In this document: piece by piece, positions 1 to 64,000 of the stretch | Layout: the number at the start of each line of letters is the position of its first letter | Numbering within the stretch: the first letter of the stretch is position 1 | NCBI RefSeq assembly: GCF_030818655.1 | Contig: NZ_JAUTAN010000001.1 | Coordinates: 558,001 to 622,000 of the forward strand | DNA length: 64,000 bases | Direction of reading: 5' to 3' | Source: Nocardioides zeae | GTDB lineage: Bacteria > Actinomycetota > Actinomycetes > Propionibacteriales > Nocardioidaceae | Translations under genes and position numbers: made by a program | Notes under the pieces: generated by a model | What the model was told of the DNA's origin: nothing | Databases searched by the model: none | Seen by the model: only the letters and a program-made list of their open reading frames with translations

Positions 1-315
1 CTCGCGCTCGAGGAGACGCAGCGGGGCGTCGTGCAGCTGCTGCGCTGGCGGCACCGCGACCTGGCGGAGATGTTCGCCGGGGTCGCCCCGGCGCCCGGCG
101 GCGTGTTCCGCCACGGCGACTTCGCCGACGGCCCCGCCGGGCCGCGGCTCGCGGACGCCGCCGGCTGGGTCGAGGTGCGGCTCGAGAGCGCCGTCGACGT
201 CGGCTGGTCCCGCCTCGTGACCTGCGTGGTCGAGGCCGTCGAGCTGGCCGAGGGGCCCGAGGAGGACGCGGACGCGCTGCTCGTGCACCGGCGCGGTCGC
301 TACGGCCGAGCGTGA
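1..315 (+). CDS. Flavin reductase family protein, C-terminal part (5' end outside window)
   Basis: The reading frame is open from base 1 to the TGA at 313-315, giving the last 104 residues of a protein whose start lies upstream. The visible part has the C-terminal layout of the flavin reductase-like (FMN-binding split-barrel) family: a helix ending LAEMFAGV, a stretch reading LADAAGWVEVRLESAV, then a beta strand (VTCVVEAVEL) and the closing HRRGRYGR. Such proteins reduce free flavin with NAD(P)H or feed two-component monooxygenases. The N-terminal flavin-binding part is missing, so substrate and partner cannot be judged. Confidence 0.6.
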   Translation, partial: LALEETQRGVVQLLRWRHRDLAEMFAGVAPAPGGVFRHGDFADGPAGPRLADAAGWVEVRLESAVDVGWSRLVTCVVEAVELAEGPEEDADALLVHRRGRYGRA

Positions 316-368
316 GACCGGCAACTTCCGGGTTCACAGCAGCGGCGGCCCGTGCTCGACTGGGACGC

Positions 369-1334
369 ATGGTTCGATCTCGGGAAACTCGACCACGTCC
401 TGTCCGCCTGCTCCTCGGAGCCCTCCTCACGCCGCTCCTGGCGCTCGCACTGCTCGTGCTGCCGGGCGCCTCGCCGGCCGCGCACGCGGCGTACCCCACC
501 CTCTCCGTCGGGTCCAGCGGCCCCGACGTGACGGCCGTCCAGCACCTGCTCACCCACCACGGTCGCGCGACCGCGGCGGACGGGCAGTACGGCTCGGGCA
601 CCGCCGCCGCCGTCACCGACTTCCAGTCCGCGAACGGTCTCGCCGCCGACGGCGTGGCCGGTCCGGCGACGCTGGGAGCGCTCGTCGTCACGGTGCGCCA
701 GGGCGATTCCGGGCCCGCCGTGCAGGCGCTCCAGGTGCTGCTCAACGCACGGGGGGCCGGCCTCACCACCGACGGTGCGTTCGGCCCGGCGACCGACGCC
801 GCGCTCCGCTCGTTCCAGTCGTCGCGCGGGCTCGCGTCGGACGGCATCGCCGGGCCGCAGAGCTGGTCGGCGCTGTTCGGGTCCGGGTCGACGCAGCCCC
901 CGGGCGACACCTACGCCTCGCTGAGCGAGGAGCAGAAGGCCAACGCGCGCACGATCATCGGGGTCGGCAAGGGTGCCGGGGTGCCGGAGTACGGCTGGGT
1001 CGTCGCGCTCGCGACGGCGATGCAGGAGTCGACGTTGGTCAACGTCGCCTACGGCGACCGCGACTCGCTCGGCCTGTTCCAGCAGCGTCCCTCGCAGGGG
1101 TGGGGCTCGGAGGCACAGGTGCAGGACCCGGTGCTGGCCTCGAAGGCCTTCTACGGCGTCGCGTCGCACACGCCGAACCCGGGTCTGCTCGACATCGCCG
1201 GCTGGCAGTCGATGTCCGTCACGCAGGCGGCGCAGGCGGTCCAGCGCTCGGCCTACCCGGACGCCTACGCGAGGTGGGAGTCCCTAGCGCGCGACGTCGT
1301 CGCCAACGAGTCGGGCACGGCGCCGATCGGCTGA
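369..1334 (+). CDS. Secreted peptidoglycan-binding protein with transglycosylase-like C-terminal domain
   Basis: A 321-residue exported protein. From the ATG at 369 it has a basic N-terminus, a hydrophobic core ([17 protein letters not shown]) and a cleavage site near AHAA. Two peptidoglycan_binding_1 repeats follow (about residues 42-100 and 103-165), each with the GSSGPDV/GDSGPAV entry and a DG.FG..T...L..FQ core. The C-terminal 130 residues ([13 protein letters not shown], then [19 protein letters not shown]) resemble the actinobacterial lysozyme/transglycosylase-like module, the Glu of QES being the likely acid. The frame could open at a GTG at 312 overlapping the previous stop, but that would put 19 non-hydrophobic residues before the signal peptide, so 369 is preferred. 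Likely role: cell-wall hydrolysis or binding. Confidence 0.85.
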
Positions 1335-1376
1335 GCACCTCCGCAGCGCCCGGCGGTCCCGCACCCGGACGGGTGG

Positions 1377-1419
1377 CGCCGCGGCCGACGAGGGTCGGCC
1401 GCGGCGTACGCTCGAGCAG
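1377..1419 (+). promoter_or_regulatory. 13-bp hairpin abutting a leaderless -10 element before selO
   Basis: CGCCGCGGCCGAC (1377-1389) and GTCGGCCGCGGCG (1394-1406) form a perfect 13-bp stem with a 4-nt loop. The next base starts TACGCT (1407-1412), a -10-like hexamer seven bases before the GTG at 1420. The hairpin could terminate the upstream gene or bind a regulator; there is no T-run. Seen directly; function inferred. Confidence 0.5.
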
Positions 1420-2929
1420 GTGACGGAGACCCCGACCGTGCCCGCCACGCCGGTCCTGCCGGACGGCGCGGTGCACCTCACCCTCGACCACGACTTCGCC
1501 ACCGCGGTGCCGGAGCTCGCGCTGCCCTGGCGGGCCGCGGAGGCCCCGGAGCCGCGGCTCGTCGTGCTCAACGTCGCCCTCGCCCGCGAGCTGGGCCTCG
1601 ACCCCGACGAGCTGCGCTCCCCGGACGGCGTGCGGCTCCTCGTGGGCGCGGCCGTGCCGGCGGGGGCGCGGCCGGTCGCGCAGGGCTACGCCGGCCACCA
1701 GTTCGGCGGCTTCTCGCCGCGGCTGGGCGACGGCCGCGCCCTGCTGCTCGGCGAGCTGACCACGCCCGACGGCGAGGTGCGCGACCTCCACCTCAAGGGG
1801 TCGGGACGCACACCGTTCTCGCGCGGCGGCGACGGTTTCGCCGTCCTCGGGCCGATGCTGCGGGAGCACCTGGTGAGCGAGGGGATGCACGCGCTCGGCG
1901 TGCCGACCACCCGGTCGCTGGCGGTCGTCGCGACCGGCCGTCCGGTCCAGCGCGACGCCGTCGAGCCGGGCGGGCTGCTGGCGCGCGTGGCGGCCAGCCA
2001 CCTCCGGGTGGGCAGCTTCCAGTACGCGCGGACCAGCGACGACCCCGCGTTGCTGCGGCGCCTGGCCGACCACGCGATCGCCCGCCACCAGCCCCACCTG
2101 GCGGGCACGCCCGAGCCCTACGCGGGCCTGTACGGCGCGGTCGTCGCCGCCCAGGCGCGGCTGGTCGCGCAGTGGGTGCTGCTCGGCTTCGTGCACGGCG
2201 TCATGAACACCGACAACATGACGATCTCGGGGGAGACGATCGACTACGGACCCTGCGCCTTCGTCGACGCCTACGACCCCGGGGCGGTGTTCAGCTCGAT
2301 CGACACGGGCGGTCGCTACGCCCTGGGCAACCAGCCGGCCGTGGCGCAGTGGAACCTCGCCCGGTTCGCCGAGGCGCTGCTGCCCCTCCTCGACGACGAC
2401 CAGGAGCGGGCGATCGCCCGGGCGACGGAGCTCCTCGGGACGTTTCCGGGGGAGTACGTCGCGGCCTGGGCCTCCGGCATGCGGGCGAAGCTCGGGCTGG
2501 CGGGAGCCGGCGGCGGGCGGGCCGACCGACGAGGAGACGCTGGCGCTGGCCGAGGGGTGGCAGGGCATCCTCGCGTCGGGGCGCGTCGACTGGACGTCGT
2601 CGTTCCGGGCGCTGGCGGAGGCCGCGCGCGGCAACCCGGAGCGGATCCGGGGGATGGTGCTCGACCTGCCCGAGCTGGACGCCTGGCTGGAGCGCTGGCG
2701 CGCCCTGGGCCCCGACCCCGCCGCGATGGACCGGGCCAACCCTGTCTACGTCCCGCGGAACCACCTCGTCGAGGAGGCGCTCGCCGCGGCGCAGGACGGT
2801 GACCTCGCGCCGACGGAGCGGTTGCTGGAGGCGCTCGCCGCGCCGTACGACGAGCGGCCGGGGCTGGAGCGGTTCGCGGAGCCCTCGCCGGACGGTCTGG
2901 AGGGGTACCGCACCTTCTGCGGCACCTGA
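1420..2929 (+). pseudogene. selO: SelO/YdiU (UPF0061) protein adenylyltransferase, +1 frameshift near 2500-2521
   Basis: SelO is a kinase-fold enzyme that transfers AMP to protein hydroxyl groups. Residues 1-360 in the first frame carry the family signatures: [18 protein letters not shown], the [14 protein letters not shown] loop, [11 protein letters not shown], and [20 protein letters not shown] (active-site Asn and Asp). After [13 protein letters not shown] the frame becomes nonsense, while the +1 frame continues the family ([31 protein letters not shown]-terminal YRTFCGT ending at 2929). The shift lies in a G/C-rich run (2500-2521) and equals one extra base. It is either a genuine lesion or an assembly error; both halves are well conserved, so error is plausible. 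The GTG start has TACGCT seven bases upstream. Confidence 0.85.
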
Positions 2930-2948
2930 CGCGCCCCGGATCCAGGAC

Positions 2949-2970
2949 TGTCGGTGCCCCGTGCTGGGAT
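2949..2970 (+). promoter_or_regulatory. PafBC-type (RecA-independent) DNA-damage promoter motif
   Basis: TGTCGGTG (2949-2956), eight bases, then TGGGAT (2965-2970). This matches the actinobacterial RecA-independent promoter pattern TTGTCRGTG-N8-TANNNT used by the PafBC activator, with C for the first T and TG for TA. A start near 2977 would give a short leader ending at the GTG at 2999, preceded by GTGGGGA at 2987-2993. The match to the DNA-repair operon behind it makes chance unlikely. Confidence 0.75.
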
Positions 2971-2998
2971 GCCGGACGTGGCGGACGTGGGGAACGCA

Positions 2999-5900
2999 GT
3001 GAGACGGGTCGGGGCGGAGGCCCCGCGGCGGCTGGTGCGCGTCGACGCGTCCGTCACGGTGCCGCGGCTCGACGAGCACCAGCAGCGCGTCGTCGACCAC
3101 CCGGGCGGCCCCCTCCTCGTGCTGGCGGGTCCGGGCACGGGCAAGACCACGACCCTCGTCGAGGCGATCGTCGACCGCGTCGAGAACCGGGGCGTCGACC
3201 CGTCCGAGGTGCTCGCGCTGACGTTCTCGCGCAAGGCGGCCGAGCAGCTGCGCGACCGCGTGACGGCGCGGTTGGGGCGCACGACGGGGGCGGCCATCTG
3301 CTCGACGGTGCACTCGTTCGCCTACGGTCTGGTGCGGCGCTACGCGCCGCCGGAGCTGTACGCCGCGCCGTTGCGCCTGCTGTCCGCGCCGGAGCAGGAC
3401 GTGGTGCTGGCCGAGCTGCTCAACGACGCCCCCGAGGCCGTCCGGTGGCCCGACGGGCTGCGGCGGGCGGTCGGCACGCGCGGCTTCGCGCGCGAGGTGC
3501 AGGCCGTGCTGGCGCGGGCGCGGGAGAAGGGCCTGGAGCCCGACGACCTCGTCGCCCTCGGCGCGGCGAACGGGCTCGGCGAGCTCTCCGCGGCGGGCCA
3601 CTTCCTGGAGGAGTACCTGAACGTCCTCGACGCCCACGGGGCGATCGACTACGCCGACCTCGTGCGCCGCGCTGTCATCGAGGCCGAGATGCACCGCGAC
3701 GAGCTGCGGGCGCGCTTCTCGTGCGTGTTCGTGGACGAGTACCAGGACACCGACCCCGGCCAGGTCGACCTGCTGCGCGCGCTCGCCGGTGACGGGCGCG
3801 ACCTGGTGGCGGTGGGCGACCCCCACCAGTCGATCTACGCGTTCCGCGGTGCCGACGTGCGCGGCATCCTCGACTTCCCGCGCGCCTTCCCGCAGGCCGA
3901 CGGGTCGCCGGCGCCCGTGGCCGTGCTGTCCACGACCCGTCGGTTCGGCCCCCGGGTCCTGCGCGCGGCGAGCGCCGTCGCCTCCCGGCTCAGCCTCACC
4001 GGCAGCATCGACCCGGCCGCGCGGCGGGCCTTCGCCGCGCCCGTGGCCGCCACGGGGGTGCCGCGCGGGCAGGTCGACGTGCTCACCTTCGACACCGAGC
4101 GCGCGGAGGCGGAGCACGTCGCCGACCTCCTCCGGCGCGCGCACCTCGAGGACGGGGTGCCGTGGAGCGAGATGGCCGTGCTGGCCCGCTCGGGGCGCGC
4201 CACCCTGCCGGGGTTGCGGCGCTCCCTGGCGGCGGCCGGGGTGCCGGTCGAGGTGGCGGCCGACGAGCTGCCCCTCGTGCGCGAGCCCGCGGTGGCGGCG
4301 CTGCTGGCCGCGGTGGACGCGGTCGTGCACCTCGGGACGCCGGCGGGCGAGGCCGGGCACGTCGACGGCGCGACGGTGGAGCAGCTGCTCATGTCGCCGC
4401 TCGCGGGTCTCGACGCGGTCGAGGTGCGCGGCCTGGCCCGCCACGTCCGCGCCGTGGAGAAGCGTCGGACGGCGGTGACCGGAGGTGCCCCGCGCTCCTC
4501 GGCGGAGCTGCTCCGCGAGGCGGTGCTGGCCGACGGCGCGCTCACCGACCCGGACGTGCCCGGCGCGGCGAAGGCCGCGGTGCTCGGCGCCCTGCTGCGC
4601 CGCGCCCGCGCGCGGCTCGACGACGGGGGCACGGCGGAGGAGGTGCTCTGGGAGCTGTGGGACGGCACGTCGTGGCCCGAGCGGCTGCGTCGCGCCGCGC
4701 TCCGGGGCGGCCCGGCGGCCCGCCGGGCCCACCGCGACCTCGACGCGCTGTGCGCCCTGTTCGACGCCGCGGCGAAGCTGGAGGAGCAGCGCGGCCACAG
4801 CGGGGTCGCGGGCTTCGTGGCCACCCTGTCGGCGCAGGAGATCCCCGGCGACTCCCTCGCCGACCGGGGCGTGCGCGGCGAGGCCGTGCGGCTGCTCACC
4901 GCCCACCGCTCCAAGGGGCTCGAGTGGCGCGTGGTCGTGGTGGCCCACGTGCAGGAGGAGGGGTGGCCCGACCTGCGGCGCCGCGCCTCGCTGCTGGGGC
5001 CGGACCGCATCGGCCGCCGGGAGGACGGCCTCCTGCCGCCCCCGGGGGCCCGGGAGGCGCTCATGGAGGAGCGGCGGCTGTTCTACGTGGCGTGCACGCG
5101 TGCGAAGGAGCGGCTCGTCGTCACGGCCGTGCGCTCGGGCGACGACGACGGCGAGCAGCCGTCGCGGTTCCTCGCCGAGACCGGCGTCCCGGTGCAGCAC
5201 CGGTCGGGCCGTCCCGGCCGCCCGCTCTCGATGGCCGGAATGGTGGCCCACCTGCGCCGCACCGCGGCGGACCCCGACCGACCGGAGGTCGTCCGGCGGG
5301 CGGCCGCCCGCCGGCTCGCCCGGCTCGCGGCCGTGCAGGACGAGCAGGGCCGCCCGCTGGTCCGGGGCGCCGACCCCGGCACCTGGTGGGGCACCCGCGG
5401 CCTGACCCACGCGGAGCAGCCCGTGCGGCCCGCGGACGAACCGCTCCGCATCTCGGCCAGCACGCTCGGATCGGTGCTGACGTGCCCACTGCGGTGGTTC
5501 CTGGAACGTGAGGCGGGCGGGAGCCAGGTCAGCAGCGCCTCCCAGGGCTTCGGCCTCGTGCTGCACGCCCTCGCCGAGAAGGTGGCGCGCGGCGAGCTGC
5601 CGGCGTCCCCGGAGCGCGTCGACGAGCTCATGGCCCACGTCGACGAGGTGTGGCCGCAGCTCTCGTTCCGCACGCCGTGGTCGGGCGCCCGGGAGCGCAC
5701 CGAGGCGCGGGCCGCGCTGCTCCGCTTCCTGCGCTGGCACACGCGACCGGACGCCCGTGCGGTCATCGGGGTCGAGCAGGCCCTCCGGGCGGAGGTGGTG
5801 CTGGGCGGCGAGCGGATCGTCGTCCACGGCTTCGCCGACCGGCTCGAGCTCGACGACCAGCACCGGGTGGTCGTGGTCGACCTGAAGACGGGGAAGTACC

Positions 5901-6247
5901 CGCCGACCGGCGCCGAGGTCGCCGAGCACCCCCAGCTGGGGCTCTACCAGCTGGCGGTGGACTCCGGGGCCGCCGACGCCCTCGTGCCGCCCGAGCACCG
6001 GCCCCTGCGGGCGGGAGGTGCCGAGCTCGTGCAGCTCCGCAAGGAGGCCCGGGGGAGCGTCAAGGTGCAGGCCCAGCCGCCCCAGGAGCCCGACGAGCAC
6101 GGGGTGCGCCTGGTCGAGGCCCAGCTGGTGCACGCGGCGACGGTCCTCCGCTCGGAGCAGTTCGGGGCACGTCCCGGGGGCCACTGCGACACCTGCGCGT
6201 TCGTCGCCGTCTGCCCGGCGCGTGGCGCGGGGACGGTGCTCTCGTGA
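2999..6247 (+). CDS. adnA: AdnA-like UvrD-family helicase/nuclease subunit
   Basis: First subunit of the actinobacterial AdnAB helicase-nuclease, which resects double-strand breaks in place of RecBCD/AddAB. From the GTG at 2999 the product is 1082 residues. The N-terminal UvrD-like motor has Walker A AGPGTGKT (43-50), LTFSRKAAEQL, DEYQDTDPGQ, GDPHQSIYAFRGA and HRSKGLEWRVVVV. The C-terminal RecB-type nuclease has DLKTGKY (Asp961, Lys963) and QLGLYQLAV. Cys829 plus Cys1063, Cys1066 and Cys1072 have the one-plus-three spacing of an iron-sulfur staple, as in AddB and Cas4. An earlier in-frame GTG at 2954 lies inside the promoter motif and is rejected. The stop overlaps the next start (GTGA). Order matches Rv3202c-Rv3201c. 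Confidence 0.9.
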   Translation: MRRVGAEAPRRLVRVDASVTVPRLDEHQQRVVDHPGGPLLVLAGPGTGKTTTLVEAIVDRVENRGVDPSEVLALTFSRKAAEQLRDRVTARLGRTTGAAICSTVHSFAYGLVRRYAPPELYAAPLRLLSAPEQDVVLAELLNDAPEAVRWPDGLRRAVGTRGFAREVQAVLARAREKGLEPDDLVALGAANGLGELSAAGHFLEEYLNVLDAHGAIDYADLVRRAVIEAEMHRDELRARFSCVFVDEYQDTDPGQVDLLRALAGDGRDLVAVGDPHQSIYAFRGADVRGILDFPRAFPQADGSPAPVAVLSTTRRFGPRVLRAASAVASRLSLTGSIDPAARRAFAAPVAATGVPRGQVDVLTFDTERAEAEHVADLLRRAHLEDGVPWSEMAVLARSGRATLPGLRRSLAAAGVPVEVAADELPLVREPAVAALLAAVDAVVHLGTPAGEAGHVDGATVEQLLMSPLAGLDAVEVRGLARHVRAVEKRRTAVTGGAPRSSAELLREAVLADGALTDPDVPGAAKAAVLGALLRRARARLDDGGTAEEVLWELWDGTSWPERLRRAALRGGPAARRAHRDLDALCALFDAAAKLEEQRGHSGVAGFVATLSAQEIPGDSLADRGVRGEAVRLLTAHRSKGLEWRVVVVAHVQEEGWPDLRRRASLLGPDRIGRREDGLLPPPGAREALMEERRLFYVACTRAKERLVVTAVRSGDDDGEQPSRFLAETGVPVQHRSGRPGRPLSMAGMVAHLRRTAADPDRPEVVRRAAARRLARLAAVQDEQGRPLVRGADPGTWWGTRGLTHAEQPVRPADEPLRISASTLGSVLTCPLRWFLEREAGGSQVSSASQGFGLVLHALAEKVARGELPASPERVDELMAHVDEVWPQLSFRTPWSGARERTEARAALLRFLRWHTRPDARAVIGVEQALRAEVVLGGERIVVHGFADRLELDDQHRVVVVDLKTGKYPPTGAEVAEHPQLGLYQLAVDSGAADALVPPEHRPLRAGGAELVQLRKEARGSVKVQAQPPQEPDEHGVRLVEAQLVHAATVLRSEQFGARPGGHCDTCAFVAVCPARGAGTVLS

Positions 6248-9200
6248 CCGCCCGCGAGCCGGTCGCCATCCCCGACCCGGGGGCGCTCCAGCGGGTCATG
6301 AAGGCCGCCTTCCCGGTCAGCGACGAGCAGTGGGAGGCGGTCAGCGCCCCGCTGGAGCCGGCCGTCGTCGTCGCCGGCGCGGGCTCGGGCAAGACGACCC
6401 TCATGGCCGCGCGGGTGGTCTACCTCGTGGCGACCGGCCAGGTCCGTCCCGAGCAGGTGCTGGGCCTCACCTTCACCACCAAGGCGGCGCGCGAGCTGTC
6501 GGTGCGGGTCCGGGAGGCGCTCGAGGTGGCGGGGTACGGCGCGGGCTCCGACGCCGCGCGCGGTGCGTCCGCCCGTGACGGCCGGGGGGACGACGACGAG
6601 GTCGAGGTGCTCGAGCCGACCGTCGCGACCTACAACGCCTACGCGGCCGCGCTGCTGACCGAGCACGGGCTGCGGATCGGCCACGAGCCCGACACCCGGG
6701 TCATGGCGGACGCCTCGCGCTACCAGCTGGCCGAGCGGGTCGTGCTGCGTCACCGGCGTCCCGTCGAGCTGCTGAGCGACCACCCCGCGACCGTGGTCGG
6801 CAACATCGTGGCCCTGGAGGGCGCGCTGTCGGAGCACCTCGTGACGGTCGCCGACGTGCGGGCCTTCCACTCGCGCGAGGTGCCCCGGTTCCAGGCGAGC
6901 CTGGAGACGTCGCGCGCGAAGAAGCCGATCGAGGACGTGCTCCACGCGATCCGTCGGCGCGAGGAGCTGCTCGACCTCGTGGAGGAGTACCAGGAGCTGA
7001 AGGCCCGCCTCGGGCTCATGGACTTCTCCGACCAGATCGCCCTGACCGCGCGCCTCGCCGACGAGCACGCCGACGTGGGGCGGGTCGAGCGGGAGAAGTT
7101 CGCCGTCGTGCTGCTGGACGAGTACCAGGACACCTCCGTGGCCCAGGCCCTCCTGCTGAGCCGGCTCTTCTCGGGGCCGACGGCGGCGGACGGCCGCGGC
7201 CACGCGGTGACCGCGGTCGGCGACCCCAACCAGGCGATCTACGGCTGGCGGGGGGCCTCGGTCTCCAACATCCTGGGCTTCGGTGCCGACTTCCCGGCGG
7301 CCGACGGGCGCACCGACGTACCGACCTACACGCTGACGGTCAACCGCCGGTCCGACCGGCGGATCCTCGCGTCGGCCAACCTCCTCGCCGGGCCGCTCTA
7401 CGCGGCGTACGCCGGGGTGCGGCCCCTGCAGCCGCCCCCCGGGGCGGCGGACGGCACGGTGCGGGTGGCGGTCCACGACACGTACGACGACGAGCTCGCC
7501 TGGCTCGCCGACGAGGTGCTCGCCGTCCACGGGCGGGGCACGGCCTGGGCGGAGATCGGCGTGCTGACCCGCGACAACAAGCACGCCGCCGACGTGTTCG
7601 ACGCCCTCACGGCGCGGGAGGTGCCCGTCGAGATCGTCGGGCTGGCGGGCCTGCTGCGGCTGCCCGAGGTGGCCGAGGTGGTCGCGACGCTGACGCTGCT
7701 CCACGACCTCACCGCCAACGCGGCGGCCCTCACGCTGCTGATGGGGCCGCGCTGGGCGATCGGTCCCCGGGACCTCGCGATCCTCGGGCGACGGGCCCAC
7801 GACCTGGCGGCGGGCGACGACACGGGGCCGCGCGCGGCGGTCGCCGACTCGCTGGCCGCCGCGGTCGAGGGTGCCGACCCGACCGAGCTGTCGTCGCTGT
7901 GCGACGCCCTGGAGTCCCCGGGGGAGGCGCCGGACTACCCCTACTCGGCGGCGGCACGCACCCGCATCGGCCTGCTGGCCGGTGAGCTGCGGATGCTGCG
8001 CACCCACGTGGGGGAGCCGCTGCTCGACCTCGTGCGGCGGATCATCGACACCTGCGGGATCGACGTCGAGCTGGCGAGCGCGACGTCGCCGTCCGCGGCG
8101 GCGCGGCGGGACAACCTCGACATCTTCGTGCGAGCGGTGGCCGACTTCCAGGCGATCGACGGCGACGTGAGCCTGGGTGCACTGCTGGCCTACCTCACGG
8201 CGGAGGACGAGATGGGCACGGGCCTCGACGTGGCGACCCCCACCGAGGCGGACTCGGTGAAGCTCCTGACCGTCCACCGGGCCAAGGGCCTGGAGTGGGA
8301 CGTCGTGTTCCTCGTCGGCGTCGGGGAGGACAAGTTCCCCACCAAGCAGACGCGCACCCAGTGGATCACCGGACCGGCGGTGCTGCCGTCCCCGCTGCGG
8401 GGCGACGCGCGGGACGTGCCGCAGCTCGCCGGCCACGAGAAGGCGGACCTCGAGGCGCTGCGCGAGGCCGCACGGGCGCACGAGGCGATGGAGGAGCTGC
8501 GGCTGGGATACGTCGCGTTCACCCGCGCCCGCCACGAGCTGGTCGCGTCGGCCTACCTCTGGACGGAGACCCGGGCGTCCCCGGTGGGGCCGTCGCCCTA
8601 CCTCCAGCCCCTCGTGGCGGTCCTGGAGGACGCGGGCCGCGCGCCGGAGCGCTGGGTGGAGCGGCCGGAGAAGGGCACGCCGAACCCGCTCAAGGCCGAG
8701 CGCCCGCCCGTGCCGTGGCCGGTCACCGAGCACACCACCGAGGCCGAGCGGCGCATCGCGACCGCCGCGCTGGTCCGGGCGGAGCAGCGTCGCCTCGCCG
8801 AGGGCGAGGCCGGGCCCGAGGACGACGCGGACCTCGACCTCGTCGGCATCGCCGAGGTCGCCGAGTGGGACGACGAGATCGACCGTCTCCTCGCCGAGGC
8901 CCGTCGCGACAGCCAGCCGGTGCTCGAGGTGCCCGTGCCCTCAAGCCTGTCGGCGACCTCGCTCGCCCGGCTCCGCGACGACCCGGAGGTCATGGCGGGG
9001 GAGCTGGCCCGGCCGATGCCGCGGCCCCCGTCGCCGACGGCGCGGTTCGGCACGCGCTTCCACGGCTGGGTCGAGGCGCGCTTCGGCCAGCAGGACCTCT
9101 TCGCGGAGGAGGAGGTCTGGGGCCAGGGCGACGCCGACATCGACGGCGACGACGACCTCGCCGAGGTGGTCGCCGCCTTCGAGGCGGGGCCGTTCGCCGA

Positions 9201-9516
9201 CCGCCCGCCCTTCGCGACGGAGGCGCCCTTCGCGCTGGTGCTCGCCGGGCAGGTGGTGCGCGGCCGGATCGACGCGGTCTACGCCGAGCCGGCGGGCTCC
9301 GACACCGACTTCCTCGTGGTCGACTGGAAGACCGGGCGGTCGGGTCGCGCCGACCCGATGCAGCTGGCGGTCTACCGCCTGGCCTGGGCGGAGCTCCACG
9401 GGCTGCCCCCGGAACGGGTGCGGGCCGCGTTCTGCTGGGTGCGCACGGGGCGGCTCGTCGAGCCGCGCTCGCTGCCCGACCGGGCCGCGCTCGAGCGACT
9501 GGTCACCGACCTGTGA
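6244..9516 (+). CDS. adnB: AdnB-like UvrD-family helicase/nuclease subunit
   Basis: Second AdnAB subunit, 1090 residues from the GTG at 6244, which overlaps the adnA stop by four bases and implies translational coupling. Motor motifs: Walker A AGAGSGKT (44-51), LTFTTKAARELS, LLDEYQDTSVAQALL, GDPNQAIYGWRGAS, VNRRSDRRI and LLTVHRAKGLEWDVVFLVGV. The C-terminal nuclease has ARFGTRFHGWVE, VVDWKTGRSG (Asp1027, Lys1029) and MQLAVYRLAW. It lacks the four-cysteine cluster of its partner. In mycobacteria AdnB is the lead motor and both subunits have nuclease modules; here too both modules look complete. It shares the damage-type promoter of adnA. Confidence 0.92.
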   Translation: MTAREPVAIPDPGALQRVMKAAFPVSDEQWEAVSAPLEPAVVVAGAGSGKTTLMAARVVYLVATGQVRPEQVLGLTFTTKAARELSVRVREALEVAGYGAGSDAARGASARDGRGDDDEVEVLEPTVATYNAYAAALLTEHGLRIGHEPDTRVMADASRYQLAERVVLRHRRPVELLSDHPATVVGNIVALEGALSEHLVTVADVRAFHSREVPRFQASLETSRAKKPIEDVLHAIRRREELLDLVEEYQELKARLGLMDFSDQIALTARLADEHADVGRVEREKFAVVLLDEYQDTSVAQALLLSRLFSGPTAADGRGHAVTAVGDPNQAIYGWRGASVSNILGFGADFPAADGRTDVPTYTLTVNRRSDRRILASANLLAGPLYAAYAGVRPLQPPPGAADGTVRVAVHDTYDDELAWLADEVLAVHGRGTAWAEIGVLTRDNKHAADVFDALTAREVPVEIVGLAGLLRLPEVAEVVATLTLLHDLTANAAALTLLMGPRWAIGPRDLAILGRRAHDLAAGDDTGPRAAVADSLAAAVEGADPTELSSLCDALESPGEAPDYPYSAAARTRIGLLAGELRMLRTHVGEPLLDLVRRIIDTCGIDVELASATSPSAAARRDNLDIFVRAVADFQAIDGDVSLGALLAYLTAEDEMGTGLDVATPTEADSVKLLTVHRAKGLEWDVVFLVGVGEDKFPTKQTRTQWITGPAVLPSPLRGDARDVPQLAGHEKADLEALREAARAHEAMEELRLGYVAFTRARHELVASAYLWTETRASPVGPSPYLQPLVAVLEDAGRAPERWVERPEKGTPNPLKAERPPVPWPVTEHTTEAERRIATAALVRAEQRRLAEGEAGPEDDADLDLVGIAEVAEWDDEIDRLLAEARRDSQPVLEVPVPSSLSATSLARLRDDPEVMAGELARPMPRPPSPTARFGTRFHGWVEARFGQQDLFAEEEVWGQGDADIDGDDDLAEVVAAFEAGPFADRPPFATEAPFALVLAGQVVRGRIDAVYAEPAGSDTDFLVVDWKTGRSGRADPMQLAVYRLAWAELHGLPPERVRAAFCWVRTGRLVEPRSLPDRAALERLVTDL

Positions 9517-9547
9517 GCGCCCGGGCCGCCAGCCGTAGGCTCGCGGG

Positions 9548-10504
9548 GTGAATGACCGCGTCGACGACTCCCGTCCGCTCCCGCACGTTGCCCTCTCCTC
9601 CTTCGCCCACGACCGGCACGGCCTCGAGCGCACCGACGCCGACTGGTTGGCGCGGGCCTGGGCCGACCCGACGACGCGCGTCCTCGCCATCGCCGGCAAC
9701 CGCATGCTGGTGCGGGACGGCGTGCCGGCGTGGCTGCCGGTCGCCGAGCTCCCGGCCGTCGCGCAGGAGGACGGCGCGCTGCGCCTCCTCGTCGGGGAGC
9801 ACGACGGTGCGACGTACTTCGCCGCCGTGGTCGACCCGGCCCGCGCCCCGCATCCCGCGGAGCAGTGGCAGGGCACGCGCGAGGTGCTGGAGGCGGTGCT
9901 GGGCTCGGATCGCGGCCCCCTGCTGCTCCACGCGATGGGCATGGCGGAGTGGCACTGGGCGACCCGTTTCTGCGTGCGCTGCGGAGGCCCGCTCACGGCT
10001 TCGCACGCCGGCCACGTGCTGGTCTGCTCGTCGAAGAAGGGCTGCGGTCGGCAGCACTTCCCGCGCACCGACCCGGCCGTGATCATGCTGGTCACCGACG
10101 GGGAGCCGGGGAGCCCCGACGAGCGCTGCCTGCTGGGGCACGCCCAGGCCTGGCCCGCGGGCCGGTACTCCACGCTGGCCGGCTTCGTCGAGCCGGGCGA
10201 GACGTTCGAGGACGCGGTGCGGCGCGAGGTGCACGAGGAGACGGGCGTCGGGGTCGGCGCGGTGTCCTACGTCGGCAACCAGCCCTGGCCGCTGCCGGCG
10301 AGCCTCATGATCGGCTTCCGGGCACGGGCGACCACGACGGCGATCGACGTCGACGGTGCCGAGATCGCGCACGCGGCGTGGTTCACCCGCGACGACATCG
10401 CGCGCGGGCTCGCCGACGGGTCGCTGCTGCTGCCGGGCCCGGTGTCGATCTCCCACGCGCTCATCCAGGGCTGGTACGGCGCGCCCCTCGCCACCAGCTG
10501 GTGA
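9548..10504 (+). CDS. nudC: NudC-type NAD(+) diphosphatase (Nudix)
   Basis: 318-residue hydrolase that cleaves NAD(H) to NMN(H) and AMP and may remove NAD caps from RNA. Family hallmarks: a zinc ribbon (CVRCGGPL, then CSSKKGCG) followed by HFPRTDPAVIMLV, and a full Nudix box GFVEPGETFEDAVRREVHEE around residues 215-240, then the NudC-type ending with SLMIGFRA. The GTG start has TAGGCT (9536-9541) six bases upstream, so the transcript is probably leaderless. Position between adnB and mycoredoxin matches Rv3199c. Confidence 0.92.
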   Translation: MNDRVDDSRPLPHVALSSFAHDRHGLERTDADWLARAWADPTTRVLAIAGNRMLVRDGVPAWLPVAELPAVAQEDGALRLLVGEHDGATYFAAVVDPARAPHPAEQWQGTREVLEAVLGSDRGPLLLHAMGMAEWHWATRFCVRCGGPLTASHAGHVLVCSSKKGCGRQHFPRTDPAVIMLVTDGEPGSPDERCLLGHAQAWPAGRYSTLAGFVEPGETFEDAVRREVHEETGVGVGAVSYVGNQPWPLPASLMIGFRARATTTAIDVDGAEIAHAAWFTRDDIARGLADGSLLLPGPVSISHALIQGWYGAPLATSW

Positions 10505-10546
10505 CGAGGGGCGGTCGGGCTCCGCTGGAGCCGGGGTCGTGCGGGC

Positions 10547-10798
10547 TCAGCCGGCGAGGGCGGCGAGCTTCTCCTTGACCTGGGCCAGGCTCGGGTTGGT
10601 CTGGGCGGAGCCGTCGGAGTAGACGAGCGTCGGCACGGTCTGGTTGCCGTTGTTGACCTTCTCGACGAGCTGGGCGGCGTCGGGCTGCTGCTCGATGTCG
10701 ACCACGTCGTAGGTGATGCCCTCGCGGTCGAGCTGCCCGCGCAGGCGGTGGCAGTAGCCGCACCACGGCGTGCTGTACATCGTGAAGGTCGCGCTCAT
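10547..10798 (-). CDS. mrx1: Mycoredoxin / glutaredoxin-like protein
   Basis: 83-residue thioredoxin-fold protein with the mycoredoxin active site CGYC (Cys13, Cys16) after MYSTPW, a TVPTL cis-proline loop and DIEQQPDA. Mycoredoxins reduce mycothiol mixed disulfides, fitting an actinobacterium using mycothiol. The ATG at 10798 has GAGGGGC upstream; a longer frame to 10846 has no recognisable N-terminus. Upstream on the same strand is GGGAT followed 16 bases later by GTTGTT, an imperfect SigR-like promoter (consensus GGAAT-N18-GTT); weak. Neighbours match Rv3198A. Confidence 0.9.
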   Translation of the reverse strand: MSATFTMYSTPWCGYCHRLRGQLDREGITYDVVDIEQQPDAAQLVEKVNNGNQTVPTLVYSDGSAQTNPSLAQVKEKLAALAG

Positions 10799-10910
10799 GA
10801 AACTTGCCCCTCGGTCGGTGGTGGATGGTCGTGCAGGCGTCAACAACCGGCGCCACGCCGATCATCCCGCACGGGCCCTGAGGACGCGATCACCGTCCGC
10901 CCCCGTCGCG

Positions 10911-10956
10911 GACGTCATGCGAAGGGGCTGCCCGGCCGACCGGAGCGCATGACGTC
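10911..10956. repeat. 46-nt palindromic repeat, family A, copy 1
   Basis: GACGTCATGCG at the left end and CGCATGACGTC at the right end, 46 nt overall. Lies in the divergent gap between mrx and the AAA ATPase gene. Nearly identical to copy 2, 210 bp away. Confidence 0.85.
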
Positions 10957-11027
10957 CGGCGGGCACCCCGCACACGGCGTACGCCGCGCCGCAGGTCCGG
11001 GTGGACCGTCCGGCCGGGGTGCTGAGC

Positions 11028-11083
11028 AATGGTGCGGCTGAGGCAGGTCCGGGGCAGCGGACGACGCCCCGTCCGCACATTTC
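11028..11083. repeat. 56-nt palindromic repeat, family B, copy 1
   Basis: Starts AATGGTGCGGCTG and ends CCGCACATTTC; GTGCGG (11032-11037) pairs with CCGCAC (11073-11078). Lies between two family A copies. The 441-bp gap 10799-11239 holds no supportable gene, only repeats A1, B1, A2 and the TAGCCT promoter at 11228. Confidence 0.7.
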
Positions 11084-11120
11084 CGACCCACGTCGGATCC
11101 GGGCGCCGTCCCCCGTCGCG

Positions 11121-11166
11121 GACGTCATGCGCAGGGGCTGCCCGGGCGACCGGAGCGCATGACGTC
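11121..11166. repeat. 46-nt palindromic repeat, family A, copy 2
   Basis: Same 11-nt arms as copy 1, with 22 of 24 loop bases the same. Flanking CCCCCG on the left can pair with CGGGGG on the right, extending the stem past a short bulge. Confidence 0.85.
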
Positions 11167-11239
11167 CGGCGGGGGAGGCGAGCCGGTGCCCGGCGGAAAA
11201 CCCGGTGCCCGGCCGGTGACGACGCCCTAGCCTCGCCCG

Positions 11240-12562
11240 GTGCACTCCGAACCGCCCGATCCCCGCCCCTCGCACCCCCTCGCCGACCTCCTCGACGGCG
11301 AGCCCGCCCACGTGCGGGAGACCGTCGCCTTCCTCGGGCGCCTCCTCGGGGAGGCGGAGCACCGGCCCACCCCGCGCTCCTTCGTCGAGCAGCACCTCGG
11401 ACCCGACCCGGTCGCGGTGACCGTCGACCTCTCCTTCCTCGCCACCCCCTCGGTCGCCGCGGTGCTGGGCACGACCATGGACGCGCACCCCCACGACCTC
11501 GGACCCGGCGACGACACGCAGGACCCGGCCTGGCGCCGCCTCCGGCTCGACGGCAGCGAGCTGTCCGTGCCCGACAACGTGGGCGTCCACTTCCGGGCGG
11601 GCACGCTCGTCGACGTACCGGTCGTGGTGCGGCTCTTCGAGGGGGAGCTGTACGGCGGGTACCGGCGCCAGCTGACCGTCCACGCCCCGGCGGGTGGGCG
11701 CGAGGCCGCTGCCCGGGTGGTCGACGACCTGCGGACGCGGGCGGACGGCGAGGAGTCGGTGTTCCGCGGCCGGCTGCTGCGACCGGTGGTGACGACGGAG
11801 GGCCTGACCTTCGAGGTGCTGCCGCTGCCCGCCTCCTCGCGCGAGGACCTCGTGCTCGACGACGCGGTCTGGCGCGAGGTGGACCTCAACATCGCCGCCG
11901 TCACGACGCGGCGCGCCACGATGCGCGCCCTCGGTCTCGCCTCCCGGCGCGGCATCCTGCTGGCCGGCCCGCCCGGCACCGGCAAGAGCGCGCTCACCCG
12001 CCAGGTGGCCCACGAGCTGACGGGGGCGTTCACCACCGTCGTCGTCGACGCGCGGAGCGCCGACGACGCGCTCGAGGAGGTCTACGCGGAGTCGCGCCGC
12101 CTCGGCCCGCTGCTCGTGGTCCTCGAGGACCTGGACCTCTACGCCGGTCACCGGGGCTCGAGCCGGAACCCCGGCACCCTGGCGGACCTGCTCTCCGTCC
12201 TCGACGGCACGCTGCAGCTGGACGACGTCCTGACGGTCGCCACCACCAACGACCCCCGCTCCCTCGACGTCGCGGCCATCCGGTCGGCCCGCTTCGACGC
12301 GCTCGTCGAGATCGGCTACCCCGACCGCGCCGCGGCCACGCAGATCCTCCGCCGGTACGTCGCGAAGGTGCCCGGCGCGGAGCGCATCGACGCCGCGGCG
12401 GTCGTCGATGCGCTGCCCGCCGACGTGTCCGGGGCCGACCTGCGGGAGGTCGTGCGGCGCGCCGCCCTGCGCGACGGGGAGCAGCTGACGACGGCGAGCC
12501 TGCTCACCGCGGTGCGGGAGGGACGCTGGCGGGTGGCCGTCCCGGTCGGCGACTACCTCTGA
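11240..12562 (+). CDS. AAA-family ATPase with an actinobacterial N-terminal domain
   Basis: 440 residues. The C-terminal half is an AAA module: Walker A LLAGPPGTGKSALTR (about 239-253), Walker B LLVVLEDLDLY, sensor-1 TVATTNDPRSLD, an arginine-finger region SARFDALVEIGYPDR and a sensor-2/lid segment GADLREVVRRAALRDGE. The N-terminal 220 residues resemble the uncharacterised domain (DUF5925-type) found before this ATPase in actinobacteria; that name is from memory and less certain. Substrate unknown. The GTG has TAGCCT (11228-11233) exactly six bases upstream, so the transcript is probably leaderless. It sits between mrx and uvrD2. Confidence 0.8.
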   Translation: MHSEPPDPRPSHPLADLLDGEPAHVRETVAFLGRLLGEAEHRPTPRSFVEQHLGPDPVAVTVDLSFLATPSVAAVLGTTMDAHPHDLGPGDDTQDPAWRRLRLDGSELSVPDNVGVHFRAGTLVDVPVVVRLFEGELYGGYRRQLTVHAPAGGREAAARVVDDLRTRADGEESVFRGRLLRPVVTTEGLTFEVLPLPASSREDLVLDDAVWREVDLNIAAVTTRRATMRALGLASRRGILLAGPPGTGKSALTRQVAHELTGAFTTVVVDARSADDALEEVYAESRRLGPLLVVLEDLDLYAGHRGSSRNPGTLADLLSVLDGTLQLDDVLTVATTNDPRSLDVAAIRSARFDALVEIGYPDRAAATQILRRYVAKVPGAERIDAAAVVDALPADVSGADLREVVRRAALRDGEQLTTASLLTAVREGRWRVAVPVGDYL

Positions 12563-12593
12563 GCAGGAGGAGCGGGCACCGCGCACGCAGGAC

Positions 12594-12615
12594 TGTCGGC
12601 GTCGGCGTCTAAGGT
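12594..12615 (+). promoter_or_regulatory. PafBC-type DNA-damage promoter motif before uvrD2
   Basis: TGTCGGCG (12594-12601), eight bases, TAAGGT (12610-12615), the same architecture as the motif before adnA. The GGAGG ribosome-binding site lies at 12642-12646, leaving a leader of about 35 nt. Confidence 0.72.
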
Positions 12616-12657
12616 CGGCGACGCCCCGATCCCGTCACCTCCGGAGGACCACCCCGC

Positions 12658-14748
12658 ATGCCTGCCACGCCGTCGCCCGACGCGCTGCTCGCCGCGCTCG
12701 ACCCGGAGCAGCGGGCGGTCGCCGAGGCGTTGCGCGGGCCCGTGCGGGTGCTGGCCGGCGCGGGCACGGGCAAGACCCGCGCGATCACCCACCGGATCGC
12801 GTACGGCGTGGCGACGGGGGTCTACGCGCCGACCGAGGTGCTCGCCGTGACCTTCACGACGCGCGCGGCGGGGGAGATGCGCACGCGGCTGCGCGACCTC
12901 GGCGCCCCGGGCGTGCAGGCGCGCACGTTCCACTCGGCGGCGCTGCGGCAGCTGCGGTACTTCTGGCCCCGCGTCCACGGCACCGAGCTGCCGGAGCTGG
13001 TGCAGTCGAAGCTCGGCATCATCGGGCCGGCCGCGCGGCGGCTGCGGATCGGCACCGACGCGGCCCTGCTCCGCGACCTCGCCGGCGAGGTGGAGTGGGC
13101 CAAGGTCAGCAACGTCTCGCCGGAGACCTACGAGCGCATCGCCCCGGCGCGCGGCCGGTCGGTCAACGGGCTCGACGCCGCGTCGGTCGCCCGGCTGCTG
13201 GAGTCCTACGAGGAGACCAAGCGCGCCCAGGGCCGCATGGACATGGAGGACGTGCTGCTCTGGACGGCCGGGCTGCTGGCGGAGGACGAGCGGGTCGCGG
13301 CGCAGGTGCGCCGGCAGTACCGGTGGTTCGTCGTCGACGAGTTCCAGGACGTCTCGCCGCTGCAGCACGCGCTGCTCGAGCTGTGGCTCGGGGGCCGCGA
13401 CGAGGTGTGCGTGGTCGGCGACCCCGCGCAGACGATCTACAGCTTCGCGGGCGCCGACGCGTCCTACCTGCGCGACTTCCACCGCACTCGCAAGGACGTG
13501 ACGTCCGTCGAGCTGGTGCGCAACTACCGCTCGACGCCCCAGATCGTGGGCGCGGCCAACAGCCTGCTGTCGGGCACGTCGAGCGCCGGGGTGCGGCTGC
13601 GCGCGCAGCGGGAGGCCGGGCCCGAGATCAGCACGCGTCTCCTCCCCGACGAGGTCGCGGAGGCGGAGGCCGCCGCAGCCGAGGTGGTGCGCCTGCGCGA
13701 CGCGGGCACCCCGCTGGGGGAGATCGCGATCCTCTTCCGCATCAACGCCCAGTCGGAGGTCTTCGAGGAGGCCCTCGCGGCCCGCCAGGTGCCCTACGTC
13801 ATCCGCGGCGCCGCGCGCTTCTTCGACCGTCCCGAGGTCCGCCAGGCGGTCACCCTCCTGCGCGGCACCGCGCGCTCGGGCGCGGAGGACGGCCTCGTCG
13901 AGGGCGTCCGTGGCGCCCTCGCCAGCATGGGGTGGGCGCCGACGCCGCCGGAGGCCCGCGGCCAGACCCGCGACCGCTGGGAGTCGCTCCAGGCCCTCGT
14001 CGACCTCGCGGAGTCGGTCCGGGCCGCCGACGCGTCCACCACGCTCGCCGCGTTCGTCGAGGACCTCGAGCGCCGCGCCGCGGAGCAGCACGCGCCCGTG
14101 GCCGACGGGGTCACGCTGGCGACCCTCCACGCGGCGAAGGGTCTCGAGTGGGACGTCGTGCTCCTCTGCGGCATCCACGACGGCGCGCTCCCGATCACGT
14201 ACGCCGAGGGTCCGGCCGCCATCGAGGAGGAGCGCCGCCTGCTCTACGTGGGCATCACGCGCGCCCGCCGCGAGCTGCTGATCTCCTGGGCGAGCGCCCG
14301 ACAGCCGGGCGGGCGTGGGTCCCGCAAGCCGTCGCGGTTCCTCCGCCCCATCGCCCCGAGCGCGTTCGACGAGCAGGCTGGTCCCGCCGGCGGGGCGCGG
14401 AGCAAGAAGGCGTCCCGCAAGGCGGTCCACTGCCGCGAGTGCGGCAAGCCGCTCGACACCGCCGCCGAGAAGAAGATCGGGCGGTGCAGCGACTGCCCGT
14501 CGTCCTACGACGAGGAGATCTTCGAGCGGCTGCGCGACTGGCGCCGGCAGCGCGCTGCGGCGGAGAGCGTGCCGGCCTACGTGCTGTTCACCGACGCGTC
14601 CCTGCAGCTCGTGGCGGAATACCTGCCGCGCACCCCCGAGGCGCTCCTCAAGGTCAACGGGGTGGGGCGTTCCAAGCTCGAGAAGTACGGCGAGGACGTC
14701 CTCGCCGTGGTCGCGGGGGAGACCCCTCCCGGGCTGGTGGACGAATGA
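12658..14748 (+). CDS. uvrD2: ATP-dependent DNA helicase UvrD2
   Basis: 696-residue superfamily 1A helicase, 3'-5' unwinding in repair. Motifs: Walker A GAGTGKT (34-40), TFTTRAAGEM, DEFQDVSPLQ (near 227), GDPAQTIYSFAGAD, VRNYRSTPQIV, TLHAAKGLEWDVVLL and VGITRARREL. The UvrD2-specific tail is present: a tetracysteine module (Cys592, Cys595, Cys610, Cys613) then an HRDC domain (about 620-690, LLKVNGVGRSKLEKYG). In mycobacteria the Cys module lets the helicase work without the HRDC domain. The ATG has CCGGAGGACC upstream and a PafBC-type motif ahead. Orthologous position to Rv3198c. Confidence 0.94.
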   Translation: MPATPSPDALLAALDPEQRAVAEALRGPVRVLAGAGTGKTRAITHRIAYGVATGVYAPTEVLAVTFTTRAAGEMRTRLRDLGAPGVQARTFHSAALRQLRYFWPRVHGTELPELVQSKLGIIGPAARRLRIGTDAALLRDLAGEVEWAKVSNVSPETYERIAPARGRSVNGLDAASVARLLESYEETKRAQGRMDMEDVLLWTAGLLAEDERVAAQVRRQYRWFVVDEFQDVSPLQHALLELWLGGRDEVCVVGDPAQTIYSFAGADASYLRDFHRTRKDVTSVELVRNYRSTPQIVGAANSLLSGTSSAGVRLRAQREAGPEISTRLLPDEVAEAEAAAAEVVRLRDAGTPLGEIAILFRINAQSEVFEEALAARQVPYVIRGAARFFDRPEVRQAVTLLRGTARSGAEDGLVEGVRGALASMGWAPTPPEARGQTRDRWESLQALVDLAESVRAADASTTLAAFVEDLERRAAEQHAPVADGVTLATLHAAKGLEWDVVLLCGIHDGALPITYAEGPAAIEEERRLLYVGITRARRELLISWASARQPGGRGSRKPSRFLRPIAPSAFDEQAGPAGGARSKKASRKAVHCRECGKPLDTAAEKKIGRCSDCPSSYDEEIFERLRDWRRQRAAAESVPAYVLFTDASLQLVAEYLPRTPEALLKVNGVGRSKLEKYGEDVLAVVAGETPPGLVDE

Positions 14749-14764
14749 TCGTGAAATGAGTCAG

Positions 14765-14802
14765 AAAATGAATTGCCCATGACAGAAGCGGCGGGGTAAC
14801 GT
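14765..14802 (+). promoter_or_regulatory. whiB7 promoter with upstream AT-rich WhiB7 site
   Basis: AAAAT (14765-14769), three bases, TTGCCC (-35, 14773-14778), 18 bases, TAACGT (-10, 14797-14802). An AT-rich element three bases upstream of -35 is the known signature of WhiB7-activated promoters, including its own. This is the most A-rich spot in a very GC-rich neighbourhood. Confidence 0.8.
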
Positions 14803-14882
14803 CGCCCGCAGTCCTGATCGCACCGCGCATCCCGGCCCTGGCACGGCCCGCGCACGAGACGCAACCCGAGGAGGTGGCACCC

Positions 14883-15164
14883 ATGGAGATCTACACCAGC
14901 ACCACGTGGCAGCAGTCGAACGACGTTGCGCGCGTCCTCGGAGGCCACCGCGCCCCGGGTTCCCTCGGCGCCGTCGTCGCGTCCGCGGGTGACGTGCGTC
15001 TGCGTGCGGGCGACCGCGGCATCGCGACGATCGCGGCTGCGGCGAAGCCGATGGGCGCGGAGGCCCGTGCCTTCGGCGCGCCCGAGGCGTTCGACGCGCC
15101 CGCGGCGTTCGAGGCGTTCGACGCCCGCGCCACGCGGACCCACGCCTGGAGACCACCGGTCTGA
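14883..15164 (+). CDS. whiB7 leader peptide (upstream ORF), 93 aa
   Basis: Begins MEIYTSTTWQQSND behind a strong GAGGAGGT site (14868-14875). It lies wholly inside the long whiB7 leader and stops 22 bases before the attenuator hairpin. The C-terminal third is a low-complexity AF(D/G/E)A-type repeat (EAFDAPAAFEAFDA). It has no recognisable domain. Known whiB7/wblC leaders carry an upstream ORF whose stalled translation prevents termination; position, ribosome-binding site and terminator fit that role. Known leader ORFs I recall are shorter, so 93 codons is unusual. It could also encode a stable small protein. Confidence 0.7.
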   Translation: MEIYTSTTWQQSNDVARVLGGHRAPGSLGAVVASAGDVRLRAGDRGIATIAAAAKPMGAEARAFGAPEAFDAPAAFEAFDARATRTHAWRPPV

Positions 15165-15186
15165 GACATCTCAGTCGGCGCCTCCA

Positions 15187-15225
15187 GGCCACGGTCCCCC
15201 ACAGGGAACCGTGGCCTTTCTGTTT
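15187..15225 (+). terminator. whiB7 leader attenuator (intrinsic terminator)
   Basis: GGCCACGGT (15187-15195) pairs with ACCGTGGCC (15208-15216), continued inward by CCC/GGG across one bulged A, then a T-rich tract TTTCTGTTT (15217-15225). It lies between the upstream ORF and whiB7, 39 bases before the gene, as expected of a conditional terminator. Confidence 0.85.
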
Positions 15226-15263
15226 CCCGCCCACCCACGAAGGTCGACGAAGGAGGTGACGAC

Positions 15264-15578
15264 ATGACCGTCCACGAGCTGATGCCGCACCCGGACGTGG
15301 CGCTGACCGCGCTCCACGACGCGGCGGACCAGGTGGACCCGCGCTTGCTGCCGTGCCGCAACGGCGACGCCGAGCTCTGGTTCGCCGAGTCCCCGACCGA
15401 CGTCGAGGCTGCCAAGACGCTGTGCCAGGACTGCCCGGTGCGCGCGCTCTGCCTCGACGGCGCCCTCGAGCGCCGCGAGCCGTGGGGCGTCTGGGGAGGA
15501 GAGCTCTTCGCCCAGGGGGTGGTGATCCCCCGCAAGAGGCCCCGAGGACGGCCCCGGAAGAACCCGGTGGCCGCGTGA
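15264..15578 (+). CDS. whiB7: WhiB7 family transcriptional regulator
   Basis: 104-residue iron-sulfur activator of intrinsic resistance to translation-targeting antibiotics; it binds region 4 of the primary sigma factor. Cluster ligands are Cys31, Cys54, Cys57 and Cys63 (CQDCPVRALC). EPWGVWGG (72-79) is the Trp/Gly turn, and the C-terminal AT-hook RGRPR (94-98) distinguishes WhiB7 from other Wbl proteins. AAGGAGGTGAC precedes the ATG. Position next to uvrD2 matches Rv3197A. Regulation: own AT-rich promoter plus attenuation in a roughly 450-nt leader. Confidence 0.95.
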   Translation: MTVHELMPHPDVALTALHDAADQVDPRLLPCRNGDAELWFAESPTDVEAAKTLCQDCPVRALCLDGALERREPWGVWGGELFAQGVVIPRKRPRGRPRKNPVAA

Positions 15579-15656
15579 GCCCGCCAGCACGACCCGTCCA
15601 GCAGCACCCCGCACCACCGACCGCACGACACGACCCGATGTCCCAGGAGGACCCGA

Positions 15657-15727
15657 TGGAGCTCATCCGACCGCTGATCGATCGGCCCCGCGCCGTGGCC
15701 ACCGCCTTCGGAGCAGTGACCGCGTGA
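15657..15727 (+). CDS. Small ORF, 23 aa, downstream of whiB7
   Basis: MELIRPLIDRPRAVATAFGA plus three residues. A well-placed AGGAGG (15645-15650) precedes the ATG, and the TGA overlaps the GTG of the next ORF, suggesting translational coupling. No family recognised. It could be a leader peptide controlling the next ORF or only a ribosome-loading device. The ribosome-binding site and overlap are seen; the function is unknown. Confidence 0.45.
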
Positions 15728-15942
15728 CCACCCCGACCCCCACTTCCGTCACCACCAGCCAGAACAGGAACGCCGAGATGCAACTTCTCAACGAAGAATT
15801 GGCCCGCGCACAGTCAGCCGAGCTGCTCCGCGAGGCGGAGCAGCGCCACCAGGTGCAGCGCCTGCTCGCCGCGCGCCGTCTCAGCCGTCGGGCCGAGGCC
15901 GCCGCGCAGCAGGTGCGCCTGAAGCTCGCGCGCTCGCTCTGA
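15724..15942 (+). CDS. Small charged helical protein, 72 aa
   Basis: 72 residues: a Thr/Ser-rich start (MTTPTPTSVTTSQNRN), then a continuous amphipathic helix rich in Glu, Arg, Gln and Leu (LLNEELARAQSAELLREAEQ, later RRLSRRAEAAAQQVRL). Coiled-coil-like, no Cys, no membrane segment. The GTG start overlaps the stop of the 23-residue ORF, and the pair follows whiB7 by about 80 bases, so read-through from whiB7 would make it antibiotic-inducible (inference). No family assigned. Confidence 0.6.
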   Translation: MTTPTPTSVTTSQNRNAEMQLLNEELARAQSAELLREAEQRHQVQRLLAARRLSRRAEAAAQQVRLKLARSL

Positions 15943-16008
15943 CGCGTCGGCCCCGGACCGAGGGGGCCGCGCGCCGGAGCTCGAATCCCACGACGGACCC
16001 GTCGGGCA

Positions 16009-16938
16009 TCAGCCCGGCGGGCCCGTCCCGTCCTGCCAGGAGCAGCCGCACCACGGGTGCCGCGGCCACGCCCGCACCGCGTCGGCGTCGCCGGGGAACA
16101 CCTCGACCGTGGTGGACCAGGTGAGCGGGACACCGCCGTCGACGTACCGCACGACGTCCCGGGCCGCGACCGCCGCCCCGAGCGCGAGGCCGACCGGGTC
16201 CACCGGCGGCGGCAGCACGCCCGGCGGCGACCCCGTCGACTGGGCGAGCACCACGGGGTGCTGGGGGTCCTCCTCCCGGTGCGCCGCGTCGAGGCAGCGG
16301 AGGCAGGCGGTCGCGCCCACCGCCACGAACGGCCCGACCCGCACCCGGTCGGGCAGGACGGCGAGCCAGAGGTGGTCGCGCCCCTCCCGCACGAGCGTGT
16401 CGGACGCGGCGCGGTCGGGCTCGCCGACCGTGGCCACCACGGTCGGGATGCCGTCCGCCGTCGCGACCGCGTCCGCCTCCTCCGTCGTGCACGTCAGCAT
16501 CGCCCGCCGCAGGAGGTCGACGAGCGGACCTGCGTGCGCCGCTCCACGCACCGCGACACCGTGCCCGCGCCGTGCCGCGGCGCGGGCCGCGCCCCCGCCC
16601 GGATCGGTCGCGAGGAGGGCAGCCACACCGGCGGCCCCGTCGGCGACGACGCGGTCGGCCGCCCGGGCGGCCGCCAGCGCGCTGGTCGCGTCGACCACGA
16701 GGTCCCGCCGTCGCAGCCGCTCGTCGGCCAGCCGGACCCGTGACGACCAGGACGCCACCGGCCCGAGCACCTCCTCCGGGTCGGTCCCGCTGCGCCGGGC
16801 GGTGAGCAGGCGCCGTACGTCGTCCGCGTCCGGCACCGTCGTCGCGGACGCGCCGGGGAACCCCACGTGCAGGTGCCCGTCGGTGCGGCGCGCGACGTGC
16901 GCGCCGGGCCGCAGCAGCATCGGTCGCGAGGGGTCCAT
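16009..16938 (-). CDS. ThiF/E1-like protein related to TOMM cyclodehydratase partner domains
   Basis: 309 residues. The mid-to-C-terminal part reads VGPFVAVGATACLRCLDAAH, then DPQHPVVLAQ, a helix GLALGAAVAARDVVRY and a final HPWCGCSW. The CLRC...CGC pairs are the paired-cysteine zinc site of E1-like proteins seen in azole-peptide cyclodehydratases. The glycine-rich nucleotide loop of true E1 enzymes is not apparent, so adenylation is doubtful. The same protein occurs near uvrD2/whiB7 in M. tuberculosis (Rv3196). No RiPP precursor or YcaO partner is visible. The ATG at 16938 is favoured by CAGGGT seven bases upstream; a longer frame upstream is unlikely. Confidence 0.7.
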   Translation of the reverse strand: MDPSRPMLLRPGAHVARRTDGHLHVGFPGASATTVPDADDVRRLLTARRSGTDPEEVLGPVASWSSRVRLADERLRRRDLVVDATSALAAARAADRVVADGAAGVAALLATDPGGGAARAAARRGHGVAVRGAAHAGPLVDLLRRAMLTCTTEEADAVATADGIPTVVATVGEPDRAASDTLVREGRDHLWLAVLPDRVRVGPFVAVGATACLRCLDAAHREEDPQHPVVLAQSTGSPPGVLPPPVDPVGLALGAAVAARDVVRYVDGGVPLTWSTTVEVFPGDADAVRAWPRHPWCGCSWQDGTGPPG

Positions 16939-17049
16939 GCGCGGCACCCTGGCACGATCCGGGGGCCCGCGTCGGCGCTCGTCCACAGGTCCGGGCCCGC
17001 CGGTGTGGCGTGAGCCGGGGTCGTCGGTGGCCGTCGCTAGCCTGCGTCC

Positions 17050-17856
17050 ATGACGAACCTCGCCACCGAACGGCTGCCCCACCTCCGCATCGAGCGTCAC
17101 GACGACGGGGTGGTCGAGCTGGTCCTCGACAACCCCGAGCAGCGCAACGCGATGTCGGGCGAGATGACGGCCTCGTGGGGCACGGCGGTCGACTCGCTGG
17201 TGGGGGACCGGTCCGTCCGGGTCGTCGTGGTCCGCGGTGAGGGGTCCGCGTTCTGCTCGGGCGGCGACCTGTCCTGGCTGGCCTCCGAGCCCGACGCGAC
17301 GGTCGACCGGCTGCGGGCGCGGATGCTGCCGTTCTACCGCACGTGGCTCTCCGTGCGCCGGCTCGAGGTGCCGACCATCGCGGCGCTGAACGGCCCCGCG
17401 ATCGGCGCCGGACTGGCCGTCGCGCTGGCCTGCGACATCCGGTACGCCGCGCGCGGCGCCCGGCTGGGCGTGCCGTTCGTCGGCCTCGGGATGCATCCGG
17501 GCATGGCGACGACCTACCTGCTGCCCGACGTCGTCGGTCCGGCCCACGCGCGCGACCTGGTGCTGACGGGTCGCCTCGTGCGCGACGAGGAGGCGGTCGC
17601 GCTCGGGCTGGCGTCCCGGGTGGTCGAGCCGGAGGTGTTCCTCGACGAGGTGCGCGCGGCGGCCCACGGCATCGCGGCCACGGCGCCGCAGCCGAGCCGG
17701 CTCGCGACGCTGGCGCTGCGGGCCGGTCACCGCGACATCGAGGCGGCCCTGCAGTGGGAGGCGCTGGCGCAGCCGGTCACGCTCGCGACGGAGGACCTGC
17801 AGGAAGGTCTCTCCGCAGCGCGCGAGCGGCGGGCGCCGGTGTTCCGGGACCGGTGA
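17050..17856 (+). CDS. Enoyl-CoA hydratase/isomerase family protein
   Basis: 268-residue crotonase-fold protein. Seen: oxyanion-hole segment FCSGGDLSWL, IAALNGPAIGAGLAVALACD (CoA pocket), and a C-terminal helix bundle. In the catalytic stretch RLGVPFVGLGMHPGMATTYL the residue aligning with the first catalytic Glu of enoyl-CoA hydratase (Glu144 in rat numbering) is Phe, and the second Glu (HARDLVLTG) is Asp. The protein may be an isomerase or another crotonase activity. Leaderless-type TAGCCT (17038-17043) lies six bases before the ATG. Confidence 0.88.
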   Translation: MTNLATERLPHLRIERHDDGVVELVLDNPEQRNAMSGEMTASWGTAVDSLVGDRSVRVVVVRGEGSAFCSGGDLSWLASEPDATVDRLRARMLPFYRTWLSVRRLEVPTIAALNGPAIGAGLAVALACDIRYAARGARLGVPFVGLGMHPGMATTYLLPDVVGPAHARDLVLTGRLVRDEEAVALGLASRVVEPEVFLDEVRAAAHGIAATAPQPSRLATLALRAGHRDIEAALQWEALAQPVTLATEDLQEGLSAARERRAPVFRDR

Positions 17857-18013
17857 CGTCCCGGGACGAGCGAGACCCCCGGTGCCCGCGCCACCGGCCT
17901 TCCCCTTGCCTGTGGCACGAGCGCCCGGGGGCCTCGTCGACCGCAACGCTAGGGGGTGCGGGGGCCCGGGTCAACGTCGCGTCCACGGGAGAGCCCACGG
18001 TCTTCTCCACCGC

Positions 18014-18054
18014 TGTGGATGAACCTGTGGACGACGTGTGGAACGGTGTGTGGA
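18014..18054 (+). promoter_or_regulatory. Array of four TGTGGA hexamers at 11-12 bp spacing
   Basis: TGTGGA starts at 18014, 18026, 18037 and 18049, all on the same strand and about one helical turn apart. The first two (CTGTGGATG, CTGTGGACG) are close to DnaA boxes read in reverse (TGTGGAYAA). The array lies 40 bases upstream of the PHP-domain gene. Confidence 0.5.
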
Positions 18055-18094
18055 GATCCGTCAGGATCGGTGGACGAGCTGGGGAGGGACGAGC

Positions 18095-19153
18095 ATGACG
18101 GAGGCGTACGACGCCGGTCCGGTCGCTGCGCTGCGCCGCATCGCCTTCCTCCTGGAGCGGGCCCGGGAGGACACCTACAAGGTGAAGGCCTACCGCGCTG
18201 CCGCGGCCGCCGTGCTCCAGCTGGGCGACGACGAGCTCGACCGTCGGGTGGCCGACGGCACCCTCACGGAGCTCCCGGGGATCGGGGCCAGCACCGCGAC
18301 CGTGGTCACGGAGGCAGCCCACGGGCAGGTCCCGCGGCGCCTCGGCGACCTGGAGCGCCGTCTGGGCGGCCCGCAGACGTCGGGCGGGCACGCCCTGCGC
18401 GCGGCGCTGCGGGGGGACCTGCACTCCCACTCCGACTGGTCGGACGGCGGGTCGCCGATCGAGGAGATGGCGATGACCGCGATGGAGCTGGGCCACGACT
18501 ACCTGGTGCTCACCGACCACTCGCCGCGCCTCAAGGTGGCCCGGGGGCTCAGCGCGTCCCGCCTCGCCCGGCAGCTCGAGGTCGTCGATGCCGTCAACGA
18601 CCACCTCGGCGGGGCCACGTCGGAGTCCCCCGACGGGTTCCGCCTGCTCAAGGGGATCGAGGTCGACATCCTCGACGACGGCGGGCTCGACCAGAGCGAC
18701 GAGCTGCTCGAGCAGCTCGACCTGCGGGTGGCGAGCGTGCACTCGAAGCTGCGGATGGACAGCCGGCCGATGACGCGCCGCATGGTCGCCGCGGTGCGCA
18801 ACCCCTTCGTGAACGTGCTCGGCCACTGCACCGGGCGGCTCGTCAGCGGAGGGCGGGGCACGCGGCCCCCGTCGACCTTCGACGCCGAGGAGGTCTTCGC
18901 GGCCTGCGCCGAGAACGACGTGGCGGTCGAGATCAACGCCCGTCCCGAGCGGCGCGACCCCCCGACGGCGCTGCTCGAGCTCGCGCGCGACCTCGGCTGC
19001 CTGTTCTCGATCGACTCCGACGCGCACGCCCCCGGACAGCTCGACCTGCAGGTCCACGGGTGCGAGCGGGCCGAGGCCGCGGGGATCGAGCCCGACCGCA
19101 TCGTCAACACGTGGTCGCGCGATCGGCTGATCTCCTGGGCGCGGCCCCGCTGA
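18095..19153 (+). CDS. PHP-domain phosphoesterase with N-terminal helix-hairpin-helix (PolX-like C-terminal type)
   Basis: 352 residues. The N-terminal 90 residues resemble the 8-kDa/HhH part of family X polymerases (VAALRRIAFLLERAREDTYK, LPGIGASTATVV). There is no polymerase palm. The rest is a PHP metallophosphoesterase: DLHSHSDWSDG, LTDHSPRL, KGIEVDILDDG, SVHSKL, LGHCTGR, EINARPERRDPP and IDSDAH. Histidine/aspartate metal ligands look complete. Probably a nuclease or phosphatase in DNA repair; substrate unknown. The ATG at 18095 follows GGGGAGGGA; an upstream GTG at 18038 falls in the TGTGGA array and is rejected. Confidence 0.85.
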   Translation: MTEAYDAGPVAALRRIAFLLERAREDTYKVKAYRAAAAAVLQLGDDELDRRVADGTLTELPGIGASTATVVTEAAHGQVPRRLGDLERRLGGPQTSGGHALRAALRGDLHSHSDWSDGGSPIEEMAMTAMELGHDYLVLTDHSPRLKVARGLSASRLARQLEVVDAVNDHLGGATSESPDGFRLLKGIEVDILDDGGLDQSDELLEQLDLRVASVHSKLRMDSRPMTRRMVAAVRNPFVNVLGHCTGRLVSGGRGTRPPSTFDAEEVFAACAENDVAVEINARPERRDPPTALLELARDLGCLFSIDSDAHAPGQLDLQVHGCERAEAAGIEPDRIVNTWSRDRLISWARPR

Positions 19154-19170
19154 GGCGCTAGCGTCGGCCC

Positions 19171-19809
19171 ATGGAGCGCGGGGCGCGGGACGGCGGGGCC
19201 GAGGAGACGGCTGCCGCGAAGGGTCCTGCCCCGGAGGTGGAGGTACGGCGCTCGCGCCGCCGCCGGCGCACCGTCTCGGCCTACCGGCAGGACGGCCGCG
19301 TCATCGTGCTCGTCCCCGCGTCGCTCTCGGCCCGCGAGGTCGACCGCTGGGTCGTGGAGATGGTCGGGCGGCTCGACCGGGCCGACGAGCGTCGACGCCC
19401 CACGGAGGACGCCCTCATGGCGCGGGCCATGCGGCTGAGCGACCGCTACCTGGGGGGTCTCGCCCGGCCCACCTCGGTGCGGTGGGTCGACAACCAGAAC
19501 TCGCGCTGGGGCTCCTGCACGCCCGGCGACGGCACCATCCGGCTCTCCACGCGCCTGCGGGGCATGCCTGCGTGGGTGGTCGACTACGTGCTGGTGCACG
19601 AGCTCGCCCACCTGCTCGTGCCCGGGCACGACGCCGACTTCTGGGCCTGGGTGGCCCACTACCCGCAGTCCGAGCGGGCGCGGGGCTACCTGCTCGGCTG
19701 GTCGGCGGCGAACAACGTGGAGCCGCCGGAGGAGCCGGACGACCCCGACGACGACCCCGACGACGACCCCGACGACGATCCCGACGGGTCCGCGTCGGCC
19801 GTCGACTGA
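19171..19809 (+). CDS. YgjP-like M48 family zinc metallopeptidase
   Basis: 212 residues. RWGSCTPGDGTIRLSTRL and the zinc motif HELAHLLVPGHDADFW define the YgjP/DUF45 family of small intracellular metallopeptidases. Zinc ligands are the two His of HELAH and the His of PGHD. The C-terminus is an acidic low-complexity tail of (PDDD) repeats encoded by 12-nt repeats at about 19740-19790, running antisense through the end of the Nudix gene. TAGCGT (19159-19164) lies six bases before the ATG, so the start is probably leaderless. Confidence 0.87.
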   Translation: MERGARDGGAEETAAAKGPAPEVEVRRSRRRRRTVSAYRQDGRVIVLVPASLSAREVDRWVVEMVGRLDRADERRRPTEDALMARAMRLSDRYLGGLARPTSVRWVDNQNSRWGSCTPGDGTIRLSTRLRGMPAWVVDYVLVHELAHLLVPGHDADFWAWVAHYPQSERARGYLLGWSAANNVEPPEEPDDPDDDPDDDPDDDPDGSASAVD

Positions 19810-20381
19810 GCCGGGCGGGCCCGCAGGCGGGCCCGGGCCAGCGCGACGGCCTCGACCAGCGCGGGCTCGGGCTCGGGCAGCGCGTCGACCGGCCACCAGC
19901 GCACGTCGAGGGACTCCTCGCTGACCGCGGGATCGACCCGTGCGTCGGCCACGACGAGGTAGCGCACGTCGAGGTGGTGCACGACCTCGTCCTCGCCGAG
20001 GCCGGCGGGCCGGCAGAACGGCACCGGGTGGGGCGACAGCTGCACGGGCGACACATCGATGCGGAGGCGGCCGGCGGCGATGCCGGACTCCTCCACCGCC
20101 TCGCGGTACGCCGCGCCGGCGAGCGTCGCGTCGGTCTCCTCGCAGTGTCCGCCCAGCTGGAACCACAGGCCGGCCTTGGCGTGCAGCGTCAGCAGCACGT
20201 GCTCACCCGCGGCGTCCAGCACCACGGCGCTCGCCGTGAGGTGGTCGGGCACGCTGCGCCGCAGCACCCCCTCGGCGTGGGCGTCGAGGTGCGCGACGTA
20301 CCGGCGGCGCAGCCGCTCCTGCTCCGCGTCGGGCGCGTGCCAGCCCGCGAGAGCGGCGCGCGCGTCGGCGTGGAGGCTCAC
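19686..20381 (-). CDS. Nudix hydrolase
   Basis: 231 residues. The Nudix box is recognisable as GHCEETDATLAGAAYREAVE followed by ESG (about residues 78-100), preceded by LWFQLGG. Substrate not predictable. The GTG start overlaps the upstream zincin stop (GTGA), so the two are coupled. The last 35 residues are a Ser/Gly low-complexity tail (SSSGSSSG repeats), the antisense reading of the acidic tail of the YgjP-like gene; the two genes overlap tail to tail by 124 bases. The tail is probably not functional and may vary between strains. Confidence 0.85.
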   Translation of the reverse strand: MSLHADARAALAGWHAPDAEQERLRRRYVAHLDAHAEGVLRRSVPDHLTASAVVLDAAGEHVLLTLHAKAGLWFQLGGHCEETDATLAGAAYREAVEESGIAAGRLRIDVSPVQLSPHPVPFCRPAGLGEDEVVHHLDVRYLVVADARVDPAVSEESLDVRWWPVDALPEPEPALVEAVALARARLRARPAQSTADADPSGSSSGSSSGSSSGSSGSSGGSTLFAADQPSR

Positions 20382-21763
20382 GCCTCGTCGTCGGGGGAGT
20401 CGGGGGCGCCGTCGCCCTTCGTGCCGCCGTCGAGCAGGTCGCGGAGTGCGGCGTCGAAGTCCTCGTCGTTGCTCGTGCCGAGCTCGTCGGTGGTGAGCGC
20501 GTCCTCGCGGAAGCCCAGCGGGTCGTCGAGGTCGGCGGCGGTGGGGAGCAGGTGCGGGTGCATCCAGACGCCGTCGCGCCCCTCGGCACCCTGGCGCTGC
20601 CGGAGCGAGCCCCAGAGGGTGGAGGCGTCCCGGAGGCGACGCGGGCGCAGCTCGAGGCCGACGAGGGTCGCGAAGGTCTGCTCCGCCGGGCCGCCGCTGG
20701 CACGGCGGCGGCGGACGGCCTCGGCGAGCTTCGTCGCCGACGGCATGCGATCGGTGGTCGCCTGGCCGACGACCTCGTCGACCCAGCCCTCGACGAGGGC
20801 GAGGGTCACCTCGAGCCGCTCGAGCGCCGCCTTCTGCGCGGGCGAGGCCTCGATCTCGAACAACCCGCCCTCCATGGCCTGCTGGAGGTCGGCCAGGTTG
20901 GAGGGGTCGATGTTGCCGAGCTGGCCCTGCAGGCGCTCCTGGATGGCACCCATGTCGATGTCGATGCCCCGCGCGTAGTCGGCCACCGCGCCGACCAGGT
21001 GGTCGCGCAGCCACGGCACGTGGGCGAAGAGCCGCTGGTGGGCGGCCTCGCGCAGCGCGAGGTAGAGAAGCACGTCGCCGGCGGGCACGTCGAGGCCCTC
21101 GGCGAACGCGGCGATGTTGGCCGGCACGAGGGCGGCCTTGCCCGTCGGGCCGAGGGGGAGGCCGATGTCGGAGGCGCTCAGCACCTCGCCGGCCAGGGCG
21201 CCGATGCCCTGTCCGATCTGCGACGCCAGCATCGCGCCGGTCGCACGCCCCATCATCTCGATGAGAGGACCGCCCATGGCCTTGGCCTGCTCGGGGAGCG
21301 CGTCGCCGATGGAGCCGACGGCCTGTGCCGCCATCGGCTCGACCAGCACCTTCCAGACGTCGGTCGTGCCGACGACCCACTCGGCGCGGCTCCACGCGGC
21401 GGTCGAGGTGACCCCGCTGGAGAAGTCGGTGGTGGCGTCGAGCCACAGGTCGGCGAGGCGGACGGCGTCGTCGACGGCGGCCTGCTGGGCCGTGGTCGTC
21501 GACGGGTCCGGCGACGCGGCCACCTGCTTGCGGGCGATGTCGGTGGCGAGGTTCCAGTTCAGCGGCCCGTCGTGCGGCTGCATGAAGGCCTGCATCTGCT
21601 GCATGATCGCCGACAGGTCGGGGATGCCGCCGGCACCGCCCGCGCCGCCGAGGAGCCCGCCCAGCCCGCCGGCGGAGAAGATCTGCTCGAACGGGGTGCC
21701 GCGGAAGGGGTTCTGGTCGTCGCCGGGCTGGTCGCCGTGAGGGTTTCCGGGCTTGTCGTTCAT
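20378..21763 (-). CDS. Zinc-dependent metalloprotease-like protein (DUF2342 / Rv3195 family)
   Basis: 461 residues. A Gly/Pro-rich N-terminus (GGLGGLLGGAGGAGG) precedes a long helical zincin-like domain containing LREAAHQRLFAHVPWL. The ExxH half of the zinc motif is present and Arg replaces the first His, which I believe is common in this actinobacterial family, so activity is uncertain. No signal peptide. The ATG at 21763 has TACCGT seven bases upstream. Location beside the YlbL-like and UPF0182 genes matches the M. tuberculosis order. Confidence 0.75.
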   Translation of the reverse strand: MNDKPGNPHGDQPGDDQNPFRGTPFEQIFSAGGLGGLLGGAGGAGGIPDLSAIMQQMQAFMQPHDGPLNWNLATDIARKQVAASPDPSTTTAQQAAVDDAVRLADLWLDATTDFSSGVTSTAAWSRAEWVVGTTDVWKVLVEPMAAQAVGSIGDALPEQAKAMGGPLIEMMGRATGAMLASQIGQGIGALAGEVLSASDIGLPLGPTGKAALVPANIAAFAEGLDVPAGDVLLYLALREAAHQRLFAHVPWLRDHLVGAVADYARGIDIDMGAIQERLQGQLGNIDPSNLADLQQAMEGGLFEIEASPAQKAALERLEVTLALVEGWVDEVVGQATTDRMPSATKLAEAVRRRRASGGPAEQTFATLVGLELRPRRLRDASTLWGSLRQRQGAEGRDGVWMHPHLLPTAADLDDPLGFREDALTTDELGTSNDEDFDAALRDLLDGGTKGDGAPDSPDDEA

Positions 21764-21830
21764 GGGTCCCACGGTACTCGTCGCCGCACAGCCGATCCCC
21801 GCTCCGGCCCGGATCGCTAGCATCGGGTCG

Positions 21831-22340
21831 GTGACCACTCCTGCCGCGACCAACGCGTCCCCGGGCGACCCCGGCGAGCCGGGCGAGCCGGGCGGCCCAG
21901 GCGACCCCGGCGACCCCGGCGACGTCGTCCGCCTCGTCGCCGTGCGGGACGCGGCGTTGTCGGTCGACGAGGTGCTCGCCGCCCTCGACCACCCCGCCGC
22001 CGGTGGGGTCGACCTCTTCATCGGCCGCGTGCGCGACCACGACGGTGGCCAGGAGGTCGGCGCGCTGGACTACACGGCGCACCCCGGGGCTCTCGCGGCC
22101 CTCCACGAGGTGTGCGCCGAGGTCGCCGCCGAGTTCGACGTGAAGGCGCTCGCCGTGGTCCACCGCACAGGTGCGCTGGCGGTCGGGGACCTCGCCGTCG
22201 TGCTCGGCACCGCGGCGGCGCACCGGGGGACCGCGTTCGACGCCACCCGCGCGCTCATCGACCGCCTCAAGGCGCGGGTGCCGATCTGGAAGCACCAGAA
22301 GTACGCCGACGGCTCGGACTCCTGGGTGGGCACGCCCTGA
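21831..22340 (+). CDS. moaE: Molybdopterin synthase catalytic subunit MoaE with collagen-like N-terminus
   Basis: 169 residues. MoaE converts precursor Z (cPMP) to molybdopterin with thiocarboxylated MoaD. The core shows GGVDLFIGRVRDHDGG, LDYTAHPGAL, VVHRTGALAVGD and the active-site segment KARVPIWKHQ. Before it come about 30 residues with seven Gly-x-Pro-type triplets (GDPGEPGEPGGPGDPGDPGD), not part of normal MoaE. The GTG at 21831 has TAGCAT seven bases upstream; an earlier start at 21753 would sit over the divergent zincin promoter. No moaD nearby. Confidence 0.88.
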   Translation: MTTPAATNASPGDPGEPGEPGGPGDPGDPGDVVRLVAVRDAALSVDEVLAALDHPAAGGVDLFIGRVRDHDGGQEVGALDYTAHPGALAALHEVCAEVAAEFDVKALAVVHRTGALAVGDLAVVLGTAAAHRGTAFDATRALIDRLKARVPIWKHQKYADGSDSWVGTP

Positions 22341-22413
22341 CGGTCGGGCCGACCCTCCCGGCGGCACGGCGCGGATCCCCGGACGGGGCCGCGCCGCGGC
22401 GTACGCTCCCGGC

Positions 22414-22635
22414 GTGGAGATCCTGCTCTGGCTCGTGCCCCCGGCGGTGGTGACCGTCGTCGCCATGGTGTGGGTCTCGTGGCTGGGGCGGGAGCGCACG
22501 GCTCCCGACCGCCTCGAGCAGGTACGCCGCATCGGGAGCGCCCTCGAGCAGCCGCCCCGCGCGGGCTACGCCGTGCCGCCGTCGCGCCGCGACCGCAGCA
22601 CCGGGGTCGCCGTCCGCCGTCCGGGTGCGGACTGA
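22414..22635 (+). CDS. Small single-pass membrane protein, 73 aa
   Basis: Begins MEILLWLVPPAVVTVVAM, one N-terminal membrane segment, then a basic cytoplasmic tail (RIGSALEQPPRAGYAVPP and Arg-rich end). TACGCT (22402-22407) lies exactly six bases before the GTG, the local leaderless pattern, supporting this start. No family name. The stop lies inside a hairpin (GTGCGGAC / GTCCGCAC, 22625-22653) that may end the transcript ahead of the YlbL-like gene. Confidence 0.7.
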   Translation: MEILLWLVPPAVVTVVAMVWVSWLGRERTAPDRLEQVRRIGSALEQPPRAGYAVPPSRRDRSTGVAVRRPGAD

Positions 22636-22681
22636 TCGGACCGGCCGTCCGCACCTTGCGGCCATTTGAGAGGCTAGGTGC

Positions 22682-23752
22682 ATGAACCAGCGGACCCTGG
22701 CGGGCATCGTCGCCGTGCCGCTGGTGGTCGCGCTCTGGGCGGCGGCGTTCTTCCTGCCCGCTCCGTTCGTGACCTACTACCCGGGCCAGACCGCCGACCT
22801 GATCGGTGACGAGGACGGCGCGAGCATCACGATCGAGGACCACGAGGTCTACCCGCCCACCGCCGGTGAGCTGCGGATGACGACGGCGAGCATCACGCGG
22901 CCGGAGACCGACCTCACCCTCGCCGAGGCGCTCCTCGCGTGGCGGGACCCGGATGCGTCGGTGCGTCCCTACGACACGGTCTACAGCGACGACGAGGACA
23001 ACGAGACCTCGGCGCAGCAGGCGGCGCTGCAGATGACGGGCTCGGTGGACGTCTCAGTCGCGGTTGCGCTGGAGGCGCTCGACATCGACGTGACCTCCAC
23101 GGTGCAGGTGGGCGCGGTCGAGGACGGGTTCCCGGCCGCCGGGGTGCTGCAGCCCGGTGACACCCTCCGCTCCGTCGACGGCGAGGAGCTGACCGATCCT
23201 GCGCAGCTCGGTGAGATCGTCCGGCGTGCCGGCGTGGGCGCGCAGTTCGACGTCACCGTCGAGCGGGACGGCACCGAGCGCGAGGTGCAGATCGCGTCGG
23301 TCGCGGACAAGGACGAGGTCTCGGGGGAGACGGTGGCCCGCATCGGCATCACGCCGATCCAGGGCTTCGTGTTCCCGTTCCCGGTGACGCTGACGCCGCC
23401 GCCCGGGATCGGCGGTTCGAGCGCCGGCACGATGTTCGCGCTGGCGGTCTACGACTACCTGACGCCCGGGAACCTGACGGGGGGCCTGCACGTGGCGGGC
23501 ACCGGCACCATCTCGTCCGCGGGCGAGGTCGGCCAGATCGGTGGCATCCAGCAGAAGATCCCCGGCGCCCGGGACGCGGGCGCCGACGTGTTCCTCGTGC
23601 CCTCCGCCAACTGCGGCGAGGCGCTCCAGGCCGCCCGGGGCTCGATGCGCATCGTCGCGATCGACACCTTCGACCGGGCGGTCTCCACCGTCGAGGCGCT
23701 CGCCCAGGACCCCGACGCCGATGTGCTGACCTGCGAGGACGTGGTGGGATGA
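22682..23752 (+). CDS. YlbL-like PDZ / Lon-type serine protease, membrane-anchored
   Basis: 356 residues. One N-terminal membrane anchor (IVAVPLVVALWAAAFFL), then PFVTYYPGQ typical of the YlbL family, a PDZ domain (about 145-220, GFPAAGVLQPGDTLRSVDG) and a Lon-type proteolytic domain. The catalytic Ser lies in GIGGSSAGTMFALA and the Lys in GGIQQKI. These proteins work at the outer face of the membrane and in Bacillus degrade a cell-division inhibitor; the substrate here is unknown. First gene of a coupled trio: its TGA overlaps the next ATG. Rv3194c-like. Confidence 0.9.
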   Translation: MNQRTLAGIVAVPLVVALWAAAFFLPAPFVTYYPGQTADLIGDEDGASITIEDHEVYPPTAGELRMTTASITRPETDLTLAEALLAWRDPDASVRPYDTVYSDDEDNETSAQQAALQMTGSVDVSVAVALEALDIDVTSTVQVGAVEDGFPAAGVLQPGDTLRSVDGEELTDPAQLGEIVRRAGVGAQFDVTVERDGTEREVQIASVADKDEVSGETVARIGITPIQGFVFPFPVTLTPPPGIGGSSAGTMFALAVYDYLTPGNLTGGLHVAGTGTISSAGEVGQIGGIQQKIPGARDAGADVFLVPSANCGEALQAARGSMRIVAIDTFDRAVSTVEALAQDPDADVLTCEDVVG

Positions 23753-24393
23753 CCAGCTTCGACCCGACCGACCCGGTGGACCCCCGGGCGTTCGACGCCG
23801 TGGTGGGCAGCGAGCGGAGCGCCGACCTCGACGCCGGTCTCGACACCGACCCCGCGCTCGCGGCCGCCGTGCTCGAGCTCGAGACCCACGCGGCGAGCGA
23901 GGGCTGGGGCCAGCCTGCCCGGCTCTACGCGCTCGTCGACACGGCTCTGCTCGCCGCGCAGGCGCCCGGGCTCGCCGCCGCCATGGGCCTCGACGAGGAC
24001 GACGCCGCCGGGTCGCTGACGCCGGTCGAGCAGGACGAGCTGCCGGGCGACGTGTCGTTCGAGTCGGCCGTCGCCGAGATCGCCTGGCCGCCGCAGGTCG
24101 CCGGGTGCGCCGCCACCCTCGAGCGGCTCGTGCTGCCGCCGGAGGTCGACCCCGAGATCCCCGCCGACCCGACCGCGGCGGCGGAGTTCGCGCGGTCCCA
24201 CCCGCTCCGCCAGGAGGTCCGCATGGTCGTCGGCGTCACGCGCGCCGGCGCGGCGTACTGCGCCCTCCGCATGCGGTCGCACGACGACGAGCACTCCGTG
24301 GTCGGAGGCACCGACCTGGTGCCGGGCCTCGTCCAGCTGTTGTCCACCACCTTCGACGACTCCACCTTCGACGACGAGGAGCAAGACACGTGA
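23749..24393 (+). CDS. PPA1309 family protein
   Basis: 214-residue soluble acidic protein with the family pattern LETHAASEGWGQPARLYALV near the start and HPLRQEVRMVVGVTRAGAAY further on. No catalytic motif is evident. It is start-stop coupled at both ends (ATGA with the YlbL-like gene, GTGA with UPF0182) and conserved between these two membrane proteins in actinobacteria, suggesting an accessory role for one of them. Function unknown. Confidence 0.8.
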   Translation: MTSFDPTDPVDPRAFDAVVGSERSADLDAGLDTDPALAAAVLELETHAASEGWGQPARLYALVDTALLAAQAPGLAAAMGLDEDDAAGSLTPVEQDELPGDVSFESAVAEIAWPPQVAGCAATLERLVLPPEVDPEIPADPTAAAEFARSHPLRQEVRMVVGVTRAGAAYCALRMRSHDDEHSVVGGTDLVPGLVQLLSTTFDDSTFDDEEQDT

Positions 24394-27300
24394 GCGAGCT
24401 GTTCGACCCGGGACCCCGACGACCAGGACGCGGGTCCGGTGGTCGGCCCGCCCCGTCGGGGCGCTCCCGGGCCCTCCTCATCACGGCCGTCGTCATCGTC
24501 GCGCTGCTGGTGCTCCTCGCCGGCTTCTCGACCTTCTGGACCGAGCGGCTCTGGTACGACTCGATCGGCTACTCGTCCGTCTTCTCGACGCTCGTGTGGA
24601 CGAGGATCGGCCTGTTCTCGCTCTTCGGCGTGCTGATGGCCGGGATCGTCTCGCTCAACATGTACCTGGCCTACCGGTTCCGGCCGACGTTCCGGCCGCC
24701 GTCGGGGGAGCAGACCAGCCTCGACCGCTACCGCGAGGCCGTGACGCCGGTCCGCCGGTGGCTGCTCGCCATCATCGGCGCCCTCATGGGCGTGTTCGCC
24801 GGCACCTCGGCGTCGGGGCAGTGGCGTGACTACCAGCTCTGGCGCAACGCGCAGGACTTCGGCAGCGACGACCCGTTCTTCGGCAAGGACCTCGGGTTCT
24901 ACGTCTTCCAGCTCCCGTGGCTCCACTTCCTCGTGGACTTCACCATGGCCGCCCTCGTCGTCGCGATCATGGGTGCGGTCGTCGTGCACTACCTGTACGG
25001 CGGGGTCCGGCTGCAGGCGGCGCGCGACAAGCTCTCGAGCCCCGCGCAGATCCAGCTCTCGATCCTCGTCGGCCTGCTCGTGCTGGTGAAGGGCGTCGAC
25101 TACTTCCTCGACCGCTACGACCTGCTGTCGGCGACCGGCGGCTACATCGACGGCATGGGCTACACCGACGAGAACGCGGTGCTCCCGGCGAAGAACATCC
25201 TCATGGGCATCGCCGTGATCTGCGCCGTGCTGTTCTTCCTCAACGTCTGGCGGCGCACGTGGATGCTGCCGACGGTGGGCCTCGGCCTGCTCGTGCTCTC
25301 CTCCATCCTCCTCGGCATGATCTGGCCGGCGATCATGGAGCGCTTCCAGGTGCTGCCGACGCAGGCCGACAAGGAGGCGCCCTACATCGAGAAGCACCTC
25401 GCGGCGACGAAGGACGCGTTCGGGATCGCGGACGTGGAGATCAGCGAGTTCACCGCGCAGACGGACCTGAGCAACACCGACGAGTCGACCCGGTCGGCAC
25501 TGGCCGACACCGTGGCCGCCTCGGGCGGCGTCCGCCTCGTCGACCCGGCGGTCGTCCCGCGAACGTTCAACCAGCTGCAGCAGGTCCGCGGCTACTACAC
25601 CGTGCCGGAGGTGCTCGACGTCGACACCTACGACATCGACGGCATCGAGCGGGACGTCGTGCTCGGTGTCCGCGAGCTCAACCAGCAGGGCATCCCGGAC
25701 GGCAGCCAGAACTGGGCCAACCTCCACACGGTCTACACCCACGGTTACGGCGTCATCGCGGCGTACGGCAACCAGAAGCGCGCCGACAACGAGCAGATCG
25801 TCGCCGGCGATCCGGCCTGGGCCGAGGAAGGTCTGCCCCCGTCGGGCGACCTCAGCAACCTCGACGAGGACGGCTACGAGGGCCGGATCTACTTCGGTGA
25901 GAACAGCCCGTCGTACTCGATCGTCGGCAAGGCCAACGAGGACGCGAACAGCGTGGAGTTCGACGTCCCGCAGGGCGAGGGCGGCCAGACGACGACCACG
26001 TACGACGGCGCCGACGGTGTCCCGGTCGGTGGGCTCTTCAACAAGCTGCTCTACGCCGTGAAGTTCGGCGAGCCGAACATCGTGCTCTCCGGCCGTGTCA
26101 ACGAGAACTCGAGGATCCTCTACGACCGCGAGCCGCAGCGCCGCGTCGAGAAGGCGGCGCCGTGGCTGACCGTCGACAACGACGCGCTGCCGGCCGTCGT
26201 CGACGGCCGGGTCGTCTGGATCATCGACGGCTACACGACGACGGACCAGTTCCCGCTGTCCAACAGCGAGTCCTTCGACGAGATGACCGACGACTCGCTC
26301 GCCGACAACAACCCGTTCCAGACGGTGCCGACCGACGAGATCAACTACATCCGCAACGCGGTGAAGGCGACCGTTGATGCCTACGACGGCACGGTCACCC
26401 TCTACGCGTGGGACGAGGAGGACCCGATCCTCAAGGCGTGGATGAGCGCCTTCCCCGGCACGGTCAAGGACAAGGACGACATCTCCGAGGGCCTGCTCAA
26501 CCACATGCGGTACCCCGAGGACATGTTCAAGGTGCAGCGCTACCAGCTGGCGTCGTACCACGTCGACACCGCCAACGAGTTCTACGAGGGCAGCGACCGT
26601 TGGGCCGTTCCGGTCGACCCCAACGACCAGTCGTCCCTGCAGCCGCCCTACCGGCTGTCCGTCCCGTCGGACGACCCGCTGGTGCCGGACACCTTCTCGA
26701 TCACCAGCGTCTTCACGCCCAACAACCGGCAGAACCTCGCGGCGTTCGTGTCCGTCGACGGTGATGCGTCGGCGGACAGCTACGGCACGTTCCGGGTACG
26801 GCGGCTCAGCTCGACCAGCCAGGTCGACGGTCCGGGACAGATCTCCAACCAGATCCAGTCCGACGAGGGCGTCTCGCAAGCGGTCCTCCCGCTCAACAAC
26901 CAGAACAACACCGAGGTCGTCTACGGCAACCTGCTGACGCTGCCCGTCGGCAACAGCCTCCTGTACGTCCAGCCCATCTACTCCCTGCGCACCTCCGGTG
27001 ACGCCGCGTACCCGATCCTGCGGTTCGTCAGCGTCTCCTTCGGAGGAGACACGGTGGGCGTGGGTGCGACGCTGGGTGAGGCACTGTCGAGCGTCCTCGG
27101 TGTCGACCCGCCGAGCGAGGAGGTCATCGAGGACCCCGACGACGAGGGCCAGGGTGGCGAGGACCCCGACACTGGCGGGACGCCGAGCACCGAGCCGCTC
27201 GAGGATCAGGTCGCCTCCTTGCTGGCGGACGCCGACGCGGACTTCGCCGCGGCCGACGAGGCCCTGTCCGGTGGGGACCTCGCCGGCTACCAGGAGCTGA

Positions 27301-27416
27301 TCGAGTCCGGTCGGACGAAGGTCGAGCGTGCACTCCAGCTCGCGCAGGACCTTCCGGGTGCCGGCGACGTTACGGACGAGCCCACCGACGAGCCGCCGGT
27401 GGAGTCGACCGAGTAG
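24390..27416 (+). CDS. UPF0182 family large membrane protein
   Basis: 1008 residues. The N-terminal 330 residues hold about seven membrane helices (LLITAVVIVALLVLLAG, WLLAIIGALMGVFAG, FTMAALVVAIMGAVVVHYL, MLPTVGLGLLVLSSILLGMI). WTERLWYDSIGYSSVF is a family signature. A large extracytoplasmic domain follows, with YYTVPEVLDVDTYDIDG and WANLHTVYTHGYGV. The C-terminus is an acidic, Pro/Thr-rich tail with a short helix. Function unproven. Third gene of the coupled trio; start GTG 24390 overlaps the previous stop. Rv3193c-like. Confidence 0.92.
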   Translation: MSELFDPGPRRPGRGSGGRPAPSGRSRALLITAVVIVALLVLLAGFSTFWTERLWYDSIGYSSVFSTLVWTRIGLFSLFGVLMAGIVSLNMYLAYRFRPTFRPPSGEQTSLDRYREAVTPVRRWLLAIIGALMGVFAGTSASGQWRDYQLWRNAQDFGSDDPFFGKDLGFYVFQLPWLHFLVDFTMAALVVAIMGAVVVHYLYGGVRLQAARDKLSSPAQIQLSILVGLLVLVKGVDYFLDRYDLLSATGGYIDGMGYTDENAVLPAKNILMGIAVICAVLFFLNVWRRTWMLPTVGLGLLVLSSILLGMIWPAIMERFQVLPTQADKEAPYIEKHLAATKDAFGIADVEISEFTAQTDLSNTDESTRSALADTVAASGGVRLVDPAVVPRTFNQLQQVRGYYTVPEVLDVDTYDIDGIERDVVLGVRELNQQGIPDGSQNWANLHTVYTHGYGVIAAYGNQKRADNEQIVAGDPAWAEEGLPPSGDLSNLDEDGYEGRIYFGENSPSYSIVGKANEDANSVEFDVPQGEGGQTTTTYDGADGVPVGGLFNKLLYAVKFGEPNIVLSGRVNENSRILYDREPQRRVEKAAPWLTVDNDALPAVVDGRVVWIIDGYTTTDQFPLSNSESFDEMTDDSLADNNPFQTVPTDEINYIRNAVKATVDAYDGTVTLYAWDEEDPILKAWMSAFPGTVKDKDDISEGLLNHMRYPEDMFKVQRYQLASYHVDTANEFYEGSDRWAVPVDPNDQSSLQPPYRLSVPSDDPLVPDTFSITSVFTPNNRQNLAAFVSVDGDASADSYGTFRVRRLSSTSQVDGPGQISNQIQSDEGVSQAVLPLNNQNNTEVVYGNLLTLPVGNSLLYVQPIYSLRTSGDAAYPILRFVSVSFGGDTVGVGATLGEALSSVLGVDPPSEEVIEDPDDEGQGGEDPDTGGTPSTEPLEDQVASLLADADADFAAADEALSGGDLAGYQELIESGRTKVERALQLAQDLPGAGDVTDEPTDEPPVESTE

Positions 27417-27441
27417 GTCGCTGATCTGCGGAAACGCCTCG

Positions 27442-27480
27442 ATCGGGGCCGGGTGACCTGGTTCACCCGGCCCCGATTTG
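27442..27480 (+). terminator. Intrinsic terminator of the UPF0182 operon
   Basis: ATCGGGGCCGGGTGA (27442-27456) pairs perfectly over 15 bp with 27463-27477, six-base loop, then only TTGG. The T-run also contributes to the -35 of the tRNA promoter. Confidence 0.8.
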
Positions 27481-27506
27481 GCGTCTGGGGGCGATCCGCG
27501 TAATGT
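27478..27506 (+). promoter_or_regulatory. tRNA promoter
   Basis: TTGGCG (27478-27483), 17 bases, TAATGT (27501-27506), start expected near 27513, six bases before the tRNA. Confidence 0.6.
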
Positions 27507-27518
27507 TCTGTTCACCGA

Positions 27519-27592
27519 CGCGGGGTGGAGCAGCTCGGTAGCTCGCTGGGCTCATAACCCAGAGGTCGCAGGTTCAAATCCTGCCCCCGCTA
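27519..27592 (+). tRNA. Initiator tRNA-Met (CAT)
   Basis: A full cloverleaf folds. Acceptor strand CGCGGGG pairs with CCCCGCT except for an unpaired C1:U72, the D-arm contains AGCTCGGTAGCT, the anticodon arm is CTGGG-CTCATAA-CCCAG and the T-arm is GCAGG-TTCAAAT-CCTGC. The three consecutive G:C pairs in the anticodon stem and the mismatched first acceptor pair mark it as the initiator (fMet) tRNA. The 3' CCA is not encoded. Confidence 0.95.
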
Positions 27593-27597
27593 CAAAG

Positions 27598-27637
27598 GAA
27601 CGGCCCTCGATCTACGGATCGGGGGCCGTTCGTCTTT
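27598..27637 (+). terminator. tRNA terminator
   Basis: GAACGGCCC (27598-27606) pairs with GGGCCGTTC (27623-27631), followed by GTCTTT. Confidence 0.8.
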
Positions 27638-27639
27638 CC

Positions 27640-28078
27640 CGGCCGCACCTAGCCCCCGCGGAGACCCCGCGGAATGGTGCGGGTGCGTACGCGATCCGCG
27701 GCGACAAGCGGCACGGTTGATCCGGAGCGCGTCGACCGCTGCGCCAGTCAGTGCCGTCACGATGCAGACGGTCCGAAGATGGGTGCGTCCGACTTGATCA
27801 CCGTCGCCATCGTCTTGCGGAACGTGTGCGGGGTGCCCCAAGGTGGCGGTGGACCACTATCACCGCATCGCCCGGGACAAGGCCGAGGCGCTGTTGCAGA
27901 TGTCCGCCCCGCATCGGGTGTCGACATCGACGCGAGAGCGAGACGGTCGTCGGGCGATGTTCAACCGAGTTGTCAGCATCTCCCCGACGTTCGGATGCTC
28001 ATCACGATGGTCGACCGCCCGGGACGCCGGCACCACCCAGCAGCCGACGTCCCGCTGCTCAACCGCTAGGTTGCTGGC
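27640..28078. other. Gene-poor stretch after the tRNA
   Basis: About 440 bases with no reading frame showing a family signature, no ribosome-binding site pattern and composition visibly less GC-rich than the flanks. Overlapping open frames exist on both strands but none is convincing. The position directly 3' of a tRNA would suit an old integration scar, yet no repeated tRNA 3' end (attachment site) is present in the window. Confidence 0.4.
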
Positions 28079-28285
28079 ATGGCAGTCGACGGCACTGAGG
28101 CCGAGCGGGCGAGCTTCGTGCTGGGCGGGTACAACGCCGCTCTGACTTTCGCCTTCGTCCTCGTCGTGACCATCGCCGCCCGGGGCTGGTTCTTCTGGAT
28201 CGCCTTGGCCGTGTACCTGGCCGCCTTTATCGTCGGCAACCTTCTTCTGCTGCGTCGCGCGCGGGGGAGGATCCGGGGCCATTGA
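28079..28285 (+). CDS. Small two-helix membrane protein, 68 aa
   Basis: Two membrane helices (AALTFAFVLVVTIAARGWFF and IALAVYLAAFIVGNLLLL) with a basic C-terminus. TAGGTT (28067-28072) lies six bases before the ATG, matching the local leaderless promoters. No family recognised. Confidence 0.65.
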   Translation: MAVDGTEAERASFVLGGYNAALTFAFVLVVTIAARGWFFWIALAVYLAAFIVGNLLLLRRARGRIRGH

Positions 28286-28383
28286 GTCCTTCGCCAGCGG
28301 GCCATCTCCGATGGTGCGAGACGTGCTAACCGCCTTCGCCCCCGTTCTCGCTTGAGGGCGACGCGCTGGACGAGTGCGCCCGG

Positions 28384-28500
28384 GTGGTCCCGGAGTTGAT
28401 GCGGCCGGACCTCGTGAACGCGGGACATGCCAGAGCCTTCATCCGACCCGGGACGCGACAATTCGTCGTGACCGGTGCGCCCCGGCCCGCTTTGCCGGGG
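28384..28500 (+). other. Possible remnant of a protein-coding gene
   Basis: The frame reads protein-like for about 45 residues (LMRPDLVNAGHARAFIRPGT, then RQFVVTG) but has no plausible start and runs into repeat B2. It may be the eroded end of a lost gene. The gap 28286-28717 otherwise contains only repeats B2 and A3 and the promoter of the next gene. Confidence 0.25.
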
Positions 28501-28556
28501 AACAGTGCGGCTGCGCCACTGCTGATCGTGGCGGATTGGCCCCAGCCGCACATTTC
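28501..28556. repeat. 56-nt palindromic repeat, family B, copy 2
   Basis: AAC-AGTGCGGCTG at the left, CAGCCGCACATTTC at the right; GTGCGGCTG (28505-28513) pairs perfectly with CAGCCGCAC (28543-28551). Confidence 0.75.
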
Positions 28557-28602
28557 TCGGCCCGGCGGGCCCGCCACCGCCCCCGCACGCCCCAAGGCGC
28601 CG

Positions 28603-28648
28603 GACGTCATGCGCCGCGGTGGCCCCGGCGACCGAACCGCATGACGTC
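28603..28648. repeat. 46-nt palindromic repeat, family A, copy 3
   Basis: GACGTCATGCG / CGCATGACGTC arms, 46 nt. It lies 46 bases after repeat B2 and 69 bases before the start codon of the next gene. Confidence 0.85.
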
Positions 28649-28717
28649 CGGGGGAGAGGCAGCCGTCTGCGTCACACTCCCGCCCCCACTTGTTACCCGC
28701 GGGTCATAATCCTCGGC

Positions 28718-29818
28718 ATGCTCGACGGCCACGCCCTCCTCGCCCGTTCCCGCGTCGTACGCTCCGCGGCCTGCAACGCCTGGGCCGTGTCGTGGCTCGG
28801 CCCCGGGGTCGAGCGGCCCCGACCGCACCCGTCCGAGGTCGTCCACGACGCGCCCCACGCGCAGCTGCGCCGCTTCACCTCGTCGACCCCGACGACGGGG
28901 CGGCCCGTGCTCCTCGTGCCGCCGCTGGCCGTGCCCGCGACGTGCTGGGACCTCCGACCGGGGCAGAGCCTGGCGACGTACCTGGCGGAGGGGGACGGGG
29001 AGCAGGACCGCGCGGCGCGGCCCACGTACGTCGTCGACTACGGCGACGTCACGTTCGCAGACCGCCAGCTCGGGTTCGAGGACTTCGCGTGCCGCATCGT
29101 CCCCGACGCCGTATGGCGCGTGTCGGCCCTCCACGGCGGGGGACCGGTGCACCTCGTGGGCTGGTCGCTCGGCGGCACGATCTCGTTGCTGGCCGGGGCG
29201 GCCCAGCCCGAGCTGCCGATCGCGTCGATCACCGCGCTGGGCACCCCGATCGACTACGGCCTCAACGCGTCGGCCCGTCCGCTGCGGTGGCTCGACGAGC
29301 GGCTCGGCTCGCGGGTGATGACCGCCCCGACGGCGTTGCTCGGCGGCGTGCCGGCGCCCCTGGTGCAGCTGGTCTACCGCGGGCTCGCGCCCACGCGGGA
29401 GCTCAAGAAGCCCTGGTTCCTGCTGTCGAACCTCGCCGACACCGAGACCCTGGCGCGCAGCGAGGCGATCGACCAGTTCATGGCGGCGATGCCGGGCTAC
29501 CCGGGGCGCCTCTACCACCAGATGCACACCCGGCTGATCGTGCGGCGCGAGCTCGCGACCGGCACGGTCCACCTCGGTCGCGGCGTCGTCGTCGAGCTCG
29601 ACCGCCTGGTCGCCCCGGTGACGCTCGTCGGCTCCACCACCGACGCCGTCGCGTCGGCCGCGGCGGTCGAGGCCGGCACGCGGTCGTTCCCGTCGGCGGC
29701 GACGATGCGGTACGTCGAGGTGAGCGGCTTCAGCCACCTCGGCCTGGTCGCGGGCAGCGCCGCACGGCACCACACGTGGCCGGCCGTCGTCGCGCAGCTC
29801 GAGGCCGCCGACGGCTGA
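28718..29818 (+). CDS. Alpha/beta hydrolase related to PHA synthases
   Basis: 366 residues with PhaC-type organisation: RPVLLVPPLAVPATCWDLRP (oxyanion region), YVVDYGDVTFADRQLGFEDF, the nucleophile elbow GWSLGG and a C-terminal GFSHLGL with the likely catalytic His. True PHA synthases use Cys in the elbow; here it is Ser, so a hydrolase or acyltransferase is more likely. Start ATG 28718 is preferred because CATAAT (28705-28710) lies seven bases upstream with TTGTTA as possible -35; the longer frame begins inside repeat A3. Confidence 0.8.
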   Translation: MLDGHALLARSRVVRSAACNAWAVSWLGPGVERPRPHPSEVVHDAPHAQLRRFTSSTPTTGRPVLLVPPLAVPATCWDLRPGQSLATYLAEGDGEQDRAARPTYVVDYGDVTFADRQLGFEDFACRIVPDAVWRVSALHGGGPVHLVGWSLGGTISLLAGAAQPELPIASITALGTPIDYGLNASARPLRWLDERLGSRVMTAPTALLGGVPAPLVQLVYRGLAPTRELKKPWFLLSNLADTETLARSEAIDQFMAAMPGYPGRLYHQMHTRLIVRRELATGTVHLGRGVVVELDRLVAPVTLVGSTTDAVASAAAVEAGTRSFPSAATMRYVEVSGFSHLGLVAGSAARHHTWPAVVAQLEAADG

Positions 29819-29843
29819 GGGGGCGCCGCGCGGCCGGGCCGGC

Positions 29844-30305
29844 TCAGGCCAAGCGCGCCGGGAACCCGCCCGTGGCCACGGGACCCCAGCGGGTCGGTGT
29901 GATCCGGATGAGGGACTTGCCCTGGTCGAGCATGGCCTGGCGGTACTCGTCCCAGTCGGGGTGCTCGCCCGCGATGTTGCGGAAGTACTCCACGAACGCG
30001 TCGAGGGCCTCCGGCACGTCCAGCACCTCGGCGTCGCCGTCGACCTGCACCCAGGGGCCGTCCCAGTCGTCGGAGAGCACGACCACGCTGGCGCGGGCGC
30101 GCCGACGGACGTTCGTCGTCTTCGCGCGCTCGGGATAGGTGGCGATGAGGATCGAGCCGTCGTCACCGAGGCCGCCCGTGACGGGTGACGCCTGCGGCGT
30201 ACCGTCGTAGCGCTCCGTCAGCAGCACCATGCGGTGCCGGGGACGCACGAAGTCGAGCAGCTCGTCGCGCTCGACGCGGTCGGACGTGGCGATGGTGCGG
30301 GCCAT
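29844..30305 (-). CDS. PPOX-class F420-dependent/FMN-binding oxidoreductase
   Basis: 153-residue split beta-barrel protein of the pyridoxamine-phosphate-oxidase-like superfamily: HRMVLLTERYDGTPQASPV, then KTTNVRRRARASVVVLSDDW and WVQVDGDAEV. Family members in actinobacteria use F420H2 or FMN. Strong GGAGGAG before the ATG. The gene runs toward the PHA-synthase-like gene, with no shared operon partner. Confidence 0.85.
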   Translation of the reverse strand: MARTIATSDRVERDELLDFVRPRHRMVLLTERYDGTPQASPVTGGLGDDGSILIATYPERAKTTNVRRRARASVVVLSDDWDGPWVQVDGDAEVLDVPEALDAFVEYFRNIAGEHPDWDEYRQAMLDQGKSLIRITPTRWGPVATGGFPARLA

Positions 30306-30371
30306 GGGGTCTCCTCCTGCCGGTGGGCTCGCCCCGATCCTGCCAGCGGGCCGGTCACCCCGCCCGTGTCG

Positions 30372-31658
30372 TCAGTGCCCGAGCCAGGGCCGCGCCCACA
30401 CGGGCCCGCCCTCGTTGCCCGGGTCGCCGGCGTCCCGGCGGCTCAGCGCCTCGATGCGCGAGCTGAGGTCACGCACCTCGTCGAGCACGAGGTGCGCACC
30501 CCAGACGCGGTCGGCGCGCTTCGGTGTCAGGGGTGCGACCACGTCCCCGCGGCGCAGCCGGTCGAGCAGCGCCTCGGTCGCCGCGGCGTCGAGGCCGAGG
30601 CGGTCGCCGAGGGCGGGGGTGGTGATGATCGGTTCGGCCATGAGGACCCGCAGCGCGGCGGAGTCGGGCGTGCCGGGCTCGGGGTGCCCGAGGGCCTCCG
30701 CCCAGTCGTCGTGCACCAGCTGCAGGTTGGTGACCGTGCGGCGCGCCTCGTGGGTGGCCCACATGGTCGCGGAGGCGAGCAGCCCGATGATGGTGGCCGC
30801 GTTGCCGGTGCGGTAGTCGCCCAGCGCGTCGAAGTAGCGCTCGCGGTGGGCCGTCAGGCCCGACGCGATCGGCACGGTCAGGCGGCGGGTGACCTCGCGG
30901 CGGCGCAGCACGGCGTGGATGAGCGTGCGGCCGATGCGACCGTTGCCGTCGACGAAGGGGTGGATGGACTCGAACTGCGCGTGCACGATCGCCGCCTGGG
31001 CCAGCGGCAGCACGTCCTCACGGTTGGCGAAGGCCACGAGGTCCTGGAGGTAGGGCTCGACCGTCTCGGGGGGAGGCGGCACGAAGAGGGCGTTGCGGGG
31101 CGAGTAGTCGGACCCGCCGATCCAGTTCTGCCGGGTGCGCACCTGGCCGGCGCCGGGTCCGAGGTCGGGGTGCTGGCGGAAGAGGTCGTGGTGGCCCCGC
31201 AGGATCGCCGCGAGCGTCAGCTCGCCGGTCGCCCCCGTCGTGGTGATGATCCCGGCGAGCGCCTCGGTGGCCGCCGCCATCGACACGGCGGAGGCGTTGG
31301 CGCGCTGGCCGGCCAGCGCCCGGCCGTAGTCGGACAGGCTCGCCTCGATGTTCTCGATCTTGCTCGATGCGATCGACTCGGTGCGCAGCAGCAGCTGGTT
31401 GAGCGCGCCGAGGCTGCGGCCGTGCACCTGGTCGAGCCGGACGAGCCCGTCCCCGGCCTGGGCCAGGTGGGTGCGCAGCGCGCGGGACGGCTCGTAGGTC
31501 ACCTCCGCGATCCGCGGGGGCAGCCGCACGTCGATCGCCCGCACGGCACGGTCGGCGCGCGGACCGCGCCCCGACGACGAGCGCCACGGACGACGCTCGG
31601 TGCCGTGGGGCGGCCAGTCGGTGGCGGTGTCCGTCGGGGCTGCGCCGGTCGAGGTCAC
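30372..31658 (-). CDS. Fic/DOC family protein with N-terminal inhibitory motif
   Basis: 428 residues. The Fic active site HPFVDGNGRIGR (about residues 229-240) is intact, predicting AMP transfer to a protein hydroxyl. SSKIEN fits the inhibitory motif (S/T)xxxE(G/N) and lies N-terminal to the Fic core, as in class II self-inhibited Fic proteins. A C-terminal winged-helix-like segment (ALGDRLGLDAAATEALLDRL) follows. GTG 31658 is preceded by GGGAGG. Solitary, with no antitoxin-like small gene, consistent with intramolecular control. Target unknown. Confidence 0.87.
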   Translation of the reverse strand: MTSTGAAPTDTATDWPPHGTERRPWRSSSGRGPRADRAVRAIDVRLPPRIAEVTYEPSRALRTHLAQAGDGLVRLDQVHGRSLGALNQLLLRTESIASSKIENIEASLSDYGRALAGQRANASAVSMAAATEALAGIITTTGATGELTLAAILRGHHDLFRQHPDLGPGAGQVRTRQNWIGGSDYSPRNALFVPPPPETVEPYLQDLVAFANREDVLPLAQAAIVHAQFESIHPFVDGNGRIGRTLIHAVLRRREVTRRLTVPIASGLTAHRERYFDALGDYRTGNAATIIGLLASATMWATHEARRTVTNLQLVHDDWAEALGHPEPGTPDSAALRVLMAEPIITTPALGDRLGLDAAATEALLDRLRRGDVVAPLTPKRADRVWGAHLVLDEVRDLSSRIEALSRRDAGDPGNEGGPVWARPWLGH

Positions 31659-31729
31659 GGGCCGATCCTCCCACCTCGGTGGGACGCGGGGCAGCCCCTC
31701 AGGACCGGAGGGTGGCGAGGGCCGCCCAC

Positions 31730-33358
31730 TCACAGCCCCGAGGCGGCGCGCTCCAGGATCGGGTCGAGGTCGAGCCCCGCGGGCAGGGTGCCGAAGGCGT
31801 GGCCCCAGTCGCCGGCCAGGCGGGTCGCGCAGAACGCGTCGGCGACCGCGGTCGGGGCGTGCCGCACCAGCTGGCCGCCCTGGAACACGAGCGCGAGCTG
31901 CTCCACGATGCGGCGGGCCCGCAGCTCGATGTCGTCGAACGAGGTCAGCTCCTTCTTCAGGCGGGCCAGGGCCTCGTCGTACCGCCGGTCGGCCCCCACC
32001 GCCAGCTCCGCCTCGGCGAAGAACGCGTCGACCGTGTGCGGCTCCCGCGCCATGGCGCGCAGCGCGTCGAGCGCCGCGACGTTGCCCGAGCCCTCCCAGA
32101 TCGAGAGCAGCGGCAGCTCGCGGTAGATGCGCGCGAGGTCGAAGTCCTCGACGTACCCGTTGCCGCCCAGGCACTCCAGCGCCTCGCCCGCCGCCATCGG
32201 CGCGCGCTTGCACACGGCGTACTTCGTCACCGCCAGCGCCAGCCGCCGCAGGGCGGACTCGCCCTCGTCGCCCCGTACGGCGCGGTCGTTCGCCCCCGCG
32301 AGACGCAGCATCGCCGTGGTCGCGGCCTCCGACTCGATGGTCAGGTCGGCGAGGACGTTCCGCATGAGCGGCTGGTCGAGGAGCGCCTTGCCGAAGGCGC
32401 GCCGGTGCCGGGCGTGGTGGGTCGCGAGCACCAGGGCGGTGCGCATGCCGCTCGCCGAGCCGATGACGCAGTCGAGCCGGGTCATGTTGACCATCTCGAC
32501 GATGGTGCGGACGCCCGCGCCCTCCTCGCCGACGAGCCACCCGGTGGCGTGGTCGTACTCGATCTCGCTCGACGCGTTCGACTTGTTGCCCAGCTTGTCC
32601 TTGAGGCGCATGAAGCGGATCGGGTTGCGCTCACCGCCGGGGAGCACGCGGGGGAGCGCGAAGCAGGAGAGGCCGCCGGGCGCCTGCGCCAGGGTGAGGA
32701 AGAGGTCGGACATCGGGGCCGAGGTGAACCACTTGTGGCCGACGACCTCGTAGGTGCCGTCGGGACGCGGGGTCGCCGTCGTCGTGTTCGCGCGCACGTC
32801 GGAGCCGCCCTGCTTCTCGGTCATCGACATGCCCGCGATGAGCCCGCGCTTGGTCGCGGGGTCGCGGAGGCCGGGGTCGTACTCCCGGCTCGTCAGCAGC
32901 GGCTCGAGCCGTGCGGCGAGCGCGGGCGCGTGCCGCAGCGCGGGCACCGCGGCGTAGGTCATCGACACGGGGCAGCCGTGGCCCGCGTCGACCGACCAGA
33001 CCATGAACTTGGCGGCGCGGGCCACGTGGGCGCCCGGTCGGTCGTCCGACCACGGGGCCGCGTGGAGCCCGTGGGTCACGGCCGTCTCCATGAGGCGGTG
33101 GTACGCCGGCACGTACTCCACCTCGTCGACCCGATGGCCGTAGCGGTCGTGCGTGTGGAGCCGCGGCGGGACGCGCTCGGCGAGGCGGCCCCACTCCCGG
33201 GCCTCGGCGGTGCCGGCGAGGCGGCCGAGCTCGTGGATCTCGTCGAGGGCCCAGCCGGCGCCCTCGCGCTCGATGCCCGCGAGGAGGGCGGGGTCGTGGG
33301 CGGTGTCGTGGCCCTCGAGGGGCGGTGCCTGGTTGAGCACCTCGTGCGTCGTGGTCAT
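31730..33358 (-). CDS. aidB: Acyl-CoA dehydrogenase family, AidB-like
   Basis: 542 residues, long for an acyl-CoA dehydrogenase but right for AidB. Signatures: SMTEKQGGSDVRANTT, KWFTSAPMSDLFLTLAQ, FGKALLDQPLMRNVLADLTI, ECLGGNGYVEDFDLARIYRE and LSIWEGSGNV. AidB is a flavoprotein in the alkylation-damage response in E. coli. The regulator next door suggests a catabolic or stress role here instead. AGGAG precedes the ATG. Divergent from a PaaX-type gene. Confidence 0.88.
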   Translation of the reverse strand: MTTTHEVLNQAPPLEGHDTAHDPALLAGIEREGAGWALDEIHELGRLAGTAEAREWGRLAERVPPRLHTHDRYGHRVDEVEYVPAYHRLMETAVTHGLHAAPWSDDRPGAHVARAAKFMVWSVDAGHGCPVSMTYAAVPALRHAPALAARLEPLLTSREYDPGLRDPATKRGLIAGMSMTEKQGGSDVRANTTTATPRPDGTYEVVGHKWFTSAPMSDLFLTLAQAPGGLSCFALPRVLPGGERNPIRFMRLKDKLGNKSNASSEIEYDHATGWLVGEEGAGVRTIVEMVNMTRLDCVIGSASGMRTALVLATHHARHRRAFGKALLDQPLMRNVLADLTIESEAATTAMLRLAGANDRAVRGDEGESALRRLALAVTKYAVCKRAPMAAGEALECLGGNGYVEDFDLARIYRELPLLSIWEGSGNVAALDALRAMAREPHTVDAFFAEAELAVGADRRYDEALARLKKELTSFDDIELRARRIVEQLALVFQGGQLVRHAPTAVADAFCATRLAGDWGHAFGTLPAGLDLDPILERAASGL

Positions 33359-33391
33359 GGCTGCTCCTGGGGTCGGCGACTGCTCTTGATG

Positions 33392-33427
33392 TTACGCATT
33401 CGGCGACGATTGTGTCGAGAGACGTAA
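33392..33427. promoter_or_regulatory. Candidate operator between aidB-like gene and paaX-like gene
   Basis: The divergent gap 33359-33436 is AT-richer than its surroundings and contains TTACG (33392-33396) and CGTAA (33423-33427) as inverted arms. Suggested as a regulator site; weak by itself. Confidence 0.35.
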
Positions 33428-33436
33428 TGCAGCACG

Positions 33437-34156
33437 ATGGCGTCCGTGGTCGACCTCCCCCTCCTCAGCGCTCGCTCGGTGGCGGTGAGCGTGCTCCTCG
33501 GCGCGCACCCCGCCCGCCTGACCGCCGCGCAGCTCGTCGCCACCGGCGAGCACGTCGGGGTCCCGGCGGCCACGATGCGGGTCGCCCTGACCCGGGCCGT
33601 CGCCGCCGGGGACCTCGTGCGCGACGACGGCGCCTACCTGCTCGGTGAACGCCACGTCGCCCGGCGACTGCGCCAGGACGAGGCGGTCGTCGACAGCGAG
33701 CGCGCCTGGGACGGCGCCTGGGAGACGGCGGTCGTCGTGGGCGGGGGTCGGCCCGGGCCGGCCCGGTCCGCCCTGCGCGACGAGCTCCAGGGGTTGCGGC
33801 TCGCCGAGCTGCGGGAGGGCGTCTGGATGCGTCCGGCCAACCTCACGCGCCCGGGCCCGGTCGCCGAGCCCGACCTGCTGGAGACCCTGACCAGCCGGCC
33901 CGACGACCCCGAGCGGCTCGTCGCGCGGCTGTGGGACCTCGCGGCGTGGGCGGCGCAGGGGGACGAGCTCGCGGCGTACGTCGCCGAGGCGCCGACGCCC
34001 GCCCACCGCCTGGCCGGGGCCGCGGCCCTGGTGCGCCACATCGGCACCGACCCGCTCCTGCCGCCCCCGCTCCGCCCGGCCGGGTGGCCGGGGGAGCGGC
34101 TGCGGGCGGTCTACGCGGCGTACGTCGCCGACCTCGCCGCCCGCGCCGCCGGCTGA
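33437..34156 (+). CDS. PaaX family transcriptional regulator
   Basis: 239 residues: an N-terminal winged helix (LTAAQLVATGEHVGVPAATMRVALTRAV region, about 25-60) followed by PaaX-type central and C-terminal domains (WETAVVVGGGRPGPARSALR, LREGVWMRPANL). PaaX proteins repress acyl-CoA catabolism genes and respond to CoA esters, so it most likely controls the divergent acyl-CoA dehydrogenase gene 78 bases away. Confidence 0.85.
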   Translation: MASVVDLPLLSARSVAVSVLLGAHPARLTAAQLVATGEHVGVPAATMRVALTRAVAAGDLVRDDGAYLLGERHVARRLRQDEAVVDSERAWDGAWETAVVVGGGRPGPARSALRDELQGLRLAELREGVWMRPANLTRPGPVAEPDLLETLTSRPDDPERLVARLWDLAAWAAQGDELAAYVAEAPTPAHRLAGAAALVRHIGTDPLLPPPLRPAGWPGERLRAVYAAYVADLAARAAG

Positions 34157-34174
34157 GGCCTCGCGGGTGCGGCC

Positions 34175-36343
34175 TCAGCCGAGGTGGGCGGGGCGCTCCC
34201 ACCCCTCGCCGAGCACGTGCTGGGCCAGGAAGGCGATGACCGTCTCGTACCAGACCGTCGCGTGCTGCGGCTTGAGCACCCAGTGGTTCTCGTCGGGGAA
34301 GTAGAGGTAGCGGTGCGGCATGACGCCGTGCTCGTCGGCGTGGTGCTGGGCGAGCTCGGCCCAGAGCCGGTTGCCCTCGCCGATCGGCACCCGGTAGTCG
34401 CGGTCGCCGTGGATGACGAGCAGCGGGGTCGAGATGCGGTCGACGAACTGGTGGGGTGAGTTCGCGACGAGGCCGGCCTCGTCGAAGATCTCGTCCCAGT
34501 AGTAGGCGCCGTCGGTCGTGCCGCGGAACTGGTCGAGCGCCCAGAGGCTGGCGTGGGTGACGATCGCGCGGAAGCGGTCGGTGTGGCCGGCCACCCAGTT
34601 CGCCATGTAGCCCCCGAACGAGCCGCCCATCGCCGCCGTGCGCCCCTCGTCGATCTCCGGCCGCGCGACGACGGCGTCAGTGATGTCCATGAGGTCCGTG
34701 TAGGGCGCGCCGCCCCAGGCGTTCCAGCCGCGCGCGATGAAGTCGAGGCCGTAGCCCGTGGAGAGCGCCGGGTCGGGGAGGAGCACCGCGTAGCCGCGCG
34801 CCACCAGCAGCTGGGCGCACCACCGCCAGCTCCACGCGTTCCAGCTGTTCAGCGGACCGCCGTGGATCCACAGGAGCAGCGGCGCCGGCGCGTCCGCGGA
34901 GGCGCCGGGCGGGGTGAGGAGCCAGCCGCGCACCCGGGAGCCGTCCTCGGCGACGGTCTCCACGTCGGCCATGGTGCCGACCGGGGCCGGCGGGGGCGCG
35001 GGGGTGGCGAGCTCGGTCACCGTGCCGTCGACCTCGACGCGCACGGGGTGGGGTGCGACCTGCCAGCTCGACCGCAGGGCGACGACGGATCCGTCGGGAC
35101 CGACGTGGGCCTGCGTGTAGGCGTGGTCGTCGGTGGTGAGCGCCGTGACGGGTCCGTCTTCGAGCGGCACGCGGAAGATCCGGCCGCGACCGTCGTCGTC
35201 GGCGACGACCACCAGCGAGCGGTCGTCGGGGGCGAAGGCGATCTCGGTGGGCCACCGATCCCAGCCGACCGCCAGCTCGCGCGCCTCGCTGCCGTCGGTG
35301 CGCGAGATCCACAGGTGCTGGTCGGCGGGACCGGCCGGCGTCGAGAAGGACGCCCGCACGTAGGCCACCCAGGCGCCGTCGTTGCTGACGACCGGGCCCT
35401 CGATGTAGGTCGACAGCTCGTCCACCAGCGTCGTGTGGGCACCCGTGGCGACGTCGATCGCCACGAGCGCGAAGCGGTCGCCCCGACCCTGGCGGCGCCG
35501 GAGCGCGGCGAGGAGGGTGCGGCCGTCGGGCGTGAGCGCCGTGCCGCCGGTGTCGGCGCTGCGGCCCGGGTGGGGCGTCAGGTCGGCGGGGCGGGGGAGG
35601 TGCGCCGGGTACGGCGCGGGCGCGTCCCCGGCGTCCTGCGTGCTCCCGTCGGCGGCGGCGGGGGTCACGGTCTCCGGCGCGAGGGCCGCGAGGTCGAGCG
35701 CGAGCAGGTGCGGCTCGTCGGGGCCGAGGTCGTGGTCCCAGACCCGGACGGGGTAGTGCTCGTGGAGGATCGCCGCGACCTTCCGCTTCGCGCGCTCTTC
35801 CCGCAGCCGGGCGTCGTCCTCGAACGTGGTCGCCGACGGCAGGAGGTCGGCCGCGAGGACGACCGTCTCGGCCTCGCGGGCCGTCGCGGCGATGGCGCCG
35901 ACGCCGCCCGCGAGGGCGGTGACGGGCCGGGCCTCGCCGCCGGCCGGGTCGATCACCCAGAGCTGCGTGACCGGTCTGCCGTCCCGCTCCGGACCCCCGC
36001 CGCCGGTGCGGGAGGAGGTGAACAGGAGCGTGCCGGCCGCGGTGAAGGCCGCGCCGGACTCCCCGGCCGTGCTCCGGGTGAGCCGCCGCGGCGTCCCGCC
36101 GCCGGCGGCGTCGACCTCCCAGAGCGCGCGCTCGTAGCCCGTGCGATCCGCGTCGAGCGTCGCCACCGTCAGCACGACGCGGGAGCCGTCGACCGACCGC
36201 GTCAGCGACTCGACGCGGGGGAGCGCGACGTAGTCGGCGAGGTCCGCGAACGGCGAGCCGGCCGGGGACGGTGCGGGGGGTGCGGTGGGGGCGGTGGATG
36301 CGGTGGAGGCGTGGGCGTCCTGAGCGTGGTCCGAGAAAGTCAC
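34175..36343 (-). CDS. S9 family (prolyl oligopeptidase-type) serine peptidase
   Basis: 722 residues. The N-terminal 450 residues form a WD40-like beta propeller (repeats such as GTALTPDGRTLLAALRRR and VVSNDGAWVAYVRASF), the rest is an alpha/beta hydrolase with LLLWIHGGPLNSWNAW, nucleophile GGSFGGYMANW, Asp in IHGDRDYRVP and His in DENHWVLKP. Acylaminoacyl-peptidase-like, cytosolic. Start GTG 36343 chosen because TAACGT lies seven bases upstream; a GTG at 36367 sits upstream of that element. Confidence 0.9.
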   Translation of the reverse strand: MTFSDHAQDAHASTASTAPTAPPAPSPAGSPFADLADYVALPRVESLTRSVDGSRVVLTVATLDADRTGYERALWEVDAAGGGTPRRLTRSTAGESGAAFTAAGTLLFTSSRTGGGGPERDGRPVTQLWVIDPAGGEARPVTALAGGVGAIAATAREAETVVLAADLLPSATTFEDDARLREERAKRKVAAILHEHYPVRVWDHDLGPDEPHLLALDLAALAPETVTPAAADGSTQDAGDAPAPYPAHLPRPADLTPHPGRSADTGGTALTPDGRTLLAALRRRQGRGDRFALVAIDVATGAHTTLVDELSTYIEGPVVSNDGAWVAYVRASFSTPAGPADQHLWISRTDGSEARELAVGWDRWPTEIAFAPDDRSLVVVADDDGRGRIFRVPLEDGPVTALTTDDHAYTQAHVGPDGSVVALRSSWQVAPHPVRVEVDGTVTELATPAPPPAPVGTMADVETVAEDGSRVRGWLLTPPGASADAPAPLLLWIHGGPLNSWNAWSWRWCAQLLVARGYAVLLPDPALSTGYGLDFIARGWNAWGGAPYTDLMDITDAVVARPEIDEGRTAAMGGSFGGYMANWVAGHTDRFRAIVTHASLWALDQFRGTTDGAYYWDEIFDEAGLVANSPHQFVDRISTPLLVIHGDRDYRVPIGEGNRLWAELAQHHADEHGVMPHRYLYFPDENHWVLKPQHATVWYETVIAFLAQHVLGEGWERPAHLG

Positions 36344-36462
36344 GCTCCGCACGTTAGCCACGCCCACCGACGGTCGGCAGCGGCCGGGTGGTCACGATGG
36401 GGACACGACTGCTGCCGTGCCCGGGGCGGCGCCCGTCTCGCGGGCTGGGCCATGCTGGGGGC

Positions 36463-37182
36463 GTGCCCGATCTCCTCGACCGCGTCCTGGGTGACGTCGT
36501 CACGCGTCAGCCGGCGCTCGACCCCCGCGCCGTCGCGCTCACGGCCGGGCTCGCCGTGGTGCTCGTCGCCTACCGCCCGCTCTGGCGCCGCGCCCGGCAC
36601 CTCGTCACGATCGTGCACGAGGGCGGGCACGGCGTCGCCGCGCTGCTGAGCGGCCGACGGCTGGCGGGGATCCGGTTGCACTCGGACACCTCCGGCCTCA
36701 CGGTCTCGCGCGGTCGGCCCCGGGGGCCGGGGATGATCGTCACCGCCTTCGGCGGGTACGTCGCTCCCACCCTGCTCGGGCTGGTGGCCGCGGTGGTCGT
36801 GTCGCGCGGGTACGCCGTGGCGGGGCTGTGGACGGCGCTCCTGCTGCTCGCGCTGTTGCTCCTGCAGATCCGCAACTTCTTCGGGCTGTGGGCGGTGCTC
36901 GTCGCGGGGCTCGCGGTCTTCGCCGTCACCTGGTGGGCGAGCGGGCCGGTGCAGGTCGCGTCGGCGTACGTCGCCACGTGGTTCCTGCTGCTGAGTGCAC
37001 CGCGACCCGTCATCGAGCTGCAGCAGCAACGCCGCCAGGGTCGCGCGCCGCACTCCGACGCCGACATGCTGGGACGGCTGACGCCGTTGCCCGGCGGGTT
37101 CTGGGTGGTGGTCTTCCTGCTGGTCACCGCGGGTGGTGCGGTGCTGGGTGCACTGCTGCTGTGGGCGGCGGCCGACACGTGA
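36463..37182 (+). CDS. M50 family (site-2-type) membrane metallopeptidase
   Basis: 239 residues with about six membrane helices. The zinc motif HEGGH in VTIVHEGGHGVAALLSGR (near residue 50) fits the M50B group; the following GLTVSRGRP and GGYVAP match actinobacterial members. Third zinc ligand not identified. Function unknown. GTG 36463 is chosen because CATGCT lies six bases upstream. Confidence 0.8.
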   Translation: MPDLLDRVLGDVVTRQPALDPRAVALTAGLAVVLVAYRPLWRRARHLVTIVHEGGHGVAALLSGRRLAGIRLHSDTSGLTVSRGRPRGPGMIVTAFGGYVAPTLLGLVAAVVVSRGYAVAGLWTALLLLALLLLQIRNFFGLWAVLVAGLAVFAVTWWASGPVQVASAYVATWFLLLSAPRPVIELQQQRRQGRAPHSDADMLGRLTPLPGGFWVVVFLLVTAGGAVLGALLLWAAADT

Positions 37183-37210
37183 GGTTGTGTCGCGTGCCTA
37201 CGGTCACCCC

Positions 37211-37612
37211 ATGAGTGAGGACCAGCTGCAGCCCCAGGACACGCTCGACGACCGCGGTGTCGACGACATCCTCGACGAGGGCATCTCGCCGCCCGAGCGC
37301 CTGCGCGGGTCGAACCAGAAGGACGTCACCGCCGCCGGCGAGCTCGAGGGCGAGACCATCGACGAGCGCGTCGCCCAGGAGGAGCCCGACGTCTGGGACG
37401 GCCTCCAGGAGGAGCTCGACGCCGACGTGGTCGACGGCCCCGTGGGTGGCGAGGTGGGCGCCGAGCGCACCGGTCGTCTCGTGGCAAGCGACGACGGGGC
37501 GGGCAACCTGCGCGAGGACGACCGCTTCGCCGAGGACGGCGGCATCGACGGTGCGGGCGCCAGCGCCGAGGAGGCGGCCATGCACACCATCGAGGACGAC
37601 CCGCAGGTCTGA
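37211..37612 (+). CDS. DUF5709 family protein
   Basis: 133-residue, very acidic, probably disordered protein: QDTLDDRGVDDILDEGISPP, then DVWDGLQEELDADV, VGAERTGRLV and a final AMHTIEDDPQV, the usual DUF5709 ending. No enzyme motif. TACGGT lies six bases before the ATG at 37211. Confidence 0.8.
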   Translation: MSEDQLQPQDTLDDRGVDDILDEGISPPERLRGSNQKDVTAAGELEGETIDERVAQEEPDVWDGLQEELDADVVDGPVGGEVGAERTGRLVASDDGAGNLREDDRFAEDGGIDGAGASAEEAAMHTIEDDPQV

Positions 37613-37619
37613 CGCCCCG

Positions 37620-37664
37620 ACGACGACGCCGCGTGTCCCCGACCGGGGGCACGCGGCGTCGTCG
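37620..37664. terminator. Long bidirectional terminator hairpin between convergent genes
   Basis: CGACGACGCCGCGTG followed by a CCCC arm pairs with a GGGG arm followed by CACGCGGCGTCGTCG, a near-perfect stem of about 18 bp with a short loop, in the gap between the DUF5709 gene and the metalloprotease gene. No T-run. Confidence 0.7.
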
Positions 37665-37680
37665 GTCGAGCCGGCCGACG

Positions 37681-39309
37681 TCAGTAGCGCTGGGCCACCG
37701 CGTCGAGGGTGTAGCGCACGTCGTCGTCGAGCGGCTCGCCGCCGCAGGCCCGCGCCGTGTCCAGGTTGCAGTCGAGGCGTGACGAGGCGTTGGCGAACGA
37801 GACGTAGACGTTGCGCACCTGGCCGGGCTGGAACGCCAGGTACTGCGTCGTCGTGCCCGACTTCAGGCTGATCGCACCGCGCTTGACGGTGCCGTTCGTG
37901 TACTGCACCACGACGAACGCGCCCGGGTTCGTCGCCGCGGCCGGCGTCGAGAAGCGCAGGCGCAGGCGGTAGCGCTGGCTCGGCGCCGAGAAGCTCGGCT
38001 GGAACCGCACCGTGTACGTCGTCTGCTGCGGCACGCTGAAGCGGCGGGAGACGGGCGTCGTGCTCTTCGAGACCGCGTAGCCCGCGTTGACCGGCGCCGC
38101 CGTGTAGGCCGAGCCCTCGTCGTAGAACGCCGCGGGCAGCTGGTTGGCGGCCGCGAAGCCCGCGAGCTCCCGCCCGAACTCGGTGCGGGCGCCCGAGGCG
38201 TCGCGCAGGCCGTTGAGGACGGTGCGGAGCGCGTAGAGCGAGTGCTGGCCCGGGCTGCTGGTGGCCGACGCCCGCTCCCAGACGCTGCGGGCGATGTTGG
38301 CGCCGAAGCGCTCCTCCAGGTACTCGAAGAAGATCCAGTTGCCGTAGGAGTTTGCGGTGTCGTCCTCGAACTCGTCGAGCGCGACCAGGGGTCGGCCCAG
38401 CTGGCCGTCGCTGAGGTACCGCCGGTTGTCGTTCACGTCGGAGGCCCAGACCTCCTCCATCCAGGTGGCCGTGGCCTCGTAGAGCCACGAGTCTTCGAAC
38501 ACGTCGTAGCCGAACTGGATGGCGTGGAAGATCTCGTGGATTGCGGTGACACGAAGGTAGTTCAGCGGGGCCGTCGGCTTGAACTCGGCGTAGTCGTTGT
38601 CGAGCACGCAGTAGGACGTGGCGCGATAGTTCGATCCCGGTACAAATTGTTCAGGAGCGCAGTACCCGAACACCTTCTGGCTGCCGAGGTCCGTGAGATA
38701 GATGTCGAGCTTTGCGTTGCCCCCACGCGTGCCGTCGGAGGGAGCGGCGCGGTACCCGCGGCTGTTCACGAGGTAGTCGTAGGCGTTCTTCGCCACCTGC
38801 GCCGTCTGCGAGGCCCACTCGGCGGTAGCGCCGATCCGCTCGTTCTGCGCCTTGTCGACGTAGTGCACGCAGATGCCACCTGTGCACCCCGACTTGACGG
38901 TCGAGCCGGCTGGGTAGCCGTCCTCCCCTGGATCGTTCGCCCCGTCAGTCGGTCGCGCCAACAGGCGGTCGGCGGCCTCGCGGTCGGCGCCCCGGAGCTT
39001 GGGCTTGGCGATCATCAGGTCGCGCAGCGCGAGGGTCGGGGACTCGGCGGTACCCTCGGTCGTGGTTGCAGGCGCCTCGCCCGCGATGAGGATCTCGGCC
39101 CGCTCGAGGGCCTGCTCCGCCTGCGCGGTCGTGATGTCGTCGGGATCGGCGGGCAGCGCGAGCGGCGCCGGCGGGTCGGTCGGCTCGTCGAGGGCGACGA
39201 CCGCGGCCGAGGAAGGGACCTCGGCGCGGGCAGCGCCACCGGGGAGCAGCGTCGCTCCCAGCATGACGGCGACAGCGGCCACTCCGACGGGCCGCGCGAG
39301 ATAACGCAT
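37681..39309 (-). CDS. Secreted MXAN_6640-type putative zinc metalloprotease
   Basis: 542 residues. A signal peptide follows MRYLARPVGVAAVAVM and ends near GGAARA. The catalytic region is TAIHEIFHAIQFGYD (HExxH), with WLYEATATWMEEVW downstream supplying the glutamate typical of this group. The C-terminal 130 residues look like a beta-sandwich prepeptidase-type domain. Cys pairs (GCTGGIC, YCAPEQF/SYC, LDCN/RACGG) may form disulfides. GGGGAGGA before ATG 39309 fixes the start. Extracellular protease of unknown substrate. Confidence 0.8.
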   Translation of the reverse strand: MRYLARPVGVAAVAVMLGATLLPGGAARAEVPSSAAVVALDEPTDPPAPLALPADPDDITTAQAEQALERAEILIAGEAPATTTEGTAESPTLALRDLMIAKPKLRGADREAADRLLARPTDGANDPGEDGYPAGSTVKSGCTGGICVHYVDKAQNERIGATAEWASQTAQVAKNAYDYLVNSRGYRAAPSDGTRGGNAKLDIYLTDLGSQKVFGYCAPEQFVPGSNYRATSYCVLDNDYAEFKPTAPLNYLRVTAIHEIFHAIQFGYDVFEDSWLYEATATWMEEVWASDVNDNRRYLSDGQLGRPLVALDEFEDDTANSYGNWIFFEYLEERFGANIARSVWERASATSSPGQHSLYALRTVLNGLRDASGARTEFGRELAGFAAANQLPAAFYDEGSAYTAAPVNAGYAVSKSTTPVSRRFSVPQQTTYTVRFQPSFSAPSQRYRLRLRFSTPAAATNPGAFVVVQYTNGTVKRGAISLKSGTTTQYLAFQPGQVRNVYVSFANASSRLDCNLDTARACGGEPLDDDVRYTLDAVAQRY

Positions 39310-39519
39310 AGGGATCCTCCCCAGGACGAGCGTCCGCCCGGTGCGGACAGGCGACACCCTAGGGCTCGGCGGTGACAGCGCGCTGGGCTCCGACCGAACC
39401 CGTCCCGCTTGTCCACAGGATCGCCCCGCGGGGGTGGTCGGGTAGGTCCGGGCTGTCCTAGATTTGCCGTGGTTGTCGACGCGATCGGGCGCGTCGACGC
39501 GGGCTCGTCGGAGGGTCGC

Positions 39520-40080
39520 ATGCAGTGCCGTGGAGGCAGGTTGGTCGGACTCGTCGTCGGTACGTCGCTGCTCGCAGCGTGCACCGGTGGCGGGGGCGAG
39601 ACGGAGGAGGCGGGGCCGTGGCCCTCGTCGTCGGCGTCGTCGGAGTCAGCTGCGGCGACGTCCTCGTCAGCGGCGACCTCGGCGCCGGCCGTTCCGGTGA
39701 TGCCGGAGGAGGCGCGGGGCGAGGGTGACGCGGCCGCCGTGGCGTTCGTGGAGCACTGGGTGGAGCTGGTGAACTACGCGCTCGCGACGGGGGACACGGG
39801 GCCGGCGCGAGACCTGGCTCCGGACTGTTCGACGTGTGACGCCGTGCTGAGCGACATCGAGTCGACTTTCGGCCAGCAGGAGGCTGGCCGGTGGATCCTC
39901 TTGCAGACCGAGACATTCGAGCCGCGTGAAGAGGACACAGCGTCGACAGACGTGGTTGTCGTCGGCGGCATCAGCACCGATGGTTCCGCCTCACGAGTCG
40001 GCGCCGACCTCACCTTTGGCGCCGTATCGTCTGAGAGCAGGTCGTGGGTCATCTCCTGGCTCGACGTACGCGAGCGATGA
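39520..40080 (+). CDS. DUF6318-like lipoprotein
   Basis: 186 residues. Lipobox LLAAC at about residue 21 after a short hydrophobic signal (VGLVVGTSLLAAC), then a Ser/Thr/Ala-rich linker (SSSASSESAAATSSSAATSA). The folded domain begins AAAVAFVEHWVELVNYALATG, with DCSTCDAVLSDIE, the pattern of actinobacterial DUF6318 proteins. GGAGGG precedes ATG 39520. The ATGA overlap couples it to the PKD gene. Confidence 0.75.
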   Translation: MQCRGGRLVGLVVGTSLLAACTGGGGETEEAGPWPSSSASSESAAATSSSAATSAPAVPVMPEEARGEGDAAAVAFVEHWVELVNYALATGDTGPARDLAPDCSTCDAVLSDIESTFGQQEAGRWILLQTETFEPREEDTASTDVVVVGGISTDGSASRVGADLTFGAVSSESRSWVISWLDVRER

Positions 40081-40959
40081 GCGTCGTGAAGACCAGGATG
40101 GTGGAGGCGTCAGTGCTCGTCATAGGTGCCATGGTGGTCGGCCCCCCAGTGAACGCGCTGCCGGTCGCAGACGATCTTGTGACGGTCCGCGACCAGGAGG
40201 ATGTCGCAACTTCTGCCGCGGAGTCCGCTGTGCGGGTCGGAGCATCCGAGGAGGAGACGACCGAGGTCTACGACGCCTCGGACCGCGAAGTCGCAAGTCG
40301 GCAACCGACCGAGGCGCAGATCCAGGCCGCGCGTCAGGCCTACGTCGACAACTCGATCTGCCTGCCCACCGCCGTCATCGGCCTGGGCCTCGGCAACATC
40401 TGCGCCGGACGCGTCGCCTGCGACGAGACCACCCTCGACACCTACCTGCAAAACCCCTACCTCGCCACCGGCACCGGACGCCCCAGCAACTGCACCCCCG
40501 ACCCCCGGCCAGGACCCCACCGCCGTCATCAACGCCGCGGTCTACCAAGCGTTCCGCGAGGTACCCCTGCCCCAGACCGTCCTGCACATCCAACCCCCCG
40601 ACGGCACCACCCTGGTCAACCTCGAGACCAACTTCTTCACCACCACCCAACCCTTCACCACCACCGTCACCGTCCTCGGTTACACCGTCGAGCTCGACAT
40701 CACCCCCACCACCTACACCTGGGACTTCGGCGACGGCACCACCACGACCACCACCACCCCCGGCGCGCCCTACCCCGACCTCGACATCACCCACGTCTAC
40801 ACCCGCACCGGCACCTACCCCACCACCCTCACCACCACCTGGTCCGCCGACTTCCGCGTCGACGGACGCGACTGGCAACGCGTCCAGGGCACCGTCGACA
40901 TGCCCAGCCCCACCCTCGACCTCCAGGTCCGCGAAGCCACCCCCGTCCTCACCGGATGA
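40077..40959 (+). pseudogene. Secreted PKD-domain protein, +1 frameshift at a C5 run (40502-40506)
   Basis: It starts at ATG 40077, coupled to the lipoprotein. The first frame gives a weak signal segment (VLVIGAMVVGPPVNALP) and TEAQIQAARQAYVDNSICLP, then loses sense after SNCTPD. One base fewer in the five-C run restores PGQDPTAVINAAVYQAFREV and a C-terminal PKD-type fold (YTWDFGDGTTTTTTT, then HVYTRTGTYPTTLTTTW) ending at 40959. PKD domains are extracellular adhesion or display modules. The coding strand of the second half is extremely C-rich, unlike neighbouring genes. Lesion, phase-variable tract or sequencing error cannot be told apart. Confidence 0.75.
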
Positions 40960-41005
40960 CACCCGGCACGACACCCGGCACGACACCCGCCACGACACCC
41001 GTCGA
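40958..41005 (+). repeat. 12-nt tandem repeat, about four units
   Basis: GACACCCGGCAC twice, then GACACCCGCCAC and a partial fourth unit GACACCCGTCGA, starting at the PKD gene stop codon and running almost into repeat C1. Confidence 0.8.
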
Positions 41006-41006
41006 C

Positions 41007-41061
41007 AAAGGGTCACCAACGACACCGGAACCGCCCCCCGGCCCGTCGTCCGTGACCCTTT
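41007..41061. repeat. 55-nt palindromic repeat, family C, copy 1
   Basis: AAAGGGTCACCAACGAC (41007-41023) pairs at 15 of 17 positions with GTCGTCCGTGACCCTTT (41045-41061); 21-nt centre. Confidence 0.75.
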
Positions 41062-41144
41062 GGCACGAGCTCCGCGGCCGCACCCGCCCGACCGACGAAC
41101 GAGGCTGACGCACCCGTGAGCCGGACGACCTCGACCCCGGCCAC

Positions 41145-41205
41145 GCGAACTGTGCGCGGAGGGCAGGTCCGCCCGAGGCGAGTTCACACCAACGTCCCAG
41201 TTCGC
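41145..41205. repeat. Inverted repeat GCGAACTG ... CAGTTCGC
   Basis: The arms 41145-41152 and 41198-41205 span 61 bases; a related GCGAGTTCACACC lies between them. The rest of the 41062-41358 gap shows no gene, only TAGAGT (41315) as a possible -10 and the ribosome-binding site of the DUF445 gene. Confidence 0.45.
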
Positions 41206-41358
41206 ACCCCGGGTGAGCCCACCGGCACCCACACCATCGAGGTCTCACGACCGTCAACCCGCCCGCCCCCGCGCCCACCCCACGCCCGCCGCCACGCTGT
41301 TGGCGCCACGCCCTAGAGTGACCGAGCCGCGGGACCGGAGACGAGGAGCAGGCTGACG

Positions 41359-42624
41359 ATGAGCTCGAGCGCGTTCACTGTCCCCGGGTCGGCGGAGGCC
41401 GACCTGGTGCGGCGCCGCGACCTCAACAAGATGCGCACCGTGGCCACGGGGCTCCTGGTGGTCGCTGCCATCGTCTACGTCGCGACGCGCGGCCAGGATG
41501 GGTTCCTCGGCTTCGTCAACGCCGGCGCGGAGGCGTCGATGGTGGGCGCGATCGCCGACTGGTTCGCGGTGACCGCCCTCTTCCGCCACCCCCTGCACCT
41601 GCCCATCCCGCACACGGCTCTCATCCCGCGTCGGAAGAACGAGCTCGGCCGGGGCCTGCAGGAGTTCGTGCAGGAGAACTTCCTCGCCGAGGGCGTCGTG
41701 CGCGAGCGTGTCGACGCGGCCGAGGCGAGCCGCCGGGTGGGGGAGTGGCTCGTCGACCCGGCGCACGCACGGCGCGTGGTCGACGAGGTGGCGGACGTCG
41801 CAGTGATCGGGCTGGCGAAGGTGCGGGACGAGCACGTCAGCGAGCTGGCGGAGGCCGTGCTGCTGCCGCGGTTCCGCGAGGAGCCCATTGCGCCGCTCGC
41901 CGCGGCACTGCTCGGCGAGATGGTCGACGACAATCTCCACCACGGCGTGGTCGACCTCGGCCTGGGCGAGCTGTTGCGGTGGCTGCGCAACAACGAGGAG
42001 ACGTTCACGGAGGTGCTCGGCGAGCGCGCCCCGTGGTGGACGCCGACCAAGCTCAACGACGCCGTCACCCAGCGCGTGCACGCCGAGGCGATCAAGTGGG
42101 TCGAGGACATCCAGGCCGATCCGCAGCACCGTGCCCGGCAGGCCTTCGACTCCATGCTCCACGACCTCGCCCGCGACCTCGTCCACGACCGCGACACCGC
42201 CGAGCGCGCCGAGCGGCTGAAGCTCCGCGTGCTCGACCACCCGCAGGTGCTCGCCACCGCCGTCTCGCTGTGGAAGGCCCTCCAGCGTGCGCTCGTGGCG
42301 GGGCTCGAGGAGGAGGCCAGCATGCTGCGCGTCCGGCTCGAGCACGAGCTCGTGAAGTTCGGGCGCCGCCTCACGACGGACGCCGCGCTCCGCCGTCGGC
42401 TCGACCAGATGCTGTCCGACGCCGTCGCCTTCGTGGTGGACCGTTACGGCACGGAGCTGACCGGCGTCATCACCACCACGATCGAGCGGTGGGACGGCGA
42501 CGAGGCGGCGCAGCGCATCGAGCTCCACGTGGGGCGCGACCTGCAGTTCATCCGCATCAACGGCACCGTCGTGGGCGGCCTCGTGGGCGTGCTCATCCAC
42601 GCCGTCGACGTGCTGCTGCCCTGA
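41359..42624 (+). CDS. DUF445 family membrane protein
   Basis: 421 residues. The N-terminal membrane segment (VATGLLVVAAIVYVATRG) is followed by the family signature GAIADWFAVTALFRHPLHLP and ALIPRRKNELGRGLQEFVQE. A long helical soluble domain and a C-terminal hydrophobic segment (VVGGLVGVLIHAVDVLL) follow. Anchored at both ends; function unknown. GAGGAGCAGG before the ATG. Confidence 0.88.
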   Translation: MSSSAFTVPGSAEADLVRRRDLNKMRTVATGLLVVAAIVYVATRGQDGFLGFVNAGAEASMVGAIADWFAVTALFRHPLHLPIPHTALIPRRKNELGRGLQEFVQENFLAEGVVRERVDAAEASRRVGEWLVDPAHARRVVDEVADVAVIGLAKVRDEHVSELAEAVLLPRFREEPIAPLAAALLGEMVDDNLHHGVVDLGLGELLRWLRNNEETFTEVLGERAPWWTPTKLNDAVTQRVHAEAIKWVEDIQADPQHRARQAFDSMLHDLARDLVHDRDTAERAERLKLRVLDHPQVLATAVSLWKALQRALVAGLEEEASMLRVRLEHELVKFGRRLTTDAALRRRLDQMLSDAVAFVVDRYGTELTGVITTTIERWDGDEAAQRIELHVGRDLQFIRINGTVVGGLVGVLIHAVDVLLP

Positions 42625-42646
42625 GCCGCGGTGCGATGATGGACGC

Positions 42647-42895
42647 GTGAGCGACCCCTTCGACGTCCCCGTCCGCGACGGCTCCATCCGTCTCGGACAG
42701 TTCCTCAAGCTGGCGAACCTGGTGGAGTCCGGCGCGCAGGCGAAGCCCGTCATCGCTGAGGGCCGGGTGCTCGTCAACGGCGAGGTTGACACGCGGCGCG
42801 GTCGCCAGCTGGTCGTCGGCGACGTCGTGACGCTCGACGGTCAGAGCGCCCGTGCAGTCGACGCGGAGGGCTTCGACGACGGCCTTCCCTGGTAG
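42647..42895 (+). CDS. S4-domain RNA-binding protein (YbcJ-like)
   Basis: 82 residues, a single S4 fold: IRLGQFLKLANLVESGAQAK, then VNGEVDTRRGRQLVVGDVV. Such proteins bind structured RNA or ribosomal subunits. The GTG lies 22 bases after the DUF445 stop, with GATGAT six bases upstream as a possible leaderless -10. Confidence 0.85.
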   Translation: MSDPFDVPVRDGSIRLGQFLKLANLVESGAQAKPVIAEGRVLVNGEVDTRRGRQLVVGDVVTLDGQSARAVDAEGFDDGLPW

Positions 42896-42905
42896 CGCCC
42901 CCCGC

Positions 42906-42951
42906 AACGTCATGCGCCCCGCAGGCTCGAGCCTGCGGGGCGCATGACGTT
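42906..42951. repeat. 46-nt perfect palindrome, family A, copy 4 (variant)
   Basis: Every base pairs: AACGTCATGCG and CGCATGACGTT ends, centre CTCGAG. The outer A:T replaces the G:C of the other copies, a compensatory change. It sits between convergent genes (S4 protein and FKBP) and may also terminate. Confidence 0.85.
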
Positions 42952-42985
42952 CGCGAGGGGGACCCTCACCAACCAGGGACCGGGG

Positions 42986-43354
42986 TCAGGAGACGCCCAG
43001 CAGGTCGACGACGAAGATCAGCGTCTCGCCGGGCTTGATGACGCCGCCGGCGCCACGGTCGCCGTACCCCAGGTGCGGCGGGATGACGAGCTGACGGCGG
43101 CCGCCGACCTTCATGCCCTGCACGCCGGTGTCCCAGCCGGAGATGACCTGGCCGATGCCGAGGCGGAACTGCAGGGGCGCGCCGCGGTTGTACGACGCGT
43201 CGAACTCCTCGCCGGTCGAGTGGGCCACACCCACGTAGTGCACGGAGACGGTCTGGCCCGCCTTGGCCTCCTCGCCGTCGCCGACGGTGACGTCGGTGAT
43301 GACCAGGTCGGCCGGGGGCTCAGGGTCGAAGAAGTCGATCTCGGGCTTGTCCAT
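42986..43354 (-). CDS. FKBP-type peptidyl-prolyl cis-trans isomerase
   Basis: 122 residues, cytosolic. Domain motifs: VSVHYVGVAHSTGEEFDAS, the VISGWDTGVQGMKVGGRRQL core and IPPHLGYGDRGAGGVIKPGE. It catalyses prolyl isomerisation in protein folding. No signal peptide. TAGGCT lies seven bases before the ATG. Confidence 0.93.
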   Translation of the reverse strand: MDKPEIDFFDPEPPADLVITDVTVGDGEEAKAGQTVSVHYVGVAHSTGEEFDASYNRGAPLQFRLGIGQVISGWDTGVQGMKVGGRRQLVIPPHLGYGDRGAGGVIKPGETLIFVVDLLGVS

Positions 43355-43388
43355 GCTGCCCAGCCTAGAGCCCGCCCCCCGACCGGCC

Positions 43389-43820
43389 TCAGCCCTGGTG
43401 CACGTAGGCGTCGAGCTGGTCCCGCTCGAAGGCCAGCTCGTCGATGCGGGCCTTCACGACGTCACCGATGCTGACGATCCCGACGATGCGGGTCCGGTCC
43501 TCGACCACGGGCAGGTGGCGGATGCGGTAGGTCGTCATCTCCTGCATGAGGTGGGCGACCTCCTCGGTCGCCCCGCAGGTGCGCACCGACGTCGTCATCA
43601 CGTCCCGCACCGACGCGCCCAGCAGCTCGGCCGGGCCGTCTGAGGCCAGCCGCCGCACGACGTCGCGCTCGCTGACGATCCCCTCCAGCGTCGTGCCGTC
43701 GCTGCTCACCACGACGGCACCGATGTTGTGACGCTCGAGCAGCAGGACCAGGTCGCCGACGGTCGCATCGGGTCCGATCGTGACCACGGGCTCGCCCCGC
43801 ATGACGTCCTGGATCCTCAT
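43389..43820 (-). CDS. Tandem CBS-domain protein
   Basis: 143 residues made of two CBS motifs only (DVMRGEPVVTIGPDATVGDL, then DVMTTSVRTCGATEEVAHLM), the second with YRIRHLPVVED. It probably senses adenosine nucleotides or binds NAD(H). In mycobacteria such proteins are hypoxia-linked; no evidence for that here. CGGAGG before ATG 43820 fixes the start; an upstream GTG frame is rejected. Confidence 0.88.
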   Translation of the reverse strand: MRIQDVMRGEPVVTIGPDATVGDLVLLLERHNIGAVVVSSDGTTLEGIVSERDVVRRLASDGPAELLGASVRDVMTTSVRTCGATEEVAHLMQEMTTYRIRHLPVVEDRTRIVGIVSIGDVVKARIDELAFERDQLDAYVHQG

Positions 43821-43884
43821 GGCCACCTCCGGGTCGCGTCGCTGGCGGCTCACGCTACCTGTGACGCCTGTCACTCCGGAAGGG

Positions 43885-44754
43885 TCAGGGGCGCAGCTGG
43901 CGCACCACGCCGCCGAGGAACGGGGGGTCGTCGGGGTCGTCGCCCCCCGCCGTACCGAGGAAGCCGAGCACCGGCTCGTGCAGGTGGCCGTTCGAGGCGA
44001 TCGCGTTGCCGCTCCACGGTCCGTCCGCGCCGTCGAGGCCCGTGAAGGAGCCGCCGGCCTCGCGCACGATGACGTCGAGCGCCGCCATGTCGTAGACCTC
44101 GAGCTCCGGCTCGGCCGCGACGTCGACGGCGCCCTCGGCGACGAGCATGTAGGACCAGAAGTCGCCGTACGCCCGCGTGCGCCACACCCGCCGCGTCAGG
44201 GCGAGGAAGTCGTCGAGCCGGCCACGCTCGTCCCAGCCCGAGAGCGAGCTGTAGGAGAGCGACGCATCGCCCAGGTCCCGCACCGCCGACGTCGCACACC
44301 GGGTCGCCTTGAGCAGGGAGCGGCCCGTCCAGGCGCCCTGGCCCTTGGCCGCCCACCAGCGGCGCTGCAGCGCCGGGGCGGAGACCACGCCGGCGACGAT
44401 CTCGCCGTCGACCTCGAGCCCGATGAGGGTGGCCCAGACGGGCACACCGCGGACGAAGTTCTTCGTGCCGTCGATGGGGTCGATGATCCAGCGGCGACCG
44501 CCGGTGCCCTGGCCGGGCGTGACGCCCTCCTCCTCGCCGAGGATCGCGTCGCGCGAGCGCACCCGACCGAGCTTGGCGCGGATCGTCGACTCGACCGCCT
44601 GGTCGGCGTCGGTCACGGGCGTGAGGTCGGGCTTGCTCATGACGTGCAGGTCGACCGCCTTGAAGCGGTCGAGGCTGATGGAGTCCGCGTCGTCGGCCAG
44701 GAGGTGCGCGAGCCGCAGGTCGTCGGTGTGGTCGGCACCGTCAGCGATGGCCAT
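43885..44754 (-). CDS. hisN: Histidinol-phosphatase, inositol-monophosphatase type
   Basis: 289 residues. Metal-binding motifs of the IMPase fold are complete: ILGEEEG, WIIDPIDGTKNFVRG, and DVAAEPELEVYDMAALDVIV. Closest to HisN of actinobacteria (Rv3137 type), which dephosphorylates histidinol phosphate; specificity for inositol or other phosphates cannot be excluded. TAGCCT lies seven bases before the ATG. Same strand as rsgA and aroA. Confidence 0.82.
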   Translation of the reverse strand: MAIADGADHTDDLRLAHLLADDADSISLDRFKAVDLHVMSKPDLTPVTDADQAVESTIRAKLGRVRSRDAILGEEEGVTPGQGTGGRRWIIDPIDGTKNFVRGVPVWATLIGLEVDGEIVAGVVSAPALQRRWWAAKGQGAWTGRSLLKATRCATSAVRDLGDASLSYSSLSGWDERGRLDDFLALTRRVWRTRAYGDFWSYMLVAEGAVDVAAEPELEVYDMAALDVIVREAGGSFTGLDGADGPWSGNAIASNGHLHEPVLGFLGTAGGDDPDDPPFLGGVVRQLRP

Positions 44755-44810
44755 GGCGCTCAGGCTAGGGCATCGCACCGTCGCCCGGTCACGACACCGG
44801 TCTCCGAGAC

Positions 44811-45824
44811 CTAGTCCCAGACCTCCGCGCTCTCGCGGGCGGCGAGCACGCGGCGGAACGAGGTCACGCGGTCCACGTCGGCCTCCCCGGCGGCGATGGC
44901 CGCGTCGAGCCCGCACTCCGGCTCGCCGGCGCCGTGGGTGCAGCCGCGGGGGCAGTCCTCGGTCATCTCGTCGAGGTCGGGGAACGCCTCGATGAGGTGC
45001 TCCGGACGCACGTGCGCCAGCCCGAACGAGCGGATGCCGGGGGTGTCGACGATCCAGCCGGGACGGCCCTCGTGCTCGGGCAGCGCCAGCATGATGGCCG
45101 ACGTCGAGGTGTGGCGCCCGCGTCCCGTGACGTCGTTGACGCGACCGACCTCGCGGTCGGCACCCGGCACGAGCCGGTTGACGAGGGTCGACTTGCCGAC
45201 GCCGCTGTGGCCGATCAGCACGCTGGTGCGCCCGGCGAGCCGGTCGCGGATCTCGTCGATGTCGGCGCCCTTGCGCGTGACGACCCACGGCACGCCGAGG
45301 GAGCGGTACGTCGCGAGCAGCGTCTCCGGGTCGGCGAGGTCCGCCTTCGTGAGGACGAGCAGCGGGGCCATGCCGGCGTCGTACGCCGCGACGAGCGCCC
45401 GGTCGAGCAGTCCCGGACGTGGCTCGGGATTGGCCAGGGCGGTGACGATGACGAGCTGGTCGGCGTTGGCGACGATGACGCGCTCGACGGGGTCGTCGTC
45501 GTCGGCCGTGCGCCGCAGCACGGTCGCGCGCTCGCGCACCTCGACGATGCGCGCCAGCGACCCCTCGTCGCCCGTCGTGTCGCCGACGAGCCGCACGTGG
45601 TCGCCGACCACGACGCCCTTGCGGCCCAGCGGTCGCGCCTTCATGGCCGTGACGAGCTCGTCCTGGTCGTCGACGAGGACGGTGTAGCGCCCCCGGTCGA
45701 CCCGCACCACGCGCCCGTCCTCGGCGTCGTCGTAGGTGGGGCGGTCCTTCGTGCGGGGGCGGGTGCGCCGGCGGGGTCGCTCGTAGTGCTCGTGGTCGTG
45801 CTCGCCGTACCCCCGTGCCGCCAC
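44811..45824 (-). CDS. rsgA: Ribosome small subunit-dependent GTPase A
   Basis: 337 residues. OB-fold N-terminus, then the circularly permuted GTPase order typical of RsgA: G4 LTKAD, G1 GHSGVGKSTLVN, G3 DTPGIRSFGL, and a zinc knuckle CPRGCTHGAGEPECGL. It matures the 30S subunit. The basic N-terminal leader (YERPRRRTRPRTKDRP) is longer than in E. coli. GTG 45824 lies seven bases after the aroA stop; the two form an operon. Confidence 0.92.
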   Translation of the reverse strand: MAARGYGEHDHEHYERPRRRTRPRTKDRPTYDDAEDGRVVRVDRGRYTVLVDDQDELVTAMKARPLGRKGVVVGDHVRLVGDTTGDEGSLARIVEVRERATVLRRTADDDDPVERVIVANADQLVIVTALANPEPRPGLLDRALVAAYDAGMAPLLVLTKADLADPETLLATYRSLGVPWVVTRKGADIDEIRDRLAGRTSVLIGHSGVGKSTLVNRLVPGADREVGRVNDVTGRGRHTSTSAIMLALPEHEGRPGWIVDTPGIRSFGLAHVRPEHLIEAFPDLDEMTEDCPRGCTHGAGEPECGLDAAIAAGEADVDRVTSFRRVLAARESAEVWD

Positions 45825-45831
45825 CGGTGCC

Positions 45832-47136
45832 TCAGCTCGCCGCGGGGCCGCCGGTGACACCCGTCCAGGCGCCGGCGAAGTCGGGGAAGGTCTTGGCGGT
45901 GGTCGCCACGTCCTCGACGAGCACGTCAGGGGTGGCGGCGCCGACGACGACGGCGGCGTGGGCCATGCGGTGGTCGGCGTAGGTGTGGAACACGCCTCCG
46001 TGCAGGGCGGCGGGCCGCAGCTCGAGCCCGTCGGGCCGTTCGGTGACGTCGGCGCCGAGACCGGCGAGCTCCGTCGCGAGCGCCCGCAGCCGGTCGGTCT
46101 CGTGGTGGCGGATGTGGGCCACGCCCCGCAGCACCGAGGGACCGTCCGCCAGGGCGCAGAGGGCGGCGACGACCGGCGTGAGCTCGCCGACGTCGTGGAG
46201 GTCGAGGTCGACGCCCTGGAGGCGCTCGGGTCCGGTGACGCGGACGCCGTCGGCGACGCGCTCGACCGTGCACCCCATGGCGGCGAGGATCTCGCGGAGC
46301 GCGTCACCGGCCTGGGTGGTGACCTCGGGCCAGTCGCGCACGGTGACGCTGCCGCCGGTCGCCGCCGCCAGCGCCACGAACGGGCCGGCGTTGGACAGGT
46401 CGGGCTCGATGAGGTGGTCCACCGGCGCGATCGGGCCGGGGGCGACGCGCCAGCGGTCGGGCACGCTGTCGTCGACCTCGACGCCGTGGGCCCGCAGGAC
46501 CGTGGTCGTCATCTCGACGTGGGGAAGGGAGGGGATCGGCGCGCCCCGGTGGAGCACCTCGACGCCCTCGTCGTAGGTGGCGCCGGCGAGCAGCAGCGCC
46601 GAGACGAACTGGGACGACGACGAGGCGTCGATGGTGACGGAGCCGCCCCGTACCGAACCGGCACCGGCGATGGTGAACGGGAGGGTGCCGCGGCCGTCGT
46701 CGCGCACGTCCGCACCCAGCGAGCGGAGGGCGGTGAGCACCTCGCCGATGGGCCGCGTGCGCATGTGGGCGTCACCGTCGAAGGCGACCGCGCCGCGCGC
46801 GAGGCCCGCGATCGGCGGGACGAAGCGCATGACGGTGCCGGCGAGGCCGCAGTCCACGACCGCGTCCCGGTCGAAGGTGCCGGGCGTGACCGTCCAGTCC
46901 TCGCCGCTGGTGTCGACCGCCGAGCCCAGGGCGCTGAGCGCGGAGGCCATGAGCAGCGTGTCGCGGGAGCGGAGCGCCCGCCGCACGACCGACGGCCCCG
47001 TCGCCACGGCGGCCAGCACCAGGGCGCGGTTGGTCAGCGACTTGCTCCCGGGCAGCGTGACGATCACGTCCACCGGCGCCGCCACGTGGGGCGCGGGCCA
47101 GAGGTCGGCGGGAGCGGGAGCGGCCGTGGTCGTCAC
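45832..47136 (-). CDS. aroA: 3-phosphoshikimate 1-carboxyvinyltransferase (EPSP synthase)
   Basis: 434 residues. Sixth step of the shikimate pathway. Substrate motifs: [16 protein letters not shown] (near residue 30), [64 protein letters not shown], and [16 protein letters not shown]. The usual Asn-Ala-Gly-Thr loop reads LAGT. GTG start with TACCCT six bases upstream. First gene of aroA-rsgA. Confidence 0.94.
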
Positions 47137-47155
47137 GGACGCAGGGTATCGGTCC

Positions 47156-47680
47156 TCAGGTCAGCTGCGCCTTGGCCAGCTTGGCCTCCCGCTTGGCGGT
47201 GGCCGTCACGTGCTTGGCCTCGCGCTTCGCGTCCTTCGCGGCGCGGCGTGCGCGCCAGGCCAGGCCGGGCTTGCCGTCGGTGTCGACCGCGGCGAGCAGG
47301 AGGCCGCCGAGGATCGACAGGTTCTTGAAGAAGTGCACCTTCTGGTTGCCCTTGGCGCCCGCGTCCGACTCCTCCCAGTACGGGTGGCCCGCGACCGTGG
47401 TCGGCGCCAGCGTCGCCGCGAGCACGACCGCGGAGACGCGCGGCGCGCGGCCCGTCGCCAGGCCGGCCGCGGCCAGGAGGTGGACGGCGGCGTTGGCGCG
47501 CACGAGGGTGGCGGCGTCCGAGGGCAGCGGCACACCGGCGCGCTGCACCGGCGGCACGATCTTGTCGGTCACCTTCGCCGCCCGCGGGGCGATGGCGTCC
47601 GCGTTGCGGAACGCATTGATGCCGCCCACGACGAACATGGAGGCGAGCAGCGGACGGGCGATCAGTCGCGTCACGGTCAT
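47156..47680 (-). CDS. DoxX family membrane protein
   Basis: 174 residues, about four hydrophobic segments ([61 protein letters not shown]) and a very basic Lys/Ala-rich tail ([20 protein letters not shown]). DoxX proteins are membrane redox-associated proteins; the role here is unknown. GAGGGGC before the ATG. Confidence 0.85.
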
Positions 47681-47751
47681 GCCCCTCTTGATACACGATC
47701 ACGCCAACGCGGCCCAGCACCCTGGCGCGCGGATCGGCCTAGGCTGACGTC

Positions 47752-48504
47752 ATGTGCGGTCGCTACGCCTCCAGCCGTGAGCCCGACGACCTCGTCGACG
47801 AGTTCGACGTGGCCGAGACGGTCCTCGCCGACCGGCTGCCCCCGAGCTGGAACGTCGCGCCCACCGACCCGGTCCACGTGGTCCTCGAGCGGCCGCCGAA
47901 GCCCGCGGAGGGCATCGACCACGCCCGCCGCCAGTTGCGGGCGCTCCGCTGGGGCCTCGTGCCGTCGTGGGCGAAGGACGCGAAGGGTGGGGCCCGGCTC
48001 ATCAACGCCCGTCGCGAGACGGTGGCGGAGAAGCCGTCCTTCCGTCGCGCCTTCGCCGCCCGGCGCTGCCTGGTGCCGGCGGACGGCTACTACGAGTGGT
48101 ACGTCACCGACCGCACCACCGCGCGGGGCAAGCCGGTCAAGCAGCCCTACTACATCCACCCGGCCGACGGCAGCGTGCTGGCGATGGCCGGGCTCTACGA
48201 GATCTGGCGCGACCCCGACCGGGCCGACGACGACCCCGACCGCTTCCTGTGGAGCTGCACGGTCATCACGACCTCGGCCACCGACGACCTGGGCCGCATC
48301 CACGACCGCATGCCGCTCACCGTCGCGCGGGACGACTGGGACACGTGGCTCGACCCCACCTCAGGCGCCTCCGACGCCCTCCTCGACCTGCTCGAGCCGG
48401 CCGTCCCGGGCCGCCTCACGGCGTACCCCGTCTCCACCCTCGTCTCCAACGTCCGCAACGACGGCCCGGAGCTCGTCCGCCCGATCCCGGTCGAGGACGC
48501 ATGA
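47752..48504 (+). CDS. SRAP-domain abasic-site DNA-protein crosslink protein (YedK/HMCES)
   Basis: 250 residues. MCGRYAS puts the catalytic Cys at position 2, where it forms a thiazolidine crosslink with abasic DNA after Met removal. NVAPTDPVHVV, GLVPSWAKD, INARRETVAEKPSFRRAF, DGYYEW (catalytic Glu) and IHDRMPL (catalytic His) complete the fold. It shields abasic sites in single-stranded DNA. TAGGCT (47740-47745) six bases before the ATG; the stop overlaps the next start. Confidence 0.93.
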   Translation: MCGRYASSREPDDLVDEFDVAETVLADRLPPSWNVAPTDPVHVVLERPPKPAEGIDHARRQLRALRWGLVPSWAKDAKGGARLINARRETVAEKPSFRRAFAARRCLVPADGYYEWYVTDRTTARGKPVKQPYYIHPADGSVLAMAGLYEIWRDPDRADDDPDRFLWSCTVITTSATDDLGRIHDRMPLTVARDDWDTWLDPTSGASDALLDLLEPAVPGRLTAYPVSTLVSNVRNDGPELVRPIPVEDA

Positions 48505-49205
48505 GCACGCTCGACGTGCCCGCCGAGGAGGTCGTCGAGGTCCCGACCCCGTACGGCGCGGCCCGCCTCCACCGCAACCCGGTGCCCGCCGGGGTGGCGC
48601 CCGTGGCCAGCCTCGTGCTCGGGCACGGTGCGGGCGGAGGTGTGGACACGCACGACATCGCGGCGCTGGCGGCCCGTCTGCCCGCGCAGGGCGTCGGGGT
48701 CGTGCGCCTCGAGCAGCCGTGGCGGGTGGCCGGGCGCAAGGTCGCCTCCGCCCCACCGACGCTCGACGTGGCGCTGCGCCTCGCGGTCGCCGCGCTGCCG
48801 GAGGCGGACCGCGGCGTACCGCTCGTGGTCGGCGGACGATCGGCCGGGGCGCGGTCGGCGGCCCGGTGCGCCGCCGAGCTGGGCGCGGCGGGGGTCGTGC
48901 TGCTCGCCTTCCCGCTGCACCCGCCGGGGAAGCCGGAGCGCTCGCGCCGCGAGGAGCTCGCGGGTGCGCTCGCGGCGGGCGTGCCCGCGCTCGTGGTGCA
49001 GGGCGAGAACGACGCGATGGGACGGGCCGACGAGCTCGCCGCCGCGTTCGCCGGCGAGGAGGCGGACCGCCTCGACCTCGTCGTCGTGCCCGGCGCGGAC
49101 CACGGGTTGAAGGTCCCGAAGCGGGCGCCGCTCACGCTCGACGACGTGCAGGCGCTCGTCGTGGAGTCCGCGCTGGAGTGGATCGTGCGCGAGGCGGTCG
49201 GCTGA
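48501..49205 (+). CDS. Alpha/beta hydrolase (dienelactone hydrolase-like)
   Basis: 234 residues. [17 protein letters not shown] supplies the oxyanion hole, [13 protein letters not shown] the Ser elbow, QGENDAMG the Asp loop and PGADHGLKV the His. It resembles the KANL3/Tex30-like hydrolase group common beside SRAP genes. ATGA overlap couples it to the SRAP gene. Substrate unknown. Confidence 0.82.
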
Positions 49206-49224
49206 CGCTCGGCCGCACCACGCC

Positions 49225-49250
49225 GGAATAGCCCTGCGGCGGCGGGGGTT
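49225..49250 (+). promoter_or_regulatory. SigR autoregulatory promoter (GGAAT-N18-GTT)
   Basis: GGAAT (49225-49229), exactly 18 bases, GTT (49248-49250): the Streptomyces SigR / mycobacterial SigH consensus. Transcription near 49257 would include the upstream start codon at 49309. Confidence 0.85.
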
Positions 49251-49362
49251 GTGCTCGTCGTACCGAACCCCGGGGCGACCCGGGTCCCCCGCCCCGAGGA
49301 GGCAGCGCATGCTGGTGTGCGACGAGCGACCGCTCGCGCGCGGCGGAGTACGCTCGTGGACG

Positions 49363-50031
49363 ATGAGCGACGACACCGCCACCCCCGAGACCGTCGAGCC
49401 GACGGACACCGTCGACCGTGCCACCGAGACGGACGACGAGCGAGCGCTGCGCTTCGAGCGCGACGCGCTCCCGTTCCTCGACCAGCTCTACTCCGCGGCG
49501 ATGCGGATGACGCGCAACCCCGCCGACGCCGAGGACCTGGTGCAGGAGACCTTCGCGAAGGCGTACTCCTCGTTCCACCAGTTCCGGCCGGGCACCAACC
49601 TCAAGGCGTGGCTCTACCGGATCCTCACGAACACCTTCATCAACAACTACCGCAAGAAGCAGCGGCAGCCGCAGCAGTCGATGGCGGAGGACGTCGAGGA
49701 CTGGCAGCTCGCGCGCGCCGAGTCGCACACGTCGTCGGGCCTGAAGTCGGCGGAGCACGAGGCGCTCGAGCACCTCCCCGACAGCGAGGTGAAGGACGCG
49801 CTGCAGCGCCTCCCCGAGGAGTTCCGGCTGGCGGTCTACCTGGCCGACGTGGAGGGCTTCCCCTACAAGGAGATCGCCGAGATCATGGACACCCCCATCG
49901 GCACCGTGATGTCGCGGCTCCACCGGGGGCGGCGCCAGCTCCGCGACATGCTGGCCGACTACGTGCGCACCCACGACCTCGTCTCGCCCGAGACGGTCGG
50001 CGCCGCGATGCAGAAGGGTGGCGCCCGATGA
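49363..50031 (+). CDS. sigR: ECF sigma factor SigR/SigH (thiol-oxidative stress)
   Basis: 222 residues from ATG 49363. Region 2 reads [20 protein letters not shown] and [20 protein letters not shown], region 4 [20 protein letters not shown] and [14 protein letters not shown]. There are two starts, as in Streptomyces sigR: a longer form from ATG 49309 (ribosome-binding site GAGGAGG) on the SigR-type promoter, adding 18 residues, and the standard form from 49363, with TACGCT eight bases upstream. The long form could be a stress-induced, less stable isoform (inference from Streptomyces). Coupled by ATGA to the anti-sigma gene. Confidence 0.93.
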
Positions 50032-50315
50032 GCACCGACGCCCACTCCCACGGCACCAGCCCGGCGGGCGAGGTGGAGAGCTGCGCCGACTTCCTCGAGC
50101 AGATCATCTACTTCCTCGACAACGAGCTCGACGAGACGGACTGCTCCGTCGTGCAGGCCCACCTCGACGAGTGCGGTCCGTGCCTGCGGAAGTACGACCT
50201 CGAGCGCACCGTCAAGGCCGTTGTCGCGCGCTCGTGCCGCGAGTCCGCTCCCGACGCCCTGCGGCAGCGGGTGATGCTCCAGATCCGGGCCGTGCAGGTG
50301 CGGATCAGCGAATAG
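50028..50315 (+). CDS. rsrA: Zinc anti-sigma factor RsrA (ZAS family)
   Basis: 95 residues. His45-x3-Cys49-x2-Cys52 (AHLDECGPC) and Cys19 form the redox-sensitive zinc site: oxidation forms a disulfide, zinc leaves and SigR is freed. Start ATG 50028 overlaps the sigR stop, giving stoichiometric production. Confidence 0.93.
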
Positions 50316-50418
50316 CCGCTCCGAGGTCGCTTTGGCGCGGCCCACCCCGATCTGAGAAGATGCCCGCTGGCCTGTGGGAGACCGACCTTCGGGCCGCACC
50401 ACTCGAGGAGGACCCACC

Positions 50419-50493
50419 ATGGGCAAGACCGGCCGCAAGCGCCGCGCTCGCAAGAAGAAGGGCGCGAACCACGGCAAGCGCCCCAACGCCTGA
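50419..50493 (+). CDS. 50S ribosomal protein bL37, 24 aa
   Basis: A 24-residue, very basic peptide: MGKTGRKRRARKKKGAN, then HGKRPNA. This matches the actinobacterial-specific small ribosomal protein bL37 found in mycobacterial 50S particles, with the conserved ANHGKRPNA end. GAGGAGG lies 10 bases before the ATG. Conserved next to sigR/sigH-rsrA in actinobacteria. A GC-rich hairpin (CACCCCCG 50514-50521 / CGGGGGTG 50536-50543) after it may terminate. Confidence 0.9.
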   Translation: MGKTGRKRRARKKKGANHGKRPNA

Positions 50494-50597
50494 GCGCCTG
50501 TCGCACTCAACGCCACCCCCGTAGCCGCTCGGCTCCGGGGGTGCGTCGCATCTCGGGCCCTCCACGGGGCATTGCGTGTGCAGGCCAAGATGGGCAC

Positions 50598-51020
50598 ATG
50601 GCTCCTTCCGACGCAGCAGGGACCCCGACCGTCGAGGCACGTCTCCGGTTCGAGGTGACCGACGACGACACTGCGGAGGCGGTGGGCTCCGGCAGCCTCC
50701 CGGTCCTCGGCACGCCCCGGCTCCTCGCGTGGCTCGAGGCGGCCACGGTCGCCGCGCTCGAGCCGGGGATGGCGCAGGGGGCGACCAGCGTCGGCACCCG
50801 CGTCGAGCTCGAGCACCGCGGGGCCACCCCCGTCGGCGGGGTGGTGGAGGTCCACGCGACCCAGTCCTACCTCGACGGGCGCCTCGTGCGCTTCAGCGTC
50901 GCGGCCCGCGAGGTCGTGCCGGCGTCGGGCGACGACACCGACCAGCTCGGCAAGGTGCTCGCCACCGGCGAGATCACGCGGGTCGTCGTCGACGCCGAGA
51001 GGTTCATGGCACGCCTCTGA
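50598..51020 (+). CDS. Hot-dog-fold thioesterase family protein (FlK-like)
   Basis: 140 residues. VLGTPRLLAWLEAATVAALE and GTRVELEHRGATPVG are the two helix and strand signatures of the fluoroacetyl-CoA-thioesterase-like hot-dog family; the catalytic Thr/Glu/His set is only partly recognisable. It probably hydrolyses an acyl-CoA. An upstream in-frame start at 50541 lies in the terminator region and is rejected. Confidence 0.8.
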   Translation: MAPSDAAGTPTVEARLRFEVTDDDTAEAVGSGSLPVLGTPRLLAWLEAATVAALEPGMAQGATSVGTRVELEHRGATPVGGVVEVHATQSYLDGRLVRFSVAAREVVPASGDDTDQLGKVLATGEITRVVVDAERFMARL

Positions 51021-51052
51021 GCACGTCGTCCGAAATCGTCGCCGGAACGTGC

Positions 51053-51079
51053 AACCGAACCGCCCCCCTCGCGCGTCTC
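51053..51079 (+). promoter_or_regulatory. Candidate ECF-sigma promoter 1 (AACC-N17-CGTCTC)
   Basis: AACC (51053-51056), 17 bases, CGTCTC (51074-51079), about 70 bases before the first PASTA-like gene. Identical spacing and -10 recur before the second (52367-52393). Confidence 0.6.
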
Positions 51080-51151
51080 AACCCGACAGCGGTCGGGCGG
51101 CGTCACGGGGGTGCGCCACCGCCCGTTCCATCGTGACGGGGGGAGTGGACG

Positions 51152-52348
51152 GTGCCGCAGGTGCGTCGAGTACGTCGAGGACTGGTGGTGGCGGCGACCC
51201 TGGTCGCCCTCCTGCTCGTCGGGTTCTTGGGCGCCTGTAGCCCCGCGGACGACGGCGACCGGCAGGGCGGCGCCGACCGTGCCGACACCGGGGTCCAGCA
51301 GGCCGACGAGGTCGTCGCGTCGGGTGCCGTGCCCGAGGGCTGGCGGCGCGTCACGAACGGCCTGTGGACCGTCGCGCTGCCCGGGGAGCCGACGTGCGAG
51401 GGCGCCGGCCAGATCGACGCCGGCTTCCTGCAGTGGCCCGAGGGCGAGGGGCCGCCGCCGCTCCCCAGCGGCTTCGTTCCGGTGCTTTGCACCGTGCCCG
51501 GAGACGGTGCGACGTACGGGACGACGGGGGTCGCGCTGACCGACCACTGGGAGGTCGTGCACCTGGCCGGCGAGCGCCTGACGGTCGCGGGGCGGGAGCT
51601 CGCGGCCGCGCCGGTGCAGTGCCGTCGGGTGACCGGCGGGGTCTACTGCGCCCGACCGCTCGCGGAGGTCGGGTCCCAGCTGCAGGCGCTCGTGCACGCG
51701 AGCGCCGTCACGGAGTCGGCCGCCCGCGACCGCGTGGCCGCCGTGGTCGACACCTTCGGTGAGCTGGGAGACGGGCTGGCGCACGTGCCGCTCCCGCCGT
51801 CGGTACCCGGGGAGGGTGCCGACGGTGCCTCCGAACGCATCGCCACCGCGCTGCGTGACCTCGGTCTCCGGCCGAGGGTGCAGACGGTGCCCTTCGAGTC
51901 CCGCCACGTGCGGCCGGGCGGCACGCTCTGGACCTCCCTTCAGTCCGGCATCGTGCTCGAGCCCGGCTCGCCGGTCGAGGTGTGGATCGCCTCCGAGCCC
52001 CGGTCGCCGGGGGACCGAGTCGAGTTCCGGGTGCTGCACGGCCCGGGCCCTACCGCGTCGAGCCGGATCGACCTCGTCGTCGACCCCGTCGTGCGGCTCC
52101 GCGTCGGCGAACGGATCCGGATCGCCACCGGCTACATGGCCCAGCTGCTCGGCCCGACCACGCTGGGCACTCTTGACGCGGAGGTACTCACCGGGGTGTT
52201 GCGGCCGAGCCCGATCGGGCCGGACGAGCCCGACGTCCGCCTCGCCTGGGTGGCGGAGCGGCCCGGACGGATCGAGGTCCCGCTGACCGTCGTGGTCGAC
52301 GGGACCACCTACGCGGTCCGCACGCTCACTGTTGTGGTGGGGTCGTGA
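51152..52348 (+). CDS. Lipoprotein with C-terminal PASTA-like region
   Basis: 398 residues. Short basic N-terminus, hydrophobic stretch (GLVVAATLVALLLVGFLGAC) with lipobox LGAC. An Asp/Gln-rich linker precedes a globular domain with paired cysteines (GEPTCEGAG, PVLCTV, PVQCRR/VYCARP). From about residue 215 it resembles a PASTA unit (VPLPPSVPGEGADGASERIA, LRDLGLRPRV, GSPVEVWI). PASTA units bind muropeptides or beta-lactams, so envelope sensing is possible. The GTG follows GGGGGAG. Paralogue of the next gene: the first 14 codons are nearly the same. Confidence 0.65.
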   Translation: MPQVRRVRRGLVVAATLVALLLVGFLGACSPADDGDRQGGADRADTGVQQADEVVASGAVPEGWRRVTNGLWTVALPGEPTCEGAGQIDAGFLQWPEGEGPPPLPSGFVPVLCTVPGDGATYGTTGVALTDHWEVVHLAGERLTVAGRELAAAPVQCRRVTGGVYCARPLAEVGSQLQALVHASAVTESAARDRVAAVVDTFGELGDGLAHVPLPPSVPGEGADGASERIATALRDLGLRPRVQTVPFESRHVRPGGTLWTSLQSGIVLEPGSPVEVWIASEPRSPGDRVEFRVLHGPGPTASSRIDLVVDPVVRLRVGERIRIATGYMAQLLGPTTLGTLDAEVLTGVLRPSPIGPDEPDVRLAWVAERPGRIEVPLTVVVDGTTYAVRTLTVVVGS

Positions 52349-52366
52349 TCTCCTGCCTGACGGCGG

Positions 52367-52393
52367 AACCCCGACGGTGCGTGCCCGCGTCTC
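52367..52393 (+). promoter_or_regulatory. Candidate ECF-sigma promoter 2 (AACC-N17-CGTCTC)
   Basis: AACC (52367-52370), 17 bases, CGTCTC (52388-52393); start expected near 52401, leader about 70 bases. Confidence 0.6.
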
Positions 52394-52471
52394 CCGTCCG
52401 CAGGAACGGCACGGAACCGAAGGCGTCAGGGGCCGCGCCGCGTGGCCAGGGTGAGGAGCGGAGGGGCAACA

Positions 52472-53281
52472 GTGCCGCAGGTACGTCGAGGACTGGTCGT
52501 CGTCGCGACCCTGGCCGCCGTCGGCGCGGGCGCGCTGGTGGTCGGGACGGTCGGGATGGTCGCCGCGAGCGAGCCGGCGCACCGGCCGATGACGTCGGTC
52601 GCCGCTGCGGCTGATGTCGGCGAGCCGGCGCTCGACCGCCGGGTGCCCGAGGGCCATCGGCTCGTCGGGCACGGGCGGCTCGGGCTCGCGGTGCCGGAGG
52701 AGTGGCCGACGGATGCGATCGAGTGCAATGGAGAACCCGTGGCGGACACGGTGGTGAACCCGATGTACGTCTTCTGCGCGATGGCCACGCCTGCAGCTCC
52801 CGACGTGACAGCGGTGGAGCTGGGTCGGGCGTGGGGGTCGGGTCCATCTGCGGACGAGGCGGGTGTCGCTGCGTCGCCGCCGGTCTCACTCAGCCGAGAG
52901 CCGACGGTGTGCGACGACGCTCTGGGTGGAGCGGTGGTGTGTCGGGCCGTCGTCACCGACGGCGCCGGTTCGGCACTCACCGTCCGGTCCACGATCGCAG
53001 ATCGCGCCGGTGCGGTGGCCGCCGTCGCTGCCCTGGCTGACGCTGTCTTCTTGCTGGAGGCCGACGAGGTCGTCGTTCCGTCCGAGTTCGGCCCGGGCGC
53101 CTTCGCCGACTTCTCGTCGGATGCCTACCGCGAGCGCCTCGAGGCCGCGGGTCTCGAGGTCGACGTCGTCGAGGTGAGGCGCCTGCCCGCCGCCGCCGGC
53201 CGCTTCGTCGCCGTCGATCCGGCCGTCAGCACGATCCTGCCGCGCGGGGCGACCGTGCGGCTCGAGGTCGCCGAGCAGTAG
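52472..53281 (+). CDS. Membrane-anchored paralogue with PASTA-like C-terminus
   Basis: 269 residues. The start was chosen by alignment to its neighbour (both begin MPQVRR); GGAGGGG lies upstream. The signal anchor is GLVVVATLAAVGAGALVVG, with no lipobox Cys. A middle domain holds cysteines (IECNGEP, VFCAMA, TVCDDA, VVCRAV) and matches the neighbour in layout (RVPEGHRLVGHGRLGLAVP versus AVPEGWRRVTNGLWTVALP). The end (EFGPGAFADFSSDAYRERLE, LPRGATVRLEV) is PASTA-like. Probably a duplication product under the same ECF-type promoter. Confidence 0.62.
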   Translation: MPQVRRGLVVVATLAAVGAGALVVGTVGMVAASEPAHRPMTSVAAAADVGEPALDRRVPEGHRLVGHGRLGLAVPEEWPTDAIECNGEPVADTVVNPMYVFCAMATPAAPDVTAVELGRAWGSGPSADEAGVAASPPVSLSREPTVCDDALGGAVVCRAVVTDGAGSALTVRSTIADRAGAVAAVAALADAVFLLEADEVVVPSEFGPGAFADFSSDAYRERLEAAGLEVDVVEVRRLPAAAGRFVAVDPAVSTILPRGATVRLEVAEQ

Positions 53282-53301
53282 CCCTGCCCGGCTGGGCCAG
53301 A

Positions 53302-53356
53302 AAAGGGTCACGAACGACGGGCCAGCGGGCGCCCGGCCGGTCGTCCGTGCCCCTTA
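53302..53356. repeat. 55-nt palindromic repeat, family C, copy 2
   Basis: AAAGGGTCACGAACGAC (53302-53318) and GTCGTCCGTGCCCCTT (53340-53355), stem with two mismatches and a 21-nt centre, as in copy 1. Confidence 0.75.
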
Positions 53357-53397
53357 CGAGCGGCAGGCGGCGCTGGTCGACCCCGACCGCGCCCCGC

Positions 53398-53453
53398 AAC
53401 TGTGCCGATGGGGCCGGTCGGATCGACCCGGACCCGCCCCATCCGCACATTTC
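53398..53453. repeat. 56-nt palindromic repeat, family B, copy 3
   Basis: GTGCCGATGGGGC (53402-53414) pairs with GCCCCATCCGCAC (53436-53448), one mismatch; ends CATTTC. Copies C2 and B3 fill most of the convergent gap 53282-53519, where no gene is seen. Confidence 0.78.
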
Positions 53454-53519
53454 CAGGCCCCGTCGGCGCTCGGCGGAGCCGGGCCCCGGCTCCCCGCCCG
53501 CCCCGGCCCCCGAAGGCCC

Positions 53520-54002
53520 CTACAACCCCCGCGCGAACACCCACAGGTCGACGCCCGGGTACGGCGCCCAGTCCCGCTCCGGAACGCGCTCGAACCCCAC
53601 CGACCGGTACAGCGCGTGCCCTCCGGTCTGCTCCGGCAGGGACGAGAGCGCCGTCCCGGTGAACCCGGCCGCCCGCGACCGCTCCAGGCACGTCGTGACC
53701 AGCGCCCGGCCGACGCCCCGGCCCTGGGCGTCGGGGGCGACGGCCAGCATGCGGAACTCGCCCTCGTGCGCGCGACCGACCTCGCGCCACGGCGAACCGG
53801 TGGGGCAGTACGTCACCGCGCCCAGCGGCGTACCCCCGTCGTCGACGGCGACCCACACCTCCGCCTCGACGTCGCGGCGGGCGACGTCGAGGAGGCGGGC
53901 GACGTAGGGGTCCTCGGGTCCGTCGAGGAAGGGCTCGTAGGCGGCGACGGTCAGTGCGCCGACGGCCTCCGCGTCCTCGGGGCGGAGGCGTCGGACCAGC
54001 AC
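53520..54002 (-). CDS. GNAT family N-acetyltransferase
   Basis: 160 residues. The acetyl-CoA loop is VAPDAQGRGVGRALV (about 92-106), preceded by the GEFRMLAV strand and followed by FTGTALSSLPEQTGGHALYR. Substrate unknown. The GTG lies four bases after the stop of the TPP enzyme gene, so it is the second gene of that operon. Confidence 0.88.
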   Translation of the reverse strand: MLVRRLRPEDAEAVGALTVAAYEPFLDGPEDPYVARLLDVARRDVEAEVWVAVDDGGTPLGAVTYCPTGSPWREVGRAHEGEFRMLAVAPDAQGRGVGRALVTTCLERSRAAGFTGTALSSLPEQTGGHALYRSVGFERVPERDWAPYPGVDLWVFARGL

Positions 54003-54006
54003 GGGG

Positions 54007-55716
54007 TCAGATCCCGAACGTGGCGCGGGGGTACGCCGCGTCGACGTCCGTGATGATGTTGACGAGGTAGGGCACGCCCGCAGCGAAGGCCCGGTCGAGC
54101 GCGGGGCCGATCTGCCGCGGGTCGGTCACGACCTCGCCCGCGCCCCCGAGGGCCTTGACGACCTCGTGGTAGGCCGTGCGGGGGGCCAGGTCGGCGGCCA
54201 CGTCGTAGCCGTAGAGCATCTGCATCGGGCCCTTCTCCAGGCCCCACGCCGAGTTGTTGCCCATGACCATGACGACGGGCAGGTCGTGGCGCACGAGGGT
54301 GTCGACGTCCATCAGTGAGAAGCCCGCGGCACCGTCACCGAGCAGGAGCACCACCTGCGCCGACGGGCGGGCGATGCGTGCGGCGATGGCGGCGCCGAGG
54401 CCGGCGCCGAGGCAGCCGTACGGTCCGGGGTCGAGCCAGCCGCCCGGGCGCTTGGGCTCGACGTACTTGCCGGCGAACGACACGAAGTCGCCACCGTCGC
54501 CGATGACGACGGCGTCGTCGGCGAGGCGCGGCACGAGCTCGCCGTAGATGCGGGCCGGGTGGACGGGGTCCGCCTCGGCCGCGAGGAGCTGCGCGTCGCG
54601 CTCCGCCGCGGCGCCGACCTTCGCCTGCAGGTCGCTCACCCACGCCGCGTGGTCGGGCTTGCGGGGCTGGGCCTGGAGCGCGGCGAGGACGCCGTCGAGG
54701 GCGAGGGTGAGGTCGCCGTACGCCGAGGCGGCGAGCTCCGCGTGCCCCGAGACCTGGGCGGCGGAGTCGGCGACGTGGACGACGCGGGCGGGGGTGGCGC
54801 CGTCCTTGCCGCCGAACACGCCGTACCCGAGCCGGAAGTCCAGGGGCGTGCCCACGACGACGACCAGGTCGGCGCCCCCGAAAGCAGCGCTCCGGGCCTT
54901 GGTGACGAGCAGCGGGTGGCCGCCGGGGACGACGCCCCGACCCATGCCGTTGGTGATGGCGGGCAGGCCGGCCTCCTCGACGAGGCGGAGGGCCGCCTCC
55001 TCGGCCCCGTCGGCCCACACGTCCGTGCCGAGCACGAGCACCGGACGGCTCGCCTCCGCGAGCAGGCGGCCGATCGTGCGGAGCGCGTCGGGGTCGGGCT
55101 GCTCGGGGGCGGGCCGCGCGCCCGTCGGGAGCGGGCCCGACGCCGAGTTGAAGAACTCGTCCATCGGCACGTCGACGAAGACCGGGCCGCGGTGGGACGC
55201 CCCCGCGGTGGCGAACGCGGCGTCCATGCCGCCCAGCACGTCGGAGGCGAGGTGGAGCGTGCGCGCGTCCTTCGCCACCGGAGCGACGATCGGCGGGTGG
55301 TCGAGCTCCTGCAGGCTGCCGGAGCCCCAGCGGTTGGCCGGGGCGCGGCCGCCGACGACGACCATGGGGGAACCGGCGAAGGTCGCCTGCGCGATCGCGC
55401 TGATGCCGTTGGTCACGCCGGGACCGGCGGTGAGCACGGCGAGGCCGGGTCGCCGCGTCAGCTTGCCCGTCGCCTCTGCGGCGAACGCCGCCGTCTGCTC
55501 GTGGCGCACGTCGACGAGCCGCATCGGCGGGTCCGCCTTCACGGCGCCGTCGTACATCGGGAACACGTGGGCGCCGGACAGCGTGAACATGGTCTCGACG
55601 CCGTGCGCGCGAGCCGCCGCGACCGCGAGCGTGCCCGCGTGCCCCTCGATCTCGGAACCGGTCGGGGACGTGGAGCCGACGGCGGAGGCGTCGGACGTGG
55701 GGTCGGTCGTCGTCAT
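54007..55716 (-). CDS. Acetolactate synthase-like thiamine-pyrophosphate enzyme
   Basis: 569 residues with three POX/AHAS domains. The catalytic Glu is in DVRHEQTAAFAAEATG (near 55); the middle domain has RPVLVLGTDVW; the TPP-binding motif is LLGDGAAGFSLMD to GNNSAWGLEKGP. It resembles IlvG/oxalyl-CoA decarboxylase-type enzymes rather than the biosynthetic IlvB, since no ilvN regulatory subunit gene is adjacent. Reaction uncertain. ATG 55716 has TAACGT seven bases upstream. Confidence 0.82.
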   Translation of the reverse strand: MTTTDPTSDASAVGSTSPTGSEIEGHAGTLAVAAARAHGVETMFTLSGAHVFPMYDGAVKADPPMRLVDVRHEQTAAFAAEATGKLTRRPGLAVLTAGPGVTNGISAIAQATFAGSPMVVVGGRAPANRWGSGSLQELDHPPIVAPVAKDARTLHLASDVLGGMDAAFATAGASHRGPVFVDVPMDEFFNSASGPLPTGARPAPEQPDPDALRTIGRLLAEASRPVLVLGTDVWADGAEEAALRLVEEAGLPAITNGMGRGVVPGGHPLLVTKARSAAFGGADLVVVVGTPLDFRLGYGVFGGKDGATPARVVHVADSAAQVSGHAELAASAYGDLTLALDGVLAALQAQPRKPDHAAWVSDLQAKVGAAAERDAQLLAAEADPVHPARIYGELVPRLADDAVVIGDGGDFVSFAGKYVEPKRPGGWLDPGPYGCLGAGLGAAIAARIARPSAQVVLLLGDGAAGFSLMDVDTLVRHDLPVVMVMGNNSAWGLEKGPMQMLYGYDVAADLAPRTAYHEVVKALGGAGEVVTDPRQIGPALDRAFAAGVPYLVNIITDVDAAYPRATFGI

Positions 55717-55788
55717 GTGACCCACGTTACTCACCGGTCACCTCGAGGGGGAGACCCCGCGCCGCGCGAGCTCTCCCCGGGGGTGGGG

Positions 55789-56631
55789 TCAGGCGCGGGT
55801 GCGGAGCCCCGGGTTGGTCTGCCGCAGCGCGTCGACGAGCACCAGCAGCAGGTCGGAGCGCACCTGGGGCGGCTGCGGCGCCAGCGCGAGCTGCAGGTGC
55901 AGGGCGCGGAGGAAGGCCTCCGGGTTGCCGGTGACCAGGTAGGGGTCCTGCCGCTCGCTCGGGTACGCCGTGGCGCGGGCAGCGATGCGCCGCACCCACG
56001 GCTCGACGACGGTGAGCGGCAGCACGTTGCGGCGCAGCACCCGCATCGTCGCCTCCGCGATGCGGTCCGGCTCTCCGGAGACCAGGAGGCGGGTGCCCTC
56101 GGCGAGCACGCGGTCGGCGAGCACGTCCAGCAGGACCGTCAGCTCGGGGGCGGCGAGGTGGGGCGACTCGGCGAGCGTGCCGATCGCATCGGCGCCGTGC
56201 GCGACGGCGTGGGCCCAGCCCTTGCCCTCCACGAAGCCGCGGTCGTCGCGCTCGCGGAGGTACCACGACACGAGCCGGTCGCCCCAGTCGAGCACCTGCG
56301 TGCTCCGCACGAGGGCGCGGCGGTTGTCGCGGGCCACGCACTCGCCCAGCAGGAGCGCGGAGAAGCTGCGGCGGAAGACCGAGTCGGTCCCGACCTCGCC
56401 GAGGCCCACCAGGAGGCCGGTCGCGATGCCGTCGCCGAGGCCCGCCAGCAGCTCGTCGTAGACCCCGCGGTCGATCCAGGTCGCGAGCATCGGGTACGCC
56501 GTGTGGTCCCGCTCGGCGGGGTCGCTCGACCCCAGCATCCGCGTGAGCTCCGCCGTCAGGTCACCGAGCGGGCGGTCGGTCGGAACCCCGAGGCCGGAGT
56601 CGATCACCTGCCTCCAGTACGAGCCGACCAT
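55789..56631 (-). CDS. DUF2785 family protein
   Basis: 280 residues, all-helical, with the family signature RGFVEGKGWAHAVAHGAD around residue 140. No enzyme motif or membrane segment. CAGGAT lies seven bases before ATG 56631, which is preferred to the ATG nine bases upstream. Function unknown. Confidence 0.75.
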   Translation of the reverse strand: MVGSYWRQVIDSGLGVPTDRPLGDLTAELTRMLGSSDPAERDHTAYPMLATWIDRGVYDELLAGLGDGIATGLLVGLGEVGTDSVFRRSFSALLLGECVARDNRRALVRSTQVLDWGDRLVSWYLRERDDRGFVEGKGWAHAVAHGADAIGTLAESPHLAAPELTVLLDVLADRVLAEGTRLLVSGEPDRIAEATMRVLRRNVLPLTVVEPWVRRIAARATAYPSERQDPYLVTGNPEAFLRALHLQLALAPQPPQVRSDLLLVLVDALRQTNPGLRTRA

Positions 56632-56743
56632 GGGGCCCATCCTGCCAGCCGCGGACGGTCGGACGTTCGGGTGGTCGGCCCCTGCGCGACCTTCCGGACG
56701 GCCCTCCGCGAAGACCCAGGTCAGCCCGGCCTAGGCTGGTGCC

Positions 56744-58226
56744 GTGGCGTGGATGAGCGACCTGGTGCGGGACCACACCGACCTCGACGGCGACGATCTC
56801 GTCTGGCTCCAGCTGCTGATGGCGGACTGGCAGATCGTCGCCGACCTGTCGTTCGCGGACCTCGTCATGTGGCTGCCGGACCGCGACGGACGCGGGTTCT
56901 GGGCCGTCGCCCAGATGCGGCCGACGACGGGGCCCACCGCCCTCGTGGACGACGTCGTCGGCGACTTCGTCGAGGCCGGGCAGCGTCCGCTGCTCGACGG
57001 GGCGCTGCGCCACCGCAAGCTCCTCCGCGAGGGCGACCCGGAGTGGCGCGACGACGTGCCGGTCCGCGTCGAGAGCATCCCGGTGCAGCGCGGTGGGCGG
57101 GTCATCGGCGTCATCGCCCGCAGCACCAACCTCCTCGGGGTGCGCACCCCCTCCCGTCTCGAGCTCTCCTACCTCGAGACGGCCTCGGACCTCACCCGGA
57201 TGATCGCCGGTGGGCAGTTCCCGGTCGCGGGCCAGCGGAGCGCCAACGCCGACTCGCCGCGGGTGGGCGACGGCTTCGTCCGGGTCGAGGCCGACGGTCG
57301 GGTGCGCTACGCCAGCCCCAACGCCCTCTCGGTGTTCCGGCGGCTCGGTCACCGCGGCGACCTCGTCGGCGTGAACCTGGCCGACCTGACCCGCGCCCTC
57401 GTGCCCCCGCGGCGGCGGCCCGACGAGGAGACGCTGTCGGCCGTGCTGGGCGGCCGCGCCCACCGCGACGCCGAGGTCGCGACGGACGCGGTCGCAATCA
57501 TCCTGCGCACGATCCCGCTGCGTCCCTACGGCGACCACGTCGGCGCGCTGATCCTGCTCCGCGACGTCACCGACCTGCGCCGCCGCGACCGCGAGCTGGT
57601 CACCAAGGACGCCACCATCCGGGAGATCCACCACCGGGTGAAGAACAACCTGCAGACCGTCGCGGCGCTGCTCCGGCTGCAGGCGCGGCGGATCGACGAG
57701 CCCGCGGCGCGGGCGGCGCTCGGGGAGGCCGTGCGCCGTGTCGGGTCGATCGCGATCGTGCACGAGACGCTGAGCCAGGTCGTCGAGGAGAACGTCGACT
57801 TCGACCAGGTCGCGGAGCGGCTGCTGCGGATGGTCATCGACGTCAGCGCGGCGGGGGAGCGGATCACGGTGCGGGCCACGGGTGCCTTCGGCACCATCCC
57901 GTCGGAGGTCGCGACCCCCTTGGCGATGGTCGTCACCGAGCTCCTGCAGAACGCGGTCGAGCACGGCTTCGGGGCGCTGGACGACCCCGAGGCGTCGGGG
58001 AGCGGTCGTCGCGGACGCGCGGCGGGTGGACGGCCGGCTGCGGGTCGTCGTCGAGGACGACGGCCGCGGGCTTCCGGAGGGGTTCGACCTCGACGGGGGC
58101 AGCGGTCTCGGGCTCACCATCGTGCGGACGCTCGTCGAGTCCGAGCTCGGGGGCCGGCTGGAGCACGGTCGCCGTGAGGACGGACCGGGCTCGCGCTTCG
58201 TCGTCGACGTCCCGGTGGACCAGTGA
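56744..58226 (+). pseudogene. pdtaS: PdtaS-like sensor histidine kinase (GAF-PAS-HisKA_2-HATPase), +1 frameshift at G4 run 57997-58000
   Basis: About 493 residues when the frame is corrected. The N-terminal GAF-like part (about 1-150) and PAS domain (about 175-290) precede the H-box IREIHHRVKNNLQTVAALLR (His of HHR phosphorylated) and the ATPase N-box TELLQNAVEHGF. The first frame is lost after DDPEASG; one G fewer in the GGGG run restores AVVADARRVDGRLRVVVEDD, then GRGLPEGF, GGSGLGLTIVRTLV and the end at 58226. PdtaS signals to the RNA-binding antiterminator PdtaR. Conserved beside whiB1 (Rv3220c/Rv3219). Loss would be surprising, so a sequencing error is likely. TAGGCT six bases before the GTG. 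Confidence 0.87.
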
Positions 58227-58285
58227 GCCCCCCGGTGTCGCCCCGGGAGGGGGCACGACGCCGGAGGGCTCGGGAGTGCGGTGGG

Positions 58286-58537
58286 TCAGGCGGTGCGGAC
58301 GCGCGCGCGGGCCGTGCGGCGCTTGAGGGCGCGACGCTCGTCCTCGCTGAGACCGCCCCAGACCCCGTGGTCCTGGCCGGCCTCGAGGGCCCACGCGAGG
58401 CACTGCTCACGCACGTCGCAGCGGCGGCAGACCTGCTTGGCCTCCTCGATCTGGAGGATGGCCGGGCCGGTGTTGCCGATCGGGAAGAAGAGCTCGGGGT
58501 CCTCGTCGAGACAGGCCGAGCGGTGACGCCAATCCAT
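58286..58537 (-). CDS. whiB1: WhiB1 transcriptional regulator
   Basis: 83 residues. Iron-sulfur ligands Cys9, Cys37, Cys40 and Cys46 have the same spacing as M. tuberculosis WhiB1; WALEAGQDHGVWGG and SEDERRALKRR complete the match. WhiB1 is an essential nitric-oxide-sensitive regulator that binds the primary sigma factor. No AT-hook. The leader is long (about 100 bases) with its own promoter region upstream. Confidence 0.95.
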   Translation of the reverse strand: MDWRHRSACLDEDPELFFPIGNTGPAILQIEEAKQVCRRCDVREQCLAWALEAGQDHGVWGGLSEDERRALKRRTARARVRTA

Positions 58538-58634
58538 GATCGGGCGGTCCTTTGCAATCGGAAGTGATGAGCGGGCCCGTGGGTCTGCTCGGAGCTGGAG
58601 ACGCAGTCGGGCAGCGCGCCGACCGGCGCCCGAA

Positions 58635-58658
58635 CACGTATGACCTCAACACTGACAA
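58635..58658 (-). promoter_or_regulatory. whiB1 promoter; near-match to the PafBC pattern
   Basis: On the minus strand TTGTCAGTG (58658-58650), nine bases, TACGTG (58640-58635). The first element is a perfect TTGTCRGTG; the gap is nine instead of eight and the last base of the -10 is G. Alternative: an ordinary weak promoter. Confidence 0.45.
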
Positions 58659-58693
58659 GAAGTGGACTGCCGCACAAGCCCTTTCGGGGGTCT

Positions 58694-58723
58694 GGTGTGT
58701 CACAGGTGTGACATCGGTGTGAC
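58694..58723. promoter_or_regulatory. Triple GGTGTG repeat with TGTCAC-N4-GTGACA palindrome
   Basis: GGTGTG begins at 58694, 58705 and 58716 (exact 11-bp period), and TGTCACAGGTGTGACA (58698-58713) is a 6-bp inverted repeat. It lies in the divergent gap between whiB1 and the membrane protein gene. In mycobacteria whiB1 is CRP-controlled, but this is not the TGTGA-N6-TCACA form. Confidence 0.5.
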
Positions 58724-58759
58724 TTCTCCGTGTCCGGGCCGGGGCCGTAGCCTGGCGCC

Positions 58760-59203
58760 GTGACGTCCCCCGACACCGTCGACCCGACCGCCGCGCCCTC
58801 GCCCGGCCCCGTTCCCGCCGCGCTCCGCGTGGGCATCGCGGTCGTCGGCCTGCAGGCGCTCGTGGTGGTCGGCTACGCGCTCACCGAGCTGGTGTACGGC
58901 GCGGTCGAGCGCTCCGGCACCGCGGTAGCGGTCGCGGTGTTCCTCGGGGCGTACGGCGTGGGCATCGGGTGGGCCGGCTGGCTCGTGCTGCAGTGCCGCT
59001 CGTCCGCGCGGTCGCCCCTCGTGCTGGCGCAGCTGCTCCACCTCGGGCTGGCGTGGAACATGCGGGACGAGCCGACGACCCTCGCCGCCGTCGCGCTGGC
59101 CGGCTCGGCCGTGCTCGCCCTGGTCGCGCTCTTCTGGCGCAGCAGCCACCGGTGGCTGCTCGACGGGGACCCCGACGCCGCGGGGCCGAGCCAGCGGGTC
59201 TGA
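58760..59203 (+). CDS. Four-helix integral membrane protein, unknown function
   Basis: 147 residues with four hydrophobic helices (LRVGIAVVGLQALVVVGYAL, VAVAVFLGAYGVGIGWAGWL, LVLAQLLHLGLAWNM, LAGSAVLALVALFW). The GTG has TAGCCT (58748-58753) six bases upstream. Divergent from whiB1 and possibly co-regulated. No family name. Confidence 0.75.
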   Translation: MTSPDTVDPTAAPSPGPVPAALRVGIAVVGLQALVVVGYALTELVYGAVERSGTAVAVAVFLGAYGVGIGWAGWLVLQCRSSARSPLVLAQLLHLGLAWNMRDEPTTLAAVALAGSAVLALVALFWRSSHRWLLDGDPDAAGPSQRV

Positions 59204-59235
59204 CCCGGCGGGGTCCGACCGGATCCGGACGCCGG

Positions 59236-60186
59236 TCAGTCCTCGGCCTGCAGGTTGGTGCGCAGCTGGTCGAGGGTGCGGGCCAGCAGGCGCGACACGT
59301 GCATCTGCGAGACACCGATCTCGGCGGCGATCTGCGACTGCGTCATGTTCTTGAAGAAGCGCAGCAGCAGGATCTTCTTCTCGCGCGCCGGCAGCTGGTC
59401 GAGCAACGGCTTGAGCGACTCCCGGATCTCGACGTGCTCGAGGCCCTCGTCGTCCACGCCGATGGTGTCGAGCATCGTCATCGTGGAGTCGTCGCTGTTG
59501 TCGGTCGCGTCGAGCGAGAGCGTCGAGTAGGCGTTGCTGGACTCGATGCCCTCGACGATCTCCTCGCTGCTGCAGCCGATCGCCTCGGCCAGCTCGCTGA
59601 CGGTGGGGGAGCGACCGAGCCGCTGGGTGAGCTCCGCGGTCGTGGCGCTGATCTGCATCCGCAGCTCCTGCAACCGGCGGGGCACGCGGATGGCCCAGCC
59701 CTTGTCGCGGAAGTAGCGCTTGATCTCGCCGATGATGGTCGGCGTCGCGTAGGTCGAGAACTCGACGCCACGCTCGGTGTCGAAGCGGTCGATCGACTTG
59801 AGCAGGCCGATGGTGCCGACCTGCACGAGGTCCTCGAACGGCTCGCCGCGGTTGCGGAACCGGCGGGCGCAGTGCTCGACGAGCGGCAGGTGCAGGTGCA
59901 CGAGGTTGTCGCGCGCCTCCTGGCGGGTGGCCTCGCCCGACAGCTCGTGCCGCAGGTCGACGAAGAGCGCCGCGCTGCGTGCCCGGGTCTGCTCGATGCC
60001 GATGGCCCGTGCGTCCGGCTCGGGCCCGGTGACGGGCTCCGGGGCGGCGCCGCCGTCGGCCTCGGTCATCGAGGCGACGACCTCGGCGACGAGCGCCGCG
60101 TCCTCGGCGGACGGCTCCTGCGGGGCGTCCGGGCCGGGTTCGGTCTCGCTGGGCTGGTCCGGCTGACCGGGAGGGGTGGGAGGCAT
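59236..60186 (-). CDS. sigF: SigF/SigB-type general stress sigma factor
   Basis: 316 residues. An acidic, disordered 60-residue N-terminus is followed by region 2 (EDLVQVGTIGLLKSIDRFD, FSTYATPTIIGEIKRYFRDK), region 3 (RVPRRLQELRMQIS) and region 4 (LPAREKKILLLRFFKNMTQS, IAAEIGVSQMHVSRLL). This is the SigB/F/G subgroup controlled by an anti-sigma kinase, which is the gene just upstream; one base separates the two frames (TGA-G-ATG). Confidence 0.92.
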   Translation of the reverse strand: MPPTPPGQPDQPSETEPGPDAPQEPSAEDAALVAEVVASMTEADGGAAPEPVTGPEPDARAIGIEQTRARSAALFVDLRHELSGEATRQEARDNLVHLHLPLVEHCARRFRNRGEPFEDLVQVGTIGLLKSIDRFDTERGVEFSTYATPTIIGEIKRYFRDKGWAIRVPRRLQELRMQISATTAELTQRLGRSPTVSELAEAIGCSSEEIVEGIESSNAYSTLSLDATDNSDDSTMTMLDTIGVDDEGLEHVEIRESLKPLLDQLPAREKKILLLRFFKNMTQSQIAAEIGVSQMHVSRLLARTLDQLRTNLQAED

Positions 60187-60187
60187 C

Positions 60188-60598
60188 TCAGAGGTCGGTG
60201 CCGGAGACGATCGTGAGGCGCACCGTGAACGAGTCCGCCGTGGTGACCTCCTCGGCCGAGGTGGCGATCGTGGTGAGGACCTGCCAGGCGAAGCTCTCGT
60301 AGTTGGGCTCGGGAGCGGTCGACGTGGTGACGCTGACCTCGACGGTCAGCGCACGGTCACCGAGGTGGAACGCGCAGCGCAGGTCGCTCTCCGGGTCGGC
60401 CTCGGGGAGCACGAGGGCGGTGGCCTCGCCGACCGCCATCCGCAGGTCCTCGATGTCGTCGATCGTGAAGTCGAGGCGCGCGGCCAGGCCGGCCGCCGTG
60501 GTGCGCAGCACCGACACGAACGCTCCGTCGGCCGGCAGCCGCAGCTCGACGTCCGCACGGCCCGTGGGGAAGGTGGGCGCCGCACCGGGCACGGTCAT
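60188..60598 (-). CDS. rsbW: RsbW/UsfX-like anti-sigma factor (HATPase)
   Basis: 136 residues, GHKL ATPase fold: RTTAAGLAARLDFTIDDIED and LRMAVGEATALVL (Mg-binding box with Glu in place of the usual Asn), then a degenerate C-terminus without an obvious G-box. It should hold SigF inactive until titrated by an anti-anti-sigma factor; no such gene is in the window. TAGAGT and CGGAAGGACG lie upstream of the ATG. Confidence 0.88.
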   Translation of the reverse strand: MTVPGAAPTFPTGRADVELRLPADGAFVSVLRTTAAGLAARLDFTIDDIEDLRMAVGEATALVLPEADPESDLRCAFHLGDRALTVEVSVTTSTAPEPNYESFAWQVLTTIATSAEEVTTADSFTVRLTIVSGTDL

Positions 60599-60697
60599 GA
60601 GGAGCGTCCTTCCGAAGGGCGACGGGTCGCGGCCGACTCTAGGACATCGCGCCCGCCGCCGACGGGGCAGCCCGCCGCGCGCGCCCCCACCTCTGCG

Positions 60698-60743
60698 GAC
60701 GTCATGCGGAGCGGTGGCCCCGACCGCCGGGACGCATGACGTC
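60698..60743. repeat. 46-nt palindromic repeat, family A, copy 5
   Basis: GACGTCATGCG / CGCATGACGTC arms; the loop shares GCGGTGGCCCCG with copy 3 except for one base at its start. In the tandem gap rsbW-serA (60599-60839), which holds no gene. Confidence 0.85.
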
Positions 60744-60771
60744 CCAGGAGGACCCGGCCCCCTCCCTCGCG

Positions 60772-60817
60772 GACGTCATGCGGAGCGCGGGCCGGGGCCA
60801 CCGTTCCGCATGACGTC
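60772..60817. repeat. 46-nt palindromic repeat, family A, copy 6
   Basis: Same arms. The loop read in reverse complement contains CGGTGGCCCCGG, so this copy is inverted relative to copy 5, 74 bp away. Flanking CCCTC and GAGGG extend the stem. Confidence 0.85.
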
Positions 60818-60839
60818 CCGGGAGGGCAGGGGGCTGGGG

Positions 60840-62048
60840 TCAGACGACCTGGTTCGGCACCCAGGTGCGCACCCAGCGCGTGTTGGCGTCGGCCCGCAGC
60901 TTGTCGAGCGTGTCCTCGGGCGTCGTGGAGTCGACGTCGGTGACGACGTACCCCAGCTCCCCGGCGGTCGCCAGCGCCTGCGCGGTGATGTTGCCGGTCG
61001 TCGCGAGCGTCTGGTTGAGCCGGGCGAGCACGCCCGGGGCGTTCTCGTGCAGCAGGCCGACCCGGGTGCCGACGGTCAGCGGCGCCGGCTGGACCCCGGG
61101 CAGGTTCACCGACAGCGCCGTGCTGCCCTGGCGCACGAAGCCGGTGAGCTTGCCCGCGACGAAGCGGCCGATCTCCTCCTGCGCCTCCAGGGTCGAGGCG
61201 CCCACGTGGGGCGTGAGGATGACGTTGTCGAGGCCCCGGAGCACCGACTCGAACGTGTCCCCCTGCGCCTTCGGCTCGATCGGGAAGACGTCGATGGCCG
61301 CGCCCGCGATGTGACCGGACAGGATGTTGTCGCGCAGCGCGTGGTCGTCGACGACCATGCCGCGCGAGGCGTTGATGAACAGCGCCCGGGGCTTCATCGC
61401 CGAGAACTGCTCGGCCCCGAAGAGACCGGCGTTGCCGGGCCGACCGTCGACGTGGAGGCTCACGACGTCGGCGAGCGCCAGGAGCTCGTCCATCGAGCGC
61501 ATGCGGCGCGCGTTGCCGTGCGCGGGGCGGTCGGCGATGTCGTAGAACACGACCCGCATGCCGAGCGCCTCGGCGACGTTCGACAGCTGGGTGCCGATGT
61601 TGCCGTAGCCGATGATGCCGAGCGTGCGCCCCCGCACCTCGTGGCTGCCCTTGGCGGACTTGTCCCAGATGCCGTTGTGGAGGCGTTCCGTCTTCTCCGT
61701 CAGCCGCCGGGCCAGCGCGAGGATCTCGGCGATGACGAGCTCGACGACGCTGCGGGAGTTGGAGTACGGCGCGTTGAAGACCGGCAGGCCGCGCTCGGCC
61801 GCGGCGGTCAGCGCAACCTGGTTGGTGCCGATGCAGAAGCAGCCGACGGCCTGCAGGTGCGGCACCGCGTCGAGGACGCGCTCGGTGACCCGGGTGTTGG
61901 ACCGGATCCCGAGCAGCTCCACGCCGTCGAGCGCGGCGATCAGGTCGTCCTCGTCGAGCGAGCCCGGCCGACGGAGCACCTCGATCCCGGCATCGTCGAA
62001 AACCTCCTGCGAGGAGGTGTGGATGTCTTCGAGCAGCAGCGCCTTCAT
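60840..62048 (-). CDS. serA: D-3-phosphoglycerate dehydrogenase, ACT type
   Basis: 402 residues. First step of serine synthesis. NAD site GRTLGIIGYGNIGTQLSNVA, catalytic Arg in NASRGMVVD, Glu in DVFPIEP and His in TPHVGASTLEAQEEIG. The C-terminal ACT domain (about 330-402) binds serine for feedback control. The layout is the short E. coli-like form, not the long actinobacterial SerA with an intervening domain, so it may be a second enzyme or act on another 2-hydroxyacid. No strong leaderless signal; about 70 bases of leader. Confidence 0.88.
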   Translation of the reverse strand: MKALLLEDIHTSSQEVFDDAGIEVLRRPGSLDEDDLIAALDGVELLGIRSNTRVTERVLDAVPHLQAVGCFCIGTNQVALTAAAERGLPVFNAPYSNSRSVVELVIAEILALARRLTEKTERLHNGIWDKSAKGSHEVRGRTLGIIGYGNIGTQLSNVAEALGMRVVFYDIADRPAHGNARRMRSMDELLALADVVSLHVDGRPGNAGLFGAEQFSAMKPRALFINASRGMVVDDHALRDNILSGHIAGAAIDVFPIEPKAQGDTFESVLRGLDNVILTPHVGASTLEAQEEIGRFVAGKLTGFVRQGSTALSVNLPGVQPAPLTVGTRVGLLHENAPGVLARLNQTLATTGNITAQALATAGELGYVVTDVDSTTPEDTLDKLRADANTRWVRTWVPNQVV

Positions 62049-62158
62049 CAGTCTTCCGTCGTCGGGGTCAGGGGGGTGGACGCAGCCCTGACGGGCGACG
62101 TCCGAGCACCGAATCTAATGTCTGCGCCCGTGGATCTGTTCCGCGGGCCGAGGGGTGG

Positions 62159-62959
62159 TCAACCGAGGTCGCGTCGCAGGGTGGTGAGCCGCCCCACGAG
62201 GGCGAGACCCGCGGCGTACGCCAGCAGCACGAGGCCCGCGGCCCACCGGGGCAGGAGCTCGCCCTCGCCCATCTCCGCGAAGAAGGCGGAGCCGATGAGA
62301 CCGTCGGCCGCAGCACCGGGCAGGAACATCGCCACCCGGTCGAGGCCGTCGATCGCGCCGAGCGCCACCCGCGCGACGGGCTCGACGAACTGGGTGAAGA
62401 CGAGGATGACGACGATCGCCGCGACCTGCTGGGTGAGCACGGCGCCGAAGCCGGTGCCGATGACGGTCCAGAGCACGGTCACGACGACCGTCAGCGCGAT
62501 CACGCGCCAGACCTCCCCGCTGCCGAGGTGGGCGCCGTCGCCCCGCCAGGCCAGCACCGGGGCGGCCGCGCCGACGATGCCGGCAGCGCCGGCCACGCCG
62601 TAGACGAGTCCCAGCGGCACGCTGACCGCCAGCTTCGCCACGAGCACGACCGTGCGGCGCGGCTCGACCAGCAACGTCTGGGTGATGGTGCCGTGGCGGA
62701 ACTCGCTCGTCACGAGCAGGCTGCCGGCGAGGAGCGGGAACGCGTAGCCGACGGCGTTGACGAGCCCGTAGACGGTCGTCGCCGCCGCCTCGCCCTCGAC
62801 GGGAGCGAGCGCGCCCGTCGCGTCGCCCGCCGCGACGGTGAGGGCGAACGCCATGACGGCCCCGATGAAGGCGAGGTAGCCGCACATCGCCAGCGCCAGC
62901 ACCCACCACATCCGGGTGCTCGTCAGCTTGGTGAGCTCCGAGCGGATCGCGGCGACCAT
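62159..62959 (-). CDS. ABC-2 type transporter permease
   Basis: 266 residues, about six membrane helices (VLALAMCGYLAFIGAVMAFA, ALTVVVTVLWTVIGTGFGAV, VAAIVVILVFTQFVEPV). SELTKLTSTRMWW at the start and TSEFRHGTITQTLLVEPRR in the middle are hallmarks of the small ABC-2 permease group. ATG 62959 overlaps the ATPase stop (TGATG). Exporter of unknown substrate. Confidence 0.87.
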   Translation of the reverse strand: MVAAIRSELTKLTSTRMWWVLALAMCGYLAFIGAVMAFALTVAAGDATGALAPVEGEAAATTVYGLVNAVGYAFPLLAGSLLVTSEFRHGTITQTLLVEPRRTVVLVAKLAVSVPLGLVYGVAGAAGIVGAAAPVLAWRGDGAHLGSGEVWRVIALTVVVTVLWTVIGTGFGAVLTQQVAAIVVILVFTQFVEPVARVALGAIDGLDRVAMFLPGAAADGLIGSAFFAEMGEGELLPRWAAGLVLLAYAAGLALVGRLTTLRRDLG

Positions 62960-63909
62960 CAGCGGCCTCCCACCGGAGACGCGGTCGGTGACGTCAGGCG
63001 GAGGAAGACGTCCTCCAGGTCGACGTCCCGCGGCTCGAGCCGGTGCAGCGGCACGCCGGCCGCGAAGGCGGCGTCCCCGACGAGCGCGGCCGCGACGTCC
63101 TGCACCAGCAGCCCGGACCCCTGCGGCTCCACCCGCCACCCGTGCTGCGCGGCGAGCCGCCCGAGGGCGGCGTCGTCGGGGGAGGAGACGTACGTCGCGA
63201 CCGCGGCCCGGTCGGCCAGGGCGGCCAGCGAGGACGCGTGCACGAGGCGGCCCCGGGCCACGACGACGACGTCGTCCACGGTGTGCTGCACCTCCCGCAG
63301 CGCGTGGCTCGAGACGAGGACGGTGCGGCCCTCGGCTGCGAACCGGCGGAGCAGGTGGCGCAGCCACACGATGCCCTGGGGGTCGAGACCGTTGGCCGGC
63401 TCGTCGAGGACGAGGACGGGCGGGTCGCCGAGGAGGGCGGTCGCCAGCCCGAGGCGTTGCCGCATGCCCATCGAGTAGCCGCCGACCCGCCGGTGCTCGG
63501 CACCCTCGAGGCCCACGAGCGCGATCAGCTCCCGGCAGCGCGCGAGACCGACGCCGCTGGGCGCCGCGAACGAGCGCAGGTGGTCGATGCCGCTGCGGCC
63601 CGGGTGGAAGCCCGGTTCCAGGGAGCTGCCCACCACCGTGGCGGGCAGCCGGTGGTCGCGGTAGCTGCGGCCACCGATGAGGGCCCGTCCCGCCGTGGGC
63701 GTGGCGAGCCCGAGCAGCATCCGGATCGTGGTGGTCTTCCCGGCACCGTTGGGGCCGAGGAAGCCGGTGACCGCTCCGGGCCGCACGGTGAAGGTGAGGC
63801 CGTCGACGGCGGGCAGGCCGCCGTAGACCTTGGTCAGGCCCTCGACCTCGATGGTCGGTGCCGACAGGGTGGTGCTGGCGGTGCGGGTGGTGCGGGTGGT
63901 CGACGTCAT
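62959..63909 (-). CDS. ABC transporter ATP-binding protein
   Basis: 316 residues. Walker A LGPNGAGKTTTIRMLLGL (near 52), signature YSMGMRQRLGLATALLGDP, Walker B VLVLDEPANGLDPQG, switch His in LVSSHALREV, then a 100-residue C-terminal extension typical of drug or bacitracin-type exporter ATPases. GGAAGGAG before the ATG. Pairs with the coupled permease. Confidence 0.92.
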   Translation of the reverse strand: MTSTTRTTRTASTTLSAPTIEVEGLTKVYGGLPAVDGLTFTVRPGAVTGFLGPNGAGKTTTIRMLLGLATPTAGRALIGGRSYRDHRLPATVVGSSLEPGFHPGRSGIDHLRSFAAPSGVGLARCRELIALVGLEGAEHRRVGGYSMGMRQRLGLATALLGDPPVLVLDEPANGLDPQGIVWLRHLLRRFAAEGRTVLVSSHALREVQHTVDDVVVVARGRLVHASSLAALADRAAVATYVSSPDDAALGRLAAQHGWRVEPQGSGLLVQDVAAALVGDAAFAAGVPLHRLEPRDVDLEDVFLRLTSPTASPVGGR

Positions 63910-63962
63910 CGTCGGTGGCTCCTTCCCCCGGGTGGTGTGCCGGGGTCCACCCTCGCAGGCCC

Positions 63963-64000
63963 TCAGGCCAGGTCGAAGACCAGGCGGTCGAGCGCCTGGC
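63963..64000 (-). CDS. C-terminal end of an unidentified gene
   Basis: The minus strand entering from the right edge reads QALDRLVFDLA and a TGA at 63963-63965. Eleven residues are too few to name it. The 53 bases to the ATPase ATG would place it upstream in the same orientation. Confidence 0.35.
   Translation of the reverse strand, partial: QALDRLVFDLA

What the first reader, a model, noticed from the sequence alone, without database searches (positions are those of the whole stretch)
10911..60817. Family A: six copies of a 46-nt palindromic intergenic element with identical length
Copies at 10911, 11121, 28603, 42906, 60698 and 60772 all span exactly 46 nt between GACGTCATGCG and CGCATGACGTC. 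Copy 4 (42906) is a perfect palindrome whose outer pair is A:T instead of G:C, a compensatory change. Copy 6 has an inverted loop relative to copy 5. They occur in divergent, tandem and convergent gaps, so they are not simply terminators. Fixed length with conserved arms suggests a mobilised REP/MITE-like unit or a binding site for a dimeric protein. I do not recognise it as a named repeat.
Basis: seen in the sequence. Interest (0 to 1): 0.8.

Follow-up and report, generated by a model that had tools for sequence, protein, structure and literature searches.

The report
Dispersed palindromes with nuclease-gene partner
The 46-base palindromes are scattered copies of the paired DNA sites that, in related soil bacteria, flank a gene for a predicted DNA-binding nuclease, which looks like a two-part repeat system that resembles the known REP/RAYT repeats but uses an unrelated protein.

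Summary
The window has six 46-nt copies (five exact, one with an A:T outer pair). The genome, a Nocardioides, has 61 exact copies (79 with up to 3 mismatches; reversed control 0). A model of the element matches 112 of 147 Nocardioides genomes. Its plan: arm RACGTCATRCG, a free 3-4 nt spacer, then an inner core shared within a species but different between species.

The main result is a partner gene. In related genomes a ~300-aa protein gene (AbiEi-like half plus DUF559/Vsr-like nuclease half) lies between two family-A palindromes: 43 of 50 loci on both sides, 6 on one, 1 on none (other genes, both sides: 0/24, 1/109, 3/343; shuffled arms 0/50, twenty times). Paralogous genes carry other matched palindrome pairs (11 of 20; 11 of 27 in other actinobacterial genera; control genes 0-2 of 452). 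The window's genome lacks the family-A gene but has another such gene, whose own palindrome occurs about 42 times.

No RAYT gene was found in 39 genomes. Best reading: a REP-like palindrome family built around a nuclease rather than a RAYT transposase. The association is shown; binding, cleavage and copying are inferred. Whether this is already in print could not be settled.

The parts
10911..10956 (.). family A palindrome, copy 1 (exact arms, 46 nt), divergent gap between called genes 10547-10798(-) and 11240-12562(+)
11121..11166 (.). family A palindrome, copy 2 (exact arms), same gap, 210 nt from copy 1, with similar flanks
11026..11083 (.). degenerate family B palindrome lying between copies 1 and 2 (second, ~57-nt family; A-B-A arrangement)
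   Evidence: right half found by pattern, position of the left half read from the sequence
28603..28648 (.). family A palindrome, copy 3 (exact arms), tandem gap before gene 28718-29818(+)
42906..42951 (.). family A palindrome, copy 4: perfect 46-nt palindrome with A:T outer pair, convergent gap, 10 nt after the end of 42647-42895(+)
60698..60743 (.). family A palindrome, copy 5 (exact arms), tandem (-) gap between 60188-60598(-) and 60840-62048(-)
   Evidence: the N. zeae syntenic gap has one copy instead of two
60772..60817 (.). family A palindrome, copy 6 (exact arms), 74 nt from copy 5

Best explanation
Family A is the dispersed, non-coding half of a two-part genetic element. The coding half is a gene for a ~300-aa protein with an AbiEi-like N-terminal half (winged helix plus nucleotidyltransferase-like fold) and a C-terminal DUF559/Vsr-like PD-(D/E)XK nuclease domain. 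In most loci examined the gene sits between two copies of the palindrome: palindrome, mostly 93-205 bp, gene, about 10 nt, palindrome. Shown here: the linkage, the matched palindrome pairs, the dispersal of the same palindromes through the genome, the constraint on arms and spacing, and (in two genomes) that the palindrome type follows the protein clade rather than the host genome. Inferred: the AbiEi half binds the palindrome half-sites as a dimer or tetramer; the nuclease half nicks or cuts at or near them; repair or gene conversion copies palindromes (and now and then the whole module) into tolerated gaps, mostly behind convergent genes. In the window's own genome the family-A gene is absent, probably lost, and its palindromes remain.
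Confidence: 0.72

Rival explanations
1. The palindromes are bidirectional transcription terminators (hairpins without a U-tract, as I recall being proposed for actinobacteria) that spread by local duplication; the sequence identity is incidental.
For: Strong bias to convergent gaps, many copies 10-40 nt after a stop codon, stable hairpins in the six window copies (-25 to -46 kcal/mol), palindrome about 10 nt after the stop of the module gene.
Against: A terminator needs pairing, not one fixed arm sequence: 61 of the 79 copies with up to three mismatches have exact arms. Arms of one copy vary independently at R positions. Gap 24 in 61 of 62; two copies one after another; copies in divergent gaps; matched pairs around one gene family. 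Termination may still be a side role.
Confidence: 0.14
2. The palindromes are sites of a conserved host DNA-binding protein (chromosome organisation or global regulation); the nuclease gene is a passenger that tolerates or targets these places.
For: Arms nearly unchanged between species and kept in the own genome without the gene. Spacings of close pairs cluster at 51, 62-63, 73-76, 97 and 105 nt (n = 15; phase length R 0.80 at 10.5 bp and 0.87 at 11 bp of six periods tried), as expected if the DNA face matters (several pairs are tandem or orthologous and not independent).
Against: Positions are not shared between distant species (no compared pair of sites shares both neighbours, five share one), the core differs by species, and other nuclease paralogues have their own palindromes, which points to the nuclease as the partner.
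Confidence: 0.11
3. Classical REP/RAYT or IS-derived MITE family.
For: Extragenic palindromes, mosaic pairs with a second palindrome family, gene flanked by palindromes.
Against: No Y1 transposase: PF01797 in 0 of 39 genomes while 5 of 14 control genomes ring; the flanked genes scanned match no transposase family.
Confidence: 0.03

Closest known systems
REP / RAYT (REP-associated tyrosine transposases; Nunvar et al. 2010, PMC2817692, abstract and discussion read)
   Same: Dispersed extragenic palindromes; a gene bracketed by two of them; palindrome and protein vary together; mosaic arrays; position next to the stop codon; gene usually in one or a few copies.
   Different: The enzyme is unrelated: AbiEi-like plus DUF559/Vsr-like nuclease instead of a Y1 HUH transposase; actinobacteria, whereas that paper reports no homologues in other major lineages than gammaproteobacteria; length 46 nt with a variable core between constant arms.
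Vsr-like (EDxHD) homing endonucleases such as I-Bth0305I (class name recalled)
   Same: Predicted fold of the C-terminal domain; E-x-D-G and downstream H conserved in the alignments.
   Different: Stands alone between other genes, with no intron or intein noticed; its putative site is present intact on both sides rather than split; fused to an AbiEi-like half.
AbiE type IV toxin-antitoxin, antitoxin AbiEi
   Different: No constant neighbour that could be the toxin: 50 loci fall into 5 neighbour groups and 13 singletons; extra nuclease domain; dispersed palindromes.
PvuRts1I-like modification-dependent endonucleases
   Same: Weak profile similarity of the nuclease core (22.6 bits, below cut-off 27; PDB E 0.07).
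   Different: Below cut-off; different partner domain.

Membership tests
REP/RAYT | Short palindromes repeated in gaps between genes | tested here: met
   61 exact copies, control 0; 61 of 65 copies in the fetched own loci lie outside called genes
REP/RAYT | RAYT (Y1 transposase) gene in the genome | tested here: not met
   PF01797: 0 of 39 genomes, own included
REP/RAYT | Partner gene flanked by two of the palindromes | tested here: met
   43 of 50 loci both sides, but the gene is AbiEi/DUF559-type and was not found in the own genome
REP/RAYT | Conserved short head sequence outside the stem, paired copies in inverted orientation | tested here: inconclusive
   Pairs are common, but a full palindrome has no orientation; by eye the flanks show only G/C-rich continuation
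MITE | Target-site duplication at gained copies | tested here: inconclusive
   None seen by eye in the N. zeae alignments; gaps differ in other ways too
Homing endonuclease (Vsr-like) | Vsr-like PD-(D/E)XK catalytic domain | tested here: inconclusive
Homing endonuclease (Vsr-like) | Element interrupts its own recognition site | tested here: inconclusive
   The flanking palindromes are whole, not split, but the true cut site is unknown
AbiE toxin-antitoxin | AbiEi-like protein | tested here: met
   for the N-terminal half
AbiE toxin-antitoxin | Adjacent AbiEii toxin | tested here: inconclusive
   No neighbour common to the 50 loci, but AbiEii itself was not searched for
Rfam RNA families | Match to a described RNA family | tested here: not met
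   Only one tRNA in the window reaches a gathering score

The most novel reading that the evidence does not exclude
AbiEi-DUF559 nucleases of Actinomycetes form a large superfamily of palindrome-bounded selfish elements, an independent counterpart of REP/RAYT: each nuclease lineage carries, spreads and co-evolves with its own palindrome family. One genome can hold several such families (A, B, C and D here), modules replace each other at the same locus, and dispersed palindromes outlive the loss of their nuclease.
Probability: 0.55. Interest if true: 0.9.

Novelty: new variant of a known kind. Interest (0 to 1): 0.84.

Why it matters
It gives a partner, and therefore a testable mechanism, to a repeat family of GC-rich actinobacteria. 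It suggests that REP-like systems arose more than once with unrelated enzymes, and it offers a function for DUF559/AbiEi-like proteins that annotation leaves nameless. The changing core between constant arms may show how a DNA-binding protein and dozens of scattered sites change together.

Tried and rejected
RAYT/REP: rejected on 0 of 39 genomes for PF01797. Rfam: nothing but a tRNA. Shared positions between distant species: no pair of sites with both neighbours shared, 5 sharing one, so the sites are not ancient fixed landmarks; a first attempt with tblastx timed out. Chromosomal bias: 58 located copies fall 9, 10, 4, 5, 6, 8, 10, 6 per eighth of the chromosome; not pursued. Single arms as uptake-like signals: 156 arms in the genome, of which 122 are in the 61 exact pairs; not supported. 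RNA-only reading: no excess of G:U pairs in the core counts by my own reckoning; not a formal test. A search of solved structures by sequence gave only weak hits (best PvuRts1I, E 0.07). Two corrections: in the first motif-free test one locus (L260) was given wrong gene bounds; repeated with right bounds the counts did not change. One search counted 44 of 50 loci with palindromes on both sides, but it let motif-free pairs stand in where the motif was missing; the motif-only count, comparable with the controls, is 43 and is the one used. Literature: one search answered (20 of 72 papers listed, no listed title concerns this system), ten failed, two papers could not be opened; so no claim is made that this is absent from print.
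Full report
WHAT IS THERE. The six copies exist as described. The genome (G000, 4.38 Mb, one contig) has 61 exact copies and none of the reversed control; 50 are listed there and 8 more, so 3 were not located by listing. With up to three mismatches there are 79; the genome of N. zeae (G353) has 104; controls 0. With gaps of 9-39 allowed there are 62 exact-arm pairs, so one pair, not located, has another gap. In 280,736 bases of own DNA the gap is 24 in all 65 copies with at most two mismatches; these stretches were chosen for holding copies.

WHERE ELSE. A scan of the named species genomes gave 118 stretches, 106 of them titled Nocardioides. N. zeae copies are 46 nt as listed; in the other Nocardioides loci read, lengths are 44 to 46 apart from one of 42 and one longer overlapping match; 11 of the 12 stretches not titled Nocardioides have other lengths. 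Among 58 genomes, own included, 8 have exact arms, all in the same genus. A covariance model (R1, 56 copies) finds matches in 112 of 147 genomes of the genus (at most 42 candidates scored per genome). In three of them, searched with a higher limit, there are 57 to 69 strand matches each.

ANATOMY. Across the genus each half reads RACGTCATRCG, 3-4 free bases, a near-invariant G, then a core that copies of one species share but species do not. It is tight in N. kribbensis (GTGGATGCGCATCCAC in 4 of 7 copies, the other 3 one or two bases off) and looser here (CGGTGGCC..GGCCACCG). Others: GGGGAA..TTCCCC in G065, GGACGTCC in G167. In alignment A1 column 16 is G in all 56 rows and pairs with column 31 in 55 of 56. 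In 25 orthologous copies of this genome and N. zeae the arms differ at 3 of 550 positions, the spacer at 57 of 150, the core at 94 of 450, and 20-nt flanks at 250 of 754. N. zeae loci were fetched by exact arms, so the arm figure is too low, but change at the flank rate would leave almost no exact 22-base pair. The two arms change independently at the R positions, as half-sites of a DNA-binding protein would.

PLACES. Of 65 copies in the fetched own loci 35 lie in convergent, 20 in tandem, 6 in divergent gaps and 4 inside called genes (gene calls from my own script). Convergent gaps holding a copy: 24 of 31; other gaps 17 of 116. Copies come and go between close species: the window pair 60698/60772 is one copy in N. 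zeae, while another locus has one copy here and two there. For 37 of 65 own copies no N. zeae counterpart with both flanks was found among the fetched loci; some of these are cut by locus ends. Between distant species no compared pair of sites shares both neighbours. Pairs roughly 180-270 nt apart often have a second palindrome family (B) between them; 8 of 9 B elements found are 57 nt.

THE PARTNER GENE. Three species showed a ~300-aa gene between family-A palindromes about 1.1-1.2 kb apart. Searching 118 genomes of the genus with that protein gave 69 with a match at E 1e-20 or better. The matches split into a strong group (60 places with E below 1e-45, in 52 genomes) and weak paralogues. I examined 50 of the 60 strong places (30 fetched by the search, 20 by place) and 20 weak ones. 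Strong: A-motif palindrome on both sides in 43, on one side in 6, on none in 1. Controls with the same motif test: 0 of 24 window genes, 1 of 109 in window plus own loci, 3 of 343 in named loci, 0 of 20 weak paralogues, 0 of 50 in each of 20 shuffled-arm runs; all control loci but the window were themselves chosen for holding copies. A motif-free test for a matched pair gave 30 of 50, 11 of 20 and 0 of 452, or 2 of 452 with looser lengths. The 20 strong and 9 weak loci without a strict pair are misses of that test; many have a one-sided or less perfect palindrome. Typical layout: palindrome, 93-205 bp (44 of 48 cases, to the aligned start), gene, stop, median 10.5 nt (40 cases), palindrome.

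OTHER FAMILIES. Weak paralogues have quite different palindromes, in 11 of 20 alike left and right. In the window's own genome the paralogue at 3460809-3461654 is flanked by family C (GGTCGTGGTG...), a 47-nt palindrome with 42 forward and 41 reverse matches in the genome and 0 in the control. In 197 genomes of the class, 63 have a homologue at E 1e-15 or better; of the 27 fetched loci outside the genus 11 have a matched pair (one of them, L342, is weak, and some loci are cut by contig ends).

THE MISSING GENE. The strong protein was not found in the own genome: the only hit at E 1e-20 is the family-C gene at 33% identity. N. zeae has it, between A palindromes. At the syntenic place the own genome has a different open reading frame of nuclease type between different palindromes (family D, 63 nt), which begin right behind a 35-nt remnant of a family-A element. 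That frame contains an E-Y-D-G...H stretch but matches no Pfam family, so its kinship is my reading. One module thus seems to have replaced another; the order of events is inferred. The 50 strong loci fall into 5 groups sharing a neighbour (3, 16, 3, 10 and 5 loci) and 13 without, so at least 18 neighbourhoods.

PROTEIN AND PALINDROME GO TOGETHER. Protein distance and core distance correlate (r 0.43, 0 of 5000 permutations, 34 loci; arms r 0.34, 1 of 5000), but shared ancestry alone can give this. More telling, two genomes hold two strong paralogues with different palindromes, and one of each pair resembles in palindrome a closer protein of another genome: G092 L300 with G030 L297 (88% protein identity) against its genome-mate L293 (57%), and G021 L283 with G137 L287 (73%) against L291 (59%).

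MECHANISM. Shown: linkage, dispersal, constraint, co-variation. Inferred: the AbiEi half binds the half-sites, the nuclease half cuts or nicks there, and repair copies palindromes and sometimes modules. The conserved site next to both gene ends fits the bounds of a mobile unit; a homing enzyme in the strict sense would split its site, which is not seen for the palindromes. Survival of sharp arms without the gene means either a recent loss or another use, for instance transcription termination behind convergent genes.

KNOWN OR NEW. The organisation is that of REP/RAYT (PMC2817692, abstract and discussion read), where RAYT genes lie between two REPs and co-vary with them. The enzyme is unrelated and no RAYT was found. 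I therefore call it a new variant of a known kind that works like REP/RAYT but is not a member. Whether it is already in print could not be settled, because all but one paper search failed.

Noticed in passing
window 11026-11083; L154:2770, L156:2958, L161:3142, L162:3083, L165:2845: Second palindrome family B (GAAMTGKGMSG...CKSCMCAKTTC, 57 nt in 8 of 9 matches), often between two family-A copies; its partner gene, if any, was not sought.
   Followed up: partly
L306 (G000:C1:3460670-3461861) and other places in the genome (42 forward matches): Family C, 47-nt palindrome GGTCGTGGTG...CACCACGACC, dispersed and flanking an AbiEi/DUF559-type gene of this genome.
   Followed up: yes
L331:2990-4346 (G000:C1:3006489-3007845): Family D module (63-nt palindromes TCCCTGACGTT...AACGTCAGGGA around a nuclease-like reading frame) abutting a truncated family-A element, where N. 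zeae has the family-A module; one solo D element at L169:2676.
   Followed up: partly
own and related genomes, close pairs of family A: Distances between neighbouring copies under 130 nt are 51, 62-63, 73-76, 97 and 105, roughly whole helical turns apart (n = 15, partly non-independent).
   Followed up: partly
N. dokdonensis FR1436 (PMC5526307, passages): Its genome paper reports ten putative CRISPR repeats without cas genes; arrays of palindromes like these might explain such calls. Not tested.
   Followed up: no
N. zeae G353:C1:95602-96255 and L028: Tandem arrays of family A at exact periods of 152 nt (five copies) and 268 nt (three copies).
   Followed up: no
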